In this document: piece by piece, positions 1 through 64,000 of the stretch
Layout: the number at the start of each line of letters is the position of its first letter
Numbering within the stretch: the first letter of the stretch is position 1
NCBI GenBank assembly: GCA_907163375.1
Contig: CAJQUW010006864.1
Coordinates: 310,001-374,000 of the forward strand
DNA: 64,000 nucleotides
Source: Prostheceraeus crozeri
Taxonomy: Eukaryota > Platyhelminthes > Polycladida > Euryleptidae
Direction: 5' to 3'
Notes under the pieces: generated by a model
Seen by the model: only the letters and a program-made list of their open reading frames with translations
Told to the model about the DNA's origin: nothing
The model's database searches: none
Program-made: the position numbers and the translations under genes

Positions 1-249
1 CCTTGGATTTGAAAACTTTTTTATGCTATTCAAAGAGCCAGCATTGAACACAGGCTTGTAAATAGGTAGACATTTGTGTATTGCAAAAGCTAAATCACGA
101 ATGAAATCATCACTTGAATTTTGAATCAATTTACACTTCTTCTTATCATCATGTATCCTGTTTAACTTTCGCAACGCCTTTTTAAACTGACTTGAAGGTT
201 TGAAGGACCGTTTCGATTGACGAGAAGATGCCTTCCGTTTTACAGACAT
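1..249 (-). CDS. Basic virion-like protein, N-terminal part (cut by window edge)
   Basis: Open from the ATG at 249-247 to the edge, 83 codons. The first 35 residues are rich in Lys, Arg and Ser, followed by a stretch with the pattern LRKL...KCK...DDFIRDLAFAI. This aligns by eye with LRRL...RCEAIKLANNAFIRKMCAEI in the protein encoded at 31779-32180. The C-terminal glycine-rich hydrophobic part of that homologue would lie outside the window. The start is supported by a TAAGCAAA motif and a TATA-like sequence upstream. I infer a minor capsid or core-type protein from its context; the biochemical function is unknown. Confidence 0.7.
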   Translation of the reverse strand, partial: MSVKRKASSRQSKRSFKPSSQFKKALRKLNRIHDDKKKCKLIQNSSDDFIRDLAFAIHKCLPIYKPVFNAGSLNSIKKFSNPR

Positions 250-288
250 TTTTATTCTAATATGGAAATAGATAATACAATTACAATT

Positions 289-320
289 TTTGCTTAGTAC
301 TTACAACATTATATATAAAA
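289..320 (-). promoter_or_regulatory. TAAGCAAA motif plus TATA-like box before the basic-protein gene
   Basis: On the minus strand TAAGCAAA occupies 296-289, 39 bases before the ATG at 249. A TATATATAA-like box lies at about 318-309. The same octamer precedes the homologous gene in the main element (31745-31752), which makes chance less likely. It is probably a transcription-start or late-promoter element. Confidence 0.5.
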
Positions 321-377
321 GTTTACAAGCATTCACACAGAGTTTGTTGCTGGTACTTATAAAATTACATAAAACAC

Positions 378-1001
378 TTAACAAGTTGTAGATGGAAACT
401 GATATACACTCACATCGGCTAGAGTCTGATTTGTAGCAGTTATGAACTGCTCAATGTCTTTCATTAGATGTTTTGAAATTGGACAGCACATACAGCAGGG
501 CTTTGAATGGAAAGTCTTTAAAATATTGGCATAGTATGCCCGCAAACTGATTACCTCAGAATGTCCTTGAGCAGCCACATTGATGCTTACTGATGGCGGT
601 CCACTGAACAAGTCCAGTTTGCATTTGTCACCCTTCTCGTCATAGTAGCTGGAGGTGATAATGTCATGGAGACATGTGTTGAGTTTCCGTTGGATACTGC
701 TGCACCAACAGCGAGAGTATTCCGGTACAATCTCCGTTTGCGCTAGTGGGCGAAATACTTCATTGAGCCAAAATCTTGCAACTCGTGTAAGAGCGTTGTT
801 CACGACTCTCATTAACATTCTCTGCACCACAACGTCCTCTCCGCAGCGGAAATACTTCACTATTTCCTCCATCAGATCCACCAAATCCGCTTTATAGCCA
901 GTTATATTCACGCCAGAATAAAATATATTGCCGGTGAAGAGTTGACTTGGGTAAATTATTGAAATGGGAATGTTGGTAGTGAACGACATGCTGATTGACA
1001 T
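378..1001 (-). CDS. Hypothetical protein of the partial virus-like element
   Basis: Intact 207-residue ORF between the RING and basic-protein genes. I do not recognise it. It has no clear transmembrane segment. It carries a mixed helical N-terminal half, a Cys-rich patch near the C-terminus (CCMCC at about residues 168-172) and ends in a Cys. A consensus TATA box (CTATATAAG, minus strand 1057-1049) stands about 48 bases before the ATG, which supports this start and expression as its own unit. It occupies the position of the 104-residue ORF and membrane glycoprotein of the main element (31153-31747), but I see no clear similarity to either, so it may be an accessory gene swapped between related elements. 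Confidence 0.6.
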   Translation of the reverse strand: MSISMSFTTNIPISIIYPSQLFTGNIFYSGVNITGYKADLVDLMEEIVKYFRCGEDVVVQRMLMRVVNNALTRVARFWLNEVFRPLAQTEIVPEYSRCWCSSIQRKLNTCLHDIITSSYYDEKGDKCKLDLFSGPPSVSINVAAQGHSEVISLRAYYANILKTFHSKPCCMCCPISKHLMKDIEQFITATNQTLADVSVYQFPSTTC

Positions 1002-1048
1002 TGTATTAGCCTCAAATTATGCTTGAAATAGAACGGTACAATGTCCTC

Positions 1049-1057
1049 CTTATATAG
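1049..1057 (-). promoter_or_regulatory. TATA box of the 378-1001 gene
   Basis: CTATATAAG on the minus strand, about 48 bases before the start codon. Spacing and sequence resemble the TATA boxes at about 40.0 and 41.2 kb in the main element. Confidence 0.55.
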
Positions 1058-1111
1058 AAAAGTCAAACAAAGACACAATAGTGACCAATCACAGACCTGC
1101 ATGATGACTCA

Positions 1112-1624
1112 TCATGCACGATATACAGTGACTGTTGAAGATATTTCTTGATCGCAAAGGGGACAAGATGAAGTTTCAAAGGGTACATAACATGTAGAAC
1201 ACATAACGCTATGAGAACATGGCAAAAAGAGAAGGGATCGTTCCTGTTTAAAACATTTAACGCAGTTCCGTTCACATAATAATTTAAATGTCTCTTGTTC
1301 TAATTTCCTTCTGAAGTCACTTTTATTGGGAGAACTTTTTATTAAAACACTGTCAGATGTCTCCTTCTTTCCATATCGTTCCAATTTGATCCTCCTAATT
1401 TCACTATCATTGCAGTGTAGCATGGAGAAATCCTCTATTCACCTACGATCCAAATTGTGATTCATAGCATGCTCATCTAGATCCATTAGTCGATCAACTA
1501 AATCACCAGCGTTGATATTTTCACTGAGATTTGTTACAGTTTCTATGGCTTTGAACGAATATCCAATGTCTCTTGCGACAACCCACGACGTTGGGATACT
1601 AGTCATCATTATGTATGTCATCAA
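1112..1624 (-). pseudogene. UBA-RING protein gene with an in-frame stop
   Basis: Reads as one frame from about 1624 to 1112, interrupted once by TGA at about 1440. The intact homologue at 30608-31114 has TGG (Trp) at that position. The N-terminal part resembles a UBA-type helical domain (GYSFKAIE... followed by a leucine/aspartate-rich helix). The C-terminal part is a RING-type metal-binding region with ordered Cys and His (LPCSHSVMCSTCY ... CPLCDQ). Similarity to the intact copy runs the whole length. If the stop is not read through, the product from the next Met (about 1423) would lack the UBA part but keep the RING. Confidence 0.75.
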
Positions 1625-1849
1625 AAAACTAACTCATATTTATAGCATAGTTTGTCTACGTAAAAGGAAAATCAATGTGTCATCTTGATTACAATGGTTT
1701 CAATAGTCACAATAGTCGCAATTGAGCAAACCCATTCAAAATCAAACAACGGACGTCTATCGGTACGTACCCAAGTGCTCAGAACCAAACCACACAAGTT
1801 CGATCATAGACGTTCCGAAACACAGTGTACTCAACTGAGTGTACCAAAC

Positions 1850-2035
1850 ACATGTACCTATCCAGTAAAACAGATCTCATACAAGTTCCTATTCATAACA
1901 CTGAATTATACATGTACCTATCCATGTGCCTATCGATAACTAAATTATACATGTACCTATCCATGTACCTATCCATGTACCTATTGATAACACTAAATTT
2001 TACATGTACCTATCCATGTACCTATCCGTCGCAAG
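1850..2035. repeat. Tandem repeats of ATGTACCTATCC type
   Basis: A 12-base unit, ATGTACCTATCC, occurs many times, grouped into a larger unit with GATAACACTAAATT. The stretch lies upstream of the minus-strand RING gene. The main element also has tandem repeats upstream of its RING gene (30185-30470), though of different sequence. Confidence 0.7.
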
Positions 2036-2519
2036 TAGGGCACAGTTTTCACTACTCGACTGCTTCAACCGTATACGTAGCTACAATTTGTACCTATAGA
2101 TAATGAAGTTGTTCTAACCTATATTACTGTGTAATAAATCTATCTAAATATCAGATGTAGATTTTATGTCTTCACTGACTACCTATTGTAATAGATATTG
2201 TATACTAGAAGTTAACATAGATATCACAAACTAAAGCTTAACATAGATACAACGTGTTTTTGAAATATTAAATTATAAATCAGTAATTTTTCAACCAATA
2301 ACTATTGAATGCTTATTAATACTTTACTTTTTTTCTATAATCAATAACCATTTCAACCAAGAAAATGGCACTAAATGGATTAATTTATCAAAACCATTCA
2401 ATTTATGCATCAAACATAGCAATTTCATTATGAAAATAGCATGGATTCTGTAACAATATAACAATAACTAAGTGTCTACCGGTGCATCGTGCACATAAAG
2501 AAAAGTGAAAAAAACGAAC

Positions 2520-3680
2520 TCACGAGCAAGACAAGCACTTGCATACTTTCTGTATCATGCGGTGTTGTGGACAAACAGCTTTGAAACAAATGTCACAATG
2601 CGTTCTGCTGCTCTTGTAGCAAATATTGCAGTGCCAAACCGTGTTTTCTCCGCGACGACTAAATTCAGTGTTTAGTTCGCGAAAACCGAGCAACAACCCA
2701 GCGTCGATTATCGATTTCGGTAGCTTCAAATTTCTTACATGACGTTGTCGACCGTTATCTTCCACTAATTGGAAAGATAAGGTTTTCAGAAATTGTCTTC
2801 TGGTCAATGTTGGATGATCTGTCTTCATCAGTACGAAGTCGTTGTACGCCGCAGCATCGAGCATGTTATAAAATATAATCATAGGCCATCTGACACTCTT
2901 ATGTCTACAAGTGAATTCCTCAATATTTTGATCAAGTTGATCAACGCCAGCTTTTCCTCGATTGTAATCGAGGATCATGGCAGGTTTGTTGCTCTTTTCA
3001 CCAGCAATGGCTAGAACTCAATGGCATAACATTTTTGTTATTCTTCGGAATGTGGGACACCAAAACGACTTTATTTACATGATCGTGAGCGAATATGTTT
3101 GAACCCACCTCTCGTCTTTTGGATTCAAGTTGCTCAGGAATTTCACGTCGATGAGACCGGATAGTTCCCAACAAGGTAATATTTTGCTGAAGGAGAGTCA
3201 CTGCGAGGCTGTGAGAGGTGAAAAAATTGTCAGTCACAATTTCTCTTCCTGTAGAATAATATGGTCTGGCAAGTTCAGTGACCTTATCATGACCAAGATT
3301 GCGGTGAGGTGCGGCATTTCGCTCCCGACCAGTGTAGATGATAGCTTTAAGAGCAAATCCTGTGCAGGCTTTCAGCAAGCCAAAGCACCTTGAGACCGTA
3401 TTTTGACGGCTTGGATGGGATGTAGGTGCGTCCCATCCAAACTGTTTCCAAACATCATTGACAGGCGCAAGTTTATCACTTTCTAGGCGTTGTGGCGGTG
3501 AGCGATAGTTGTCGAAACGTACGCATCGTAGAAAAAAATTTAAAGCGATTTAACGACATTGTTGCTCGGAAAATAGGCTTTCCTTCTGTTGTATTCCACA
3601 GTTCATTCAAGTCAGTCATGTTGTCACGATCAAGTCCGGCTCTAAGCAATAGTCCGATGCATGCTCATACTTCATCGTAA
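2520..3680 (-). pseudogene. Decayed piggyBac-type transposase
   Basis: Three conserved blocks of the piggyBac family are visible on the minus strand in different frames. About 3680-3380 holds an N-terminal block (a DLNELW region, then SLNRFKFF). 3378-2998 holds the central catalytic-domain block with DNFFTSHSLAVTLL and GTIRSHRREIP. 2978-2520 holds DYNRGKAGVDQLDQ, KSVRWPMIIFYNMLD and a C-terminal Cys/His-rich zinc-binding domain (C..C..HC..C...C..H pattern). A frameshift at about 3005 and at least one more with stops at about 3400-3500 make it non-functional. TIRs were not identified. Confidence 0.85.
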
Positions 3681-3689
3681 AGAAAATTC

Positions 3690-6600
3690 GTCATGAAGTT
3701 TCGAACATTTGGCAGTATACGTCGAAGATCTGTGGCTTTTCTATTGGCCGTATTCATATATTTTGTTCGATTTCTTCAATCACGTCTCCATTCATACACT
3801 GGTAAAGGAATTCAGAAGCCTGAGAAAATTTACTTTCAGTCTAAGTGTTAGTCATTCGCACAAAATGCAGATGGTAAATGAATATTTGCATTTGATCTGT
3901 TATCTTCAATCTAGCAATTACATGCACATATTTCCAAATTTGGTTGATGTACGTGTATGCGGGGAAAATTCCAATATCCTCTTTTTAACTTGAAGGAATG
4001 ATATGACAAGTTCAGCTCATGATTATGAAGTTAAATCAGAAGTGAATAGACATGAATATTGCAAATTACCCTATAGGTACAAAATGTATTTACGTATACG
4101 GCAGAGGGGTCATGCACTTGGCCCACTAACTTAAGCAGCTGATGAGTTGGCAATATTTTTACACATTATTCCAAACCCATAATTAGACATCATTCTATGA
4201 TGCCTTAGACCTGCGATCAAAACTAAGATATCAGCACTTCCTTGAAATATCAATAGTTACAAAATGTACCTACATATACTGATAAGGGTTAATAAATGGC
4301 TGGTATATACAATAACAAGACATTGAAAACATACGAATGGAAGTACATTGCTATGAAGCACCAACAAGTTAAATCATTCACATTGTCATTGTTCATGTAT
4401 AGACTACTGCAATTCTCATGCATGCATGAAACTATTTAATAGCCACTAGTGGTTATAAGAAAATTTATATAGCATTATTATTATTATTTTATATAGCATA
4501 ATAGCATATTATTATTTTTATAGCATTATAAGAAAATATGCTGTTTTATATCATTCAACTATTGAGCTATAATATTAAATAATTAGCATATGCAGCTTAT
4601 AATTTTGAAACATGACAAAAATTCGGGAAAAAGGCAAAAATGTACAAAAAGTGCAAAAAATCATTATTGCGAAAGAGGTGGAGCATGGGGAAAACGGCTA
4701 TCAGATTTGATTTCATGATGTCCGAATTGGCATGAATTCGTTGAAAGATCTCATGCAACATGAACTTTCCAAAAATTTGCTGACCATATGTTATCGAAGG
4801 TGTTTGCGAAAATGTTCAAATTTCCTGTGATAAAACATGAGCTCCTATTAATGACTGATCATTGTCTCATTTATGTGGAGACGTTTCTTTACGAACGTAG
4901 CTTACTTTGCGCAAGCAGGTCTGGTTAATAATAACAGTTTCTAAACTCCAGAATTCTTTGTAAGATTGCTTGCGGATAAAGGGAAATACATAACTTACAA
5001 TCAATTATTGCGCAACGTTGCTTCAGTTTACACAACGGCCGTTCTATCAGCAATAAACTGTAACCTAATTAGCACTTGCAGGCCTACTTCGAACCGATAA
5101 AAAAATCTTTTTAGCTATAGAGGTTCAGTTTGAATGCTATGGAGTGTGCAAAATTTTGCACAACTAAATTTGTCGAAGTATTAGCTTGTGCCACCGTTAG
5201 TTGTGTGTAGTTGCTGCTTTCCAATCGAGGCCTGAGAACACAGTTGCTATAGGCCTATGTGTAATTTCTATTTTTCACTCGCACGATCAGCATATTTCAT
5301 TAATGTTTAGGAGGATGACACAACTCGGTATCATTGAGCTTTAGGAGGATGACACAATTCTTGGCAAAACCTAGTATGGATCTAGCAACAGCGGGCAGCC
5401 TCATCGAAGTTCATATACCTTCAAGCTAACCTGCTTGATTGCGGTCCGGTGACGGTCAAAACTAATTTGCTGTCAACTATACGGTAGTTGAAACCGTTAT
5501 ATATGCCGTAGTTGAAAGCAAATTAGTTTAGTTTTGACCGTCGTCGGACCGCAATAACCAGGTGTAGCAATTGATGTATGCCCAACTGATGCGTCTCCGT
5601 GGGACCTAGATCACGAGCAGGATGTTTAATTGCGATCGCGCTGACGCTGGTGTTGAAATATATTGCGGTGATTTGAGAAAATCGTTGCAGGTTCGTGTGT
5701 ATGTATTTGAATTTGAGCCATATTATCACAGTGCAAGGCCTGCAATCCTCATGATTATAACATGCGTTCTGCTGGAAAAAAGATGACCAACAAGTCGGAG
5801 AAATCGAAAGAATTTCGTCGGAAATTGTGAGCAAGATTAACCCTGCTTAATTTTCCCCGGCAAGATTTTCTTCGATTTCCCCGATGGACGACACGCTGGT
5901 GCTGCCTGGCCTTGATGCATGGATTCTACTATTATTCTACTGCATGGACACTACTATTAAGGAATCCATGCTTGATGATGTACAATCGCGAGCAAGTTTC
6001 TTCAGTTTGCAAACATGTCTAAAAATGATCGTGATGACACTATAGTCTACGGCTAGGGTGAGCTCCCTCAATAATAAACGCATGGTCAAAACGGCCGAAT
6101 GTGTGATTTCGAAACTGCCAGTACAGCTCGTTTAGGCTAACTAAAGGCTTTTCAAATCTTCCATCTTAATTAATAGAGCAGGCTGATTAATTGAATTGAT
6201 GAACAGAGCAGGGCCTACCAGAGATAAATCCCGTTTAAATTTGAAAGTCCGCCCATTAATTAATGATCAGTTTAGCGAGTGTTTAAGTGGGTCTTTTTGG
6301 GAACTACGGACACCTAAGCTATATCAAGGTAGGCCTACTTCTTAATTAGCAGCTTTCCTCCTTCAATAATGGTATAGTGGATTTCGTCTTCCATCTCCCA
6401 CCATTACCTTCTCTAGGCCAAAGTATACTCCCTCAATTAAATGCTTACTTTGCTCTAGACATACAGGCAGTAATTCATCACACTACGCAAACAGCAGGAA
6501 ACTTGCTTTGACACTCAATTGGTAATACATGTTTTTATATCAATTTACAAGAATCCCCAGATGTTTGCAAAATTTAATAGATAATTGAATAATAAAAATA

Positions 6601-8600
6601 ATCTAATTAATTGATATTTGAATTAGCATATATCTCACAATTTTAAAGAAGTTTTAAACCCTTAGCGATAATTTTGGCACATTATTAACAAATTGTTAAA
6701 TAATTTAAATGCTTAGACTAAACCAGATGTTTATTCTTTGACTTACTATAGTAAGTTAAAACGCACTACTACTTTTGAATGCGAAACTATAAATCCTACT
6801 AAGTAGGCCCTATATCTGCCTCTGGAAAAAAGATTATTTGTCAGCATTTTGATGTTTTCTAATGGCTCAGAGTAAGATATTGGATTTAATCATTCTGAAT
6901 ACTTCAAACATTCATTTAAAGTACAACACCAGCAAACAGAAATCAGCAAAATATGGATTACGTTGATATATTTCTTTTGCAGAAGCTTGAATAGTAGCTC
7001 AAAAAGCTGTCTTTGCTTGTGCATTAGGCCTAACCCTGAAACGTCGCGAATAACTTTGCTAGTTAGCTATTATAGCCCGTGAATCCTGCAAGCAACTAAT
7101 ATAAAATAATACAAAAATAATAAACTAATATAAAATTCAAACTATAGTGGGTTTATGGTTTACCACTCGTATTGCAGTGAATGGACATGTTTCTTCAGCT
7201 ATGAATCTAGAAATAATAACTTAAATCTATGTATACTACTACAATAATATAGAAGTTTTAGTAGCAAGTTGGCACTTTCACAAATGTAAAGAGCAAGCAA
7301 TAATCGCTAATCACGAAGCTCGCAAAACATTTTCACTCAATGGAACGTCGGAAGCGCTTGAGTATAACTGACTACAAATATTTGAATAAAATATGCATTT
7401 CGTTATATGCACTTCTCAAACTCAACCATAAGCAGCAGAATAGGAACCGGGCCGAATTTGTCGACCCGGACCCAGTCCATGCCCGTCAGTCAAGGTCAGG
7501 AACCAGTGAATTATGACATTTTGGTTCGTTTTAGGGTGGCGACCATTTGAATATTATTGTAAATTGAATAATCAAAATTGACTGTATTTCAAGATTTAAT
7601 CAAGATCGTTTTCCTGTTCATAGGCAATAAATTATCATGGGCAGCCATGTACCAAATAAATGCAATTTTTGATGGTGCGTGAAGTGTTCTACATTCATAA
7701 TTCGAAATTTGCACAGGAGTGCTTTCTTTTCAAACCGCAACTATCACTCTCACTCGCACCCACAAGAGAAATTTTCATGTTAGCAATAATTATCCCGCCA
7801 GCAAAATGCTTTTAAACATATTTCTATGATAGTCTCGTAGAAATCGTCCTTCAAAACTTGACATGTGCAGAATCAACACGCTGTTCAAGCCATGCATTCT
7901 TAGGGAGAAGATCAACTCTCGAAATACCGAGCTCAAAATGCTACTTCTATTGTCAAGGGTGATTCATTCTTAAAATAATGCGAATTTAAGCAGACTATGA
8001 TGCATTTCATCAAAACTATATTAATTAACAAATAAATTGACAGTTACTAAAATTATGGGCTATATAACATCAAAGGCAAGCACAGTAGGCCTATACGCAT
8101 GATTTCAAAATTAGACATTTTGATGTATTTTGATTATCCTCGGCGCGCAAAGTTTTATTTTAGTAAAAAATTGACTTTTTGATGTTCTTATTTAATTAAT
8201 AAATGATGCGAAATGAAATGACAGTGATTTAAGCCACCTTTTTTACAAATAAATATAATTTAGAATGGCAGATTTTACAAAAAAACACTAAAAAATTATA
8301 TCATTTTCCAATTCTCACAACTGAAAAATAATGTATTATTTTTTAAAGGCCTCCATAGGGGTGTTTACGATGTTGCCGACACTTGAAATTGTTACAAGTT
8401 CCTGGGTTTGTTCCCTTCGAATCATTCATCACACAAAATTGCATTTTACAGTATGGTGGCCTTTCAAAATGATATTTATAGTCAAATAGTGCTTCCATGA
8501 CAGAGAATATAATATGCAGCAAGCAAATTCTTACCTTCAGGTCTGGTCCCCTTATATGCACTGAGCGTGTTCGCTTGGCATGCATGTCTCAAAGTTGAGA
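3690..8600. other. AT-rich stretch without a recognisable gene
   Basis: No coding signal, tRNA or other RNA gene was recognised. Contents are AT-rich unique sequence, a short direct duplication of TTTAGGAGGATGACACAA at about 5308-5358, and the palindromic MITE listed at 5437-5556. Short open stretches here show no family resemblance. Confidence 0.5.
5437..5556. repeat. Short palindromic MITE-like foldback
   Basis: The left arm begins TTGCGGTCCG and continues through GACGGTCAAAACTAATTTGCT. The right arm is its reverse complement with small insertions, ending CGGACCGCAAT. The whole is about 120 bp with a small loop near 5490, so it would fold into one hairpin. It is probably a miniature inverted-repeat element; no coding capacity. 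Confidence 0.75.
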
Positions 8601-8809
8601 TTTAGGCCCATAGTTTCCAGAGGTGTTTCCGGATAATCGGATTTATCCGAATATTCGGAACTTCATTTCGAATCGGATAATCGAATCGGAAGTACCGTAC
8701 GTATTTCCTCTATTAAGAGCCCTACCTCTATTAGCGCCCCTCTCTAATAAGAGCCTCCATCCAAATTGAAGAAGTCAATAAGCGCCCCCTAGGGCCCCCA
8801 AAACATGAC

Positions 8810-9010
8810 GGTGTAGAGTATTAAATAGCGATAAAATGGCATTATATATCGTCCAAGAAGATAACTACCGGTATTTGTAACAATTTCTCAATTCAACGTG
8901 CCCCAAAACATGACAAAGTGCAGTACCGGTATATAGAATATCAAATAAGATAGCATATACAACATCAAAAAGTCACTATTTCGAGCAGTTTCTCAATTCG
9001 ATGTGCTCCA
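8810..9010. repeat. Two-copy subterminal repeat of the pogo element
   Basis: Two copies of about 110-120 bp, each containing CCCCAAAACATGAC, ACCGGTAT and TTTCTCAATTC(A/G)A(C/T)GTGC. They may be subterminal transposase-binding sites. Confidence 0.6.
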
Positions 9011-9137
9011 TCAGAAGATCTATCAAGCTGTTTAACTATCCTTCGTTGTGGCATGGATGAATTCGCATCCATGAGTGCGCGTACGTGTCTTCACGCAGTC
9101 ATTAACAATAGTTTACGCTCTCACGTACAAGGCCGCT

Positions 9138-10484
9138 ATGAATTCAAAGAAATTGAGAACTTTTACTGTGGAAGATAAACTTCGTGCGATCGATACTGCC
9201 AAACTCAAATCGAAACATACTGCAGCTCGAGTCCATCAAGTCTGCCCGAAAAGAATACGCGAGTGGTGTAAGCAGGAGAACCAACTAAGATCGGTAGTCA
9301 ACAAGAAGAAAGTAAAGCGACTATCAGGTGGCGGGAGACCACTTAAGTGCCAACATGTGGAAAATGAATTGATCAAGTGGATTCAAAATCAACGAAAACA
9401 AATTTTGCGTGTAAGTCGAATGATGGTCCAAAAGAAAGCACGCGCAGACTCTGTTCGAACAGACAGATGATGCAGAAAAAGACGGAACGTTTGTGGCCAG
9501 TAATGGATGGCTGGAAAAATTTATGGCTAGAAACCATCTGAGCCTCCGTAAAAGGACAACGATTGCACAGAAAACTCCTGAGGATATCTCCAATAAGACT
9601 ATCAGCTACTTATTGTTTGTATGGAGGGTCTTAGAAGATTTTGTGCATATTCTAATTCATCAATTGGTGCTGCTGACGAGACGGCGGTCTGGATCGACCC
9701 AACTGAAGACCACACGATCGACCAGGTTGGGAGTAAGACAGTGAGTCTGCTCAGTACCGGTAACCATAAAGCCAAATTTACTGTTCTTCTCGCAGCAATG
9801 GGAGATGGAAAGAAAGTCACCCCATTCATCATCATTAAAGGAAAGAAAGTCCCTGCAGAATTGAAGGATTTCAAAAGTGCGGTGATTAGAACAAGTGATA
9901 ATGGATGGATGAACGAAGCACTGACATTGAAGTGGTTGACCAAGTGCTGGGGAAGTTTAGCATTCGGCCGCCGACTTCTGGCATGGGATTCCTTCCGCTG
10001 TCACAAGACACCAGCGGCCAAGGCGGCAGTCAGCAAAATGAGAACGGACATGGCCATGATTCCGGGCGGATGTACAGACATACTCCAGGCACCAGACGTA
10101 TCATGGAATAAGCCGTTTAAAGCTGCATATGTGAAGTTATACGAAGATTGGCTCTGTGTTACGGGATCATCAAAAGAAAATCGAACAAAGGCTGGAAATG
10201 CACGAGCTCCCAGCAAGCTGCTAGTGTGTCAATGGGTGGTGGACGCATGGAGAAGCATCTCAAAGGAGATTATTCAAAAGTCGTTCAGAGTGTGTGGATT
10301 GACGACTAAACTCGACGGATCCCAGGACGAGGAGATTGTGGCGGTCAGAGAATTGGGAATTCTTAATCAACTGAAAACAGCGCGTGAGTCGACAGTACCT
10401 TATGACATCGAAGAAGATGTGAGCTGCAGTGACGATAGTGTAATCGCAGACTTGGACGCTGAGAGAGAGCCTGAATCTGTATAA
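9138..10484 (+). pseudogene. pogo/Tigger-like transposase with two frameshifts
   Basis: Domains in order: an N-terminal psq-type helix-turn-helix (about residues 1-60, starting MNSKKLRTFTVEDKL), a CENP-B-type second HTH (containing NGWLEKFMARN), then a DDE_1 catalytic domain. The three acidic positions are visible in ADETAVW, LLAWDSFRCHK and LQAPDVSWNKPFKA. It reads in three frames, with breaks at about 9465-9490 and 9620-9640, so the copy is inactive. A C-terminal DGSQDEE segment matches the remnant in the related element at 45201-45390. The ATG at 9138 is chosen because the HTH begins there. Confidence 0.85.
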
Positions 10485-12474
10485 CTGATGACGTTAGTTT
10501 GTTTGTATGTCTGAGTTTCTGCCATATTGTTTTGAATTAAAAGTTTTTCATTAGCTGAAAATTTATCTTTTCATTTTCTTTAATTTACACGTTAAAGACT
10601 GTATGTATAGAGGATATAAGAGTAGTTATAGATTAGTGTTGGTGGATGCTGCATTTAAAATAATGTAAATAGAAAACAAAATAGATGTTGTTATTTTATA
10701 TTAATGTCAGTTTATCAAATTATTCTATACATGCAATATTTATTATATATGAAAAGCAAAATGTTTGGTAGAAAAAGTAGGTCTTCATTAATTAGGAAAA
10801 TATATTAAGGGCCCTACCTCTTATTATAGCCCCTCTCTTATTAGAGCCCCCCTTAAAAACCTCGTTTGTAAATTAGCGCCCCGGGGCTCTTAATAGAGGA
10901 AATACGGTAGATCGAAAAATCGGTTCGCATAATCGAATCGGACTGCTTGATATTTTAAAGCGATTCGCGAAGTGGTTGGATCGTTGTCATCATATAGGAT
11001 CATACTGAATTTGCGATTTTTAATAAATCATTTTGCCCTATCATTGATTCAACCACGATCGCAGACAGGGATCTTTGACTGATAACTGCAAATTACTTTG
11101 TACATACTTTCGTTATTCTTAACAACACTCATATATCCAGTAGAAGACAACCTTGACACTCTCTGTGATCTCACTGTCCAACCGACCGAATGGCGCCTTG
11201 AAAACGCGTTTGTAAGTACAGTAGTATTAACTATCAAAATAAGACCAATGCTCGCCACATCTTTACGCTTAGATTCAGACAAAGCTCCCGACAATCCCAT
11301 TTTGTGTACTTTATGCACTGTCATAGCAATCGTGCAATAGTCATTGATGACGGAAAATCCTCTCACTTTTATGTTGGAGTTGCACCAGCTTATAGCTATG
11401 TAGCCACACAGAAGGATAAAGAATCAAGAAATTTTTAACAAGCGCTAAGAACACTTTCAGTGGCCTGAGCTCCCAACAATAGACACCGTGCAAGAGTATC
11501 CCGAAGCTGTACCGACCAGTATTTTTGAAGGGATTATTATGCAATATCGGTCTTTTACCAGACGTCACAAAAGTCGCGGGATTTGCATTTCGATTTGAAA
11601 ATCATATAACAGGTTTTAATGCGACAACGTACACGCATATTTTGAACGATTACCAGCTAGTTATAGTTCATGTCTGCATGTGAAAGAAGACTGTCTATCT
11701 GATATCATAAGCTGTATTGTACAGTGCATCGTTCAAAACACTCGTCTAATAATTTAAAACATCGCATAGTATTGTTCAGCATACGCTAGCCGAAGCATGC
11801 TATCACTAAATGCATTTAAGCGTGCTAATCCCGCGGGATAAATACCGGGATCCAGGATCGCAAAAGATCACAGGATCAATCCCGGGATCAGAAAAAGTCG
11901 GGATTTTGAAAACCATAGGTGGCACTCACTGCCGCAAACTTTGAAGCCCTTGTATTTATGAAGGGTCTACCTTCATCTGTTGAAGGATGCGCCCTGTGGC
12001 GATTTAGATGAGGACTAAGAATAATACATTTATGCACCAATTTTTGGTTTAGTTGCGCAGCCTATACTGTACATCGATATCATATTTTTTGTAATTAAGA
12101 TTTTATATAGTATTTTTGTGATGTTTCTGTTGATCGTGGTAATGTACCAACTTTAAATATTAGCAGGCATAATTGAGTCCTGCATTTAATTTCCCAATAA
12201 ATGCAGTTTTCTTTAGAATTTTTTATGTGCAGTTGTCAAGTCAGCTGAAAGCGCCCTCGTAATTGTTGTTATCTCTAGTTTAAAAAATTGAGTTTAGATT
12301 GATATTTGAAGTACAAATTTTTGATGGAGTGCTATGATAATTAATTCAAATTGAATTTCATGTCGTCTGATAGTCGAATCGGATAATCGAATCGCTGTAA
12401 CAAATGGTAATCGAATCGGAAAATCGGTAATCGGAACTTTATTTTTCCGAATCGTGCCCATCTCTGATAGTTCC

Positions 12475-15400
12475 TACATTATTGAGATTAGATTTTCACA
12501 GCATGCGCAAAGCACATCTAACTGCAAGTTCATTGCTTCTGATATTTAGAGGCAAATCAAATTTATTTATAAATTGCTCACCTTGGACGGGCCCGGATCA
12601 GTTTCAGCCTTGCGGACGATCGCGTAGCACGGCCGGTGACACCTTGCAATATTCAACAGCGTGATTAATTCATTTTTTACACTCTGAATTAAAGCGAAAT
12701 GAATAAGGGGTCGGCCTATATATTCTGATTAAAATTAAAAATGGAAATTTGTCTCAATCGCAACAATCAAGCGAACAATTTATTTGATATTGAAAAATCG
12801 TTCATTTTGTCTTATTTGTCGGTAATTCAAAAACTTGTAAAATTTATGCATATGGGCTACTGAATGTATGGATTCTAATGAAACATTAGGATAGGCATCG
12901 CTTGGTTTCGCACTAATGGACGGAAATACAATCAAGTAGAAAACGGAAATTCAACAGAAAATATCAATTGTCTAATTATTTTTGATTAGAAGCACAAGCC
13001 TGTTACATAGTGCAAATGTGCATAGTGCCCCATGTATGATCCAAAGTCAAGAATTGTGACTTATCTTGAGTAAATGTGTGGAACACTTTTGTGTCAATTT
13101 GGTGTTCTCATTTTTCCAATTTGGCGCTTCCAGTTTTTAGAAAGGTCGCGAGGTTTATTTTTTTAAAAAAATGGCCAGTGCAGTTGTAAATCGGGGCATG
13201 TCTAAGTATGACAACGCGTTATCGATTAAGTAATATAATTAGTCTAAACTGCGGCTGTATGAACATTTAACACTACTGCCTGTAAAGTAATTGCAATTAA
13301 TGTACTTCTCAATTACATGGCTAAAAATGTAATGAATTACAATTACAAATTACTCATCAAATAATATAATTGATTATAATTGCTAATTACAATAATAGCA
13401 ATTGCAATTTTCTACTACAACACAAATCTGGTGTCACACGCATTAGGAAATTTTGATCAATAAGAGATTTTCACATTATGAATTTCATTGATTCACTAAA
13501 ATTGAGCAGCAGATAGCCATTCATCTCATTTTCCAATTTATCACGCATAACCATGATAACTCTTATACATGTAGCCTATATAAACCCTCGAAGAAAGTCA
13601 AGACGGATATTGAGCTGCTAGCCTATTTAAACTTAATAATCATCAACTTTTTAGCATATTTTTACGAACAAAACAAGAGTGCAATATTTAAGATCAAACA
13701 GTAACAATCAATGACCTTCAGTGGCCCACTATAAATTTTCGTTTCCCAAATAGAAGACATGTGAAATGTCTTCAAATGCATTAAATGAAGTTATCGATTG
13801 AAGCCTTCTATCATTCATAAATTGTTATGCTGACTATCGAGAGGGAGTTATTTACTTATGTTAATTTCATCTAAGTTCATGCTCGTTCGACGACAGTAAT
13901 GTTTTCGATTGAAAATCATGCGGAGTCATTCATTTCATGGAATCAGTTTATGGTGAATCGACGAGAATGCATGAGCCACAAACTATCGTGAAATTTAATT
14001 CACTGTTTATTGACATGGTTTTGAAATTAAATAACTTCTACAAGTGAATCACAGACATCGGTTTCATCATTTATGTCGCTCATTGCACTTTCAATGAAGG
14101 GATTACTCCCGTTTTGGCTTTGAATGTTGATACATTTTCATAGGGCTGTGTATTCGTTTTTGTTGCACAGCCGGTGATCTGTATTGCACACACAGCTAGC
14201 TGACAACTGCGTCCGTTGCAATTCGCCATGCTGTGCCGTCAGCAAAGCTGCCCCTCTTCATACATCTCGTTCTGAGGGCCTGCGCATGGCTGATATCTTA
14301 TTTGGGCACGCACACGCCAGCGTAAGCTGTCTGGCAAATTCTTCATCATAATCACATATTGCTACTTTATTTACGGTGTAAATGACTTCGTCTTTTGATT
14401 GAAAAACCATCCCACTGCCGTTGTCTTGCCAGAAGACTAAAGCACCGCGGAGTTTCTAAATGCTCATCAAGATTGAAATTAGAAAGTTAGCGATTGATTT
14501 CTGTCAACGAAATGCGATTCACAGAACACCAGAAAGTTGTAATGTTGACTTCTATAGTCCCAAAGGTAAATTTGATTAAACAATTTATTTTAAATACAAA
14601 GTGAATACACAATGAAAGCCCTTTTGATGAAAGTGTCCATTGAGACTTCCTTTGGTCATTCACCGCCCAAAGAGCAAACATATAAACAATACAATGTCTG
14701 ATGAGTTTGTTAGTGGATGACTTAGGTAATTCCCCAGTTCAATAAAGCAAATAAAAGCAAATATTGGGAAGTTTTCACAAAATCTGATATTTCATGTTTC
14801 CGGTAAAGCGCTTTCAAAAATACTTCATTCTTATCCAATAATACATGTGTAATGTCGATTGTATCTTGATATCAGTCGCAACAAGTGTGGAGAACTAATT
14901 GGAAATTAATTTTACATTTAGTTCATTGAGTCCTAAGAAACTTCATCAGATTTAACATTCCTATAACGACAAAAGACACAAATGCCTGAATTCGTAGCAA
15001 ATTTCGTCAATTATTTATAATCAGCATAGGTGCAACTTGTATATTTCTCGGGTTTGTTTGCGTGGTGCTGATCTCGCTGTGGCTACACACCATGAGGTTT
15101 CTTATGGGTAATCTGCATGTATATCAATTATTTGATATTTGCCGATTGTTAAACGCGCATGTTTGAAATTCTAGCTAAAAATATTATTTCAGTTTTTTTA
15201 GAGGATTTCTTTAATGCTTACATTATTCAGCAACCAATAAGTGACTACTTCCATCAAAACATTTCCCATAATAAAAACAAATGATTGGAAATGAAGTCAA
15301 ATTTGAAATTTGAAATTCTCTTCAAAGAGAGATTTTGATATTCAGAGCGCCACACTTTTATACAGCGTGAAATTGCGGCATCTTCTGTAGTCGGCGCCTG

Positions 15401-18400
15401 GAAGAGTTTCCATTTTTGCATTCACATTTTTGGGCAACTGACCGCCTGTTGGAGTGTTTATCGGGATAGCCATCATACCAAGTCTAAAACCAACATATTA
15501 GTCAAAAGGAATTTAAAGTCAAAAAGCACTGAGGCGATTCCGAGGCGATAGCATGCGTTGATAAAGCTAGGGAGACAATATTTTTCGTCAAAACAGATCG
15601 CTTCATTACTCCTGCTAGAGATGTTTACTCGCCTTATCTGGCAGGCGTCGGAGACTTATTGAAAAGGACGCCACAGCTTTGACTTGGCCATATGGCCCTC
15701 ATAAAGGCACATTTTCACTTTCTAGGTGATAGAGCATGCTTCAATTTGACACCAAACTTTGCACCTTATTTGTTCTAAGCACACATCAAACGCTCGTTGA
15801 TAACTGAAAACTTAAGTCCGAGTGTTTCTTTTGCTGAAACGGAAGATATATAGGAGTCATTGTAACTGTTTTTAAGTCAAGATATATAAAGTGTTTAACA
15901 AATCACTTCAAAACGGTGATTATTTTTCAACAATACTACAGTGAAGAGAACAAAGGATTGCATCAATGAATTGAGTCAATTACTGCAAAACTGTTGTTGT
16001 CCAAGTAAAATGGATGATTACTCATAAGGTTGGACAGTTCGTCCATGCTTGAATTTTCTGGCCTGACAAAGAGCGAACGCCCGAAACGTCGGATACACTA
16101 TTTTCCTTGGAAGCAAGTCATTGAAAGTATTTTTCACCAAGAGCATGCACAGCAATTGCGCTTTTGCATTTTTGTAAATAAAAGAAGCCTGCAATTTCAA
16201 TTTGATGCGAAATTTGTGTCATCTCCCTAATAAAGGATTTCCTGACAAAAATATTTACAAAATTTATTGACAAAGTAATTAATCAGAGCTTTCGCGAGCT
16301 GGCTCGTATTCTAAATGATCGGTAGGGGTGAGGCACGCTCAACTTTTGGTTATTGCATACTTTCGACTGAGTAGCCTAATGAATGCACAATCTGACAGAC
16401 AACGTCAGATGTCTCCTGCCTAGGGCTTAAAGCTAGAATGCGTTTATGTTCAAAACCTAAAAATAGCCTAAAGTACATTTTGTAATTTTATTCCATAATT
16501 TCATTGCATTCTTCAGTTGACCAACCTATTGAATGAACCGATGACCCTGTATTCATGTACGTGTGAATATAGCTCCTGCAACATAGCATGCTATTCTTAA
16601 GTTTACCATGTCGTGTGTATACTGCATGTCACACTACTTGCCGTATACGTACGTCGGCATTAACTAACTTTCTTGTAGAATTCTAAACTTTCGCAGTTGA
16701 CTATCTGGTAATCCAAAAACAGATAAATCCACTTCCAATACGTAAGGACGCGATACAAAATGAGTAATGCACACCTGGTGGCAAAGTCCTAAGAAAAATA
16801 ATATAATGATATGTTACATCTATATGCACATACGTGTACATCGTCGGTAGGATGATATACAGAGTCAGACGTAAGTTAATTCTTTCAACTTTTCAGGAGA
16901 GGCTTTTGAAGATGTTATTGTTAAATTGATAACCTGAAGTCCGATGTCTTTCCTAGTATTAAGATTTGACCCATAATATTTTGATGTAATAAATACAGAC
17001 CCGTAGCAAGCATTTTTACGAAAAACTGAAAATCAAAAATTCCGACTTTCGTCTGTATGTTATCATACTGACGATATGTAGCCTATGCGTTCAAAATTGA
17101 GATTTTTGCCATGCGAAATGTTTAATATCATTCAAATTGTGCTTTATCAAATTATACTTAGTGAAAAGGGGTCTCGATATCAATTTAATGATGCATTGCA
17201 ATACAAAAGTATTTATTGCAACATGCAAGCACCATCGTGGTACACTATCTATGTGAATCCTCATTGCTATGTATTTTAAAATATGATTATCGACGCAAAG
17301 AAGTCGGCAAAAACCGCCTAGATTTAAACGATGTTTCATAGGATGCTGCACAAAAAGTAAGAATATATCAGTTATGCCATGATCACATCAAGCCGCCATA
17401 GTGATAGGCCCTGGCCCATTATTCTCATGTTGCATGATTATCCACCAGAAATCAAATGATAGACATTAGGCTTATATTGATGGGTCATTTGTATCAAATC
17501 TGCTTTCACTGTGAATAGAAATTCTGGCACAAGTGTCTGTCAGCAAGCCTATGTCATGCTAGGGCTTCATCCTATGCTATACTATGCTAACCACATTATA
17601 CTACCATGGACGCAGGCAAGTGTGTTGCAGCTGTTGCATGCGTGACCTCTTCAAAAATTGCAGCAATTTTCTTTAAACTTTATAGATCTATGTAAAACTA
17701 ATTATAAATTAAATAAGTAAAATTTGCTAATATGAGATATGCCATGTTATATTGTTATATCATCACCTTTTATATGATATCATATATAGAAAACATATTA
17801 ATTTATGCTGCATGTATGAGCAAAGATAAATTATCAATTGTCTTTGTGTATGAGTGTGTAATTATGTGCTTCTATCATTTTCTTATCATTAACCAGGAAA
17901 GCATGTGAATTTCGTGCTTTTTCTGTGGCCTGTGTTAGATAGTTGTTTTATGAATTGATAGACTTTTAGTCGAAAACTTTTCATTATAAACTTTCGCTGG
18001 TATGTTCTTTTGTTATTGTTAAGAAAAAAAAAATTATATAGAATATGCTTATAGACCTGCTACCGGAATCTTAGACCTATCAAGTCCCGGAGTCGGAGTC
18101 CTTTCAGACTGATTTAACGGCGATTCCCTGCTTTACACTGCATGGAAAGGAGGTATACAAAAGAAGCTCTGTTGCTTCATGCACTGAATAATTGCAAGCC
18201 ATTTCCAAGAGAAAACGTGATACTTAATGTAATGTCTATTTGAATACACCTAGACTTTTTTGTCTTGCAGTAGAAAGGTGTCACGAACATTTACAGATCG
18301 TACAGTAAATTTACAGAATAAGTAAATATGCTAGACCTTTTAGATTAAAATTGACAGCAACGTGATTTTTACTCATTCGATTTGCATACTCATATATACT

Positions 18401-19500
18401 AGTTGCTATCTTTGAGCATGGATGTAGTTATCAGTCCAAAGTTCACATGCAATCCTGTGCATAAGTAGGCCTGCAACGCATTTAATAATGAAATATTGGA
18501 TTGCGGGACGTGGGTGCGAAACCCCAAAGTGCCATCCTTGAAGTCGATGCAACACCTGCCCTAAACTCGTGCTGGCGTCCCGGCATACTGCTTTAATAAC
18601 GTTGTTATACATATATTTAATTTTGACCACGACATCATCTACGTCAACTAAGCGAGATCAACCGACATAGATTGACGTGCTTGAGAGAAGATGCTTTCCA
18701 ATTGTAATCGTCCGAAGGCCTCCAGCGGATCGAAAATTGTGTAAACTATTTTTTCTTCAAAAGACATCATCGCATGACTCTAAGAGAATTTGATTAGGGC
18801 ACAATTTTGTCATTGCTTATATATCGCCACTGGTGTCTAACAGTGTGATGATTTTAGTACTGATGTTATTTAAAAGTTTTGTTTTTATATTTGCCATTTT
18901 ATTACTCCCATTCGATACACGAGAAAATATTTTCATGTTTTCATAAGCTACTTAATTGCAAGCTTAGTTCTTATGTACTCAAATATAATTATTATAGATA
19001 AATGTTTTCATTAAAATATTTTGATAATTTTTGTGAATAAAAAATTTACTTTCTGAATAAAATTTTTCTATTTCGGGGCAAATTATTAAATCCTGTTGTG
19101 ATGCTTTTAGCAATCACAAGAGATAGTCTCTCAAAGCAATGATTGATTATCGAAGATGTATTTGATAATATACACGTGCATCGGATATCAGACAGCCAGA
19201 CGTCCAAAAATCATGCTAAAGCAGCATTGGAGATTTCAATTATGTTTCTTCAATAATCTCAAAGCTTTAAAATAACAATGATATTGCGCAAGCAGGTAAT
19301 CATCCATCTAATTGAATTACACATGGAATTTATTAAAATAGAATGGATGTGGAATTGAAATGGTAGCTTTGACACATGTCACCGCTTCTAGAGTATAATG
19401 GTCGATTTTTCTGTCATTGATGGTGTCTGTACATATTTCTAGGTTTCGCTTACAGCCTTTGTTGTTTCACTGTTTTTTTTCATCGCTTGAAACAACATCC
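12475..19500. other. AT-rich stretch without a recognisable gene
   Basis: No gene was supported. Contents include a low-complexity AATTAC/GTAATT-rich patch (about 13270-13420), a hammerhead-like motif (16063-16092) and unique AT-rich sequence. No tRNA or snRNA was seen. Confidence 0.5.
16063..16092 (+). ncRNA. Degenerate hammerhead-like motif
   Basis: CTGACAA is followed by a short GC stem-loop (GAGCGAACGCCC) and GAAACGTC. This resembles the hammerhead ribozyme order of CUGANGA, stem II, GAAA and the cleavage triplet, as found in Penelope-like retroelement flanks. The core has A where G is needed (CTGACAA), so self-cleavage is unlikely. Probably a retroelement relic. Confidence 0.3.
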
Positions 19501-19504
19501 ACAG

Positions 19505-19627
19505 GACACGCACAAGCGCATGGAACAGGTCATTGGCGCCATCGTCTCCATAATTTCGGTCAACCACACTATCAGTTTTGGTCCCATGTGCACCATTCTT
19601 GCCGAGTCGAAGTCATACGAAGGCTGA
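19505..19627 (+). CDS. Possible terminal exon of an unidentified host gene
   Basis: A pyrimidine-rich tract and acceptor (ends CATCCACAG at 19504) precede a 41-codon open stretch to TGA at 19625-19627. The stretch is much more GC-rich than its surroundings and has C/G-rich third positions. The product begins DTHKRMEQVIGAIVSI and contains a hydrophobic helix-like run. I do not recognise the protein and no upstream exon was found in the window, so the call rests on composition and the splice site only. Confidence 0.35.
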   Translation, partial: DTHKRMEQVIGAIVSIISVNHTISFGPMCTILAESKSYEG

Positions 19628-20563
19628 GAATAAGAAAAACAATTATATAAAATACACCTTGTCTGTGGTTCATGTATGGGAATTAAGTCACATATGTTTG
19701 TTCAAATCGGTGCGGTATTCGTTTTTTTACTTACCTCACAGCTGTTTCTTAGCCATTAATAGATCATAATATGTCGATAAAGTTTACCTTTGGAGTTAAC
19801 TGCTTTTTATGAAGTTCCTGGTTGATCTTATAAACAAACATTCAAATATTTCTCCATGCTGCATATAAAATTGAATGGAATGGAAAATTATATCATGCAC
19901 CAAATATAGTGCAAATTCTATAAAGTCTAAGAAATGCACAATATGGCATAAACAAAAAGAACATCAGGGTTTCAGCTGATGCGTGCATCTTTAACCCAAA
20001 TCACTTCTTATAACAGTCGAAACCAAGTAAGTTCATGCAGGAAGAAAGCATTTACACCTACCTGCATTTTTAACCCTACATGCTCCAGGCTATTTTTTAT
20101 CAATGAATTGTTAGAGGAGGTGATTCGTTACCCTTAAGATCTCTATAGCCTAAACCTACAACACTGTATGTAATACAGAGATGGAAACGGGTCTGCGGGT
20201 CACGGGTCACCCATCTGGCGTTTTCCTGGCGGGTCAGCCGGGTCACGGGTCTGTAGTCAGAGCTGCGTGAGCCGTGCGGGTCTAGTGCGGGTCAGTCATT
20301 TTCAGGCGAATCATTGCATTTGTCGTCTTTAGTTAGTGGAAACATATACAGGGTGCGAGAAAAGTCTTTGCGGATTTTTGATAACTTTATATTTAGTTAT
20401 TGTATGGTGAATTGTTTTACTTTATTTTCATTTTTCTTTGAACAAACCCATCTAGAAATAAAAACTAAACATTCCATGTACTCATTGACATTTTTATTCT
20501 TCAAATAGCTCACCGTCATGCTCAATGCACTTCAGAAAACGTTTCTGAAAATTCCTCAACGAA

Positions 20564-21538
20564 TCACGGTAGTAAGAGAGAGAGAGCAATGTTGTTCATT
20601 TGTCGCTCAATCTCTTCCCGCAAGTCCTGAATGTTCCTGTAAATAAAACCTGGAGGATAAACTAATTGCCGCAGGTGACTCCAGAACCAAAAGTCGCAGG
20701 GTGTCAAGTCCGGCGATCTTGCTGGCCATTCAATAGGTCCTCTCCTGCCGATCCAGCTATTGGAGAAATGAGTCTCTGGAATTTGACGCGCTGAAAGAAA
20801 GTAATGGGGAGGCGCTCCGTCTTGCTGGAACAGAAGGGTTCTTCCGCCACGAGAGAAATAAGGAAAGACTTGGTTCAACAGAAGATCAGAATATCTCTTT
20901 CCATTCATGGTTTCTGAACTGATATCGTAGAGAAGTCCGGAATAGCCTATACAGGCCCACACGGTGAGGCTAGGAGTCTTGCCTGGGTTGGTCATTCTAA
21001 TATTCGGGTTCGTCGTAGTCCAGAAGTGCACATTGTGCTTGTTGATGTTGCCTGTCAACGACATGACACACTCGTCCGAAAATGTTAGCTTTCGGAGGAA
21101 AGCAGGATCTTCTCTCGATTTTCTCCTCATTTCTTCACAAAATTGTAAGCGGCGGTCTTCGTCCCCATCACAAAGAAATTGAGAATATAGCGGCTTGTAT
21201 GGATGATAATGCTCGGCTTTTAGAACTTTTCGGACAGTGAAATCAGAGATCCCGACATCCCTCGATATCGCTCTTGTCGAAGTTGAAGGATTTTCAGTGA
21301 CAGCTTCAATTACCTTTTGCCTGTTTTCATCTCCAGATGCTGTTATGGGTCTGCCACTTCTGGGTCGGTCGTGGGACAGGCTGCCGGTTTCAAGAAGTTT
21401 GTTCTTCCAATACAAGATTGTTCTCGACGATGGGGGTTCCTTGTTAAATTTCTATCTGAATTGACGAGCACTTTCTTTACAGTTGAAAGAAATGGCCCAC
21501 GATGTGCAATAAACTTTTTCTATTGTCGAGAATTCCAT
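20564..21538 (-). pseudogene. DD41D-type mariner transposase with one early stop
   Basis: From the ATG at 21538 the frame runs to TGA at 20564, about 325 codons, with one TAG at codon 29 (about 21454). An N-terminal HTH region includes SRTILYWKNKL and the linker RPRSGRP. The catalytic domain shows TFSDECV, LLFQQDGAPPHYF and WPARSPDLTPCDFWFW. If the last Asp is the third catalytic residue, 41 residues separate it from the second, which fits the DD41D (Visitor-like) group; using the earlier Asp would give 36. The rest of the frame is open, so decay is recent. Confidence 0.85.
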
Positions 21539-21604
21539 CACAATATCAAATTACTCACATCCATCAGTGTATCGAGTTTATAAACAGTGTATAAAATGTA
21601 TTGA

Positions 21605-22000
21605 TTAAAATTAAAAATCTCGTAGTAAGATTCAAATGTAAAATCTATGCTGGTCAGCAAAAAGAAGTGGCATAGCTTTTCAAGGTTAATTTAACCTTTA
21701 ACATAATTAATTTTAACATTTATTAAGGTTAATCATCCATGGTTTAGTCCGTCATTTAATGATCGATCCTCGAAGTTAGATTTAAATTTGAAATCTATGG
21801 AGCTCAGCAAAAACGAGTGGCATAGCTATTTGAAGCACAACTTTGTTGATTTGATTAAAATGAGATCAAATCTCGTAGCTAGATTCAAATGTGAAATCCA
21901 TGGAGCTCAGGAAAAACAAGTGGCATAGCTTTTTAAAGCATCGAAAATAGCACAATGAAATGCCGAGTTTACAAAACGTATGGAAAGTAATCAATTTAAA
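21605..22000. repeat. Three imperfect tandem copies within the mariner
   Basis: Units of about 130 bp share ATCTCGTAG..AGATT.AAATGT.AAATC, TATGGAGCTCAG.AAAAA and GTGGCATAGCT. They lie between the transposase start and the right TIR and could be transposase-binding subterminal repeats. Confidence 0.65.
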
Positions 22001-22199
22001 TTTTGTTGATTGAATAGCATAAAGCTCACTATGTGTTAAATCTGAAGACTTGGCATGCACAATAGTCGAGTGACAGAGTTATCTACAAACGCATTGCCAC
22101 ATATTGGTCACTGAAGAAATGATATTTGATCATTGAAAAGCAAAATATAAAATTGACAAAAATCCGCAAGGACTTTTCTCGCACCCTGTACTTATTAAA

Positions 22200-22890
22200 T
22201 ATTACAGGCTACTTTTGGAAACATCATAATAATTTTTATAATATAATGAACCTACTAAAACCTACTAGCATAAATTCTTTACACATGGCAGTTATTTTAG
22301 ATCCGACTTTGCGTGAATTTTCCATGTGCGCGGACAGAAGGGATCAAACAATGCTTCTCACACAAGCAATTCAAGGCATTCATTCCTTACGTGATGAACA
22401 CACTAACAGATCACAAGATGATGGAGGCCTATGTGTATTTCCAGAACCTGAATCTAAGAGAAGTAAAAGTGGAAACCTGGATATATTTTCAAGTTTTAGA
22501 TCCCAGTAGGGTGAGCGTTCCTTAGAATTTCAGGAAAGTCCGACAACGGCAAGTATTACGAAGAATTTGCACTAATATAACTCCATACCTTGCTCCATCA
22601 CCTTGTTCCGAAACTTTAATCTGTTGAAGTTTTGGCACAAGAGGAAAAGTGCAATGCCAACTCTTGCGAGAATAGCTCGCTCAGTATATGTCATTACAGC
22701 TTCTTCATCAGAATCTGAAAGACAGTGCATTCAATAGCGGATCTATTATACGCCCATCCGAAATCAACTGGAGCCAGAAGCGTCGGACGCCATTAGCGTA
22801 TCCCTTGAATATTATGAGAACCTCTGACTCTGCAATTCTGTCAGTCACCCTATTCGATAATCTACCGCATCTACTTGTAATTTGATTTGA
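22200..22890 (+). pseudogene. hAT transposase C-terminal remnants
   Basis: About 22260-22400 encodes a fragment with the hAT-like block SLHMAVILDPTLREF. About 22625-22740 encodes KFWHKRKSAMPTLARIARSV followed by ASSSESERQ, which is the typical hATC dimerisation region. Stops and frame changes separate the blocks, so the gene is dead. The upstream part of the transposase is missing: only about 170 bp of hAT sequence lies left of the mariner insertion. Confidence 0.75.
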
Positions 22891-23674
22891 ATAATTCCTT
22901 CAATTCATGATCGTTTTGTCATAATTTTCACCGATTTGGTGATTGTGCACCGAAAAATAATGTTTTTTTGCTACATGCACTATCGCTTTCAATATTAGGT
23001 GAATTGCGGTAGGCCCTAATATGTATAGCATAGCATTTCTGCGGGAAAATTTCACAATATTAATTTTATTCTTGAGGAACTAATTTTCTATAAACCTCGA
23101 CTTTGTTAACTTACTTATTTTATTGAATTAACATAACTAAATGAAAAACTATAAGGTCAGTTTAGTCACATGAAAGAGGAAAAAATTAACAGTCGAAATA
23201 TATTGATTTGATTATTATGTCTCATTAACTTGATCCCCACTTCATTTTGATTATCAACACGCATTAATCCTCATAAAACAGATTGTTATAAACTATTTTT
23301 GTTATATTTTTAAACGTGGAGGAGACAATGATAGTCCTATAAACTAGTAGAAACGTGTTTGGGCGTCTGTCATTTCGAAATATAGCTTGTACTATCACAA
23401 CGAATATCAAATTATTAGTGGTAGGCTATTTGCTACGTAAGCATGCATTCACATCAGTAATCTTTTAACAAAGTCTCTGTATGTCGCTATAAGATAGATG
23501 AAATAAAAGTAAAAGTTCATATACTTTTTTTTGAACAATTGCGGGTCACGGGTCTGAGCCTTTTGTTGCTGACCAGAGAAAGACCCGCGGGTCTGTGGGT
23601 CACGCGTCTGGAAATTTGGAACTATGCGGGTCACAGGTAACACTACCTGACCCATTTCCATCTCTGATGTAATA

Positions 23675-26600
23675 GAATATGCATCTACACAACATATACA
23701 AAATTATGTTGTGTATCAAATGATTCAAATGTATCAAATGTATTGATAAATACAATGCATATGACATTGTACAATTCAAGAATCAGTATGTTCCCATTCC
23801 GATGGTGACATTTTCATTTTCATGGCAACTTTTCATTTTGAGTTGGTCATGTACAAATAGCTTTTCATTACAAATAGTGCTTTTAAATTCAAAGTGACAC
23901 TCCTGTTGGATTTCATGATAATTGTTGAAGCAATGGCATAAATCTCATGAATCGTTAAGGCATATGCACCTTCTTCCATTCATATGCTCATTCTTATGGG
24001 GACATTCATTTGTATTTTGAGCTGATCATATTATCATAAACGATATTTAAAAAGTTAATTACGTAGGTTTGCTTGATTTTTATAACAGCCGTTCAGAAAA
24101 GACGAGTGAATTTCCTGCATTCTCGGCACTATTTAACATTCATAAATGCATCAATAATAATAAATTTAAGTAAAAGTAACTAGAATTAGATTTTACAAAA
24201 TCTAATCGAATGTATTTTTGAATTTCTATTGTCATGATTCCTACTACCACCACTGCTTATGACTTTATTGGTAGTAGGCCTATACGTAGTATGAGCATAT
24301 TATGCACAAATGTAACCACCGTGCCTACCGAGAGTGCAAACATGAATCATAATGTGTATATAATGAACATCTCACAACATCTCATGGATAATTGTGTAAG
24401 TCTTATGAAAAGTATTAAATTTTGTTGACATTATTATTTAGAGTTCTGCAAATTACGATAATTTATTTTCGGCGATAAATTACCGTAAGTTACGGTAATT
24501 AATTTTTTGAATCGCACTGAATGTTTGTCGGGTGAAGTCTTGCATGAATCAATTTGGAACGGATCAGTTTTTATTGAACAATCATACCATGGTTAATCTG
24601 GGTTGTTTTTGCTGACCCAAAATGAAATCTTCAGGAAATAAATCCTGGTTGGCTTATGCCGATATAGGCCTACCATGCAACAGTAAGACAGTATATCAGC
24701 TAGCCTAACTGCTATGTTGGAATCAAAATAGATACCATACCGACTACAACAGATGTGTGCAAGTTTTTTTATTTCAATGATAGTCAGGTTTCTGTGTCGC
24801 CTACATGTCAGATGGATGGAATATAGAAAAGTAGCACAAACTAGCACTAGTCCTATTATTACCTTATGTTCAGTAGCAGGCTAGGTCTACTTTTTTCAAG
24901 AACAATTCTAATCAAAATCTATGGAAATTTTACTACGATTACGCAAATTCGCACTTTCATATGGAGTTTCATCTATTGCTGTTTAATTGAAAATCAGAAG
25001 TAAAGCAAACGAAGTCTGTTAAATAAGTTGTATTTATGAAAATACTCCGAAAAACAAAGCGTTAATGACTTCCACCACGTAGTCAGAAAATATAACAATA
25101 TCTAATGGTAATCCGTATGTGAATCAATCCAAGGCTGATCAAAAAATATGTTGACGATAGAACCAATCCATAAAGCTTACAAAAACAAAGGCAAAAGACT
25201 CTAAAACTTCTGAGAAAAACACAACTTTCATTAAATTCTTTCATACTATTTTATCACGACATAGGCATATCAGATGTACTGCTGATTACGGTGCTACACC
25301 TTGATATACCATAAAATATAAGATACCTACCGACGATTTCTACCCAAATTTGAGTATCAACGGGCTGCGTAGTATGCAGGATATATGAGCATAATTCAAG
25401 ATATGTTTGGTATACACACAACGTCAAGTAATTGTCTTACGTTATCCACTATAGAAAAAAAACATTTATCGGAATGACCTGTAGTTTGGAAGATAAACTA
25501 ACATCGCCAACTTCAATATGAAATTGAAGTAAATCAAACAGTTTGGGTACCGTAACGAAGTCATTAAAATCACCATAATTAAATCAAAACACGATATGTA
25601 AGTACACATTTTGTAAAGGTTTACAAACGAAACATTAAGTACTCATTTACTGAGCTGAACTGATCATATTCTGAATGATAGCGAGAACAATGTCCTTTTT
25701 CTACAGAAGAAAATGTTCAAAAATTCTCACATGTTGTACAGACCATAGATATTTCTAATACTATTTATTCCAATTAGTTTCCTTAATTTACCGATAACCA
25801 GCCTAAGCTGGTTGTGGGACAAAATATATTGACTTTTGAATTCATTGGCTCAAAATCTGTATATCTATACTACACAACCTTTCGTACTCGAAGTAGGGTC
25901 GACTCTTCATTGGCAGTCTTAAAATGCAAGTGATGCACCGGTACTACCTCGTAATACTATGAAGCAGTCCAACTAAGTCAGTAGCACTCATAGTTAACAA
26001 AAATAGATACAAAGACTGACAAGAAATCGTCGAATACTCTATATAAATCACATGGAAGGAAGGTAGTTTAATTCGTATAAAAAAGGACTCTACAAAAATA
26101 TAGGCATAGAAAATTACTAATATGTGCGTATGTTTAATTGAAACGAAAGCCATCAAGATAACAAATTGTTGGTTATAGACCAGGTTTCTCGGACTGTCTC
26201 GAAAAGCTCTTCTGAAATGTGGCCTTACACTGTTTGCAATAACTTAATTAGGGGCCTACTTGCAATTACTTGTATAACTTGTTACAATACCTGTACAGGT
26301 GCCGATACGTAAGCCTAGATAGATTGACGGAAATTCTAAACAAACATCAAGCATCTAACGTTAGCAATACGTTAGCATTAGATGATGATAGCATGTTTCT
26401 AGATCTTGATAACATAAGTGGGCCTTTAATAATAAAATGATTGTTCAGCTGACACGAATAAGACAATAAAGGAATCACCCATAAACCAGCAAATAAATTT
26501 CAATTATAACAAGACAATATCATCAGATATAAAGGCCTATTATGATTGATGTGATGACATAGATGAATTCTATATACGAGTACATACAAGGATATTGCAT

Positions 26601-27610
26601 ATGATTTTTTTTTGATGGAAAGCTACTGCAAGCATCAAGGCCAGTAATACGCCTTCCAAATATATGGGTGTAGCGTACAATGCAGCCGACATATTGTAGC
26701 ATACAGTGCACATCAAGTTTTTAGTGCCACAGTTATCTCATAGTAAAGGAGATTCGACGATAATAGCCAGGTTATTGGAATCGGTAAATTATCCAAGAAT
26801 GACAGAAATGTTCAATTTGCTCTACACCGATAACAACACACGTGTTTAAAGTGAAACTATTCTTGAAATAGAGATAAAATTGCAAGGAATCAGTTAAAAA
26901 TATAAGTAAGAGTTAAAACAAAGCAGACGGAACTTTTATTCCTGAAAAATAAAAATTTCAAAATAAATTACCCGGTGACTTCTGCCTACTTTTGAAGCCT
27001 GTGGCGGTAATACGAAGCCAATTTTACAATCATGCCACTCCGCTGGCCCATTATAAAGTTAAGAAAATTAGCGGAGGGAATAATGGTAAATGTTTATCAC
27101 ACGACTATGAAGTGAAAAAATCCAAGAGGGCAGGTTCACTACGGGAAATAGGTTTAAGAGGGTGTCAAGGGTCTAGCTACAAAGGCAGCTACACTGAATA
27201 AAATGATGAAAAGCATCTGATGAACGTATTCAATTTCACATAAACATACGTGCATATAAAACAATGAAAAGTTGTCACAAAACTTATGTTACCATGTTTT
27301 AAATGAAAACGATTTTATCCACCAAACCACTGCATTATCCTCGTACAATCTAATGTAGAGAACTATGACATTCACTATGTAGTGATATGTGATATATATA
27401 ATGAAATTGAAGTGATAAAGTAATAATCTGATTACATAGTAATTGTTATTTCATATACTGTATAATTCACTACAAGCTATAGAATTTCTAAACTTTCTAG
27501 AAAAGTATTTGAAGAGACCAATTCAATGTCATCCGTTTGTTCATCTATCTTTAAGATGTAAAAGATTTCAGAACCAATCAGTTTCGTTTTTTGTGATATT
27601 TCAGCAATCA
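23675..27610. other. AT-rich stretch without a recognisable gene
   Basis: No gene recognised. It includes a small palindrome (AATTACCGTAA/TTACGGTAATT, about 24476-24501) and unique sequence. Confidence 0.5.
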
Positions 27611-27613
27611 TTA

Positions 27614-27730
27614 AACTATGCCATTTTATCTTCTAATGTATTTTTGCTATTTAAAAATCTCATTATTTTCTGTAATATCCCCATCCCTGTTAATTTGCCC
27701 TGTGAGCATAGAAATAAAACTAATTAGCTA
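27614..27730. repeat. Dispersed-repeat flank and left target duplication of the Polinton
   Basis: This stretch matches 45793-45900 (shared features: TAAACTATGCCA, TCTAATGTATTTTTGCTAT, CCCTGTTAA). It is therefore part of the palindromic repeat family seen near the Crypton. It ends with TAGCTA (27725-27730), repeated exactly at 44605-44610. Confidence 0.7.
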
Positions 27731-28718
27731 AGTAGTAACCCCATGGCAAATTCACGCGCAAAATATGAAATGCTGACTCAGCCCCCCCTCTGGAAGGAAG
27801 GGAGTTGGCCAAGCATGTGTTGGGAGGAATGGGTCCGAGAGGAAGAAACGGGTCCCCCCCTCTGGATGGAAGGATGGAAGGAGGAGTTTTCTTGTGAGGC
27901 AAGGGGTGGAATCTTTGAAACCGTCAGAGTTGGAAAAGGCAGGTGTTGGAGGTTTTGGGATGAGAAAAGTCGTTTTTCGGGCAGAAGGAGACCTCGGATG
28001 GGAAAATGGAGTGCAAATTCGGACGTTTTGGTCAAAGTTGGGTCTAGGAACTTCTTCCCAACTCAATCGGAGAGAAAAAGTTCTGACCCCCTCCCCCCTC
28101 CTGCCAAACTTCCAACTTTGGTTCTAGAGATGGTACAAAGTCGTGCAATAGCTCATTTGAAAGCTAAGAGTGAGAAAAAAGCAGTGGAAAGCTCAGTTTG
28201 GACTAATTTTCTTGGGTTTAGGGAGGAAAATGGCAGGAAACCGTCAGAGTTGGAAAAGGCAGGTGTTGGAGGTTTTGGGATGAGAAAAGTCGTTTTTCGG
28301 GCAGAGGGAGACCTCGGATGGGAAAATGGAGTGCAAATTCGGACGTTTTGGTCAAAGTTGGGTCTAGGAACTTCTTCCCAACTCAATCGGGGAGAAGAAG
28401 TTCTGACCCCCCCCCTCGGCAGCGATCTTCTAACTTTGGTTGTAGACATCGTAGAAAGTCGTGCAATGGCTCGTTTGAAAGCTGGGAGTGAGACAAATTC
28501 AGTGGAAAACATGGCTTGTTCGTATCTGCCTTCGTTTAGAGATGAGGCGTTATTGAAATTTTGGACCTTGGCGAAAAACGACAGAGTTAGAATGTTTATG
28601 AAAATCGCTCTAGCGAGTGAAGCAAGCCTCGTACGGGAAAACAGAGACCTGATTTGGAATCAGCGTCAAATTTGTGACAAATTTTGACCCCCCTCTTATC
28701 GATTGCATATTCACAGGG

Positions 28719-28773
28719 TATATAAGAATGGGATCGGGAGAGGAATTTCACTAAGTTGAGAAACTGACTACAG
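28719..28773 (+). promoter_or_regulatory. Left TIR promoter and splice donor
   Basis: TATATAAG (28719-28726) is followed about 25 bases later by a TTTCACTAAG start-like sequence and then CAG|GTAAGT with the donor at 28773/28774. This gives a short noncoding first exon. The matching acceptor TTTCATTTCAG lies at 29595-29605, two bases before the ATG at 29608, implying an 832-base intron. Being in the TIR, the same promoter exists on the right end. Confidence 0.7.
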
Positions 28774-29568
28774 GTAAGTCGTTTCTCTTGAGTTCCGATA
28801 TCGGACTTCTGACTTTCCATTGCTGATATCAGCTAAGGTGTCAGACTTATAGGTTAGTCAGTATAGCATGACTGACCATTTGATGATAGTAGGCCGAAAT
28901 CTTCAAACGGCTATAACTTTGCTTCTACAAGTCCTTTAGACTTGATTCAAAAAACATTCGACAGCTCTTGCTGTGCTGCAGGTGACAGACTACTTATAAA
29001 AGTTTTATGAGTAGTGCTAAAATACTGAAAAATTAAAATTCATATTTAATGATAATAATTAAAGTTTTTGAATAAAAAGCAGTCGTTTATGAGTCTCTGT
29101 GACCTGGGTCGTTTCCTCTTGTAAATAACTCCACCGGTTTTCATGTCAAAACTGGGGCCCGGATACCAACACAGTGACATGACGCACGCTCTGTCCGCTC
29201 GAGGTTGGATTTGTGGGTCGAGGCCTTGGAGCTGGGATAAGATCCCCTCTGAGTAATGCCTGTAACGGATTCAAGAGCTTAACACCCATGCGGTTGCTGG
29301 CTTGCTATCAGGCCTTCTTCGTCTAGCCTCAGTAGCTCAGGCTTGGCAACGTCTATCGTTTGTCATTGTAACTTGCTAAAAATGGGACGGTTACTGCAAG
29401 CATTGACGTCAAACCTTTTCGCGTCATAGGGGAATCCGTCTTTGTGTTGGGAGTTGGTAACAGAAAGCACGGTGACTGCCGATGTCCATACATGGTAAAA
29501 CTGCTGTTGTCAAGTTAAAAGCATGGCCAAATAAGGAAAGTCTGAATCATGGCTTTGTGCTCGCTGGG

Positions 29569-29576
29569 TATATAAA
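29569..29576 (+). promoter_or_regulatory. Inner TATA box of the left TIR
   Basis: TATATAAA, 32 bases before the ATG at 29608. It is duplicated at the inner end of the right TIR (42998-43005). It could give an unspliced transcript of the 91-residue gene. Confidence 0.5.
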
Positions 29577-29607
29577 CCGCTGACTCTCATTTAATTTCAT
29601 TTCAGTC

Positions 29608-29883
29608 ATGCAGACGCCGAACACTCTGGTCAGCTCTCCTGACAAGTCTCGGTTGAAGCCGAGAAATCTATTTGAAGAGTTTTCGCAGATGGAAGAGCGA
29701 GAAAGGATTTATAACAATCTTGCTCGAATTGGTTCATCGGCTGTTGATGATAAGACCGATTCAACAGAGTGGGGCTATATACCGCCCTCTGACAGTCGGG
29801 TGGTAGTAGAGGAGGTTGATGCCGCTGACATAGAGAGACTAAGAGTCTCTCTCAGCAGGATCGGCCAGTCCCACCCAAGTTAG
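29608..29883 (+). CDS. Small charged protein at the left end, probably expressed from a spliced TIR transcript
   Basis: 91 residues, not recognised. It contains two copies of a charged helical motif: residues 30-44 (ERERIYNNLARIGSS) and 75-88 (IERLRVSLSRIGQS), separated by an acidic, Ser/Pro-rich linker. No transmembrane segment. The splice acceptor directly before the ATG and the TIR promoters upstream suggest early expression. The internal duplication suggests a binding protein with two equal sites; this is inference. A short hairpin (GACGATAGTC) follows the stop. Confidence 0.65.
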   Translation: MQTPNTLVSSPDKSRLKPRNLFEEFSQMEERERIYNNLARIGSSAVDDKTDSTEWGYIPPSDSRVVVEEVDAADIERLRVSLSRIGQSHPS

Positions 29884-29944
29884 ACGATAGTCTTTTTAAA
29901 AACATAAGATCAACTTTCATACATGCAACACATTCTTTCATCAC

Positions 29945-30245
29945 CCTTCGTCGGGAACGACCCATGGGCTCTTTTAGAGGCCAACCTTCTAATGCAGCTA
30001 AAGCGGTCCCAAGCCGCCACATATCCTCGGATATGGAATGCAGAGGGGAAGAAAAATGATGAATGGAATGAAATGGGAGGACATTCATGCGCCACACGCA
30101 ACACATCACAGACTTCTCTCTTTGCTAGTGAACAAGCTCTTGTCAGTGTCGTACAAAGGTTTTACTGCAACACAGGTTGATGTATAGTTAGAAAGTTTAT
30201 TCATGACGTTTATTCATAAGTCTAGTCAGAAAGTGTATCATGGTT
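29945..30245. repeat. Internal inverted repeat, left arm
   Basis: Reverse complement of about 41318-41615, with small indels. Shared blocks include GAACGACCCATGGGCTCTTT, ATGCGCCACACGCAACACAT and AACAAGCTCTTGTCAGTGTC. Both arms are open in more than one frame with indels between them, so coding is undecided. It lies inside the TIRs and is separate from them. Confidence 0.8.
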
Positions 30246-30470
30246 TGTAAACGTAAAGTTTGATCATGACGTTTATTCGTAAGTCTAGTCAGAAAATGTA
30301 TCATGGTTTGCAAAGTTAGTGTAGTCAAATAATATTACCGCGACACCCGTTTGATAAAATAAAGTTTGATCATGTTGTTTATTCGTGAGTGTCGTCAGAA
30401 AGTGTATCATGACGTTTATTCATAAGTCTAGTCAGAAAGTGTAAGCGTTGGTGCAGTCAAATAATTTTTA
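30185..30470. repeat. Imperfect tandem repeats upstream of the RING gene
   Basis: Units of 55-65 bp repeat the pattern ATCATGACGTTTATTC(A/G)T, AAGTCTAGTCAGAAAGTGTA and TCATGGTTTG at least four times. Each contains TGACGT, the core of CRE-type sites. A shortened version continues in the right arm of the internal inverted repeat. Possible enhancer or replication iterons. Confidence 0.65.
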
Positions 30471-30607
30471 TCACAACACATGTCTGTGAAAGTTAAGTAT
30501 TAGATTACACAGAGTCATCAATACTGTCAAAGGTGTACAAGTCATATCAAGCATATTTAACTGAGTGTCCATTCCTGACACTTATGATCATTTGAAATTA
30601 TTTGAAG

Positions 30608-31114
30608 ATGAAAAGTTGCATTCGTTTCCCAACTTCATTGTCTGTAGCAAGAGAGCTTGGCTATTCGTTGAAGGCTATAGAAAGTGCTACAAATGTAAAT
30701 GAAAATATTAAAGCTGACGCTTTAGTTGAAAGACTAATGGATCTAGATGAGCATGCTATGAATCATCATTTGGATCGAAGATGGATAGAGGATTTTTCCA
30801 TGCTGCAATGTAATGATAGTGAAAATGGGATGAAATTGGCGCGATCTGGAGTGAAAAAGAAAAAAGTGACATTTGCAACTGATTTGTCAAGTAACTCTAC
30901 CAATAAAAGTGACTTTAGAAAGAAATTGGAAGAAGAGACGTTTAAATTATTCTGTGAACGGAACTGTGTTGAGCGTTTTAAAAGGGAGCGGTCCCTTCTC
31001 TTTTTACCATGTTGTCATTCTGTTATGTGTTCTACGTGCTATGTACCTTTGGAAACTATGTTGTGTCCCATCTGTGATCAAGAAATAATTTCAACAGTCA
31101 ATGTATATAAATGA
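30608..31114 (+). CDS. UBA-RING protein, IAP-like E3 ligase candidate
   Basis: 168 residues from the ATG at 30608. Residues about 10-55 look like a UBA-type three-helix domain (SVARELGYSLKAIESATN then a Leu/Asp helix). Residues about 115-165 form a C-terminal RING with FLPCCHSVMCSTCY and MLCPICDQEI. The arrangement resembles the UBA and RING end of cellular inhibitor-of-apoptosis proteins without BIR domains. The first Cys pair is spaced unusually (CERNC). Likely role: ubiquitin ligase acting on host cell-death or defence proteins (inference). A homologue with a stop codon is at 1112-1624. It is the first gene of the long + cluster. Confidence 0.75.
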   Translation: MKSCIRFPTSLSVARELGYSLKAIESATNVNENIKADALVERLMDLDEHAMNHHLDRRWIEDFSMLQCNDSENGMKLARSGVKKKKVTFATDLSSNSTNKSDFRKKLEEETFKLFCERNCVERFKRERSLLFLPCCHSVMCSTCYVPLETMLCPICDQEIISTVNVYK

Positions 31115-31152
31115 TGTTGATGCAATCCTAGTCGAATTTAAAACAGTCATCT

Positions 31153-31467
31153 ATGACCATGAAACCACTGTATCATCGTCTCATTGAAAAGAGAAAGCAT
31201 GATTATACAAGGCATTGGATTCTCGTGTTGGAAAAACTATTATCATCCAGTGATTGTAGAGAGATGATACATCGTTTGAGTAATGCTATCATCATTCACG
31301 CAAACTGTGAAGATGTTGACTATATGCTATCTTATAATTTTAAACCAAATCAGTTTACGAATACACTTTCATCACTGTTACATCATGGTAATCTTTCATT
31401 ACCTTGCTTGGAGTTATGTATTATACACGTTGCTTATGGGAAGCCTTTTCCACTTAAGCACAATTGA
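31153..31467 (+). CDS. Hypothetical helical protein
   Basis: 104 residues, not recognised; mainly helical, rich in His, Leu and Cys, without a signal peptide. It begins 39 bases after the RING stop and its end overlaps the start of the glycoprotein frame by about 80 bases. Tight packing suggests it is real, but support is limited to length and position. Confidence 0.45.
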   Translation: MTMKPLYHRLIEKRKHDYTRHWILVLEKLLSSSDCREMIHRLSNAIIIHANCEDVDYMLSYNFKPNQFTNTLSSLLHHGNLSLPCLELCIIHVAYGKPFPLKHN

Positions 31468-31747
31468 TGCAAAGGCATTAAACTTTACAAACATCGTCAT
31501 ACAAACAGACTGTTCATGTCTGGCTCATAACATATCAGCAAACGACACAGCTGAACTGTTTCCATTGAACTATAGTACCTCACTGAATGATACATTACAG
31601 CTACCCACACATGTATCTGCTTCTGACTATCCTACTGGTACTGTGGCTGTTCTCAGTGTATTGCTTTTTACTAGTGCTGTACTCAATGTCTTCCTCTATT
31701 TCATTGCGTTTACGACGGTGATGTTTCGACGCTGCTGTCGTGTTTAA
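31385..31747 (+). CDS. Small type I membrane glycoprotein
   Basis: About 120 residues from the ATG at 31385 (the frame stays open upstream to 31283). A hydrophobic N-terminus (WSYVLYTLLMGSLFHLS) looks like a signal peptide. The ectodomain of about 60 residues has at least five N-X-S/T sites (NFT, NIS, NDT, NYS, NDT). A hydrophobic segment (VAVLSVLLFTSAVLNVFLYF) and a short tail with RRCC follow. It is therefore probably exposed on membranes. Whether it works in entry, egress or signalling cannot be told from sequence. It ends in TAA within a TAAGCAAA motif. Confidence 0.6.
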   Translation: MVIFHYLAWSYVLYTLLMGSLFHLSTIDAKALNFTNIVIQTDCSCLAHNISANDTAELFPLNYSTSLNDTLQLPTHVSASDYPTGTVAVLSVLLFTSAVLNVFLYFIAFTTVMFRRCCRV

Positions 31748-31752
31748 GCAAA
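31745..31752 (+). promoter_or_regulatory. TAAGCAAA motif before the basic-protein gene
   Basis: Overlaps the stop codon of the glycoprotein gene and lies 26 bases before the ATG at 31779. The homologous gene at the left window edge has the same octamer upstream. Confidence 0.5.
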
Positions 31753-31778
31753 GATCACTCTAACATCCACCTGTAAAA

Positions 31779-32180
31779 ATGGCTAGACGTCGTTCATCTC
31801 ACCGTTCACGCAGACAAAAGTGTCAATCAAATGCAAACAAAAAATTCTGTCTCACGCTTCGTCGCTTATTAAAATTAAAGCCATCTCATCGATGTGAGGC
31901 AATAAAGCTGGCAAACAATGCCTTCATTCGTAAAATGTGTGCGGAAATACGAAAAGTGCGTTATATGACATTAAATAGCAGAAAGGCCAATGCAATTGCC
32001 AGACATGGTAAAGTTCTTCTTACCTTGAGCAATCCAAAAACATCAATTCCTACAAAGCGCAAACTATTATCACAACGTGGTGACTTCTTACCACTTTTAG
32101 CGCCTATCATCATGGCAGCTGCCGGTCCTGCTTTGGGAGGTTTAGCTGGTGCTCTCGCAAATAAAGCCATTAATGGATAG
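31779..32180 (+). CDS. Basic virion-like protein with hydrophobic Gly/Ala-rich C-terminus
   Basis: 133 residues. Residues 1-25 are Arg/Ser-rich. A helical middle part (LRRLLKLKPSHRCEAIKLA...) is shared with the partial gene at 1-249. A conserved-looking block with KTSIPTKRKLLSQRGDF leads into a Gly/Ala-rich hydrophobic C-terminus (LAPIIMAAAGPALGGLAGAL). From memory, proteins of this shape commonly sit near capsid genes in invertebrate Polinton-like elements. It could be a minor capsid or membrane-active virion protein; this is inferred from composition and neighbours. Confidence 0.65.
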   Translation: MARRRSSHRSRRQKCQSNANKKFCLTLRRLLKLKPSHRCEAIKLANNAFIRKMCAEIRKVRYMTLNSRKANAIARHGKVLLTLSNPKTSIPTKRKLLSQRGDFLPLLAPIIMAAAGPALGGLAGALANKAING

Positions 32181-32219
32181 ATACTAAGTTAAATGGTATG
32201 ACTTTTCATCAAAATCAAC

Positions 32220-32840
32220 ATGGATTTCCGTTTACGTTGTAATCGCACTATGTGTATCGTAGGACCCTCTCATAGTGGGAAGACACATTTAACACTGCAA
32301 TTGTTGGAGCGTCTTAATGAGATTTTTGACTGCATAACGAATCGTGTTGTTTGGCGCTATGGAATTTATCAACATAACTTACATCGTGAATTGGTTGGTA
32401 AGGGTTACTTGGTTCAACCGGGGATTATCAGCACTGCTGATATTCAACCCTATGATATTATCATTCTTGATGATTTGCTTAATGAGAGAAAGAACTCACA
32501 AGAAGTAACTGCTATGTTTACCAAGGCTGCTCATCATAAACCATGCTTTATCATTTTTATTATGCAAAATCTTTTTCCAAGTGGAAAGGAAGCACGGACT
32601 CGAAGTCTAAACACACATTACTACATCATCTTTAAAAATCCTCGCGATAAAAGTCAAGTTGAATTCCTATCTCGACAAGTTCTTCCTCGCAAGTCAAAAG
32701 CATTGATTGAAGTATTTGAGGCTGCTACGGAAAAACCCTATAATTATTTATTTTTGGACTTTACCCAGGAGTGTCCTGAAGATTATCGCTTACGCAGTCA
32801 TCTCTTTGAGAAACCCATGATCATATATAAATTGCTATGA
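32220..32840 (+). CDS. DNA-packaging ATPase (HerA/FtsK-A32-like)
   Basis: 206 residues, intact. Walker A is GPSHSGKT at residues 15-22. Walker B is YDIIILDDLL at about 78-87. A conserved-looking IIFIMQNLFPSGKEARTRSL region follows, containing a possible sensor Asn/Gln. Size and motif layout fit the short genome-packaging ATPases of Polintons and related viruses, which drive DNA into capsids. Its stop overlaps the start of the next gene as ATGA, pointing to coupled expression from one transcript. It starts at the ATG just after an AT-rich leader. Confidence 0.85.
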   Translation: MDFRLRCNRTMCIVGPSHSGKTHLTLQLLERLNEIFDCITNRVVWRYGIYQHNLHRELVGKGYLVQPGIISTADIQPYDIIILDDLLNERKNSQEVTAMFTKAAHHKPCFIIFIMQNLFPSGKEARTRSLNTHYYIIFKNPRDKSQVEFLSRQVLPRKSKALIEVFEAATEKPYNYLFLDFTQECPEDYRLRSHLFEKPMIIYKLL

Positions 32841-33019
32841 GTGGTTTTCAACGCATGATTGCTATTCCACAAGAAGAATATATACATCTGACTACAATGC
32901 AGAGTGTTCATCAACCTTGGGCAAATCAAATGTCACAACTTAATCAGCAATATGAACAAGAAGCTGTACAAAGTAAAAATCCATATGATCGTTTGATAAA
33001 GCAGAGTTCTACCTTATAA
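32837..33019 (+). CDS. Small conserved-position protein
   Basis: 60 residues, rich in Gln, Tyr and Met; not assigned a function. It begins in a 4-base overlap with the ATPase gene and ends 3 bases before the next ATG. Short Gln-rich ORFs of this kind occur beside the packaging ATPase in similar elements, as I recall, so it is probably real. No membrane segment or zinc motif. Confidence 0.6.
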   Translation: MSGFQRMIAIPQEEYIHLTTMQSVHQPWANQMSQLNQQYEQEAVQSKNPYDRLIKQSSTL

Positions 33020-33022
33020 GAA

Positions 33023-33481
33023 ATGAAACAATTGAAAGAAAAAATATGCAATGATCTTTCGCTTGGTTCACCCAAACCCTATCGCAATCGCGCACTGAGC
33101 TTATATCGAAGTCTCGAACCCAACTTGAAAATCACACAACAAGGTGAAGTGGTGGGTGATGATGGTGCAGTCATTAGGGACTCAAGAGTGGAAGATTTAA
33201 TTAATCATGCTGTTCGTGATCGTCGTCGTCACTTTACACTTACAGGATGGGAGTTCTTTTTAAAAAGTATGAAGAAATTCAATGTCCCAAAAGCAATTCT
33301 TGGTCGTGATACTTTACAGGAAATGGAAAATGATTCTACACCTAGGAAGAGAAAGTTGCAAAGTGTAGAGAGACCTAAAAAGAGAATCAAGCAAACTTTG
33401 AAAGCACCCGAGAAGTTGCCGAAGCGTATACCAAAACCTTCAACGCGTTATCCATCATTTGATTTTATCACAGACTTTTAA
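33023..33481 (+). CDS. Virion-associated candidate with basic tail
   Basis: 152 residues. The N-terminal half is helical, with a block GEVVGDDGAVIRDSRVEDLI, then a TGWEFFLKSMKKFNVP helix region. The C-terminal 45 residues are strongly basic with Lys/Arg-Pro repeats (PRKRKL, RPKKRIKQ, PKRIPKP). The tail would suit DNA binding or nuclear import. The function is not established. It is tightly packed between the 60-residue gene (3-base gap) and the next ORF (TAATG overlap). Confidence 0.65.
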   Translation: MKQLKEKICNDLSLGSPKPYRNRALSLYRSLEPNLKITQQGEVVGDDGAVIRDSRVEDLINHAVRDRRRHFTLTGWEFFLKSMKKFNVPKAILGRDTLQEMENDSTPRKRKLQSVERPKKRIKQTLKAPEKLPKRIPKPSTRYPSFDFITDF

Positions 33482-33675
33482 TGAAGAAGCTATGTTGCAT
33501 CCCATGTTCAGAGTTGCCAAACATTCATGTGTCATTGAACTGCTTAAGTACATGTTGTAAAAGTGATTCATACAAGACGGCTCAAAAAAGTAGTAAAAGC
33601 AGGACTCAAACACAAACGCAAACCCTAGCAGAGAAAAAGACTGATACTTTGAGGCAAATAAACAATCCCTCTTAA
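33481..33675 (+). CDS. Small Cys-rich hypothetical protein
   Basis: 64 residues; starts in a TAATG overlap with the previous gene and ends 6 bases before the integrase. The N-terminal half contains CCIPC, NC and TCC, a possible metal-binding cluster. The second half is Ser/Lys/Thr/Gln-rich. No homologue recognised. Confidence 0.45.
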   Translation: MKKLCCIPCSELPNIHVSLNCLSTCCKSDSYKTAQKSSKSRTQTQTQTLAEKKTDTLRQINNPS

Positions 33676-33681
33676 TAGACG

Positions 33682-34749
33682 ATGGATGAACATCTGAAAT
33701 CAATTTACTATGACCCAAAGCATTGTGCAGGTTATGCTTCAGTGAAAAAGTTGTCACATGCAAGTGGTTATTCACAGAAACAAGTGAAGAGATGTTTAAA
33801 AGCTCAACCTGCATATACATTGCACACACAAGCTCGAAAACGTTATCCTACCCGTTCTTATATCGTTCATGATATTGATGAACAATGGCAAGCAGATTTG
33901 GCTGATGTTTCTTTATTAGCTAAAAAGAATAAAGGCTATCGCTTTCTCCTAACTGTCATTGACTTATTTTCTCGTTATGCTTGGGTTCAACCACTCAAGA
34001 CAAAGCGTGGTGAAGAAGTGGCCGAGGCTTTCCAAAATATTTTCAGTGAAGGACGCATTCCCACACGTATTCAGACTGATCAAGGGAAAGAGTTTGAAAA
34101 CAGACATGTGCGTGCTTTATTTCGCAAACACAACATTGAGCTGTTTAGTGTGAAAAGTGCATACAAGGCTGCAGTGGTCGAGCGCTTTAACCGTACACTG
34201 AAAACTCGCCTATGGCGCTATTTCACTGCAAAAGTAACACAAAAGTGGACGGATGTATTGCAAGATACTGTACACACTTACAATCATTCTGTCCATCGTA
34301 TGATTGGTCACAAACCTGCTGACATAACTCCAGACATGGTGGATACAATCCGTGAAATCAATGCTAAACGCAGGCAACCATCACAAGGTAAACGTGACAT
34401 TCAGGTTGGTGACAAAGTTCGCATTTCCAAGGTGAAAAGCGTGTTTGCGAAAGGATATCTTCCCAATTGGACGGAAGAAATATTTACTGTCTCTGAGGTT
34501 AACAAGAAATTCAAGCCCACTACCTACAAGCTTCGCGATTATCATGGTGAAGAGATTGAAGGGAGTTTTTATCGTCATGAGATAACACCCATCACCAAAG
34601 AAGATGATGACTACCTGGTTGAAAAGATACTTCGTCACCAAACGCGACAAGGGGAAAAGTGGAGCCTGGTGAAATGGGCTGGCTATCCAAATTCAATGAA
34701 CAGTTGGATTCGTCATTCTGACCTTTATCGTGTTAGTCAACGTTCCTAA
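33682..34749 (+). CDS. Retroviral-type integrase with C-terminal chromodomain
   Basis: 355 residues, intact. An N-terminal helical DNA-binding-like region spans 1-55. The rve catalytic core has D72 (WQADLADV), D133 (IQTDQGKEF) and E168 (AAVVERFNRT), giving the expected D-35-E spacing. A beta-rich SH3-like region is at about 235-300. A chromodomain is at about 305-350 (VEKILRHQ..., WSLVKWAGYP, SWIRHSDL). The family includes the C. elegans transposon-derived protein F54H12.3. The enzyme joins element ends to host DNA, and the 6-bp duplication around this copy is the expected product. The chromodomain may steer insertion to marked chromatin. Confidence 0.9.
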   Translation: MDEHLKSIYYDPKHCAGYASVKKLSHASGYSQKQVKRCLKAQPAYTLHTQARKRYPTRSYIVHDIDEQWQADLADVSLLAKKNKGYRFLLTVIDLFSRYAWVQPLKTKRGEEVAEAFQNIFSEGRIPTRIQTDQGKEFENRHVRALFRKHNIELFSVKSAYKAAVVERFNRTLKTRLWRYFTAKVTQKWTDVLQDTVHTYNHSVHRMIGHKPADITPDMVDTIREINAKRRQPSQGKRDIQVGDKVRISKVKSVFAKGYLPNWTEEIFTVSEVNKKFKPTTYKLRDYHGEEIEGSFYRHEITPITKEDDDYLVEKILRHQTRQGEKWSLVKWAGYPNSMNSWIRHSDLYRVSQRS

Positions 34750-34754
34750 GCAAA
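34747..34754 (+). promoter_or_regulatory. TAAGCAAA motif between integrase and pX-like gene
   Basis: Overlaps the integrase stop codon; 36 bases before the ATG at 34791. Part of the series described under findings. Confidence 0.45.
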
Positions 34755-34790
34755 GTAATGAATTGTGTAAATATAAATAAATAAATACCT

Positions 34791-35180
34791 ATGGATCAAA
34801 CTGCTACGTTTTATTCTGCCCCCTCCTATGCTAGTCATGGAGCTGGCTTTCCCGTTTATGCTGGATCGAGACGTCAAAAAGGGGGTAGTCTATTGGGTGC
34901 TGTCAAAGGTATGATGCTCCCCACTATCGCAAATGTGGGAAAATCAGCTTTAAAGGAAGCTGTAGGATTAGCAGCAGATGTAGCAAGTGATGCGCTTTCA
35001 GGAAGATTGCCGATTCGTGAATCGCTAAAGCGTCATGGAATACAGCGTTTGAAGAATGTCGGTAAGGCTGGTATCAGGTCTGTCATTAGTCATATCAATC
35101 CACTCTCTACTTCAGGCAAACGTAAGCGAAGAGCATCTCGTATACCTCCTAGCAAACGCAGACGACGTGGACTGTTTTAA
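34791..35180 (+). CDS. pX/pVI-like small virion protein candidate
   Basis: 129 residues. The N-terminal part is Tyr/Ser/Gly-rich and contains RRQKGGSLLG, whose GG-S would suit an adenain-type cleavage site. A helical Ala/Val/Lys-rich middle follows. The C-terminus is very basic with KRKRR and SKRRRRGLF. This layout resembles adenovirus core or cement precursor proteins that are cut by the viral protease and bind DNA. Assignment is by analogy; its neighbours are integrase, capsid-like protein and protease. Confidence 0.6.
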   Translation: MDQTATFYSAPSYASHGAGFPVYAGSRRQKGGSLLGAVKGMMLPTIANVGKSALKEAVGLAADVASDALSGRLPIRESLKRHGIQRLKNVGKAGIRSVISHINPLSTSGKRKRRASRIPPSKRRRRGLF

Positions 35181-35182
35181 TT

Positions 35183-36462
35183 ATGGAATGTAAAACCACA
35201 TCCCTTTGCTAAATTGATAGAACACCTATACAGACGGATATCATTAGAAATTATGTATCCATTCGTTATCCACAGACACGTATTGATTCTGGTAGTGTCA
35301 TTGAATTTTTAATACCAGGAAATGATGCTGAGTACATCGATGTAAATGACATCAATCTACATGTTAAGTTTAAGATAGTAAATAAGGACGGTACCAACCT
35401 TGATGATGAGGACAAAGTAGCCGTGAATAACTTGGCAATAGCAACGCTCTTCAAGGATGTATCATTGACCATTGGTGAAACTCGGGTTGAAGGTGGTCAA
35501 CACAGTTATCCCTATCTCGGTTATTTTTCAACAGTCATGCAGTTCCAGCCACAAGCACAAAAGAGTCACATGGCTGTTATGGGTTGGTGTAAAGATGAAG
35601 CTGGTAAATTTGATAGTGACAAAAACAAGGGATTTGTCACTCGTGAAAAGTGGACTGCAGAAAGTAGGGTGTGTGAATTATATGGTCCCCTATACTTGGA
35701 CTTTTTCCGTCAATCACGTTTCTTAATGTCAAAAGTAGACATGCGAGTTCATCTCTTACCGAACGATCCTAAATTTGTATTGAATTCTTATGGAGCAAAG
35801 ACTGAGTTTAAGATTGTGTTTGAAAGTGTTAGACTTTATGTGCGACGAATGACAGTGAATCCTTCGGTGATTAATGGTCACGAGATGGGTTTGAAGAAGT
35901 ATGATGCTCTTTATGATGTAAATCATACTGAGATCCATAGTTTCACCATTCCTCGTGCGCAAAAGAGCTTTGTTAAAGATAGTTTGTTTCCTATACAATC
36001 ACCAAAAATGATCATTGTGGGATTGATTGAAATTATGCATACAATGGTAATATATCGAAGAATCCCCTCAACTTTGAACACTTTGGTTTAAATCAAATCG
36101 GATTGTATCGCGATACGGATTGCATTCCTGGTACTCCTTTTTGCCCAGACTTTGCCAATGGACATTATTCTCGCTCATATCAAAATACTATGGAGACCTT
36201 TAAATACTGGAATACTGATGACACCAATGGTTTGACCTGTGATGAATTTGCTAAAGGTTATACACTTTACGCATTTGATTTGACAGCAAACAATGAAGCA
36301 GGTGCTTCTTATCTTCCGGGCACTGCCACGAAGGGTCTTAAACTAGAATTCTTCTTTGAAAAAGATTTGACGAAAACAGTCAATGTACTCATCTATGCTG
36401 TGTTCGATTCCACCATTCGAATTAACAGACTACGTGACGTTTCCGCTTCTTATACAAGTTAA
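35183..36462 (+). pseudogene. Capsid-like protein of the F54H12.2 family, broken
   Basis: Reads for about 426 codons, with an in-frame TAA at codon 10 (35210-35212) and a frameshift at about 36031-36045. The order of strands and motifs (PQTRIDSGSVIEFLIPG, then SYPYLGYFSTVM, later DEFAKGYTLYAFDLT) resembles what databases label uncharacterized protein F54H12.2, adjacent to an integrase in Polinton-derived loci. It is likely a jelly-roll capsid component; whether major or minor is not settled by sequence alone. It lies immediately before the protease gene (TAATG overlap). Both lesions would stop a full-length product unless they are sequence errors. Confidence 0.75.
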
Positions 36463-36923
36463 TGAGTTGGTTATCTGATGCAGAGCTAGAGAGAGTCGTT
36501 CAAGAACATGGTGATGAACGCACTGTTGCAGCATTTCGAGGTGTGTTTTCCATTAATAATATGCCCACAGTTTTGCCAAAAACACCCTCATTCATTATCA
36601 TGAATACTGATACAGCAAACTTACCCGGCAAACACTGGAAAGTTTTGTTTATTGATAAAAACTATTGCGGTGAAATCTTTGATTCATTGGCCTTACCAAA
36701 TTGTGATTATGTCACACGTTTCATGAACCGTCATTCACGAAAATGGATTCGCAATGCTTTGGCCTATCAACATCCCTTGTCTTCAACATTTGGAGCCTAT
36801 GCCCTCTACTTTGTAATGCAACGACTACATTATGACTCTCTACATGACATTTGTAAACATTTTTCACATGATACCCTTGTCAATGAAAAGCGCATTCGTA
36901 ACTTTTATAAAAGCCTTCAATAA
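36462..36923 (+). CDS. Adenain-like cysteine protease with nucleophile position changed
   Basis: 153 residues, open throughout. Adenain features are H58 in GKHWKVLFID, D74 in FDSL and Q103 in AYQHPLSST. Position 110, where the family has the catalytic Cys followed by Gly, is Phe (codon TTT at 36789-36791) followed by GAYALYFV. The family matures virion proteins, and candidate substrates lie next door (34791, 31779). This copy should lack peptidase activity. An AATAAA overlaps the stop (36919-36924), a likely poly(A) signal. Confidence 0.85.
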   Translation: MSWLSDAELERVVQEHGDERTVAAFRGVFSINNMPTVLPKTPSFIIMNTDTANLPGKHWKVLFIDKNYCGEIFDSLALPNCDYVTRFMNRHSRKWIRNALAYQHPLSSTFGAYALYFVMQRLHYDSLHDICKHFSHDTLVNEKRIRNFYKSLQ

Positions 36924-36924
36924 A
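36919..36924 (+). terminator. Poly(A) signal overlapping the protease stop
   Basis: AATAAA at the protease stop codon; the next gene on this strand begins 500 bases downstream. Confidence 0.45.
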
Positions 36925-37040
36925 TATGTACGATTAAAATTTGTTTTCTTCATTATACTTCAATGGAAAAGTAGATGATGTGATTGAATAGGTTGTATTT
37001 AGTCATCAAACATGAATAGGTAGAGATAAGAAGACATTGT

Positions 37041-37391
37041 TCACTTGTCACATTCATGCTTATGAGTGTTGGTTTGTTTAAGGTAAGTCATGATGCGAGG
37101 ATGTATACGTTCTCTATACTTGTTCCAACTTGAGGATGTAAAATGTATAACACCATATTGATCATGAAGAGCAATGAAATCTCGTCGAATAATGAATAGA
37201 CGTCCACCTAGAGGGATATAGTACATTGGATGATGCATGATATGTAGAGCATCGTGCAGGTTATCGATTTGAAAAGGTGATAAACTTATTTTAACGTGTC
37301 GATGAGTATCGTAAAAGGTAATGCGTCGAGCCTTCCATGTAACATGACACTGAGAAGAGAGCTTGGCAATCATGGTTAGTTTTAGACACAT
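37041..37391 (-). CDS. Hypothetical minus-strand protein inside the plus-strand cluster
   Basis: About 116 residues from the ATG at 37391. It has KARRITFYDTHRHVKISLSP, then DNLHDALHIM, YIPLGGRLFIIRRDFIALHD and HFTSSSWNKYRE, a beta-strand pattern followed by a helix-strand-rich part. There is a faint resemblance to PC4-like nucleic-acid-binding folds, too weak for a name. It is transcribed against its neighbours. A TAAGCAAA motif on its own strand (37406-37399) lies 7 bases upstream, which supports the reading. Confidence 0.55.
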   Translation of the reverse strand: MCLKLTMIAKLSSQCHVTWKARRITFYDTHRHVKISLSPFQIDNLHDALHIMHHPMYYIPLGGRLFIIRRDFIALHDQYGVIHFTSSSWNKYRERIHPRIMTYLKQTNTHKHECDK

Positions 37392-37398
37392 CAAAACG

Positions 37399-37425
37399 TT
37401 TGCTTAGTCTTCTCGTTTAAGCAAA
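37399..37425. promoter_or_regulatory. Divergent pair of TAAGCAAA motifs
   Basis: TTTGCTTA (37399-37406, minus-strand TAAGCAAA) and TAAGCAAA (37418-37425) face apart, separated by 11 bases. They stand directly between the divergent genes at 37391 (-) and 37439 (+). This arrangement is what a bidirectional promoter built from the motif would look like. Confidence 0.6.
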
Positions 37426-37438
37426 ACATTCATAAGAA

Positions 37439-38005
37439 ATGGACGAAGTCATGTTGAGATTGATCATCCTATTATCATTTGCAATAGTGACATTAGCGGG
37501 ACGAGGATTAGATGATGCAGTTTGCCTCATCAAATCACCTATTCATGCAACAAGACCTATTGAAGATGTAATTCTTTCCGGCATAGTCGATCCTTGGCAA
37601 AATCATGCTTACAAACTACAGATTTTACGTCAGCGAATGGGTCATGCGTGGGAAATGGTGTTAACAGATTATGGCTTTAAGCGATCACCTGTAGGTGGCA
37701 TCGATTTGATCAATCCTGTACGTCGCATTGCAATGGAATTAAAAAATAGCTGTCGTGTGACCTCATCAATAAAACGTGAAATATTTCATACCCTTGAAGA
37801 TTTTAAACGTAGAAGACCAAGATATCAAGTCATATTTGGTTGTATCAACTATCGCAATATGAAAGAAGGCGGTACAAGCATACTTAGGGGAGTGCATTAT
37901 GTGAAAGGGCAATCACTCTTAACCAAATTCCTAGGACGACAGAAAGTACCTACTGTGAATAGATTGAAAGCAGCAGTTCGTTATGTCATGCGACATAACG
38001 CCTAA
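37439..38005 (+). CDS. PD-(D/E)XK nuclease, restriction-enzyme-like
   Basis: 188 residues, intact. D89 (GGIDLINP) and E100-x-K102 (IAMELKNS) form a PD-(D/E)XK active-site pattern with an extra Asn (N103), followed by a helix region (SSIKREIFHTLEDFKRRRP) and a strand YQVIFGCINY. This order recalls type II restriction-enzyme-like nucleases such as the Eco47II group. A hydrophobic segment at residues 5-20 could be a signal or core helix. Possible roles are host-DNA degradation, replication-intermediate processing or exclusion of competitors; none is proven. A TAAGCAAA motif precedes the gene and another overlaps its stop. Confidence 0.65.
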   Translation: MDEVMLRLIILLSFAIVTLAGRGLDDAVCLIKSPIHATRPIEDVILSGIVDPWQNHAYKLQILRQRMGHAWEMVLTDYGFKRSPVGGIDLINPVRRIAMELKNSCRVTSSIKREIFHTLEDFKRRRPRYQVIFGCINYRNMKEGGTSILRGVHYVKGQSLLTKFLGRQKVPTVNRLKAAVRYVMRHNA

Positions 38006-38010
38006 GCAAA
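38003..38010 (+). promoter_or_regulatory. TAAGCAAA motif before the second capsid-like gene
   Basis: Overlaps the nuclease stop codon; about 40 bases before the first open part of the next gene. Confidence 0.45.
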
Positions 38011-38050
38011 CGACGCTTTATGTTGATACTTTAACACCGAGTTTACAGCA

Positions 38051-39674
38051 GTGTTTCCCAGTAATGCTCAACCTGAGCGATATGAAAATACAGCTGCTGA
38101 GTTTGAGACTGATTTAACACAGCCGATTGACTTAAATGGTGATTGGGAAGTGGTCCTGCAAGATTTGAGCTATGTGAATAATATAAGAACCATTGCAAAT
38201 GAAGAGATTACATTAGGCACTGCAACGAATCAAGACTTGTACTTTCCAAAACTAGAGCGAAATGATGAAGTACATACCTACAACTTGAATGAACATGCAG
38301 CAGAGTGGAATTCTATTCCTACAGTAAACACCCGTCGGGGAAAGCGAGCTGTTGATGAGATTGTAAATGGCCCCACTTTAATTATCACTGCAGATACAGA
38401 CAAACCCATTGATAAAAATGCTTCACCCCTGAAATGGAAACAACCTACAAACCCATCATTCCGTCATCGTTTAGAGCAATCATACTATAATATGAAAATT
38501 CAACGCCTATTGAATGTTATGAATGATTTGGTAAAGGATCTATGGTTCTGGCAAATGGATCCAAATCTACATAAAGTTACCCTCTACATGAGACCGACTA
38601 CTATTTCCCATGGATTTTATGTGAGTGGACCTCTGCAAAAGATATTGAATCTTAAATCACGGTTCTTTCTACCTATCACAAAATTTGATTTGCAGAAGTA
38701 AAAGGAGGCGGTGCCTTCCCTTTGAGAGCTCAAGTGTCCATGAAAGTATCAAAGCAGATTAAGAAATATCCAAATTGGCACAGGAAAAAATTTAATATTA
38801 CCCTTCTTCCCATTGATCGCATGCATGAGCGCTTTGTGCTTTTTAAATCCGGTACTGTTGATGACTTGATCAAACAGGTAAATGAAATGAATGGATTATC
38901 TATGTCCATCACTCGAGTACACAATGAAGCAAGGATTGATTTCCGAAATGATTGTGAGCGTTCAGACATTCGATTTGTTCACATCAATTCTAAATTTCGT
39001 GATTTGCTCTCTTTAAAAAATGACGTCTTATGGTCATACCATGAATGGGGGACTGTGAAAATAACATCTGAACAGCAATCCGATTGTCGAATGGTCCTTT
39101 ATTTCAAACGTACAGACCCTGTTTTACGTCCCAGTCTTACATGGAAGCCAAATGAAAAGTTACCGATACCTCCAAAGCATTATAGCAATGGTTATGATGT
39201 TTGTACATACTTGAACAAGGGTGTATCAAATCTACACTCATATCATTTTGACTATGATCCTAAAGAAAATACATTCTGTATCAGTGTACATGGTAAAACG
39301 GTCATTCACATTTCAAAAGAGTTGACAAAGATTTTAGGATTCAAACGTGACATATTCTACGACGAGAAGTATTGTGGCTCAACATCCTTGCTCGATATGA
39401 ATATCAATCACTTTTACATTTACACTAACTTTATCCATTCAACACAAGTTGGCGGTCAAATGGTTCCCCTTTTAAGATATATTCCTATTGACAGTGGCGA
39501 CTTTGGTGGACCATGCACAGGGAGTTCTTGAACAAGGTATACATTCCAGTCAATGTATCACGATTATCCCATTGCAAATTTGGTATCTATGATGATAGTG
39601 GTAATCCTATTCAATTCATTGGTGGTCGTACTGTCTTAACACTTCATTTTCGTCAGATAACATCAAATCACTAA
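38051..39674 (+). pseudogene. Second capsid-like structural protein, frameshifted
   Basis: Coding-like sequence continues for about 540 codons through three frames: 38051-38701, about 38695-39531, and about 39510-39674, with frameshifts near 38695 and 39515. The N-terminus may begin upstream, in another frame overlapping the nuclease gene (ATG at 37983), implying a third shift near 38055. Visible features are a beta-rich N-terminal part (DLNGDWEVVLQDLSYV), a dibasic RRGKRAVDE site and a C-terminal beta-rich region with HFYIYTNFIHSTQVGGQ and a final GRTVLTLHFRQI strand. It resembles the larger structural protein found with F54H12.2-type genes. Whether it is hexon- or penton-like is unresolved. 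Confidence 0.65.
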
Positions 39675-39718
39675 TGTTGCGTGTGGCGCAGTCAATGTCT
39701 TTTCTTTCTTGATTAGGT

Positions 39719-39748
39719 GGCCGTTAAGGCCGTGGTCTCATAAAGACC
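39719..39748. terminator. Two adjacent hairpins between convergent genes
   Basis: GGCC-GTTAA-GGCC (39719-39731) and GGTCT-CATAA-AGACC (39734-39748). They lie between the end of the + cluster (39674) and the end of the minus gene (39783), so a 3'-end-forming role on either strand is plausible. They do not match the histone stem-loop consensus. Confidence 0.4.
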
Positions 39749-39782
39749 GTTTGGGGCATTCTCTGTCTCATCAAAGGGCTTT

Positions 39783-39968
39783 TCACTCCTGAAAGTCAGC
39801 CTCGTTTATGAAAGGCTCACTCTCTACCGTTTGTAGAGTGAGCTGCTTGCAGCCTTCAATCATTTGTCTCTCTTCCTCTTCCTCTTTTTGTTGAAACTTT
39901 CTCTCAACTTCCTTCTTCGTAGGAGTTGAGGTAGCAAGAGGTGTGAATGTTTCCTCTTTGTCGGACAT
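39783..39968 (-). CDS. Small acidic/charged protein
   Basis: 61 residues from the ATG at 39968, which is preferred over upstream Mets because a TATA box (TATATAAAG, about 40005-39997) lies about 30 bases before it. The sequence begins MSDKEETFTPLATSTPTKKE and has a Glu-rich helix (KFQQKEEEEERQMIEG). No known family. It forms a divergent pair with the gene at 40157. Confidence 0.55.
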   Translation of the reverse strand: MSDKEETFTPLATSTPTKKEVERKFQQKEEEEERQMIEGCKQLTLQTVESEPFINEADFQE

Positions 39969-39994
39969 GACTATGATAGTAAAATGCAAGACAC

Positions 39995-40086
39995 TCTTCT
40001 TTATATATGAGAATGATGCAGTGTGATTGATAAGTGGCTGTCGTCCAATGAGAGATCGCGAAGCAGGGAGAGAGAATCTATATAAG
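39995..40086. promoter_or_regulatory. Divergent TATA promoters
   Basis: The minus strand has CATATATAAAG at about 40007-39997, reading toward 39968. The plus strand has CTATATAAGTG at about 40078-40088, reading toward 40157. The two are about 75 bases apart and may share one control region. Confidence 0.55.
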
Positions 40087-40156
40087 TGCGGTGCAATGAC
40101 CATTTCCTCATAATATCATTAAAATTGATACACCACCGAACGCCTATGCCTTACTC

Positions 40157-40525
40157 ATGCCCAATGCCCCATGCAAGAGGCAAGTAAAAAATATTTACAA
40201 TGGTGAGGTCGAACCGCTAGAGTTGGAGGAGGACGAAACCATCATCATCTCCGACGATGAAACCATCATCTCCGATGATGAAACCATCACCATCTCCGAT
40301 GATGAGACGGAGAAGTCAGAGGTGCAGTATGGTGACTGTGATATTCTGCGAGGCGCATTCCTGAATGCGTCAGCGAAAGACATTGTAAATGAGAATGACA
40401 TCAACATTTTACGAGGTTGGCAAGAGCTCTTCTCCCCAAATAGTCAACCTCGCAATGAAGAGGAGTTTGATTATGTTAATGTTATGTTTCGCCTTGTGGT
40501 GAAACGTATTGCCGATTTGGAATAA
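40157..40525 (+). CDS. Acidic protein with three tandem SUMO-interaction-like motifs
   Basis: 122 residues. Residues 29-50 carry three consecutive units of two or three Ile/Thr residues followed by SDDE (IIISDDE, TIISDDE, ITISDDE), matching the hydrophobic-then-acidic pattern of SUMO-interacting motifs. The N-terminus has a short basic patch (CKRQVK); the C-terminal half is helical. It has its own TATA box. It could bind SUMOylated host nuclear proteins such as PML-body-type components; this is inference from the motif. A short upstream ATG (40145) opens a 13-codon frame. AATAAA at 40521-40526 overlaps the stop. Confidence 0.65.
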   Translation: MPNAPCKRQVKNIYNGEVEPLELEEDETIIISDDETIISDDETITISDDETEKSEVQYGDCDILRGAFLNASAKDIVNENDINILRGWQELFSPNSQPRNEEEFDYVNVMFRLVVKRIADLE

Positions 40526-40529
40526 ATGT

Positions 40530-40920
40530 ATATCATGACAGTGTTGTTTTTCCTTCATAAAAACTGCATGGCTTCGAAAGGATCATCGAGTAAGCATAGT
40601 ATCGATTGGGTGGTATTGTTAGAATAAGATATCCTATCATCTAGACACTTAACACAGTTACTAGAAATCATTCAACATATGAAACATGATTTTAGGTGAA
40701 GCAACGTTATCTGAGAATGAGCCATGAGTTCTGCTTGTCACTCTTACACCACACGTATACAAAATCATTTTCTATCTTCTCTGATGGTGTCATCCTTTTT
40801 GATGGAAAAGTAGACCGATAATAAATGTGTTAACTAACCCCATATCTAAATTCCTCCATTTATTTCCATTTCAAGATAAATACATTGCAAAACAAAGACA
40901 TGTAGTATGTAGGTTTATTT
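40530..40920. other. Intergenic stretch of the element
   Basis: No gene seen. It shares TGGAAAAGTAGA with the stretch after the protease gene (about 36965). A minus-strand AATAAA (40919-40914) serves the gene at 40922. Confidence 0.45.
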
Positions 40921-40921
40921 T

Positions 40922-41173
40922 TCACTCAAAGTTGAGAGGGATCACTTTTAAATTTGGATAGATTGTAAAATGTTTTGGACGCTTGGGAGCGTCGGGCACT
41001 TTCCTCACACGCATCGTTTTTGGCGTGAATTCACCATCAGTCCACACAACTTTTTCAATGACGGCTTTCTTGCGGGACCCATCCTCTTGCTCACACTTGT
41101 CTTCATCCCATTCATCAATGACTTCAAATACTTTGTTTAAGATCTCTAAGGTGGGAGATATACCTTTCATCAT
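40922..41173 (-). CDS. Small hypothetical protein with TATA promoter
   Basis: 83 residues from the ATG at 41173 (MMKGISP...), chosen because TATATAAG lies about 45 bases upstream (about 41219-41212). The reading frame remains open to 41245. It has an acidic centre (VIDEWDEDKCEQEDG), then a WTDGEFTPKTMRVRKVPDAP segment. Not recognised. An AATAAA follows within a few bases of the stop. Confidence 0.55.
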   Translation of the reverse strand: MMKGISPTLEILNKVFEVIDEWDEDKCEQEDGSRKKAVIEKVVWTDGEFTPKTMRVRKVPDAPKRPKHFTIYPNLKVIPLNFE

Positions 41174-41211
41174 GAGATAGATGAGAATGAGAAGTGCTGC
41201 AATCGTTTCAC

Positions 41212-41219
41212 TTATATAG
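41212..41219 (-). promoter_or_regulatory. TATA box of the 40922-41173 gene
   Basis: TATATAAG on the minus strand, about 40-45 bases before the chosen ATG. Confidence 0.5.
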
Positions 41220-41317
41220 TTATTTAACAATGAATTCCTCAACAACCAATCACAATGATTCTAATTCAGATGAGGATTCCTTTTTTCACTTTATCAACCT
41301 GTGTGGCAGTAAAAACT

Positions 41318-41615
41318 TAGTACAACATGATACACTTTCTGACTAGACTCGTGAATATACCTTCGATGATCAAAGTTTTCTAACTATACATCATCAACCT
41401 GTGTTACAGTAAAACTTTTGTACGACACTGACAAGAGCTTGTTCACTAGCGAAAAGAGAAGTCTGTGATGTGTTGCGTGTGGCGCATGAATGTCCTCCCG
41501 TTTCATCCCTTCATCATTTTTCTTCCCCTCTGCATTCCATATCCGAAGATATGTGGCGGGCTTGGGACCGCTTTAGCTGCATTAGAAGGTTGGCCTCTAA
41601 AAGAGCCCATGGGTC
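41318..41615. repeat. Internal inverted repeat, right arm
   Basis: Inverted copy of 29945-30245. It diverges by several small indels (for example near GGCGGGCTTGGG), which break any shared reading frame. A second fragment of its TGTTGCGTGTGGCGCA block occurs at 39674-39690. Confidence 0.8.
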
Positions 41616-41827
41616 GTTCTCCGTCCACCGACACTACTACTGCAAACACTCTGAAGGGAAAATAATAGGAGATTAGATGAGCTACAAAAAATAATTATGT
41701 TGAATTGACTTACTGGGAACCTTCTTTCTAACTTTTCTGACGACGAAGTCATCAAGCTCTCCATTGATATTCATCGTCATGTGGAGGCAGCGAACTCCAT
41801 CCCCCTCGTAACACAACTGCGTTTCGT

Positions 41828-42760
41828 TCAAATCGCTGGAGATTCTGGGACATCACATATGTTATTCTCAAAGAGGGGAAGATGAACCTCATATAATCTC
41901 CTTTTTCGACACTTCAAACGCTCATGCAATCGCTCAACTTCACCCGTCAACCTCTTATTTATGCCCTTCACCTCCTCCGTCTCCTTCACCACGCTTCGCA
42001 TTCGCTCTATCTCTTCATCCTTCCTCAACAAACCCACCTGTAAACTCTCCACCAAACCTGCCTTCCTCATCAACTCGCTCCTTTCCGCCATCCATTCCTT
42101 CTCCTTCTTTCTCAAGCTCTCCAACTCTTCCCTCGTTGCCCTATACCCCTCAACCTTCGCCACCAACTCTTCATTCTCCTTCAAAACTTTTCTATTTACA
42201 CTTTCCAAACCCATCACACGATCCTTCAACCTAACAAATGCCTCCGTATCACACCCTTCTTCCTGCCGTGGCGATGACGCTGCCATCGGGTTACCCACTT
42301 CCTCACCCTCCCCCTCCAGATCACCGATATCCCCAAACAAATCCTTAATCACCTTATCCAAATCAACATCATCCTTCTTCTTCATTTTCGCTCTCAACTC
42401 AACTTCCTCACTCGAACTCTCATCACTCGCCTTCGTCACCACTTTCTCCCCAACCACGTCCTCAATCGTTGCCACCGCCTTCCTCACATCTTCCCTTTCC
42501 AACAACTCTACCTCAAACCACATCTTGAACCCCTTCTCTCCGATGTTCCCACTCTCAAACTGCAAATGCGCCTTCATAAACTCTGCCTCATCCCCCATCG
42601 CACATACCCGACAAGGCACACACAGCCTCAACATCACCTTCCTCTCATGGCCCATCGTCCCCTCTTTAGCTTTTAGATGCTTCTTAAGATCGCTGCCTCG
42701 TGCGATACGGCCACAGCTGCATTTTCCAACCAGCATTCTAGCATTACACTGCTTAGTCAT
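41828..42760 (-). CDS. Zinc-binding coiled-coil protein, first gene at the right end
   Basis: 310 residues from the ATG at 42760. Residues 1-55 contain CSC, HLK, GHE and CVPCRVC, a probable metal-binding module. A middle acidic region follows. From about residue 175 to 295 there is a long heptad-rich coiled coil (LKDRVMGLESVNRKVLKENE and onward). No homologue recognised. An acceptor (TATCTTTACAG, exon from 42767) sits 7 bases before the ATG, and two upstream donors can feed it: one in the outer TIR exon (43801) and a GTGAGT at 42947. This points to early expression. Its GC content is higher than that of its neighbours. Confidence 0.7.
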   Translation of the reverse strand: MTKQCNARMLVGKCSCGRIARGSDLKKHLKAKEGTMGHERKVMLRLCVPCRVCAMGDEAEFMKAHLQFESGNIGEKGFKMWFEVELLEREDVRKAVATIEDVVGEKVVTKASDESSSEEVELRAKMKKKDDVDLDKVIKDLFGDIGDLEGEGEEVGNPMAASSPRQEEGCDTEAFVRLKDRVMGLESVNRKVLKENEELVAKVEGYRATREELESLRKKEKEWMAERSELMRKAGLVESLQVGLLRKDEEIERMRSVVKETEEVKGINKRLTGEVERLHERLKCRKRRLYEVHLPLFENNICDVPESPAI

Positions 42761-42767
42761 GATAATT

Positions 42768-42947
42768 CTGTAAAGATAGAGTAAAATTTGATAGCAAGTG
42801 TTTATAGGATACTACTTGCTGATATGCATTGAAAGACTAAGTCACCAAACATTTGATAGCAAACGTTGGAATAAAATTTAAAGAGTATGATTCCTAGCTT
42901 TATCCTAAATCCCAAAGTTTGATAGCAAACCTTGTCAGAGCACTCAC
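42768..42947 (-). other. Probable 180-base intron with three iterated motifs
   Basis: Donor GTGAGT at 42947 and acceptor CTTTACAG ending at 42768. Within it, TTTGATAGCAA recurs at about 42788, 42852 and 42918 (plus-strand reading), spaced about 65 bases apart and followed by variable (A/G)(C/T)NTT. Iterated sites suggest protein binding. Confidence 0.5.
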
Positions 42948-42997
42948 CGTTCGTCTTGCAACTTGAAACAGGAGTGAAGACTAGAGAACAGTCACGG

Positions 42998-43005
42998 TTT
43001 ATATA
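42998..43005 (-). promoter_or_regulatory. Inner TATA box of the right TIR
   Basis: TATATAAA on the minus strand. A transcript from here would include the GTGAGT donor at 42947 and splice to 42767. Confidence 0.5.
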
Positions 43006-43800
43006 CTCAGCGAGCACAAAGCCATGATTCAGACTTTCCTTATTTGGCCATGCTTTTAACTTGACAACAGCAGTTTTACCATGTATGGACATCGGCAGTC
43101 ACCGTGCTTTCTGTTACCAACTCCCAACACAAAGACGGATTCCCCTATGACGCGAAAAGGTTTGACGTCAATGCTTGCAGTAACCGTCCCATTTTTAGCA
43201 AGTTACAATGACAAACGATAGACGTTGCCAATCCTGAGCTACTGAGGCTAGACGAAGAAGGCCTGATAGCAAGCCAGCAACCGCATGGGTGTTAAGCTCT
43301 TGAATCCGTTACAGGCATTACTCAGAGGGGATCTTATCCCAGCTCCAAGGCCTCGACCCACAAATCCAACCTCGAGCGGACAGAGCGTGCGTCATGTCAC
43401 TGTGTTGGTATCCGGGCCCCAGTTTTGACATGAAAACCGGTGGAGTTATTTACAAGAGGAAACGACCCAGGTCACAGAGACTCATAAACGACTGCTTTTT
43501 ATTCAAAAACTTTAATTATTATCATTAAATATGAATTTTAATTTTTCAGTATTTTAGCACTACTCATAAAACTTTTATAAGTAGTCTGTCACCTGCAGCA
43601 CAGCAAGAGCTGTCGAATGTTTTTTGAATCAAGTCTAAAGGACTTGTAGAAGCAAAGTTATAGCCGTTTGAAGATTTCGGCCTACTATCATCAAATGGTC
43701 AGTCATGCTATACTGACTAACCTATAAGTCTGACACCTTAGCTGATATCAGCAATGGAAAGTCAGAAGTCCGATATCGGAACTCAAGAGAAACGACTTAC

Positions 43801-43855
43801 CTGTAGTCAGTTTCTCAACTTAGTGAAATTCCTCTCCCGATCCCATTCTTATATA
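43801..43855 (-). promoter_or_regulatory. Right TIR promoter and splice donor
   Basis: Minus-strand TATATAAG (43855-43848) and CAG|GTAAGT (donor at 43801/43800), the mirror copy of the left TIR promoter. Confidence 0.65.
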
Positions 43856-44604
43856 CCCTGTGAATATGCAATCGATAAGAGGGGGGTCAAAATTTGTCAC
43901 AAATTTGACGCTGATTCCAAATCAGGTCTCTGTTTTCCCGTACGAGGCTTGCTTCACTCGCTAGAGCGATTTTCATAAACATTCTAACTCTGTCGTTTTT
44001 CGCCAAGGTCCAAAATTTTCAATAACGCCTCACCTCTAAACGAAGGCAGATACGAACAAGCCATGTTTTCCACTGAATTTGTCTCACTCCCAGCTTTCAA
44101 ACGAGCCATTGCACGACTTTCTACGATGTCTGCAACCAAAGTTAGAAGATCGCTGCCGAGGGGGGGGGGTCAGAACTTCTTCTCCCCGATTGAGTTGGGA
44201 AGAAGTTCCTAGACCCAACTTTGACCAAAACGTCCGAATTTGCACTCCATTTTCCCATCCGAGGTCTCCTTCTGCCCGAAAAACGACTTTTCTCATCCCA
44301 AAACCTCCAACACCTGCCTTTTCCAACTCTGACGGTTTCCTGCCATTTTCCTCCCTAAACCCAAGAAAATTAGTCCAAACTGAGCTTTCCACTGCTTTTT
44401 TCTCACTCTTAGCTTTCAAATGAGCTATTGCACGACTTTGTACCATCTCTAGAACCAAAGTTGGAAGTTTGGCAGGGGGACCCGTTTCTTCCTCTCGGAC
44501 CCATTCCTCCCAACACATCCTTGGCCAACTCCCTTCCTTCCAGAGGGGGGAGGCTGAGTCAGCATTTCACATTTTGCGCGTGAATTTGCCATGGGGTTAC
44601 TACT

Positions 44605-44610
44605 TAGCTA
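44605..44610. repeat. Right target-site duplication TAGCTA
   Basis: Exact match to 27725-27730; together they define the element ends. Confidence 0.9.
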
Positions 44611-44738
44611 AGAGAATGAAAGTGGAGTTGTCAATTTCGCATTTTGAAATATGTATTTCTATGAAAAACTTGCCTCAATAGATAGTCCTTTTGCGCATTG
44701 TTAATTTGCCCGCCAATCATAGAGATAAAAGTGGCATA

Positions 44739-45636
44739 CCGTATTTACTCTAATAGAACCCGGGGGGGCTCTATTAATTCAGATCGGTCTGACCAGGGTT
44801 CTATTGGAGGCCCGGGTTCTATTGGAGGCCCGGGTTCTATTTAATTACATTGAAAAATGATCACTAAAAAATTAAAAATATGACATCAACCATAGAATTC
44901 GTTGAACCTACATAAAAATGCGGGCCTATTGCATGACAGTTTTTGCTGTTACTGCTCAGTATACATGTACTGTATTCGAAGTCTTTTTTACATTCACTAT
45001 GCTCATGGCATATTGAGTGGCGGATGTGGAGATGATTAAGAACGATCCATAAGCTAACCCGGTAATTGTAATTTAGTCACAAAAAAATCAAAGACCCACT
45101 CGCTGTGCAAAGGAAGAACGGCTACCAGTTGGAAAAATCTCTATATTGGACTGTATATAAAAGTCTCTATATCTACCGGTATATTGAAAAGCAACTCGAG
45201 TCATTCGTCTTCATCTATAATCATCAGCTCGTCCTCTTCTTCGTGTTCTTCATCGATGTCAAGGTCAACTTCCACTTCGCACAAGCGCGAGAGGGCATCA
45301 TGGCATGGATGCCCTACCTCGAAGCATTTGATGAGGTCATCTTCGCTACCATCCAATATTCGCTTGTTTCCTTTACTTATCTCCCGTCAAATGAATTTTG
45401 TTACTAAAAAAATACTTTTTGGTTCACCTACAAGGTCAATAAGATGCTACTGAGTCTCACCCGGGTTCTATCAGAGACCCCAGGTTCTCATAGAGGCCCG
45501 GGTTCTATTAATTCAGATTGTTCTGACCCGGGTTCTATTGGAGACCCGGGTTCTATTAATTCAGATTGCTCTGACCCGGGTTTTATTGGAGACCCGGGTT
45601 CTGTTAGAGGTCCGGGTTCTATTAGAGTAAATACGG
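44739..45636 (-). mobile_element. pogo/Tigger-like deletion derivative
   Basis: Ends CCGTATTTACTCTAATAGAA and its inverse, with TA on both sides (44737-44738, 45637-45638). GGGTTCTATTNGAG-type subterminal repeats occur at both ends. It keeps only the transposase C-terminus. Removing it joins GGCATA to GTTTAAAACGG, restoring a sequence seen uninterrupted at 48190, so it inserted into the palindromic repeat. Confidence 0.85.
45201..45390 (-). pseudogene. C-terminal remnant of a pogo/Tigger transposase
   Basis: A minus-strand open stretch ends at TGA (45203-45201). It carries LDGSEDDLIKCFE and a strongly acidic end (DIDEEHEEDELMIIDEDE), typical of Tigger C-termini and matching the DGSQDEE region of the copy at 9138-10484. 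The Ser-rich plus-strand frame here is its shadow. Confidence 0.7.
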
Positions 45637-45638
45637 TA

Positions 45639-45830
45639 GTTTAAAACGGTTAAAGGAGGATTCAATGATATTTACTGAGATATCTCGATCGACATCTTGT
45701 TAAAATCCCTCGGGCTAAAGCCCTCGGGAATTTTAACAAGATATCGACCTCATTATTTCAGTAAATATCAATGAATCCTCCTTTAACCATTACTTTAAAC
45801 TATGCCAGTTTATCTAGTAATGTATTTTTT
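45639..45830. repeat. Long palindromic repeat, copy A
   Basis: The sequence GTTTAAAACGGTTAAAGGAGG leads into a near-perfect hairpin whose tip holds CCCTCGGGCTAAAGCCCTCGGG, then returns through CCTCCTTTAACC and TTTAAACTATGCCAGTTTATC. A related copy is at 48170-48350, and a half-copy flanks the Polinton at 27614-27725. Confidence 0.8.
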
Positions 45831-46053
45831 GCTATCTAGAGATCTCATTAAATCCCGTAATATCCCTGTCCCTGTTAAAACGAGGGGCAAATTAACTACG
45901 CATAGAAATCCCTCATATTGAAAAGAAGTGCATAGATAACAAAATATAATCAAATAAGTTAGCAACACCAAATAGCATGTAAACTCAAAACAGTCAGAAA
46001 ATAAGATTATTAGCGATGAATAAAATCGAACCTACCAAGGGTAAGATACGAAG

Positions 46054-47957
46054 TCAGAACTCGAATGATACATTACTGCCATCCGGTTGAGTAACACTGA
46101 TCTTCTTTGGCGTGATGCCCAAACCCGAACAAAACGAGGCAACGTCGAATGGCTTTGTGCCACTAACATTATTACCAACAGGTTCCACAACATTTAAAAT
46201 CGAACTTGACGTGGAAGCAACAGTGGACGAGCTCAGTACCTCTGTGGCTAGCCTCATCCGCTTCTCTCCTACGGCGTTGTAAACGTCTATACATTCAGAT
46301 CGATGACCGGTCACCGTCTTTGCCAATTGCTTGTCGCCTGGAAAGAGTTTTAAAAGTCTCAAAGTTTATTGTTTAACTAATGAACAAATTTATGAGATAG
46401 ACATACTTTAAAAATATAATTACTGAACTACCAGTCTAACTACAGTCTCTATACACATAACGTCCTAATAAATTATATCAATTTCTTGTTCAAATATTTC
46501 AAAGAATACTTAATTCAAATCATTTGTTACAACAATATATATTTATTATTATATGTTTATATTATAATCATATCATTTTATATTTTCATATTATTTTGTT
46601 ATAATTATTTTATTTTATTTTCAGCAATACATACAGCAATATAAAAACTTATTTTCAATAAAATAATGCATGCAATTCAAATAATCCATTTATCGTTGAT
46701 GCGAGTATAAATCGTAAGCTTTTATGCCACCTATGCTTACAGAAAAAGTTCAGTAAAATTCGGCAGTAGACCATTATTGATACATATAATCACGCTTAAA
46801 TATTTATATATGACAAAAAATTAAAATGAACAATGAATATTTCATTACGGTTTCATTGACTTACCCGTTTTTTCGATTATCCTCGTGACCGTTGTGCGTC
46901 GGCCGCTTTGATTGCTGTAGTGGCGATCGTCCTCTCCTGCAGCTTCCATTATCGTCCGAAAGGTCATGTCAAGCGTATTGTGACCCATCGGCGAAGATAG
47001 ATACCATCGTACGTTCGAATAGTGCGAATGCGATTGCAAGAAAAGCGCTGTCGTAACACAATTTTGGGGTCGCTTTTCGATCATGGTTTTGTAAATTTGA
47101 ACGGTACATCGACTGCGATCGGTAATAGGATAAATCTTAACACGTTTTGGATCTACATTTCGATCTTTAAGTCCACACCTTTTCGTCTTCGACACTTTTT
47201 CGTTATACTCTAAAACCTCTTGGTCGTCAATCTTTCGAAGTTGTAATTCGCTCTCAGGACCAACTGTTAGCTCTCGGATTTCCTTTCCTCCTCGAAGCCC
47301 TAAGTGAATAGCTAGAAGATAAATCAATGTCCGGTTCAACTTTTTCGGATTATCAATACCTAAATAACCTCGCTCCCACAACGATTCTTCTTGTTGTTCG
47401 GTAATCGGTGATGCTCTTTTCTTTGGTTGATTTACATTAAGTTCGCCAGTTACTTTCATTGCTGCGTCCAATGCTGTTCTCGCATCAGCAAAATCTGGAT
47501 CTGAAAATAGTCGCCATTGTTTTTTCTCCACGCGCTGTAACCAAGATCCAATCCCACAAACTAAGCTTCTGAGAGTTTCACTTGGATACCGATCCCCATT
47601 CACCTTTCTTACTTCGAAAACAAACTTCTGCAATGCAGAGTTGAGGCTGCCTTTAGACATTGTTCCTAGTGTAGCAAAACCTTCTTCCGAGAGATACATC
47701 AACTCACTGGACCCAGCTTCTAAGATCTTCCTATTACGCTCTCCAAGCCAGTCATCGAAAGTTTTTTGAGCCCAGTTAGCACTATTCAATGTAGATTTTG
47801 GTATTTGTTTCATGATGTTATCGGATACGTCAGTGTCGGTAATAGGCTGTGCATGTCGTGATGTTGATGGTGATGTGCCAGTAATTTCATCAAATCTTAA
47901 TAAGTCATTAATATCAATCTCTTCAAAAAATTTGTCGATGTCGTTTTTGGTGTTCAT
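46054..47957 (-). CDS. Crypton-type tyrosine recombinase, two exons
   Basis: Exon 1 is 47957-46865 and exon 2 is 46337-46054, joined across a 527-base intron (donor G|GTAAGT, acceptor CTTTCCAG). The joined length, 1377 bases, divides by three and gives 458 residues. Recombinase features: Arg in AIHLGLRGGKE, HYSNQSGRRT (box II region), TGHRS at the start of exon 2, and a Tyr in CIDVYNA, the candidate nucleophile. Gln stands where Crypton-type proteins usually have His before SGR. An N-terminal SAM-like core-binding part covers about residues 50-180. The reading frame is intact. Confidence 0.8.
46380..46840. other. AT-rich intron of the Crypton gene
   Basis: TTATATTAT-rich low-complexity sequence between the two recombinase exons; no other feature. 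Confidence 0.6.
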
Positions 47958-48065
47958 GATGATGACTGCTCTAATGAAAAGGATAATTCCTTAGCTGCTG
48001 TCATGAAATACTACAAATTTCAAATTTCACCATGTATTGATCTCATGGTTATCTTAAACATAAGT

Positions 48066-48195
48066 TAATCATCCCTGTTAATTTTCCCTCCCCGAATAGA
48101 GATCAACTATAACATTGTTAATCTGTCCCTCCCCGAATAGAGATCAACTATAACATTGTTAATTTGTCCCTACCCGAATAGAGATAAACTGGCAT
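48066..48195. repeat. Tandem repeats, about 52-bp unit, 2-3 copies
   Basis: The unit contains TGTTAAT(T/C)TGTCCCTCCCCGAA and TAGAGATCAACTATAACATT. Related single units occur at about 44697-44735 and 27690-27720, at the edges of the Polinton insertion. Confidence 0.75.
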
Positions 48196-48350
48196 AGTTT
48201 AAAACGGTTAAAGGAGTTTCATTGATATTTGCTGAGATATCTCGGCCAATTATCTGTCAAAATTCCCTCGGGCTATGCCCTCGGGAATTTTAACAGATAA
48301 TTGTCCTCATTATTTCAGCAAATATCAATGAAACCTCCTTTAACCATTAC
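48170..48350. repeat. Long palindromic repeat, copy B
   Basis: The same layout as 45639-45830, with a hairpin tip CCCTCGGGCTATGCCCTCGGG. A further small GC palindrome (CCCGAGGCCTACGGCCTCGGG) follows at about 48357-48378. The two copies bracket the Crypton gene. Confidence 0.8.
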
Positions 48351-48379
48351 TAAAATCCCGAGGCCTACGGCCTCGGGAT

Positions 48380-51300
48380 TTTAACATAGTTATACACCTC
48401 TGTATTTCCCATACAGTCATGATATCCTCCTGTAACCTTAACATATTCAGTGCTCAACGTCCGTAATATTACAAGAGTCAGAGTGCGTTATTAGAAGCTT
48501 TATTAGCTGATTAGGATATAATGGTGAAAATGTCTACTGCGGAGAATTAAAAATTTAGGAACTGGTGAGTTAAAATTGTCCATTGAATAAAACAAAGTTT
48601 CTCGACCTAAAGCAACATGAGAGTTGAAGCCGATTAAAATAACAAATCGAACAAGAGTACGTCGATAATGATTAATCACTTCTTTCGAACATTAAGGATA
48701 AAGTTTGGTTTCTTATGATTTGACTCATTTACATTTGTTCAAATTGTTCGTTTTGAAGCGGTTGTCAAAATATTGCTTCGGTACATAGGCTAAGCTAACG
48801 CTTGAGCTGTTCTAGTAGTCTCAGCAAGAGGGTAATAATCTTAAAGAATTTGCAGTTCATGTTGATTAAGTATTCAATACAAATACTTCAAACTGCACTC
48901 ATACGCACCCCTAGAGATTGATCGGGAGAATGATTCATTTTTGAATTGAGAGAATGGTGCTAATGTTGCAATCGATCATTGGTTCGGTCCGACTTATGGA
49001 CTTGTACACGTAACTGATTAAAAGTAGATAGAGCTTGAAGCTTGGGATACATTAACTGCTAACAGTTGAACCGCATAAACCATCTAGTAATTGCATGGAC
49101 TTGGTAAATGCAAGCTGTGATCAACTTCGTGCGGTAGTAGGGTACCATGCTTTGGCGCGAAGCTTTGAATGAACATTCTAAAGAGTGAAAACACATTACA
49201 AGACAATAGGTCCAACTGTAGCTTAGATAGTGCGGCTGATGTAAATGCATACCATCAGCAACTAATTGCTGTTTTTCAAAGTAGCAATTGTCTGAACAGC
49301 AAATTGCAAAGTAAAATTCCGCGGCATACATCAAGAGTCAATTCAGCAATTTTCAGCTAATATGATGTGTTTCAAAAACTCCCTGCTGAAATACAGGAGA
49401 GAGAGAGAGTAGAATGACAAACAAGTGATTTGAAGAATGAGCAATTGTCTAATAGTACGGTCGAAATATGGCCGAACCTAGAAAAAATTAGTATGAAGCT
49501 GGAAATTGGGGGAGGTATCCGAGATAGTACCCTTGACACTAGAAAAACCCACCGAAATCTACCCATGGGAAATTCTAGGTATTAACTACAAGTGTGGTTA
49601 ACTACAAGTTACAGCATTAATAACAGAAACTTTATTTTTTTCTCAAAACATAGTCATATCGCATATCAAAATGAAGTTCTCGGTTAGGCGATTACAAATA
49701 AAGTACTTTTCAAGTTCAAAATTTGGTTTTGCTGTCTTATATACGACCTTACTATGAAAAATATCATGTTCGTTATTCAAAAATTTCCAGAAGCATGTTC
49801 ATTTTGTACATCAAAATGAAACTCCCAGTTAGGTGAATGCAATTTGGAGTACTTTCTAGGTGGTAAGGGTAAGTCGCAACGGTATATTTTGCATAAGTAC
49901 GCGTTCATGGTCGCTACCAATCATCAGAGGTAACTATTCACAATTTAGCTAGTTTTTTGAGCCTAAGATTATACTTCATTTTGCATCCTAGGAGTGCTTG
50001 ATATCGCAATTAGCATATTTCTACATCTATGCTGCTATATGAATGGCATCCATATATATACATGTACATAGATGCTTTATATGTCGGAGCAGCGAACATT
50101 CATCAGTTATTGAATGAAAGTAGCATGACAAGCAGGCGATTTGAATAGGCTATGAATAATACACTAATTACAAAATTGCACATCAGATATTGAAGCATAA
50201 TGTAAAACATCCGAAAGATTTTAGAACCTTGAATTGTGTTACTCGCACATGTTTAGTGCATACTTTAGAAACATGCATTTCATTGCCATCGAACATCTGA
50301 AAGTTCGGAATCGATTTTCTAATTTCGATGTTAGTAAACGTCAATTTCCTGCATAAAAACAAAGAATTCATAATAACGAAGCCATAATTCGAGAATTGGC
50401 TCTTCTTTCCAAACTGTCTGAACTTCATGGTTCGCTCCTCCTGCTCAGTTTCTCCAGATCGGATGAAAAAAATTCAAATGATTCAAAGAAATGTTTACAG
50501 TCTATTCTGCAGACGATTCAAACAAACTCAGCAGCATTGTTACTTTAATTTCATCTTCGATTAATTCCACGGTATTAAGCACTGTATCAGGTAGCTTTGT
50601 CTGTTCCTTCAATGATTCTTATGTCGACTTTCAAAATTTTCATGTCGAGAACTTGCTTCTTCATTAGAATACCAGCAGGTACGTAGTCCTACTCTCCCCT
50701 TTTCATTTTGTATCACTTAGACGATGAAAAACATATCTCACTAATTTCACTGGTTGTCGTCAGAGTTAAATAACTTAGCGAAATTGTTGGAATTTAAAAG
50801 TTTAGGGTTGATAAGACGATTGTAGCAGACTGAACAAGTGGTTCGAATTGAGCAGTCCAGTTTCCTGGAGCCCATTCATGACGAGTCTGCCAGTCATGAG
50901 AGAGTCTGTGTTGTGTGTGTGTGCGTGTGTGTGCATGTTTTATTTCAACTGATAATCAAAAGATACGGCATCACAAAAAATCGATATCAAAATAAGTCAA
51001 CAAAATTGTTTACAACTACATTAGCTAAAACAACAAGAGAATTCTGCCGTCTATTTGTGGAGCACTGCTCGGTTGCAGTTCGACTATTTCTTTTATGCGT
51101 GTTAATATCACATAAAGGATGTAAAGGACAATGACATGTGTTGTAAAATTCAAAAAAGAGTTCCTTGCATCCAGCAAGAAAATGATCTAGAGTATCAACA
51201 CACTGCGACGATCAGTACAACATATTAATCTCTTTGCACGTCTGAGAAGTCTTTTTACTAAAGTATGACAATTCACAATTCAAAATACTGAGTGACGGCG

Positions 51301-51700
51301 AGGCGTTCAAGATCAGACATTAAATGATTCCCAGAAAAACAGTCCACAACTCGTTAAGATTAAAGTGTCTTTTAAAAACTTTAAGTGCATACGAGTATAA
51401 CCGCCTAGAATAACGTACTTCTGTATCTTTGAAATAAACATCCCATTTCATATCATCAGACCACCAAACTCCTAGAATCCTCAGTTCATGTACAAGGTCA
51501 AATGGAAATGAGTGATGTCAATGGCACTATCTTTCCTAGCGATTTTCATTACATTAGTATTTTTTTATTCTAAGTAAAGTCACTCTTGGTACACCACTTC
51601 TTTAAATGTCGAAATTCCGAAGTCACGGTTTCCAGAGATTGACTACATAGATAAATACAAAAAGAATATTTTTCGCACAACATCGGCAAACTGAATTATG
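48380..51700. other. Stretch without a recognisable gene
   Basis: AT-rich unique sequence. It contains a GT-rich microsatellite at about 50910-50935. Short open stretches (for example 49059-49566) show no family signal. Confidence 0.5.
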
Positions 51701-51707
51701 CGAGTAC

Positions 51708-52950
51708 TTATCGAAAATGTAGCCAAGTCATAACAATGCAAAGCAAAAAATCCAATACCCCGATGAGGAACCTTTGGGCTGCTTCACTTGCTAAAGTCAC
51801 TGAAAGTATCACGCATTCGAATACAATGGCATCTATTTCCGATAGATCTTGTATCAGACAAGTAATGCATATGGGAAAACCAATTGACAAAAACTTTCTC
51901 AGCAGTACATCGTGACAAAGTTTGCTAAATGCTATGCTTAGATCATAGTTAATCATGAAATGAAATGATGTAACTACTTGTGCTTGATCTAGGTAAGTAA
52001 GAAAGTAAGTAAGTAAGGCGTTTGTTCACAAGAGATTCGAAATCATACAGATCGTTTGAAGTACAATGATAATATATACAATTTTTATGCAAGATAAAAA
52101 AATGCATTCGAAATTTACAAGCAAACATCCATACGGAATGAATGTGCGTTGTCTTCTTTCAGTTCTGCAGTGAGGTAAACACAAATGACCACTGTATTTC
52201 AGTCTCTCTGGAATCAAATGATGAAGAGGAGGATTAACTTTTCGCCCACATTTGCTAAAGTAATCGATAGTAGCTTTCTCAAAAACATGCTCAATACTTT
52301 CAAAATCGGTACATTGACAACGAGATCCACAAATCAAAGTGTGTGCTCGGTTAGAGCGCTTACAAAACCGAGCACGCACTTTGATTTGTGGATCTCATTG
52401 TCAATGGACCAATTTTGAAAGTATTGAGCATGTTTTTGGGAAAGCTACTATCGATTACTTTAGAATTAAGTATTGTAGGCACACTGAACTGAAGTAAAGC
52501 ATTTAAAAAAGTAATTTGCTTATTATGCAGTATGTGATTCTCAAGACGTTTTGCGGGTACAGAAAGAAGAGCAATGTCTCTAAGTTGATTTTTGTGTAGG
52601 AATCCTTGAAAAAAAGATACTGTGCAAAATTTGAAATCAGATGGTACTTTTCTGCAAATAGTGCAATTGTTTATGATATGGCACATAGGCTCGCAATCAA
52701 ACGGAGCAGCCACTTCTAAAGTTTAATGCTGACACCATCTGAGCCCGTTACTTTCAAAGTATACGGTCTGTTTAAACGTACAAAAGTTTCCAGTGAATCA
52801 GTTAATATACCCCAATCATCATCACCCTCAAATTGAAGCTCAACTTTGTGCGTGAAAGCCCTTGCAACGAGAAAGCCTTATTGTTTCCACGGCACTCTTG
52901 TCATTTTCAAGATCCTTAAATACCAGCTGAAAAGGATCTTTGACTGTTTT
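51708..52950 (-). pseudogene. Decayed non-LTR retrotransposon reverse transcriptase
   Basis: Minus-strand fragments in several frames match the RT order. Around 52725 a SDGVSIKL block, then at about 52560 IALLSVPAKRLENHI (the RT fingers region), then at about 51940-51700 DLSIAFSKLCHDVLLRKF, corresponding to the first part of the palm, and the position of the later GVPQG-type block degraded. Stops and frameshifts are frequent. An inverted duplication (52253-52464) interrupts it. The clade (Jockey/CR1-like) is not resolved. Confidence 0.65.
52253..52464. repeat. Inverted duplication within the RT remnant
   Basis: Arms of about 98 bp (52253-52350 and 52364-52464) are inverted copies with roughly 10 mismatches, sharing TAATCGATAGTAGCTTTC and CACAAATCAAAGTG. 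The spacer is very short. Confidence 0.8.
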
Positions 52951-53459
52951 TTTTGATCGCGACTGTCACATACCCACAAAATATTATAAAGTTTTGTGTA
53001 TCCATTCTGTATTCGAAATAAAAAACCAATGACTTGCATGCATTGGTCACCACCAACCTTACATTTAAATTGCTGTATTTCAGTAAAATGAAATTCGGCT
53101 TTTTAGCAGCATAGTTGAGTTGAGCAATAGAGCAAATGAAAGCCAAATCTGCAACATATATTATGATTTGTATTCTTTACAAGAAACTGTCCAATATTTC
53201 GGCTGTCACTGCCAGCTTCAGGGGAGCAACGTTTAATAAATTCTTGGTAGAATATCGCAGAATACGATCCAAGACTTTTTGAACTTGACTTTAAACTAAA
53301 TTTCATTGCTATGCATTGCATTTGAAGTTGAAGCTCTGTAGAATTTCTAGAATAAGTCATTGGAATTTCACAGCTGACTATAACTGTCAGCAAATAACAG
53401 CCAAGAGCCTTTACGTTGGCATTACTACTATCAAAAATCAAAGAAATATCCACTGGTCA

Positions 53460-55975
53460 TCTTCGGAATATTAGTCAATTTTTGGTATTCTTATTATAAT
53501 CAATGATGCAAAAGAGAAACAAATGCTCAATCAAAACTAAATAAATAGTTTAAAATTTAATTGATTGATCACGGGATCCTGTGGAAAAATCACAGGATCT
53601 CGAAAAATTATAAGGTTCTATGGGCTCCCAGTATTACCATTCCTCATAGTCATTCTAAATACTTGAATTGTGCTATAAGCATAGGTTACAAAGATTCAAT
53701 AAAACTTCCCTAATATTATTTAATTAAATATTATCAGGCAATCCTGTGGTTAAACAAAACTAGACGTTATGGGTGAATGTTATCGTCATATTCGGAATCA
53801 ACGACCTCAAACTATCTACGAAATCATCACTTGAGTGAGTCTCGCTAAAAATACATTTTTTGAAATAATGTGACAAGTTCCCGAATTGAAGAGTTAGTTG
53901 ACAGAATGTTTGGAAAAATTGTCAATTTCGCAGATTCTACAAATATTGCACAAACAACTAATTTACCGATCAAGTAAGCATTATTTGATTTATCTAATAA
54001 GTCGCGTTCTGTAATAGACAACAATTTCAGACAATGTCAATATAATATCCATATGTAGTGGGAGAATAAATCCATCATATGGTCAGTAAATTCATAAAAA
54101 GCTCTCAATACCAGCATTATTTCGTAAAAAGCTATCTTAATGCTGAAGACACGTATTGAACTTTGCAATATCTGCAGAAAGGATTTTCCCAAACTTTCAA
54201 CTTGGTCTATACGAATGAAATTTTGCTGCAGGAACGCCATAAAGTATATGTATTGAATAGGCGTAACCGCATGTAGGAGTTTTACTAATCGAGATTACCG
54301 TTTGGAAATGTTTAACAAACTGGATACTCCGAAATGCCTCTTATATCCAGCAAAACCGAAGTAGGCCTACGTGTGCATCGGGACCGAAGCACAGATTCAC
54401 AGCATAATTAACAAGAAGCAAGTGAATATCAAATTCACTGCTCAAAAAGTGACATGTAGGAAATCTTAATTTGAACTGCAAAGTCAAGATTAATTCTTGT
54501 ATGTTAAAAGAAATGGCTGTTTTGTATTTTGTATTAAGCATTGGCTTTCAATTGAGTCAGTAAAGTCTAAATATAAGCCGATCCTGACAATTGCTTCGAC
54601 ATTACGAGCGTGAGATTTATTCAGAAGGCATATCGCATCTCCACTGAATTCATCTCAAATTCTTCTCTGTTCAGGTCACCATTCAGAAATTGAAGATACT
54701 TTTCGCCGCAATTTTAGGAAAAGTCCTAAGAAAAAAATTTTTTTATCACTTTTGAAAAAGTCATGATGTGCTCCTTAATGTGAGCTCGATTGAGTATAAT
54801 TTTTTATACTAAAATTTCTATTTCTCTATATAATATTCTATTATTCTATATTTAATTCTATATTTTATTATTATCTATTCTATAATATCTCTATTTAATA
54901 TATTTCTCTATATAATGCATTTGGATTCTTTGGATATATTACAGGCTATATTGTTTTCATCTTGAACACGTTCTACAGGAAATGTTGATGATGATGTAAT
55001 CCTGAGAGGAATACTTTTCTTTAGAGGAGAGATCACTTGTCACTTCTTGAAGATATCCGTAGAAATGCACATGATTCAAGAGATTTTCTTCTTTTTCCAT
55101 TTGTCATTTTAGAAGCAATTCAAATGAGTCAAGGGCCGCTGCACTTGAAAGACCAGCTTCTCTACATTTTGCACAGCATGTACTACACGAAGGAGGCGCT
55201 GTGTCGAGTGGACTACAGTTTTCCGCAGCTGGAAAGTTCAGGCATCCTGTTGTGATCAGCATGGAAGTGACCAAGTAGGTCGCATGGGCGCTGATTAACA
55301 AAGTGTTCAAGAATTCATTGGTGTAGAATTGTTTACAAACTGCTATTCGGTTCAACAATCGCTTGCTTCTGAAAAGATTATGTATCAAGGAGGCGCATGG
55401 CAATACGGCTGCTCTTTCTTCACTCATGCAGGATATTTGATGCCTGAGAGATAAACGAATGTCACTGTTGATTCACAAGTTTGGTCACTGAAACTGTAAA
55501 GTTCATATTCGGCATACTCATTAGGCAGAAATTATAACTGCAGAGAGAGAGGTGCTGTGAAGGAAACAGTCAGGAAAGTGATGAATTTCTTGGCTGTAAA
55601 AAGTACGTCCAACATGTGAAATACAGGTGGTTATGGGCCATTAATGAAAGACATTTTCGCACAATAATGAAAGATCATGCTTTGAATAAACCATTATAGA
55701 GAAAATCATTCTCTCAGAATACCATACGATTCACTGGGCGTCTTTCATGTAGGCCTACAAGTGACAGCATCGACTATTATAACTGACTTCTATTAGGCAG
55801 CATTTATGAAAGCATTGACCCAATGTCAGTGGCGGGCGCGATTTCAAATCGTGTGATTAAGCGCACGATTAATCGAAAATCCCGCGATTCTGAATATTTT
55901 GAGATACAGTGACTTGAAGTTTGCAATTAATCTAGCTGGCATGATTTTTCATTTCTAGGCTATTATTCATTAAAA
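53460..55975. other. Stretch without a confident gene
   Basis: It holds a CAGGATC/GGGATCC-rich patch at about 53565-53620, AT-rich low complexity at 54800-54920, and an open stretch at 55037-55255 (72 codons) that I cannot assign. Confidence 0.4.
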
Positions 55976-55979
55976 GCTT

Positions 55980-56819
55980 GATAATTTCCATTAAAAGGCA
56001 TAGTCTATTTGGACTGAAATTATAACTGCCGTATTGTTGCTGCGATGCTCTATTTGTAAATGCTCGAGAAACCATCATTAAATAAGAAAAAGTCGCAGAC
56101 AAGGCATGAAAAGTCTTGGTAATCTATTAATAAGCTTCTACTGCAAATTTACCATCATAGAAGCACTGCAAGTACTAAAGGGTAATTCATGTGCATGTAC
56201 TATGAAGTACACGTATATTATTAATATTTCTTTTTCAGTTTTGATTCTTTTGGTCTCGAACATGGCTGCAGGAGAGTAGGTTTTTGCCGTTTCTTCTATC
56301 AGTCCTGAGACAAGTATAATTGTGCATCAACTAAGTCAAGCTATTATATTAGACTTATACTGTTTGCAAAACATTAGCAAATGTAATAGAGAGATAATAA
56401 TGATGATAATTTCCATTAAAAGGCATAGTCTATTTGGACTGAAATTATAACTGCCGTATTGTTGCTGCGATGCTCTATTTGTAAATGCTCGAGAAACCAT
56501 CATTAAATAAGAAAAAGTCGCAGACAAGGCATGAAAAGTCTTGGTAATCTATTAATAAGCTTCTACTGCAAATTTACCATCATAGAAGCACTGCAAGTAC
56601 TAAAGGGTAATTCATGTGCATGTACTATGAAGTACACGTATATTATTAATATTTCTTTTTCAGTTTTGATTCTTTTGGTCTCGAACATGGCTGCAGGAGA
56701 GTAGGTTTTTGCCGTTTCTTCTATCAGTCCTGAGACAAGTATAATTGTGCATCAACTAAGTCAAGCTATTATATTAGACTTATACTGTTTGCAAAACATT
56801 AGCAAATGTAATAGAGAGA
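55980..56819. repeat. 425-bp tandem duplication, two apparently identical copies
   Basis: Copy 1 starts at 55980 (GATAATTTCCATTAAAAGGC) and copy 2 at 56405. I saw no difference over the repeated length, which ends at AATAGAGAGA. Confidence 0.85.
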
Positions 56820-57219
56820 CATCTTCAGACTTGAATAATTTTTATCACAAAAATTCTGTGTAAGGCTTAGACACTGCGTTTCGCCATAACAAGGGTTCGT
56901 CAATACAGCTCAGAATGGCCCAGACTAGCTTAAAATATCCAGTCCGAGTCGTACTAACGAGCATTTGTAGGGAGAAAGCACAGCATCTACTGCTACCAAG
57001 GAATTTTTGTACTTAAATAGTTCAAGTCTGAGGACATTTTTCTTTTCTATGCCCAGGCGAACTGGCATACAAAAAGTTTTCTGAATGTGCTGTTTTTTAT
57101 GATTACAGCATATTTTTGTTTAAAACATTCTGATCTTGAAGGGTGAATCTTATAGTTCTATAATTGTGCATCATAGTTTAATAAACGTAATAACTGATTG
57201 AAACAAAAGACAGATTGTT

Positions 57220-57745
57220 GGCACTCCTGTACTTTAGGCCTACTGGTCCCAAAATACCCCCTCATGTACTTTACTGGTCCCTAAATATCACCTCCTGTAC
57301 TTCACTGTTCCCAAATTAAAAACAAATATTCATCCAATTAAAAGCATTTTTTGCTTCAAAAACATTAAGAAACTATATGCCATTCAGCAAGATGTCCAAG
57401 AATATTGTTGAAGGCATCTGCATGACTGTTAGCATACCTTTGTCTCCAGATGAATTCATCAAGGTGACTTGCTAGCTTATTCTCATGTTGTTCGACGTCA
57501 AGTTTCACGTCAAATTCCTTCTCAACACACTAAATACAGAGATAGCCAATCCCTTAAAACAATGCGTGGGAGTTCAAAGATCACCAGCCATAGTTCATTC
57601 GCACGATTTGACACATAGCAACACGTCAGCGTTCGTGCTAAATTTGGGACCAGCAAAGTAAAGGAGAGGATATTTAGGGACCAGTAAAGTACAGGAGGTC
57701 GTTTCTCGCATTCCCATATAGGGACCAGTAAAGTACAGGAGTGCC
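57220..57745 (-). mobile_element. MITE-like element of Merlin/ISXO2 type
   Basis: Inverted ends carry GGCACTCCTGTACTTTA and GGGACCAGTAAAGTACAGGA, with several internal repeats of the CTGTACTT(T/C)ACTG(G/T)TCCC type. A coding remnant on the minus strand resembles the C-terminus of ISXO2/IS1595-like transposases. No clear target duplication was found. Confidence 0.6.
57365..57520 (-). pseudogene. C-terminal remnant of an ISXO2/Merlin-like transposase
   Basis: The open stretch ends at TAA (57367-57365). It contains ASHLDEFIWRQRYAN and DAFNNILGHLAEW, the typical end of this transposase family. The catalytic part is absent. Confidence 0.55.
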
Positions 57746-59074
57746 AGAAAGTTAATTAATGACACTAAGAATTAATGAATCTCATACTTGAATCTACTTC
57801 TGATTATTGTTTAGTTTTCTGGTGAGTAACTACCTTCATCAACTTATATGTTGTTCTTAAACTAAGTTCAAAATAAAATGCAGTATCAATTATTCATTGC
57901 ATATCGTTATGTAAATACGGACAAATTTGACTATCTGCAATAGTGCATTGGGTAATCGGCCTTTTCATCGTCAAATCACAAACTCCACAAAGATAAATCT
58001 TATAAGTCTATTATCTGACTTAATCTCAATAAACAATTCATGATCAGTCCTTACTTGATAGCTCTAGTTAAAAGATATGTCACAGATTTCAATAAAAAAT
58101 CCAGACATAATTTCAGGACAAAAATAAGACACAGAATTACGCTTCTATTCTGAGGCTTGATGACAGCAAGCACTCGACTTTCTTGGGATGAGATATATAT
58201 CCGTTGAATATATCAGAATTCCGAAAGAGAACTTCCTCAATGAATTCAACAGTTTTCTATCGGAGTTACGCAATGCCTAATCAAGATGATCATGACAAGT
58301 TGCTGAGTGTTAATAAAGTTTTCTAAATTTCTCATTTCATTTGACGATGAATGATGGCCAGCACAAAAATCAGAGAATGGCTTCTAATAGAAGCGAGTTA
58401 ACAAGACTAAACTCATTGGCCGCCTACTCATTTTTTAGTCCATGTATTCACAATGTTTCGCCAAACAACATGAATGCGCACGGGTATAAAAGTTTGGCAA
58501 TGGAATCGTGTACATGTACTGCAATCTGTAGCTTAGAGCATCATCTGACAGGGAAATATATAGCGCAAATTATTAAATGTATCGATAAACTTAAAAAACG
58601 CTAATGCGTTCAATCTACAGTTTTCATGAAATTATGTTGGAATAATTGCAGCAGATACATTTTCTTCATTGTACAACCGGAAAACATATTTTTAATCTGG
58701 TCGATTTGATCAAACGACACAGTTGACCATTGCGAACTGTTACCAAATGCACAAAGCAAGTAGGAAAGTCCGGTTTAACTCTCAAGGGACACTACAAATT
58801 TTGGGCAGAGACATGCTAAGGAATCAATGTAATTTACTGGAATGTTACTTATTGTGATCGTCTAAGGATTACATGTGATCAAGGAATAGCCAAGTAGATA
58901 GTCGCAATGCTGGTCCCGCATAGCAATGATAGCTTTTACGGCTGACGAGTCTTCCTAAAAGGCGAAAGAAGATCTTCTAATTAAGTTCTTAACATGTTGT
59001 TAGCTTAAATTCCTTTCAATAAGTCACAAGTAGATCTTCCTTATTCAAGTGTTTCTATGCATTTCTTAGAAGAG

Positions 59075-59078
59075 TGAA

Positions 59079-59114
<36 letters not shown>

Positions 59115-59115
59115 C
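59075..59115. repeat. (GT)n(GA)n microsatellite
   Basis: A GT run followed directly by a GA run. Confidence 0.9.
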
Positions 59116-61056
59116 TGAAATTAGTGGCTCAAATGATACTTTATTATGCAAGACGTAAATAACATTTTATACGTGCACGCACATTCGTCCAACAGAAAAA
59201 ACAGTCCATTATTCTAAAACAAAATCTAGCGAGAATAAGTATCATACATTTGCAGTAAATGACATCCATCAATACACAGTCATTTGTTTTTTGTTTTAAT
59301 TTTTGATTTCGATCCTTCTATAATGCCACCATTATTAATCGGGCGTTTATCTATACAACCATGAGAAGCGGATTGTAGGTACAGTTGTACACCCTTCAGC
59401 AAAATCAGTGAATTTTTGTTTGCAAATAAATGGGACGATGCTGTATTAATTTTACCAAAATGTTTAGTTTCCGTTCTTTTATATTAGAAGCATGGTATAT
59501 CCGATTTGATAGCAATCAATGCGTGCCTGTGAACTCTAGATTGACTGATGATCGTGTCTGGATCTTTACATATATCTGTATAGAACAGGGGATGGTCTGA
59601 TGAATATTCATTTCTTTATCACTGCTTCTCAATTATTGTTTAGAAAAAAGAATAAACTCAATAAATTTGGAAAACCTCCACTGAGCAAGCAATGACTTAC
59701 AACTTTTGCAAAGTAAGAATTCAGGAACAGGTTCTGCTAAGGACAACCCATGCTGTCACCCACATGTCGGGGTCCATCAGAAACGAATAAATAATTTTTA
59801 ATTGCAATCAGCTGTAATTCATTTTGTAATAATAGCAATACGCTATCATAATCAATTGATTGTTAGAAAACAATAAGGCAATTATTTGTAATCAATGAAT
59901 CTTCGTATTTCTGACTCGCAACCATTGATTGTGTTTAATAGTAAGCATAAAATAATGTATTTATTATTATTAGGTTTAGCTATAATGTGACAAAAATATC
60001 ACCTTTGAACTAAGAGCTTTTACATGTATGCATGAATAAATAGTCCCATGGTGAAGGAAGCATTTGCCATTAAAGGTGACAGCAGCATCGATTTATGTAC
60101 CCTGAACTTTTTTATTGGCCACATGGCACATGTGTCTAGTAGAGAAAGTGTCTTCTATTAGATGATTGAATTTTTCCAAATGATGAATCTGAAATATATA
60201 GGCTGCACTATGAGACATTTGTTTAAAGAATGATTTCGAAGGACCATTTTCTTGGTTTAGAGAAATCTGGGTTGAAGTAATCGTAATATTGTATTCATCC
60301 TAGTTGATTATGTTATTTGATAAATTCAATGAGTAATTGTATGTACTAATACTTATTCCCAATTATTCTCAATCTCTCTAAAATTTCTTGTAAATGGATT
60401 TTTCCGAAATATTTGGCCGAAATCAATTTTTAAGATTATGACTAGGCCTGTTTTGTGACTCTTTATGAACGTCATGTTAGTAATGAATGGATAAAAGCGA
60501 TTCCTATATTGCAATGCAATAATAATCTACCGAAACAAAAATATTCGAGTCATTGACCAAGGAAGGTCAAATCAATATGCAATTTCCTGAAGGCATGGTC
60601 TTCAAAATTTTTTAGGCCGACAAATTGATTACAGGGAAAGGTTGTCGTAGAGATGTGCAATGACTCGCCGCATTTCATCAAACACATTGTGAAACCTCTG
60701 ATAGACCGCCACTCTGAAATGTGGTGTGAAAATAGACCACCACCCTCAGATTCACAAAGCAATGATATGATATTACTCTTCGATGTAATGCGATAATGAT
60801 AATGATGTTGACTTTCTTGAAATGCTGCTTGTTCTATGACAAAACACTTTCTGCAATGAATCACTAGAGAACAGGTGCCTATTTAGTGTAAAGACTATAC
60901 CTTATATTTATGTTTGTATGGCTTCATAAATACTGAGTAGATAAGTAGATACTTGAGCGATATAGCAATTGAATTAGAAATACGGCATTTGCCTAAATTT
61001 AATATGCGACAATTGTGTTTAACAACAATTTAACAACAAAGCTTCATACGACACAC

Positions 61057-61270
61057 TAGTGATGAATATCTAAAAGTAGTTGGTCCACTAAATTAGCATG
61101 CAAATCGATATGAATAAAGTCCATTCATCTAGTGATGAATATCTAAAAGTAGTTGGTCCACTAAATTAACATGTAAATCGATATGAAAGTCCATTCATCT
61201 AGTGATGAATATCTAAAACTAGTTGGTCCACTAAATTAACATGTAAATCGATATGAATAAAGTCCATTCC
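61057..61270. repeat. Three tandem copies of a unit of about 70 bp
   Basis: Each unit has CTAGTGATGAATATCTAAAA, GTTGGTCCACTAAATTA and AAATCGATATGAA; copies differ by a few bases and a short deletion. Confidence 0.85.
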
Positions 61271-62340
61271 ATCAATAAAGAAATCCATTTATTTCTTGGA
61301 CACTGTCAAAAATTACAAATGAATTGATTATCCCAACTACGTCGTAGAAGTGAGCAAATGACCTTACAAAATTAATATGAGACAAATTTCTAGGTTTGAC
61401 AAAGTAGCGTAAACTTGAGAAACAAATTTTCAGAGGCATTGACGTGTGTGTGTGTTCGTCAATGGTGACCCATCCGTCTGTATTTGACACAGAAAGCGTA
61501 CAACTACTTCTTAACTGGTGCATCATTGAATTGATCTGATGCACAGAATGCAGATGCCTCTAATTAAAATCAAATATGTGATTCATGAGTGGACTATGAC
61601 CATTTTGCCTTGTTTATGCATTAATAACTGTGAAAATCAAAACTCAAATTCGAAAAATCGATGACTTTTAATGAGGTAAACGTGTGAGGTGAACCGAATG
61701 TCAAACGGAACGAGAATTATGATTATTTTGATTAATCTATTGCATGTAGGATTCGTGCGACGGATCTCAAATTCGGATTCGTTCAGGCAGATAATTGAAG
61801 TTATTAAATGCCGAAATTAGCAAAAGATTCAAATATGTGAAAAGCACCGAGAAAAAATAGGTCTATTTTATCTTCAAATGATTACGAAATAGATTTCGCG
61901 AGGTTTCCACCACACGTCGTCAGGTACCGATGCGATAAGATCAAACATCGATCGCTACGCATCCGTAGCCTCATGATGCCTGGTGGACGCCGCGCGAAAT
62001 CTATCGCATGATCATTTGAATATATATTTTTTCTCGGTCCTTTCTATTTGAATGGAGATAGACGATCACAGCCTTCTTTAACAATTAGTAAAATATATAT
62101 CTAGTATGCTATAATGTTTGATTGATATAAGTCTATCGCAATGTGTGATTATTGTGAACAATTTCATAAATAGGCTTACCGATGCTCAGTAATACATCTT
62201 GTGAAACAAAAGTAGAATAAGTAGAACGCTAACAAATATTGGTGAAAATTTTACTTTCATAAGGACAAAATTGAAAAATAGACCCCGACCTCTATAATCA
62301 AGCGCCGTTAAAATTAAAGCTATTCATGCAAATTTGTTCC

Positions 62341-62423
62341 ACAAAAAGTTTTCCGAATGTGCGACTTTTCATGATTAAAGCATATTTTTTTGTTTAAAAC
62401 ATTCTTATCTTGAAGGGTGAATA
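62341..62423. repeat. Dispersed repeat, second copy at 57071-57149
   Basis: About 80 bp in the same orientation, sharing CAAAAAGTTTTC(T/C)GAATGTG and GTTTAAAACATTCT.ATCTTGAAGGGTGAAT. Confidence 0.7.
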
Positions 62424-64000
62424 AAGATAATTAGAAATCATATAGACTTGGGCCTAATGCTGAGATTTCGGTATTCTGAACATTCAGGAGTCCTCATCGA
62501 AATTTCGAAATTTCCTGACTTTCCTTCCCGAGCACGTGGATGCATTCATATCTTCTATTTAGATTGGCAGAAACTGAAGTTTCCCTTGAGTAACCTTAAC
62601 TGCGATTTCTCAGCTGGCACTGTGATAACAGAAGCAATTAACAAAGCTGATCAACCGTAATAATGTCAGCTACTGACGAGAACAGTTTTCCGACATTGGG
62701 AATACTGTTTCTGTAGCATGGTCAATAATAACAAAGATATTTACTTAAACAAATATCTTTATCTTATTCGGTATTTATCTAATCACTGAGATCCCACAGT
62801 GACAAATCCTGAAAGCGAAAACTTTGTAGTGATAAGAATGCAGACATGTTGATTTTATCAATACTTTGGTTACAGAAGACATTGATCTTACAGTAATGAA
62901 GAGGATTTATTGTTTGTAATTCAGAAGATCAAACAATAAAATGGAACTATCGTTTCTCTAATCATCAAAGTCTTCAAATAAGTGAGTCCTTCATAAGAAT
63001 AACTATACTTCTAAAAATATTGAGATTAATAGCGACAAGATTCCTCCACAATATCAAATTAATATGAACCAACCAACTGTAAAATTGATTCACTACTTTT
63101 TGTCGATAGTAGCAAGACTATCTGCATTTTAATTTAGTGAGAGTGTATTTCGTTGAATTTCATTATGTCATATTGGCATGATAACTTCACTACACTGTGT
63201 GCAACAATAGGTACTTGGGCTAAAACGACACCCTCGAGTTTTCGTCATATTAGAGGGTTCCGGTTGCCTCAAAATTTAGACAGTTAACACCGGATAATGG
63301 TCTGAGGAATTTCACTGGATTTCAGGATTCAATTCACTTAAAGCGACATTGACTAAATCAAAAATGGAAAATAGGCTTGAAATCTGCAAAGACTGTCTCA
63401 ACATATTCTTATGCACTCTGGAGGACACCCAATCAGCCAGTTGCCATTGAGACAACCGAGGTTTTTGACAAATCCACCAAAGAATATTTTTGTTTGTTAA
63501 TAAGGAATTGAGCAGGCTTATGTCCGGGGTGAGCATTAGTGTGGTTGATTATTGATTTGATGCGTGACTCAATCGCATGTGACCCTTAGCATTTCTTAGG
63601 ATAGAGACTTCAAGAATTAGCCCTTTCATAAATTTGAACGATCGTGTTTTGTTCAATCTTTGCACGTTTTCCTATTCATGTATAGGAATGCGATTTTCAG
63701 TCAATAATTATCTCAAATCAAAGATAAAAATGCATTTTGCTTTGGGATTATTCATTAATGAACTGAGATGTAGGATTACCTTGAAGATTTACCTCAATTC
63801 AACTGTAAAATTGTCAAAACGATAGTAAATAAAGTAATGCAGATGCTGGATGTTTTTGAAAGAAATATTCACTGAATCCCCATTCTGGGATGCATCCCAC
63901 TTCCCTATAATGCACCAATATATTTAACAGTGTGTAGATTCATTATATTTTTATTTTCTAAGAATTAAGCCTTGCTGCTTAAATTGTATTTTTTTAATTT

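What the first reader, a model, noticed from the sequence alone, without database searches (positions are those of the whole stretch)
27731..44604. A full-length Polinton-type element with no recognisable DNA polymerase or helicase
Ends (AG...CT), long TIRs and an exact TAGCTA duplication mark an uncut element. It has the Polinton morphogenesis set (ATPase, integrase, protease, capsid-like genes), yet no PolB, SF3 helicase or primase-like gene appears on either strand, and there is little unassigned room for one. Either this lineage uses host replication, or one of the unknown genes (310-residue coiled-coil protein, nuclease, 117-residue minus-strand gene) starts replication. It could be a distinct virus-like lineage.
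Basis: partly seen in the sequence, partly recalled or inferred. Interest (0 to 1): 0.9.

Follow-up and report, generated by a model that had tools for sequence, protein, structure and literature searches.

The report
Half of a two-part Polinton virus
The element looks like the capsid-and-integration half of a virus whose genome is split over two separately inserted DNA segments; a DNA polymerase sits on a partner type of element with the same ends elsewhere in the same genome.

Summary
In detail: 27731-44604 is a full-length Polinton-type insertion (AG...CT ends, 1.6-1.85 kb inverted repeats, TAGCTA duplication) with integrase, ATPase, protease and capsid genes and no recognisable PolB. The same 2.05 Gb genome holds a second class with the same ends, carrying a 1,364-aa PolB, three stand-alone relatives of its N-terminal (terminal-protein-like) domain and a TATA-binding-protein domain, but no detected integrase, ATPase, protease or capsid gene. 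Both are numerous and recent: 114 integrase and 67 PolB copies scored (93-100% and 95-100% identical; capped lists). 66 of 114 integrase copies pair with a listed ATPase copy; 0 of 67 PolB copies do, and the one PolB near a listed integrase lies in a neighbouring separate element. None of five capsid-class copies examined has PolB; none of five PolB-class copies has the capsid set. Some capsid-class ends match PolB-class ends (97-98% over 1.28 kb) better than other capsid-class ends (75-77%). dN/dS is below 1 in most genes of both. Best reading: a bipartite Polinton. Replication, packaging and integration in trans are inferred; a one-piece helper is not excluded.

The parts
27725..27730 (.). 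left target-site duplication TAGCTA
27731..29579 (+). left terminal inverted repeat with tandem units of about 319 nt
   Evidence: arms I1-I4, I8, I9
29584..29880 (+). small ORF just inside the left TIR (91 aa from ATG)
   Evidence: 90-96% identical in C2992, C9854 and C3196
29955..30182 (.). inner inverted repeat, partner of 41392-41619
   Evidence: I5, I10, I12
30602..31111 (+). RING-finger protein
   Evidence: PF13920 1.8e-7
31280..31744 (+). ORF with a hydrophobic stretch, perhaps a membrane protein (read from the translation)
   Evidence: kept in sister copies; no Pfam match
31779..32177 (+). protein X (mu)-like core protein
   Evidence: sister copy PF05829 3.1e-6
32220..32837 (+). packaging ATPase candidate (P-loop; A32/FtsK type)
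   Evidence: (Pox_A32 and AAA matches below cutoff), 484 relatives, 150 scored copies in own genome
33020..33478 (+). unknown ORF; one longer frame (216 aa) in C9854 and C8086
33682..34746 (+). RVE-family integrase with chromodomain
   Evidence: PF00665 1.6e-12, PF00385 4e-7; 114 scored copies
34791..35177 (+). small basic protein beside the MCP; pVI-like by position only
   Evidence: no Pfam match
35213..36459 (+). major capsid protein gene, in two frames here (35213-36088, 36031-36459)
   Evidence: 164 relatives, mostly 425-427 aa among those listed; PF21738 double jelly roll in 2 of 17 relatives, best 5e-4
36462..36920 (+). adenovirus-type cysteine protease
   Evidence: PF02902 0.02 here, 1.1e-4 and above cutoff in C9854
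37044..37394 (-). 117-aa gene, related (33.7%, E 1.6e-14 in a small set) to the N-terminus of the TBP-domain protein of the partner class
37439..38002 (+). unknown gene; the nuclease reading rests on a weak Eco47II-type match (E 0.21)
   Evidence: no useful PDB match
38027..39528 (+). penton/minor capsid candidate, two frames here, one 547-aa frame in C9854 and C8086
   Evidence: identity inferred from size and place only, no Pfam match
39786..40103 (-). small ORF; a relative occurs in third-class elements C4418 and C12950
40157..40522 (+). acidic ORF with short repeats
40925..41245 (-). unknown ORF
41392..41619 (.). inner inverted repeat, partner of 29955-30182
41831..42760 (-). coiled-coil gene; 82-89% identical gene in B copies C12907 and C13281; end of the gene shifted here
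42995..44604 (-). right terminal inverted repeat
44605..44610 (.). right target-site duplication TAGCTA

Best explanation
The window element is segment A (integration and particle) of a bipartite Polinton. Segment B (replication and transcription) is a separate element in the same genome with the same kind of ends. Inferred cycle: B's PolB, with terminal-protein-like domains acting at the common ends, copies both A and B by protein priming; A's capsid, ATPase and protease package both; A's integrase inserts both, leaving 6-bp duplications. Shown: complementary gene sets, shared ends, duplications of the same size, abundance, recency and signs of purifying selection in both. Inferred: action in trans and mutual need.
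For: (1) PolB class with the window's ends: C13281 (91.0% over 1,212 nt at one end, duplication CCGGTT on both sides) and C12907 (91% over 784 nt); its PolB has 4,792 relatives of which some are annotated PF03175. (2) 0 of 5 A copies examined (window, C2992, C9854, C8086, C3196) has PolB; 0 of 5 B copies (C12907, C13281, C5770, C8120, C3196) has a match to integrase, protease or MCP; ATPase queries gave only antisense matches with stops. (3) Genome lists: 66 of 114 integrase copies pair with one of 150 listed ATPase copies, 48 at exactly 1,462 nt; of 67 PolB copies 0 lie within 300 kb of a listed ATPase and 1 within 20 kb of a listed integrase, in a neighbouring separate element. (4) Ends cross classes: A C9854/C8086 vs B C5770/C8120 96.6-97.6% over about 1.28 kb of the end region, but the same A ends are 75-77% over about 495 nt to the A ends of the window, C2992 and C3196. 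(5) Duplications in 5 of 5 A and 3 of 5 B copies. (6) dN/dS: integrase 0.19, MCP part 0.13, PolB 0.14-0.23. (7) The 117-aa minus gene of A has a relative in B, fused to a TBP domain.
Against: The genome lists hold only the best-scored copies, so a rarer one-piece element could be missed; the search for other PolB families (PF03175) and the control search with a second B gene did not complete. Among B copies with the window's own end type, C13281 is complete but its PolB is in several frames, and C12907 has an open PolB but has lost its right end; the complete B copies with open PolB (C5770, C8120) have the other end type. B of C3196 has no matching duplication. Window A ends and C5770/C8120 B ends match poorly (76-84% over short stretches). 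dN/dS rests on few changes, was not tested for significance, and was 1.89 for the PX gene. Integration and packaging in trans are not demonstrated.
Confidence: 0.75

Rival explanations
1. Both classes are complementary deletion products or satellites of a one-piece Polinton with the same ends that supplies everything; A and B are two non-autonomous families, not a mutually sufficient pair.
For: Non-autonomous derivatives are common among DNA transposons (recalled); elements with such ends and almost no genes exist here (C4418, C12950, C13950).
Against: Neither class looks like a gapped subset of a common map: each has a whole module of its own, sizes are alike (A 15.1-18.4 kb in five, B 15.0-19.1 kb in four complete copies), and both show dN/dS below 1 in most genes. 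No such parent among the listed copies, but the lists are capped.
Confidence: 0.13
2. Asymmetric dependence: one class is autonomous with the help of another, unrelated Polinton or of the host, and the other class is its satellite.
For: A has capsid and integrase and could borrow another pPolB; other Polinton families may live in the genome (not tested, PF03175 search unanswered).
Against: Some A and B ends are 97-98% alike over 1.28 kb, and B shows purifying selection although it has no integrase or capsid gene; A has no ORF that matches the terminal-protein-like profile (0 of 102 ORFs of 50 aa or more).
Confidence: 0.09
3. One reading: A replicates by host machinery or through one of its own unknown genes.
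For: Several A genes have no assigned function.
Against: A dedicated polymerase with the same kind of ends is present in at least 67 recent copies; the coiled-coil gene is shared with B, so it does not replace PolB.
Confidence: 0.03

Closest known systems
Polintons/Mavericks and adintoviruses
   Same: Ends, 6-bp duplication, RVE integrase with chromodomain, ATPase, adenovirus-type protease, protein-X-like and DJR-type capsid genes; the partner has a PolB of the Polinton kind
   Different: PolB and integrase lie on different elements. PMC11071296 (passages) describes adintoviruses as encoding PolB, hexon and integrase; by my reading of the ORFs, IMG/VR contig L023 has integrase, ATPase and PolB together
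Bidnaviridae and Drosophila Vesanto virus
   Same: Genome in two (Vesanto: perhaps up to twelve) segments with inverted terminal repeats, similar among many Vesanto segments; Polinton-related PolB (PMC4061559, PMC8363768; passages)
   Different: ssDNA viruses with a parvovirus-type capsid protein and SF3 helicase and segments of about 3.3-6.5 kb; here 15-19 kb integrated elements with Polinton-type capsid genes and an integrase
Polinton-like viruses (PLVs), Tlr1
   Same: Polinton-type morphogenesis with another replication solution
   Different: PLVs mostly lack RVE integrase and carry another replication protein in the same genome; Tlr1 has RVE integrase and a helicase protein in one element (PMC11071308, passages)

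Membership tests
Polinton/Maverick | long TIRs and 6-bp target-site duplication | tested here: met
   also four other A and three of five B copies
Polinton/Maverick | RVE integrase | tested here: met
Polinton/Maverick | DJR major capsid protein | tested here: inconclusive
   PF21738 in 2 of 17 relatives (best 5e-4), none in the nearest one; no PDB match; structure prediction switched off
Polinton/Maverick | adenovirus-type protease | tested here: met
   PF02902 above cutoff in sister copy C9854, below it in the window copy
Polinton/Maverick | packaging ATPase | tested here: inconclusive
   P-loop; Pox_A32 and AAA matches below cutoff here; some of 484 relatives annotated PF04665 (A32) or PF13173
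Polinton/Maverick (one-piece) | protein-primed PolB in the same element | tested here: not met
   0 of 5 A copies
Adintovirus | PolB, hexon and integrase in one genome | tested here: not met
   same calls
Bidnavirid | parvovirus-type capsid and SF3 helicase | tested here: not met
   no such family above cutoff in the 10 A and 10 B ORFs scanned; weak PF00910 match of the ATPase, E 0.12
PLV | no RVE integrase, other replication protein in the same genome | tested here: not met
   integrase present
Multipartite virus (works like) | complementary gene sets on segments with common termini | tested here: met
Multipartite virus (works like) | segments packaged in separate particles and needed together | not testable with these tools
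   no virion or infection data

The most novel reading that the evidence does not exclude
This is a multipartite virus with a linear dsDNA-type genome: two (perhaps three) Polinton segments of 15-19 kb that integrate independently, exchange their end sequences and travel in separate capsids, with stand-alone terminal-protein paralogues evolved to prime several segments. I recall no linear dsDNA virus with a split genome.
Probability: 0.55. Interest if true: 0.95.

Novelty: new variant of a known kind. Interest (0 to 1): 0.87.

Why it matters
Split genomes are common in RNA and ssDNA viruses and, as far as I recall, unknown for linear dsDNA viruses with Polinton-type capsids. Here at least 198 A copies and 67 B copies, many nearly identical, sit in one genome, so how a multipartite genome arises, how its segments keep common ends and how near-empty passengers follow can be read from sequence. 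It also offers a parallel to the segmented bidnavirids, which PMC4061559 (passages) derives partly from Polintons.

Tried and rejected
Rejected: A as a deletion derivative of a PolB element (C9854 and C8086 carry the core 30447-40261 and 30394-40261 without a gap at 96.6-98.1% and have no PolB); a hidden PolB in the window (one place, 39-44 residues, antisense, best E 4.8e-4 over 120 queries, judged chance); ATPase in B (3-4 of 120 queries on three of ten B pieces, antisense with stops); a TP-like gene in A (0 of 102 ORFs). L022, a B piece outside the PolB gene, also gave 1 of 120 PolB queries at 4e-5, not looked into.

Led nowhere: IMG/VR scans with MCP and ATPase gave no confirmed relative and with PolB two; the scan of bacterial and archaeal genomes with MCP gave none; PDB sequence searches gave nothing useful. 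No tool gave the gene neighbourhood of the 484 ATPase, 164 MCP and 4,792 PolB relatives, so I cannot say whether other hosts have the split; in the PolB search only the 8,000 candidates sharing most words were scored. C7305, fetched, has TIR-like matches on both sides but neither A nor B gene matches, and I did not find its ends; I left it unclassed. Papers were seen as passages (PMC11071308, PMC11071296, PMC8363768, PMC4061559) or as listings; in those seven searches, at most 20 papers listed each, no title or abstract start describes a Polinton split over two elements.
Full report
The element. At 27731-44604 there is an insertion with AG...CT ends, inverted repeats of about 1.85 and 1.6 kb, and TAGCTA on both sides. 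The TIR contains tandem units of about 319 nt, and a second inverted repeat lies further in (29955-30182 / 41392-41619). Genes in order: RING finger, membrane-type ORF, protein-X-like, ATPase, unknown, RVE integrase with chromodomain, small basic ORF, MCP, protease, a 117-aa minus-strand ORF, an unknown (weak nuclease match), penton candidate, small ORFs, then a coiled-coil gene at the right end. The window copy is damaged: the MCP and the penton candidate are each in two frames, and one small ORF and the coiled-coil gene are interrupted, while sister copies show single frames.

No polymerase. Of 120 PolB relatives run against the element, 1 matched at 1e-3 and 5 at 1e-2, all at one antisense place of about 40 residues; none matched with the whole window as subject. 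Nine PolB-bearing pieces of the partner class gave 70-120 of 120 and IMG/VR contig L023 gave 120 of 120. A profile of the stand-alone TP-like proteins found none of 102 ORFs of the element at E 1.

Sister copies (class A). A search with the left TIR gave 84 matches. Seven candidate elements were fetched in pieces. C2992 is a sister of the window element: 97.6-97.9% over 30523-36731, the part up to 39886 missing, no PolB, duplication CTTTAA. C9854 and C8086, found through the integrase, carry the core up to 40261 without a gap at 96.6-98.1%, with duplications GGAGTT and TGTATG. C3196 holds a fifth copy, duplication GGTCTT. None of the five has PolB.

The partner class (B). C12907 and C13281 have the window's kind of ends (91-92%) but other contents: a PolB of about 1,360 aa with C2H2 fingers and an endonuclease-VII-type zinc motif, a TBP-domain protein (PF00352, 1e-13), a protein with a DnaQ-like opening motif (my reading, no Pfam match), a pair of paralogues of 212 and 265 aa, and three paralogues of 164-182 aa. 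The PolB C-terminal part has no Pfam match of its own but 4,792 relatives at E 1e-3, some annotated PF03175, one named DNA polymerase in Mytilus edulis at 40% (PF03175 in 4 of 13 aligned), and holds a GDTDS motif (my reading). One of the three small paralogues matches residues 193-327 of the PolB N-terminal part directly (E 3.7e-10 in a small set), a second does so weakly (1e-5), the third through the others. A profile built from nine stand-alone copies finds 4 of 122 PolB proteins (best 9e-9; the three alignments I saw lie at their N-termini), and not the other 118. By alignment to L023 and L024 that region lies just before the OTU-like domain, where PMC11071308 (passages) places the terminal-protein domain; that the small proteins are terminal proteins is inference.

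State of the B copies. C13281 is complete (CCGGTT on both sides) but its PolB is in several frames. C12907 has an open PolB (1,362 aa) but has lost its right end beside a Penelope-like reverse-transcriptase frame (my reading). C5770 and C8120 have the B gene set, open PolB frames of 1,364 aa and duplications AACGGT and GTGAAG, with the other end type. C3196 has a B element 204 nt from its A element, without a matching duplication. None of the five has a match to integrase, protease or MCP; ATPase queries gave antisense matches with stops on three of ten pieces. Integrase and protease were sought only with the window's own proteins.

Numbers. Integrase: 114 scored copies, 93-100%, 83 of 114 without an internal stop. 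ATPase: 150 scored, 94-100%. PolB: 67 scored, 95-100%, 60 of 67 without an internal stop; 46 of 67 rows list an open frame of 1,304-1,380 aa, 3 of those with a stop. The lists hold only the best candidates, so these are lower bounds. Integrase and ATPase pair in 66 cases at 1,439-1,471 nt, 48 of them at exactly 1,462; the overlap implies about 259 A copies of this similarity, an estimate biased low because both lists favour the same copies; 198 distinct A copies are listed. If PolB lay in the same elements, about 51 of 67 PolB copies would be expected beside a listed A copy, and about 13 even with 1,000 A copies. One was found, in C3196, and that is two elements. The matching control with a second B gene was asked for many times and never answered.

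Shared ends. The first eight bases AGTAGTAA are the same in the 13 ends compared; one further end, the right one of C4418, differs at one base. A C9854 and C8086 share 96.6-97.6% over about 1.28 kb with B C5770 and C8120, starting 0.2-0.7 kb from the A end; the same A ends are 75-77% over about 495 nt to the other three A ends. The window's A end is 94% to A C2992, 91% to A C3196, 91-92% to B C12907 and C13281, 94-95% to the third class, and poorly alike to B C5770 and C8120. So end types run across classes while interiors stay apart, which fits molecules copied by one machinery.

Selection. Window copy against C9854/C8086: integrase dN/dS 0.19, MCP part 0.13, protease 0.26-0.36, ATPase 0.34-0.52, 117-aa gene 0.26-0.52, RING 0.44-0.49, unknown 37439 gene 0.41-0.59, membrane-type ORF 0.57-0.87, PX 1.89 on seven changes. 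C12907 against C5770/C8120: PolB 0.14-0.23, B2882 0.15-0.16, B3853 0.16, B5280 0.45-0.48, two TP-like genes 0.43-0.71. Counts are small and no significance test was made.

A third class. C4418 (12.3 kb), C12950 (17.7 kb) and C13950 (17.8 kb) share these ends, with exact duplications in two and one mismatch in the third. Matches to A genes are a distant coiled-coil gene in C12950 and C13950 and a relative of the 39786 minus ORF in C4418 and C12950; none gave a PolB, ATPase or MCP match. I take them as passengers; a third segment is not excluded.

Mechanism. B would supply polymerase and priming proteins, A integrase and particle; the common ends make each a substrate for the other's products. 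Complete copies are alike in size (A 15.1, 16.9, 17.4, 17.8, 18.4 kb; B 15.0, 18.4, 18.6, 19.1 kb), which would fit one particle type for each. These steps are inferred. Confidence 0.75 in the two-segment reading.

Novelty. Polintons, adintoviruses and segmented bidnavirids are known; a Polinton divided over two integrated segments does not appear in what my seven literature searches listed, in a library that lacks most subscription papers. PMC11071296 (passages) mentions genomes with adenovirus-class virion genes and no recognisable PolB or integrase.

Noticed in passing
window 46848-47990 (-): Protein with DUF3504 (1e-20) and QRICH1 (2e-8) domains, open over 381 aa; Crypton-type recombinase-like by my reading.
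   Followed up: partly
window 2523-3549 (-), 9075-10481 (+), 20567-21451 (-): Remains of transposases: DDE_Tnp_1_7 (piggyBac type), Tc5/DDE_1 (pogo type) and Tc3-type (Pfam); a very similar Tc-type gene, by eye, lies inside third-class element C12950 (L011:8208-9141).
   Followed up: partly
L019:6027-6899 (C12907): A TATA-binding-protein domain (PF00352, 1e-13) in a Polinton-type element, fused to a domain related to the window's 117-aa minus gene.
   Followed up: partly
C3196:238388-256808 and 257013-275392: An A and a B element 204 nt apart; A has a duplication (GGTCTT), B has none.
   Followed up: partly
P0241: An MCP relative 99% identical over 93% of the query (426 aa) on an 8.1 kb contig in public assemblies; source not named.
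   Followed up: no
C10272:31832-34845, C3119:153451-157876: ATPase copies facing each other 1.8 and 3.2 kb apart, perhaps palindromic A derivatives.
   Followed up: no
C7305:30932-43355: TIR-like matches on both sides but neither A nor B gene matches.
   Followed up: no
window 44737-45638: Arrays of CCCGGGTTCTATT-type repeats and a 27-nt perfect inverted repeat just outside the right end.
   Followed up: no
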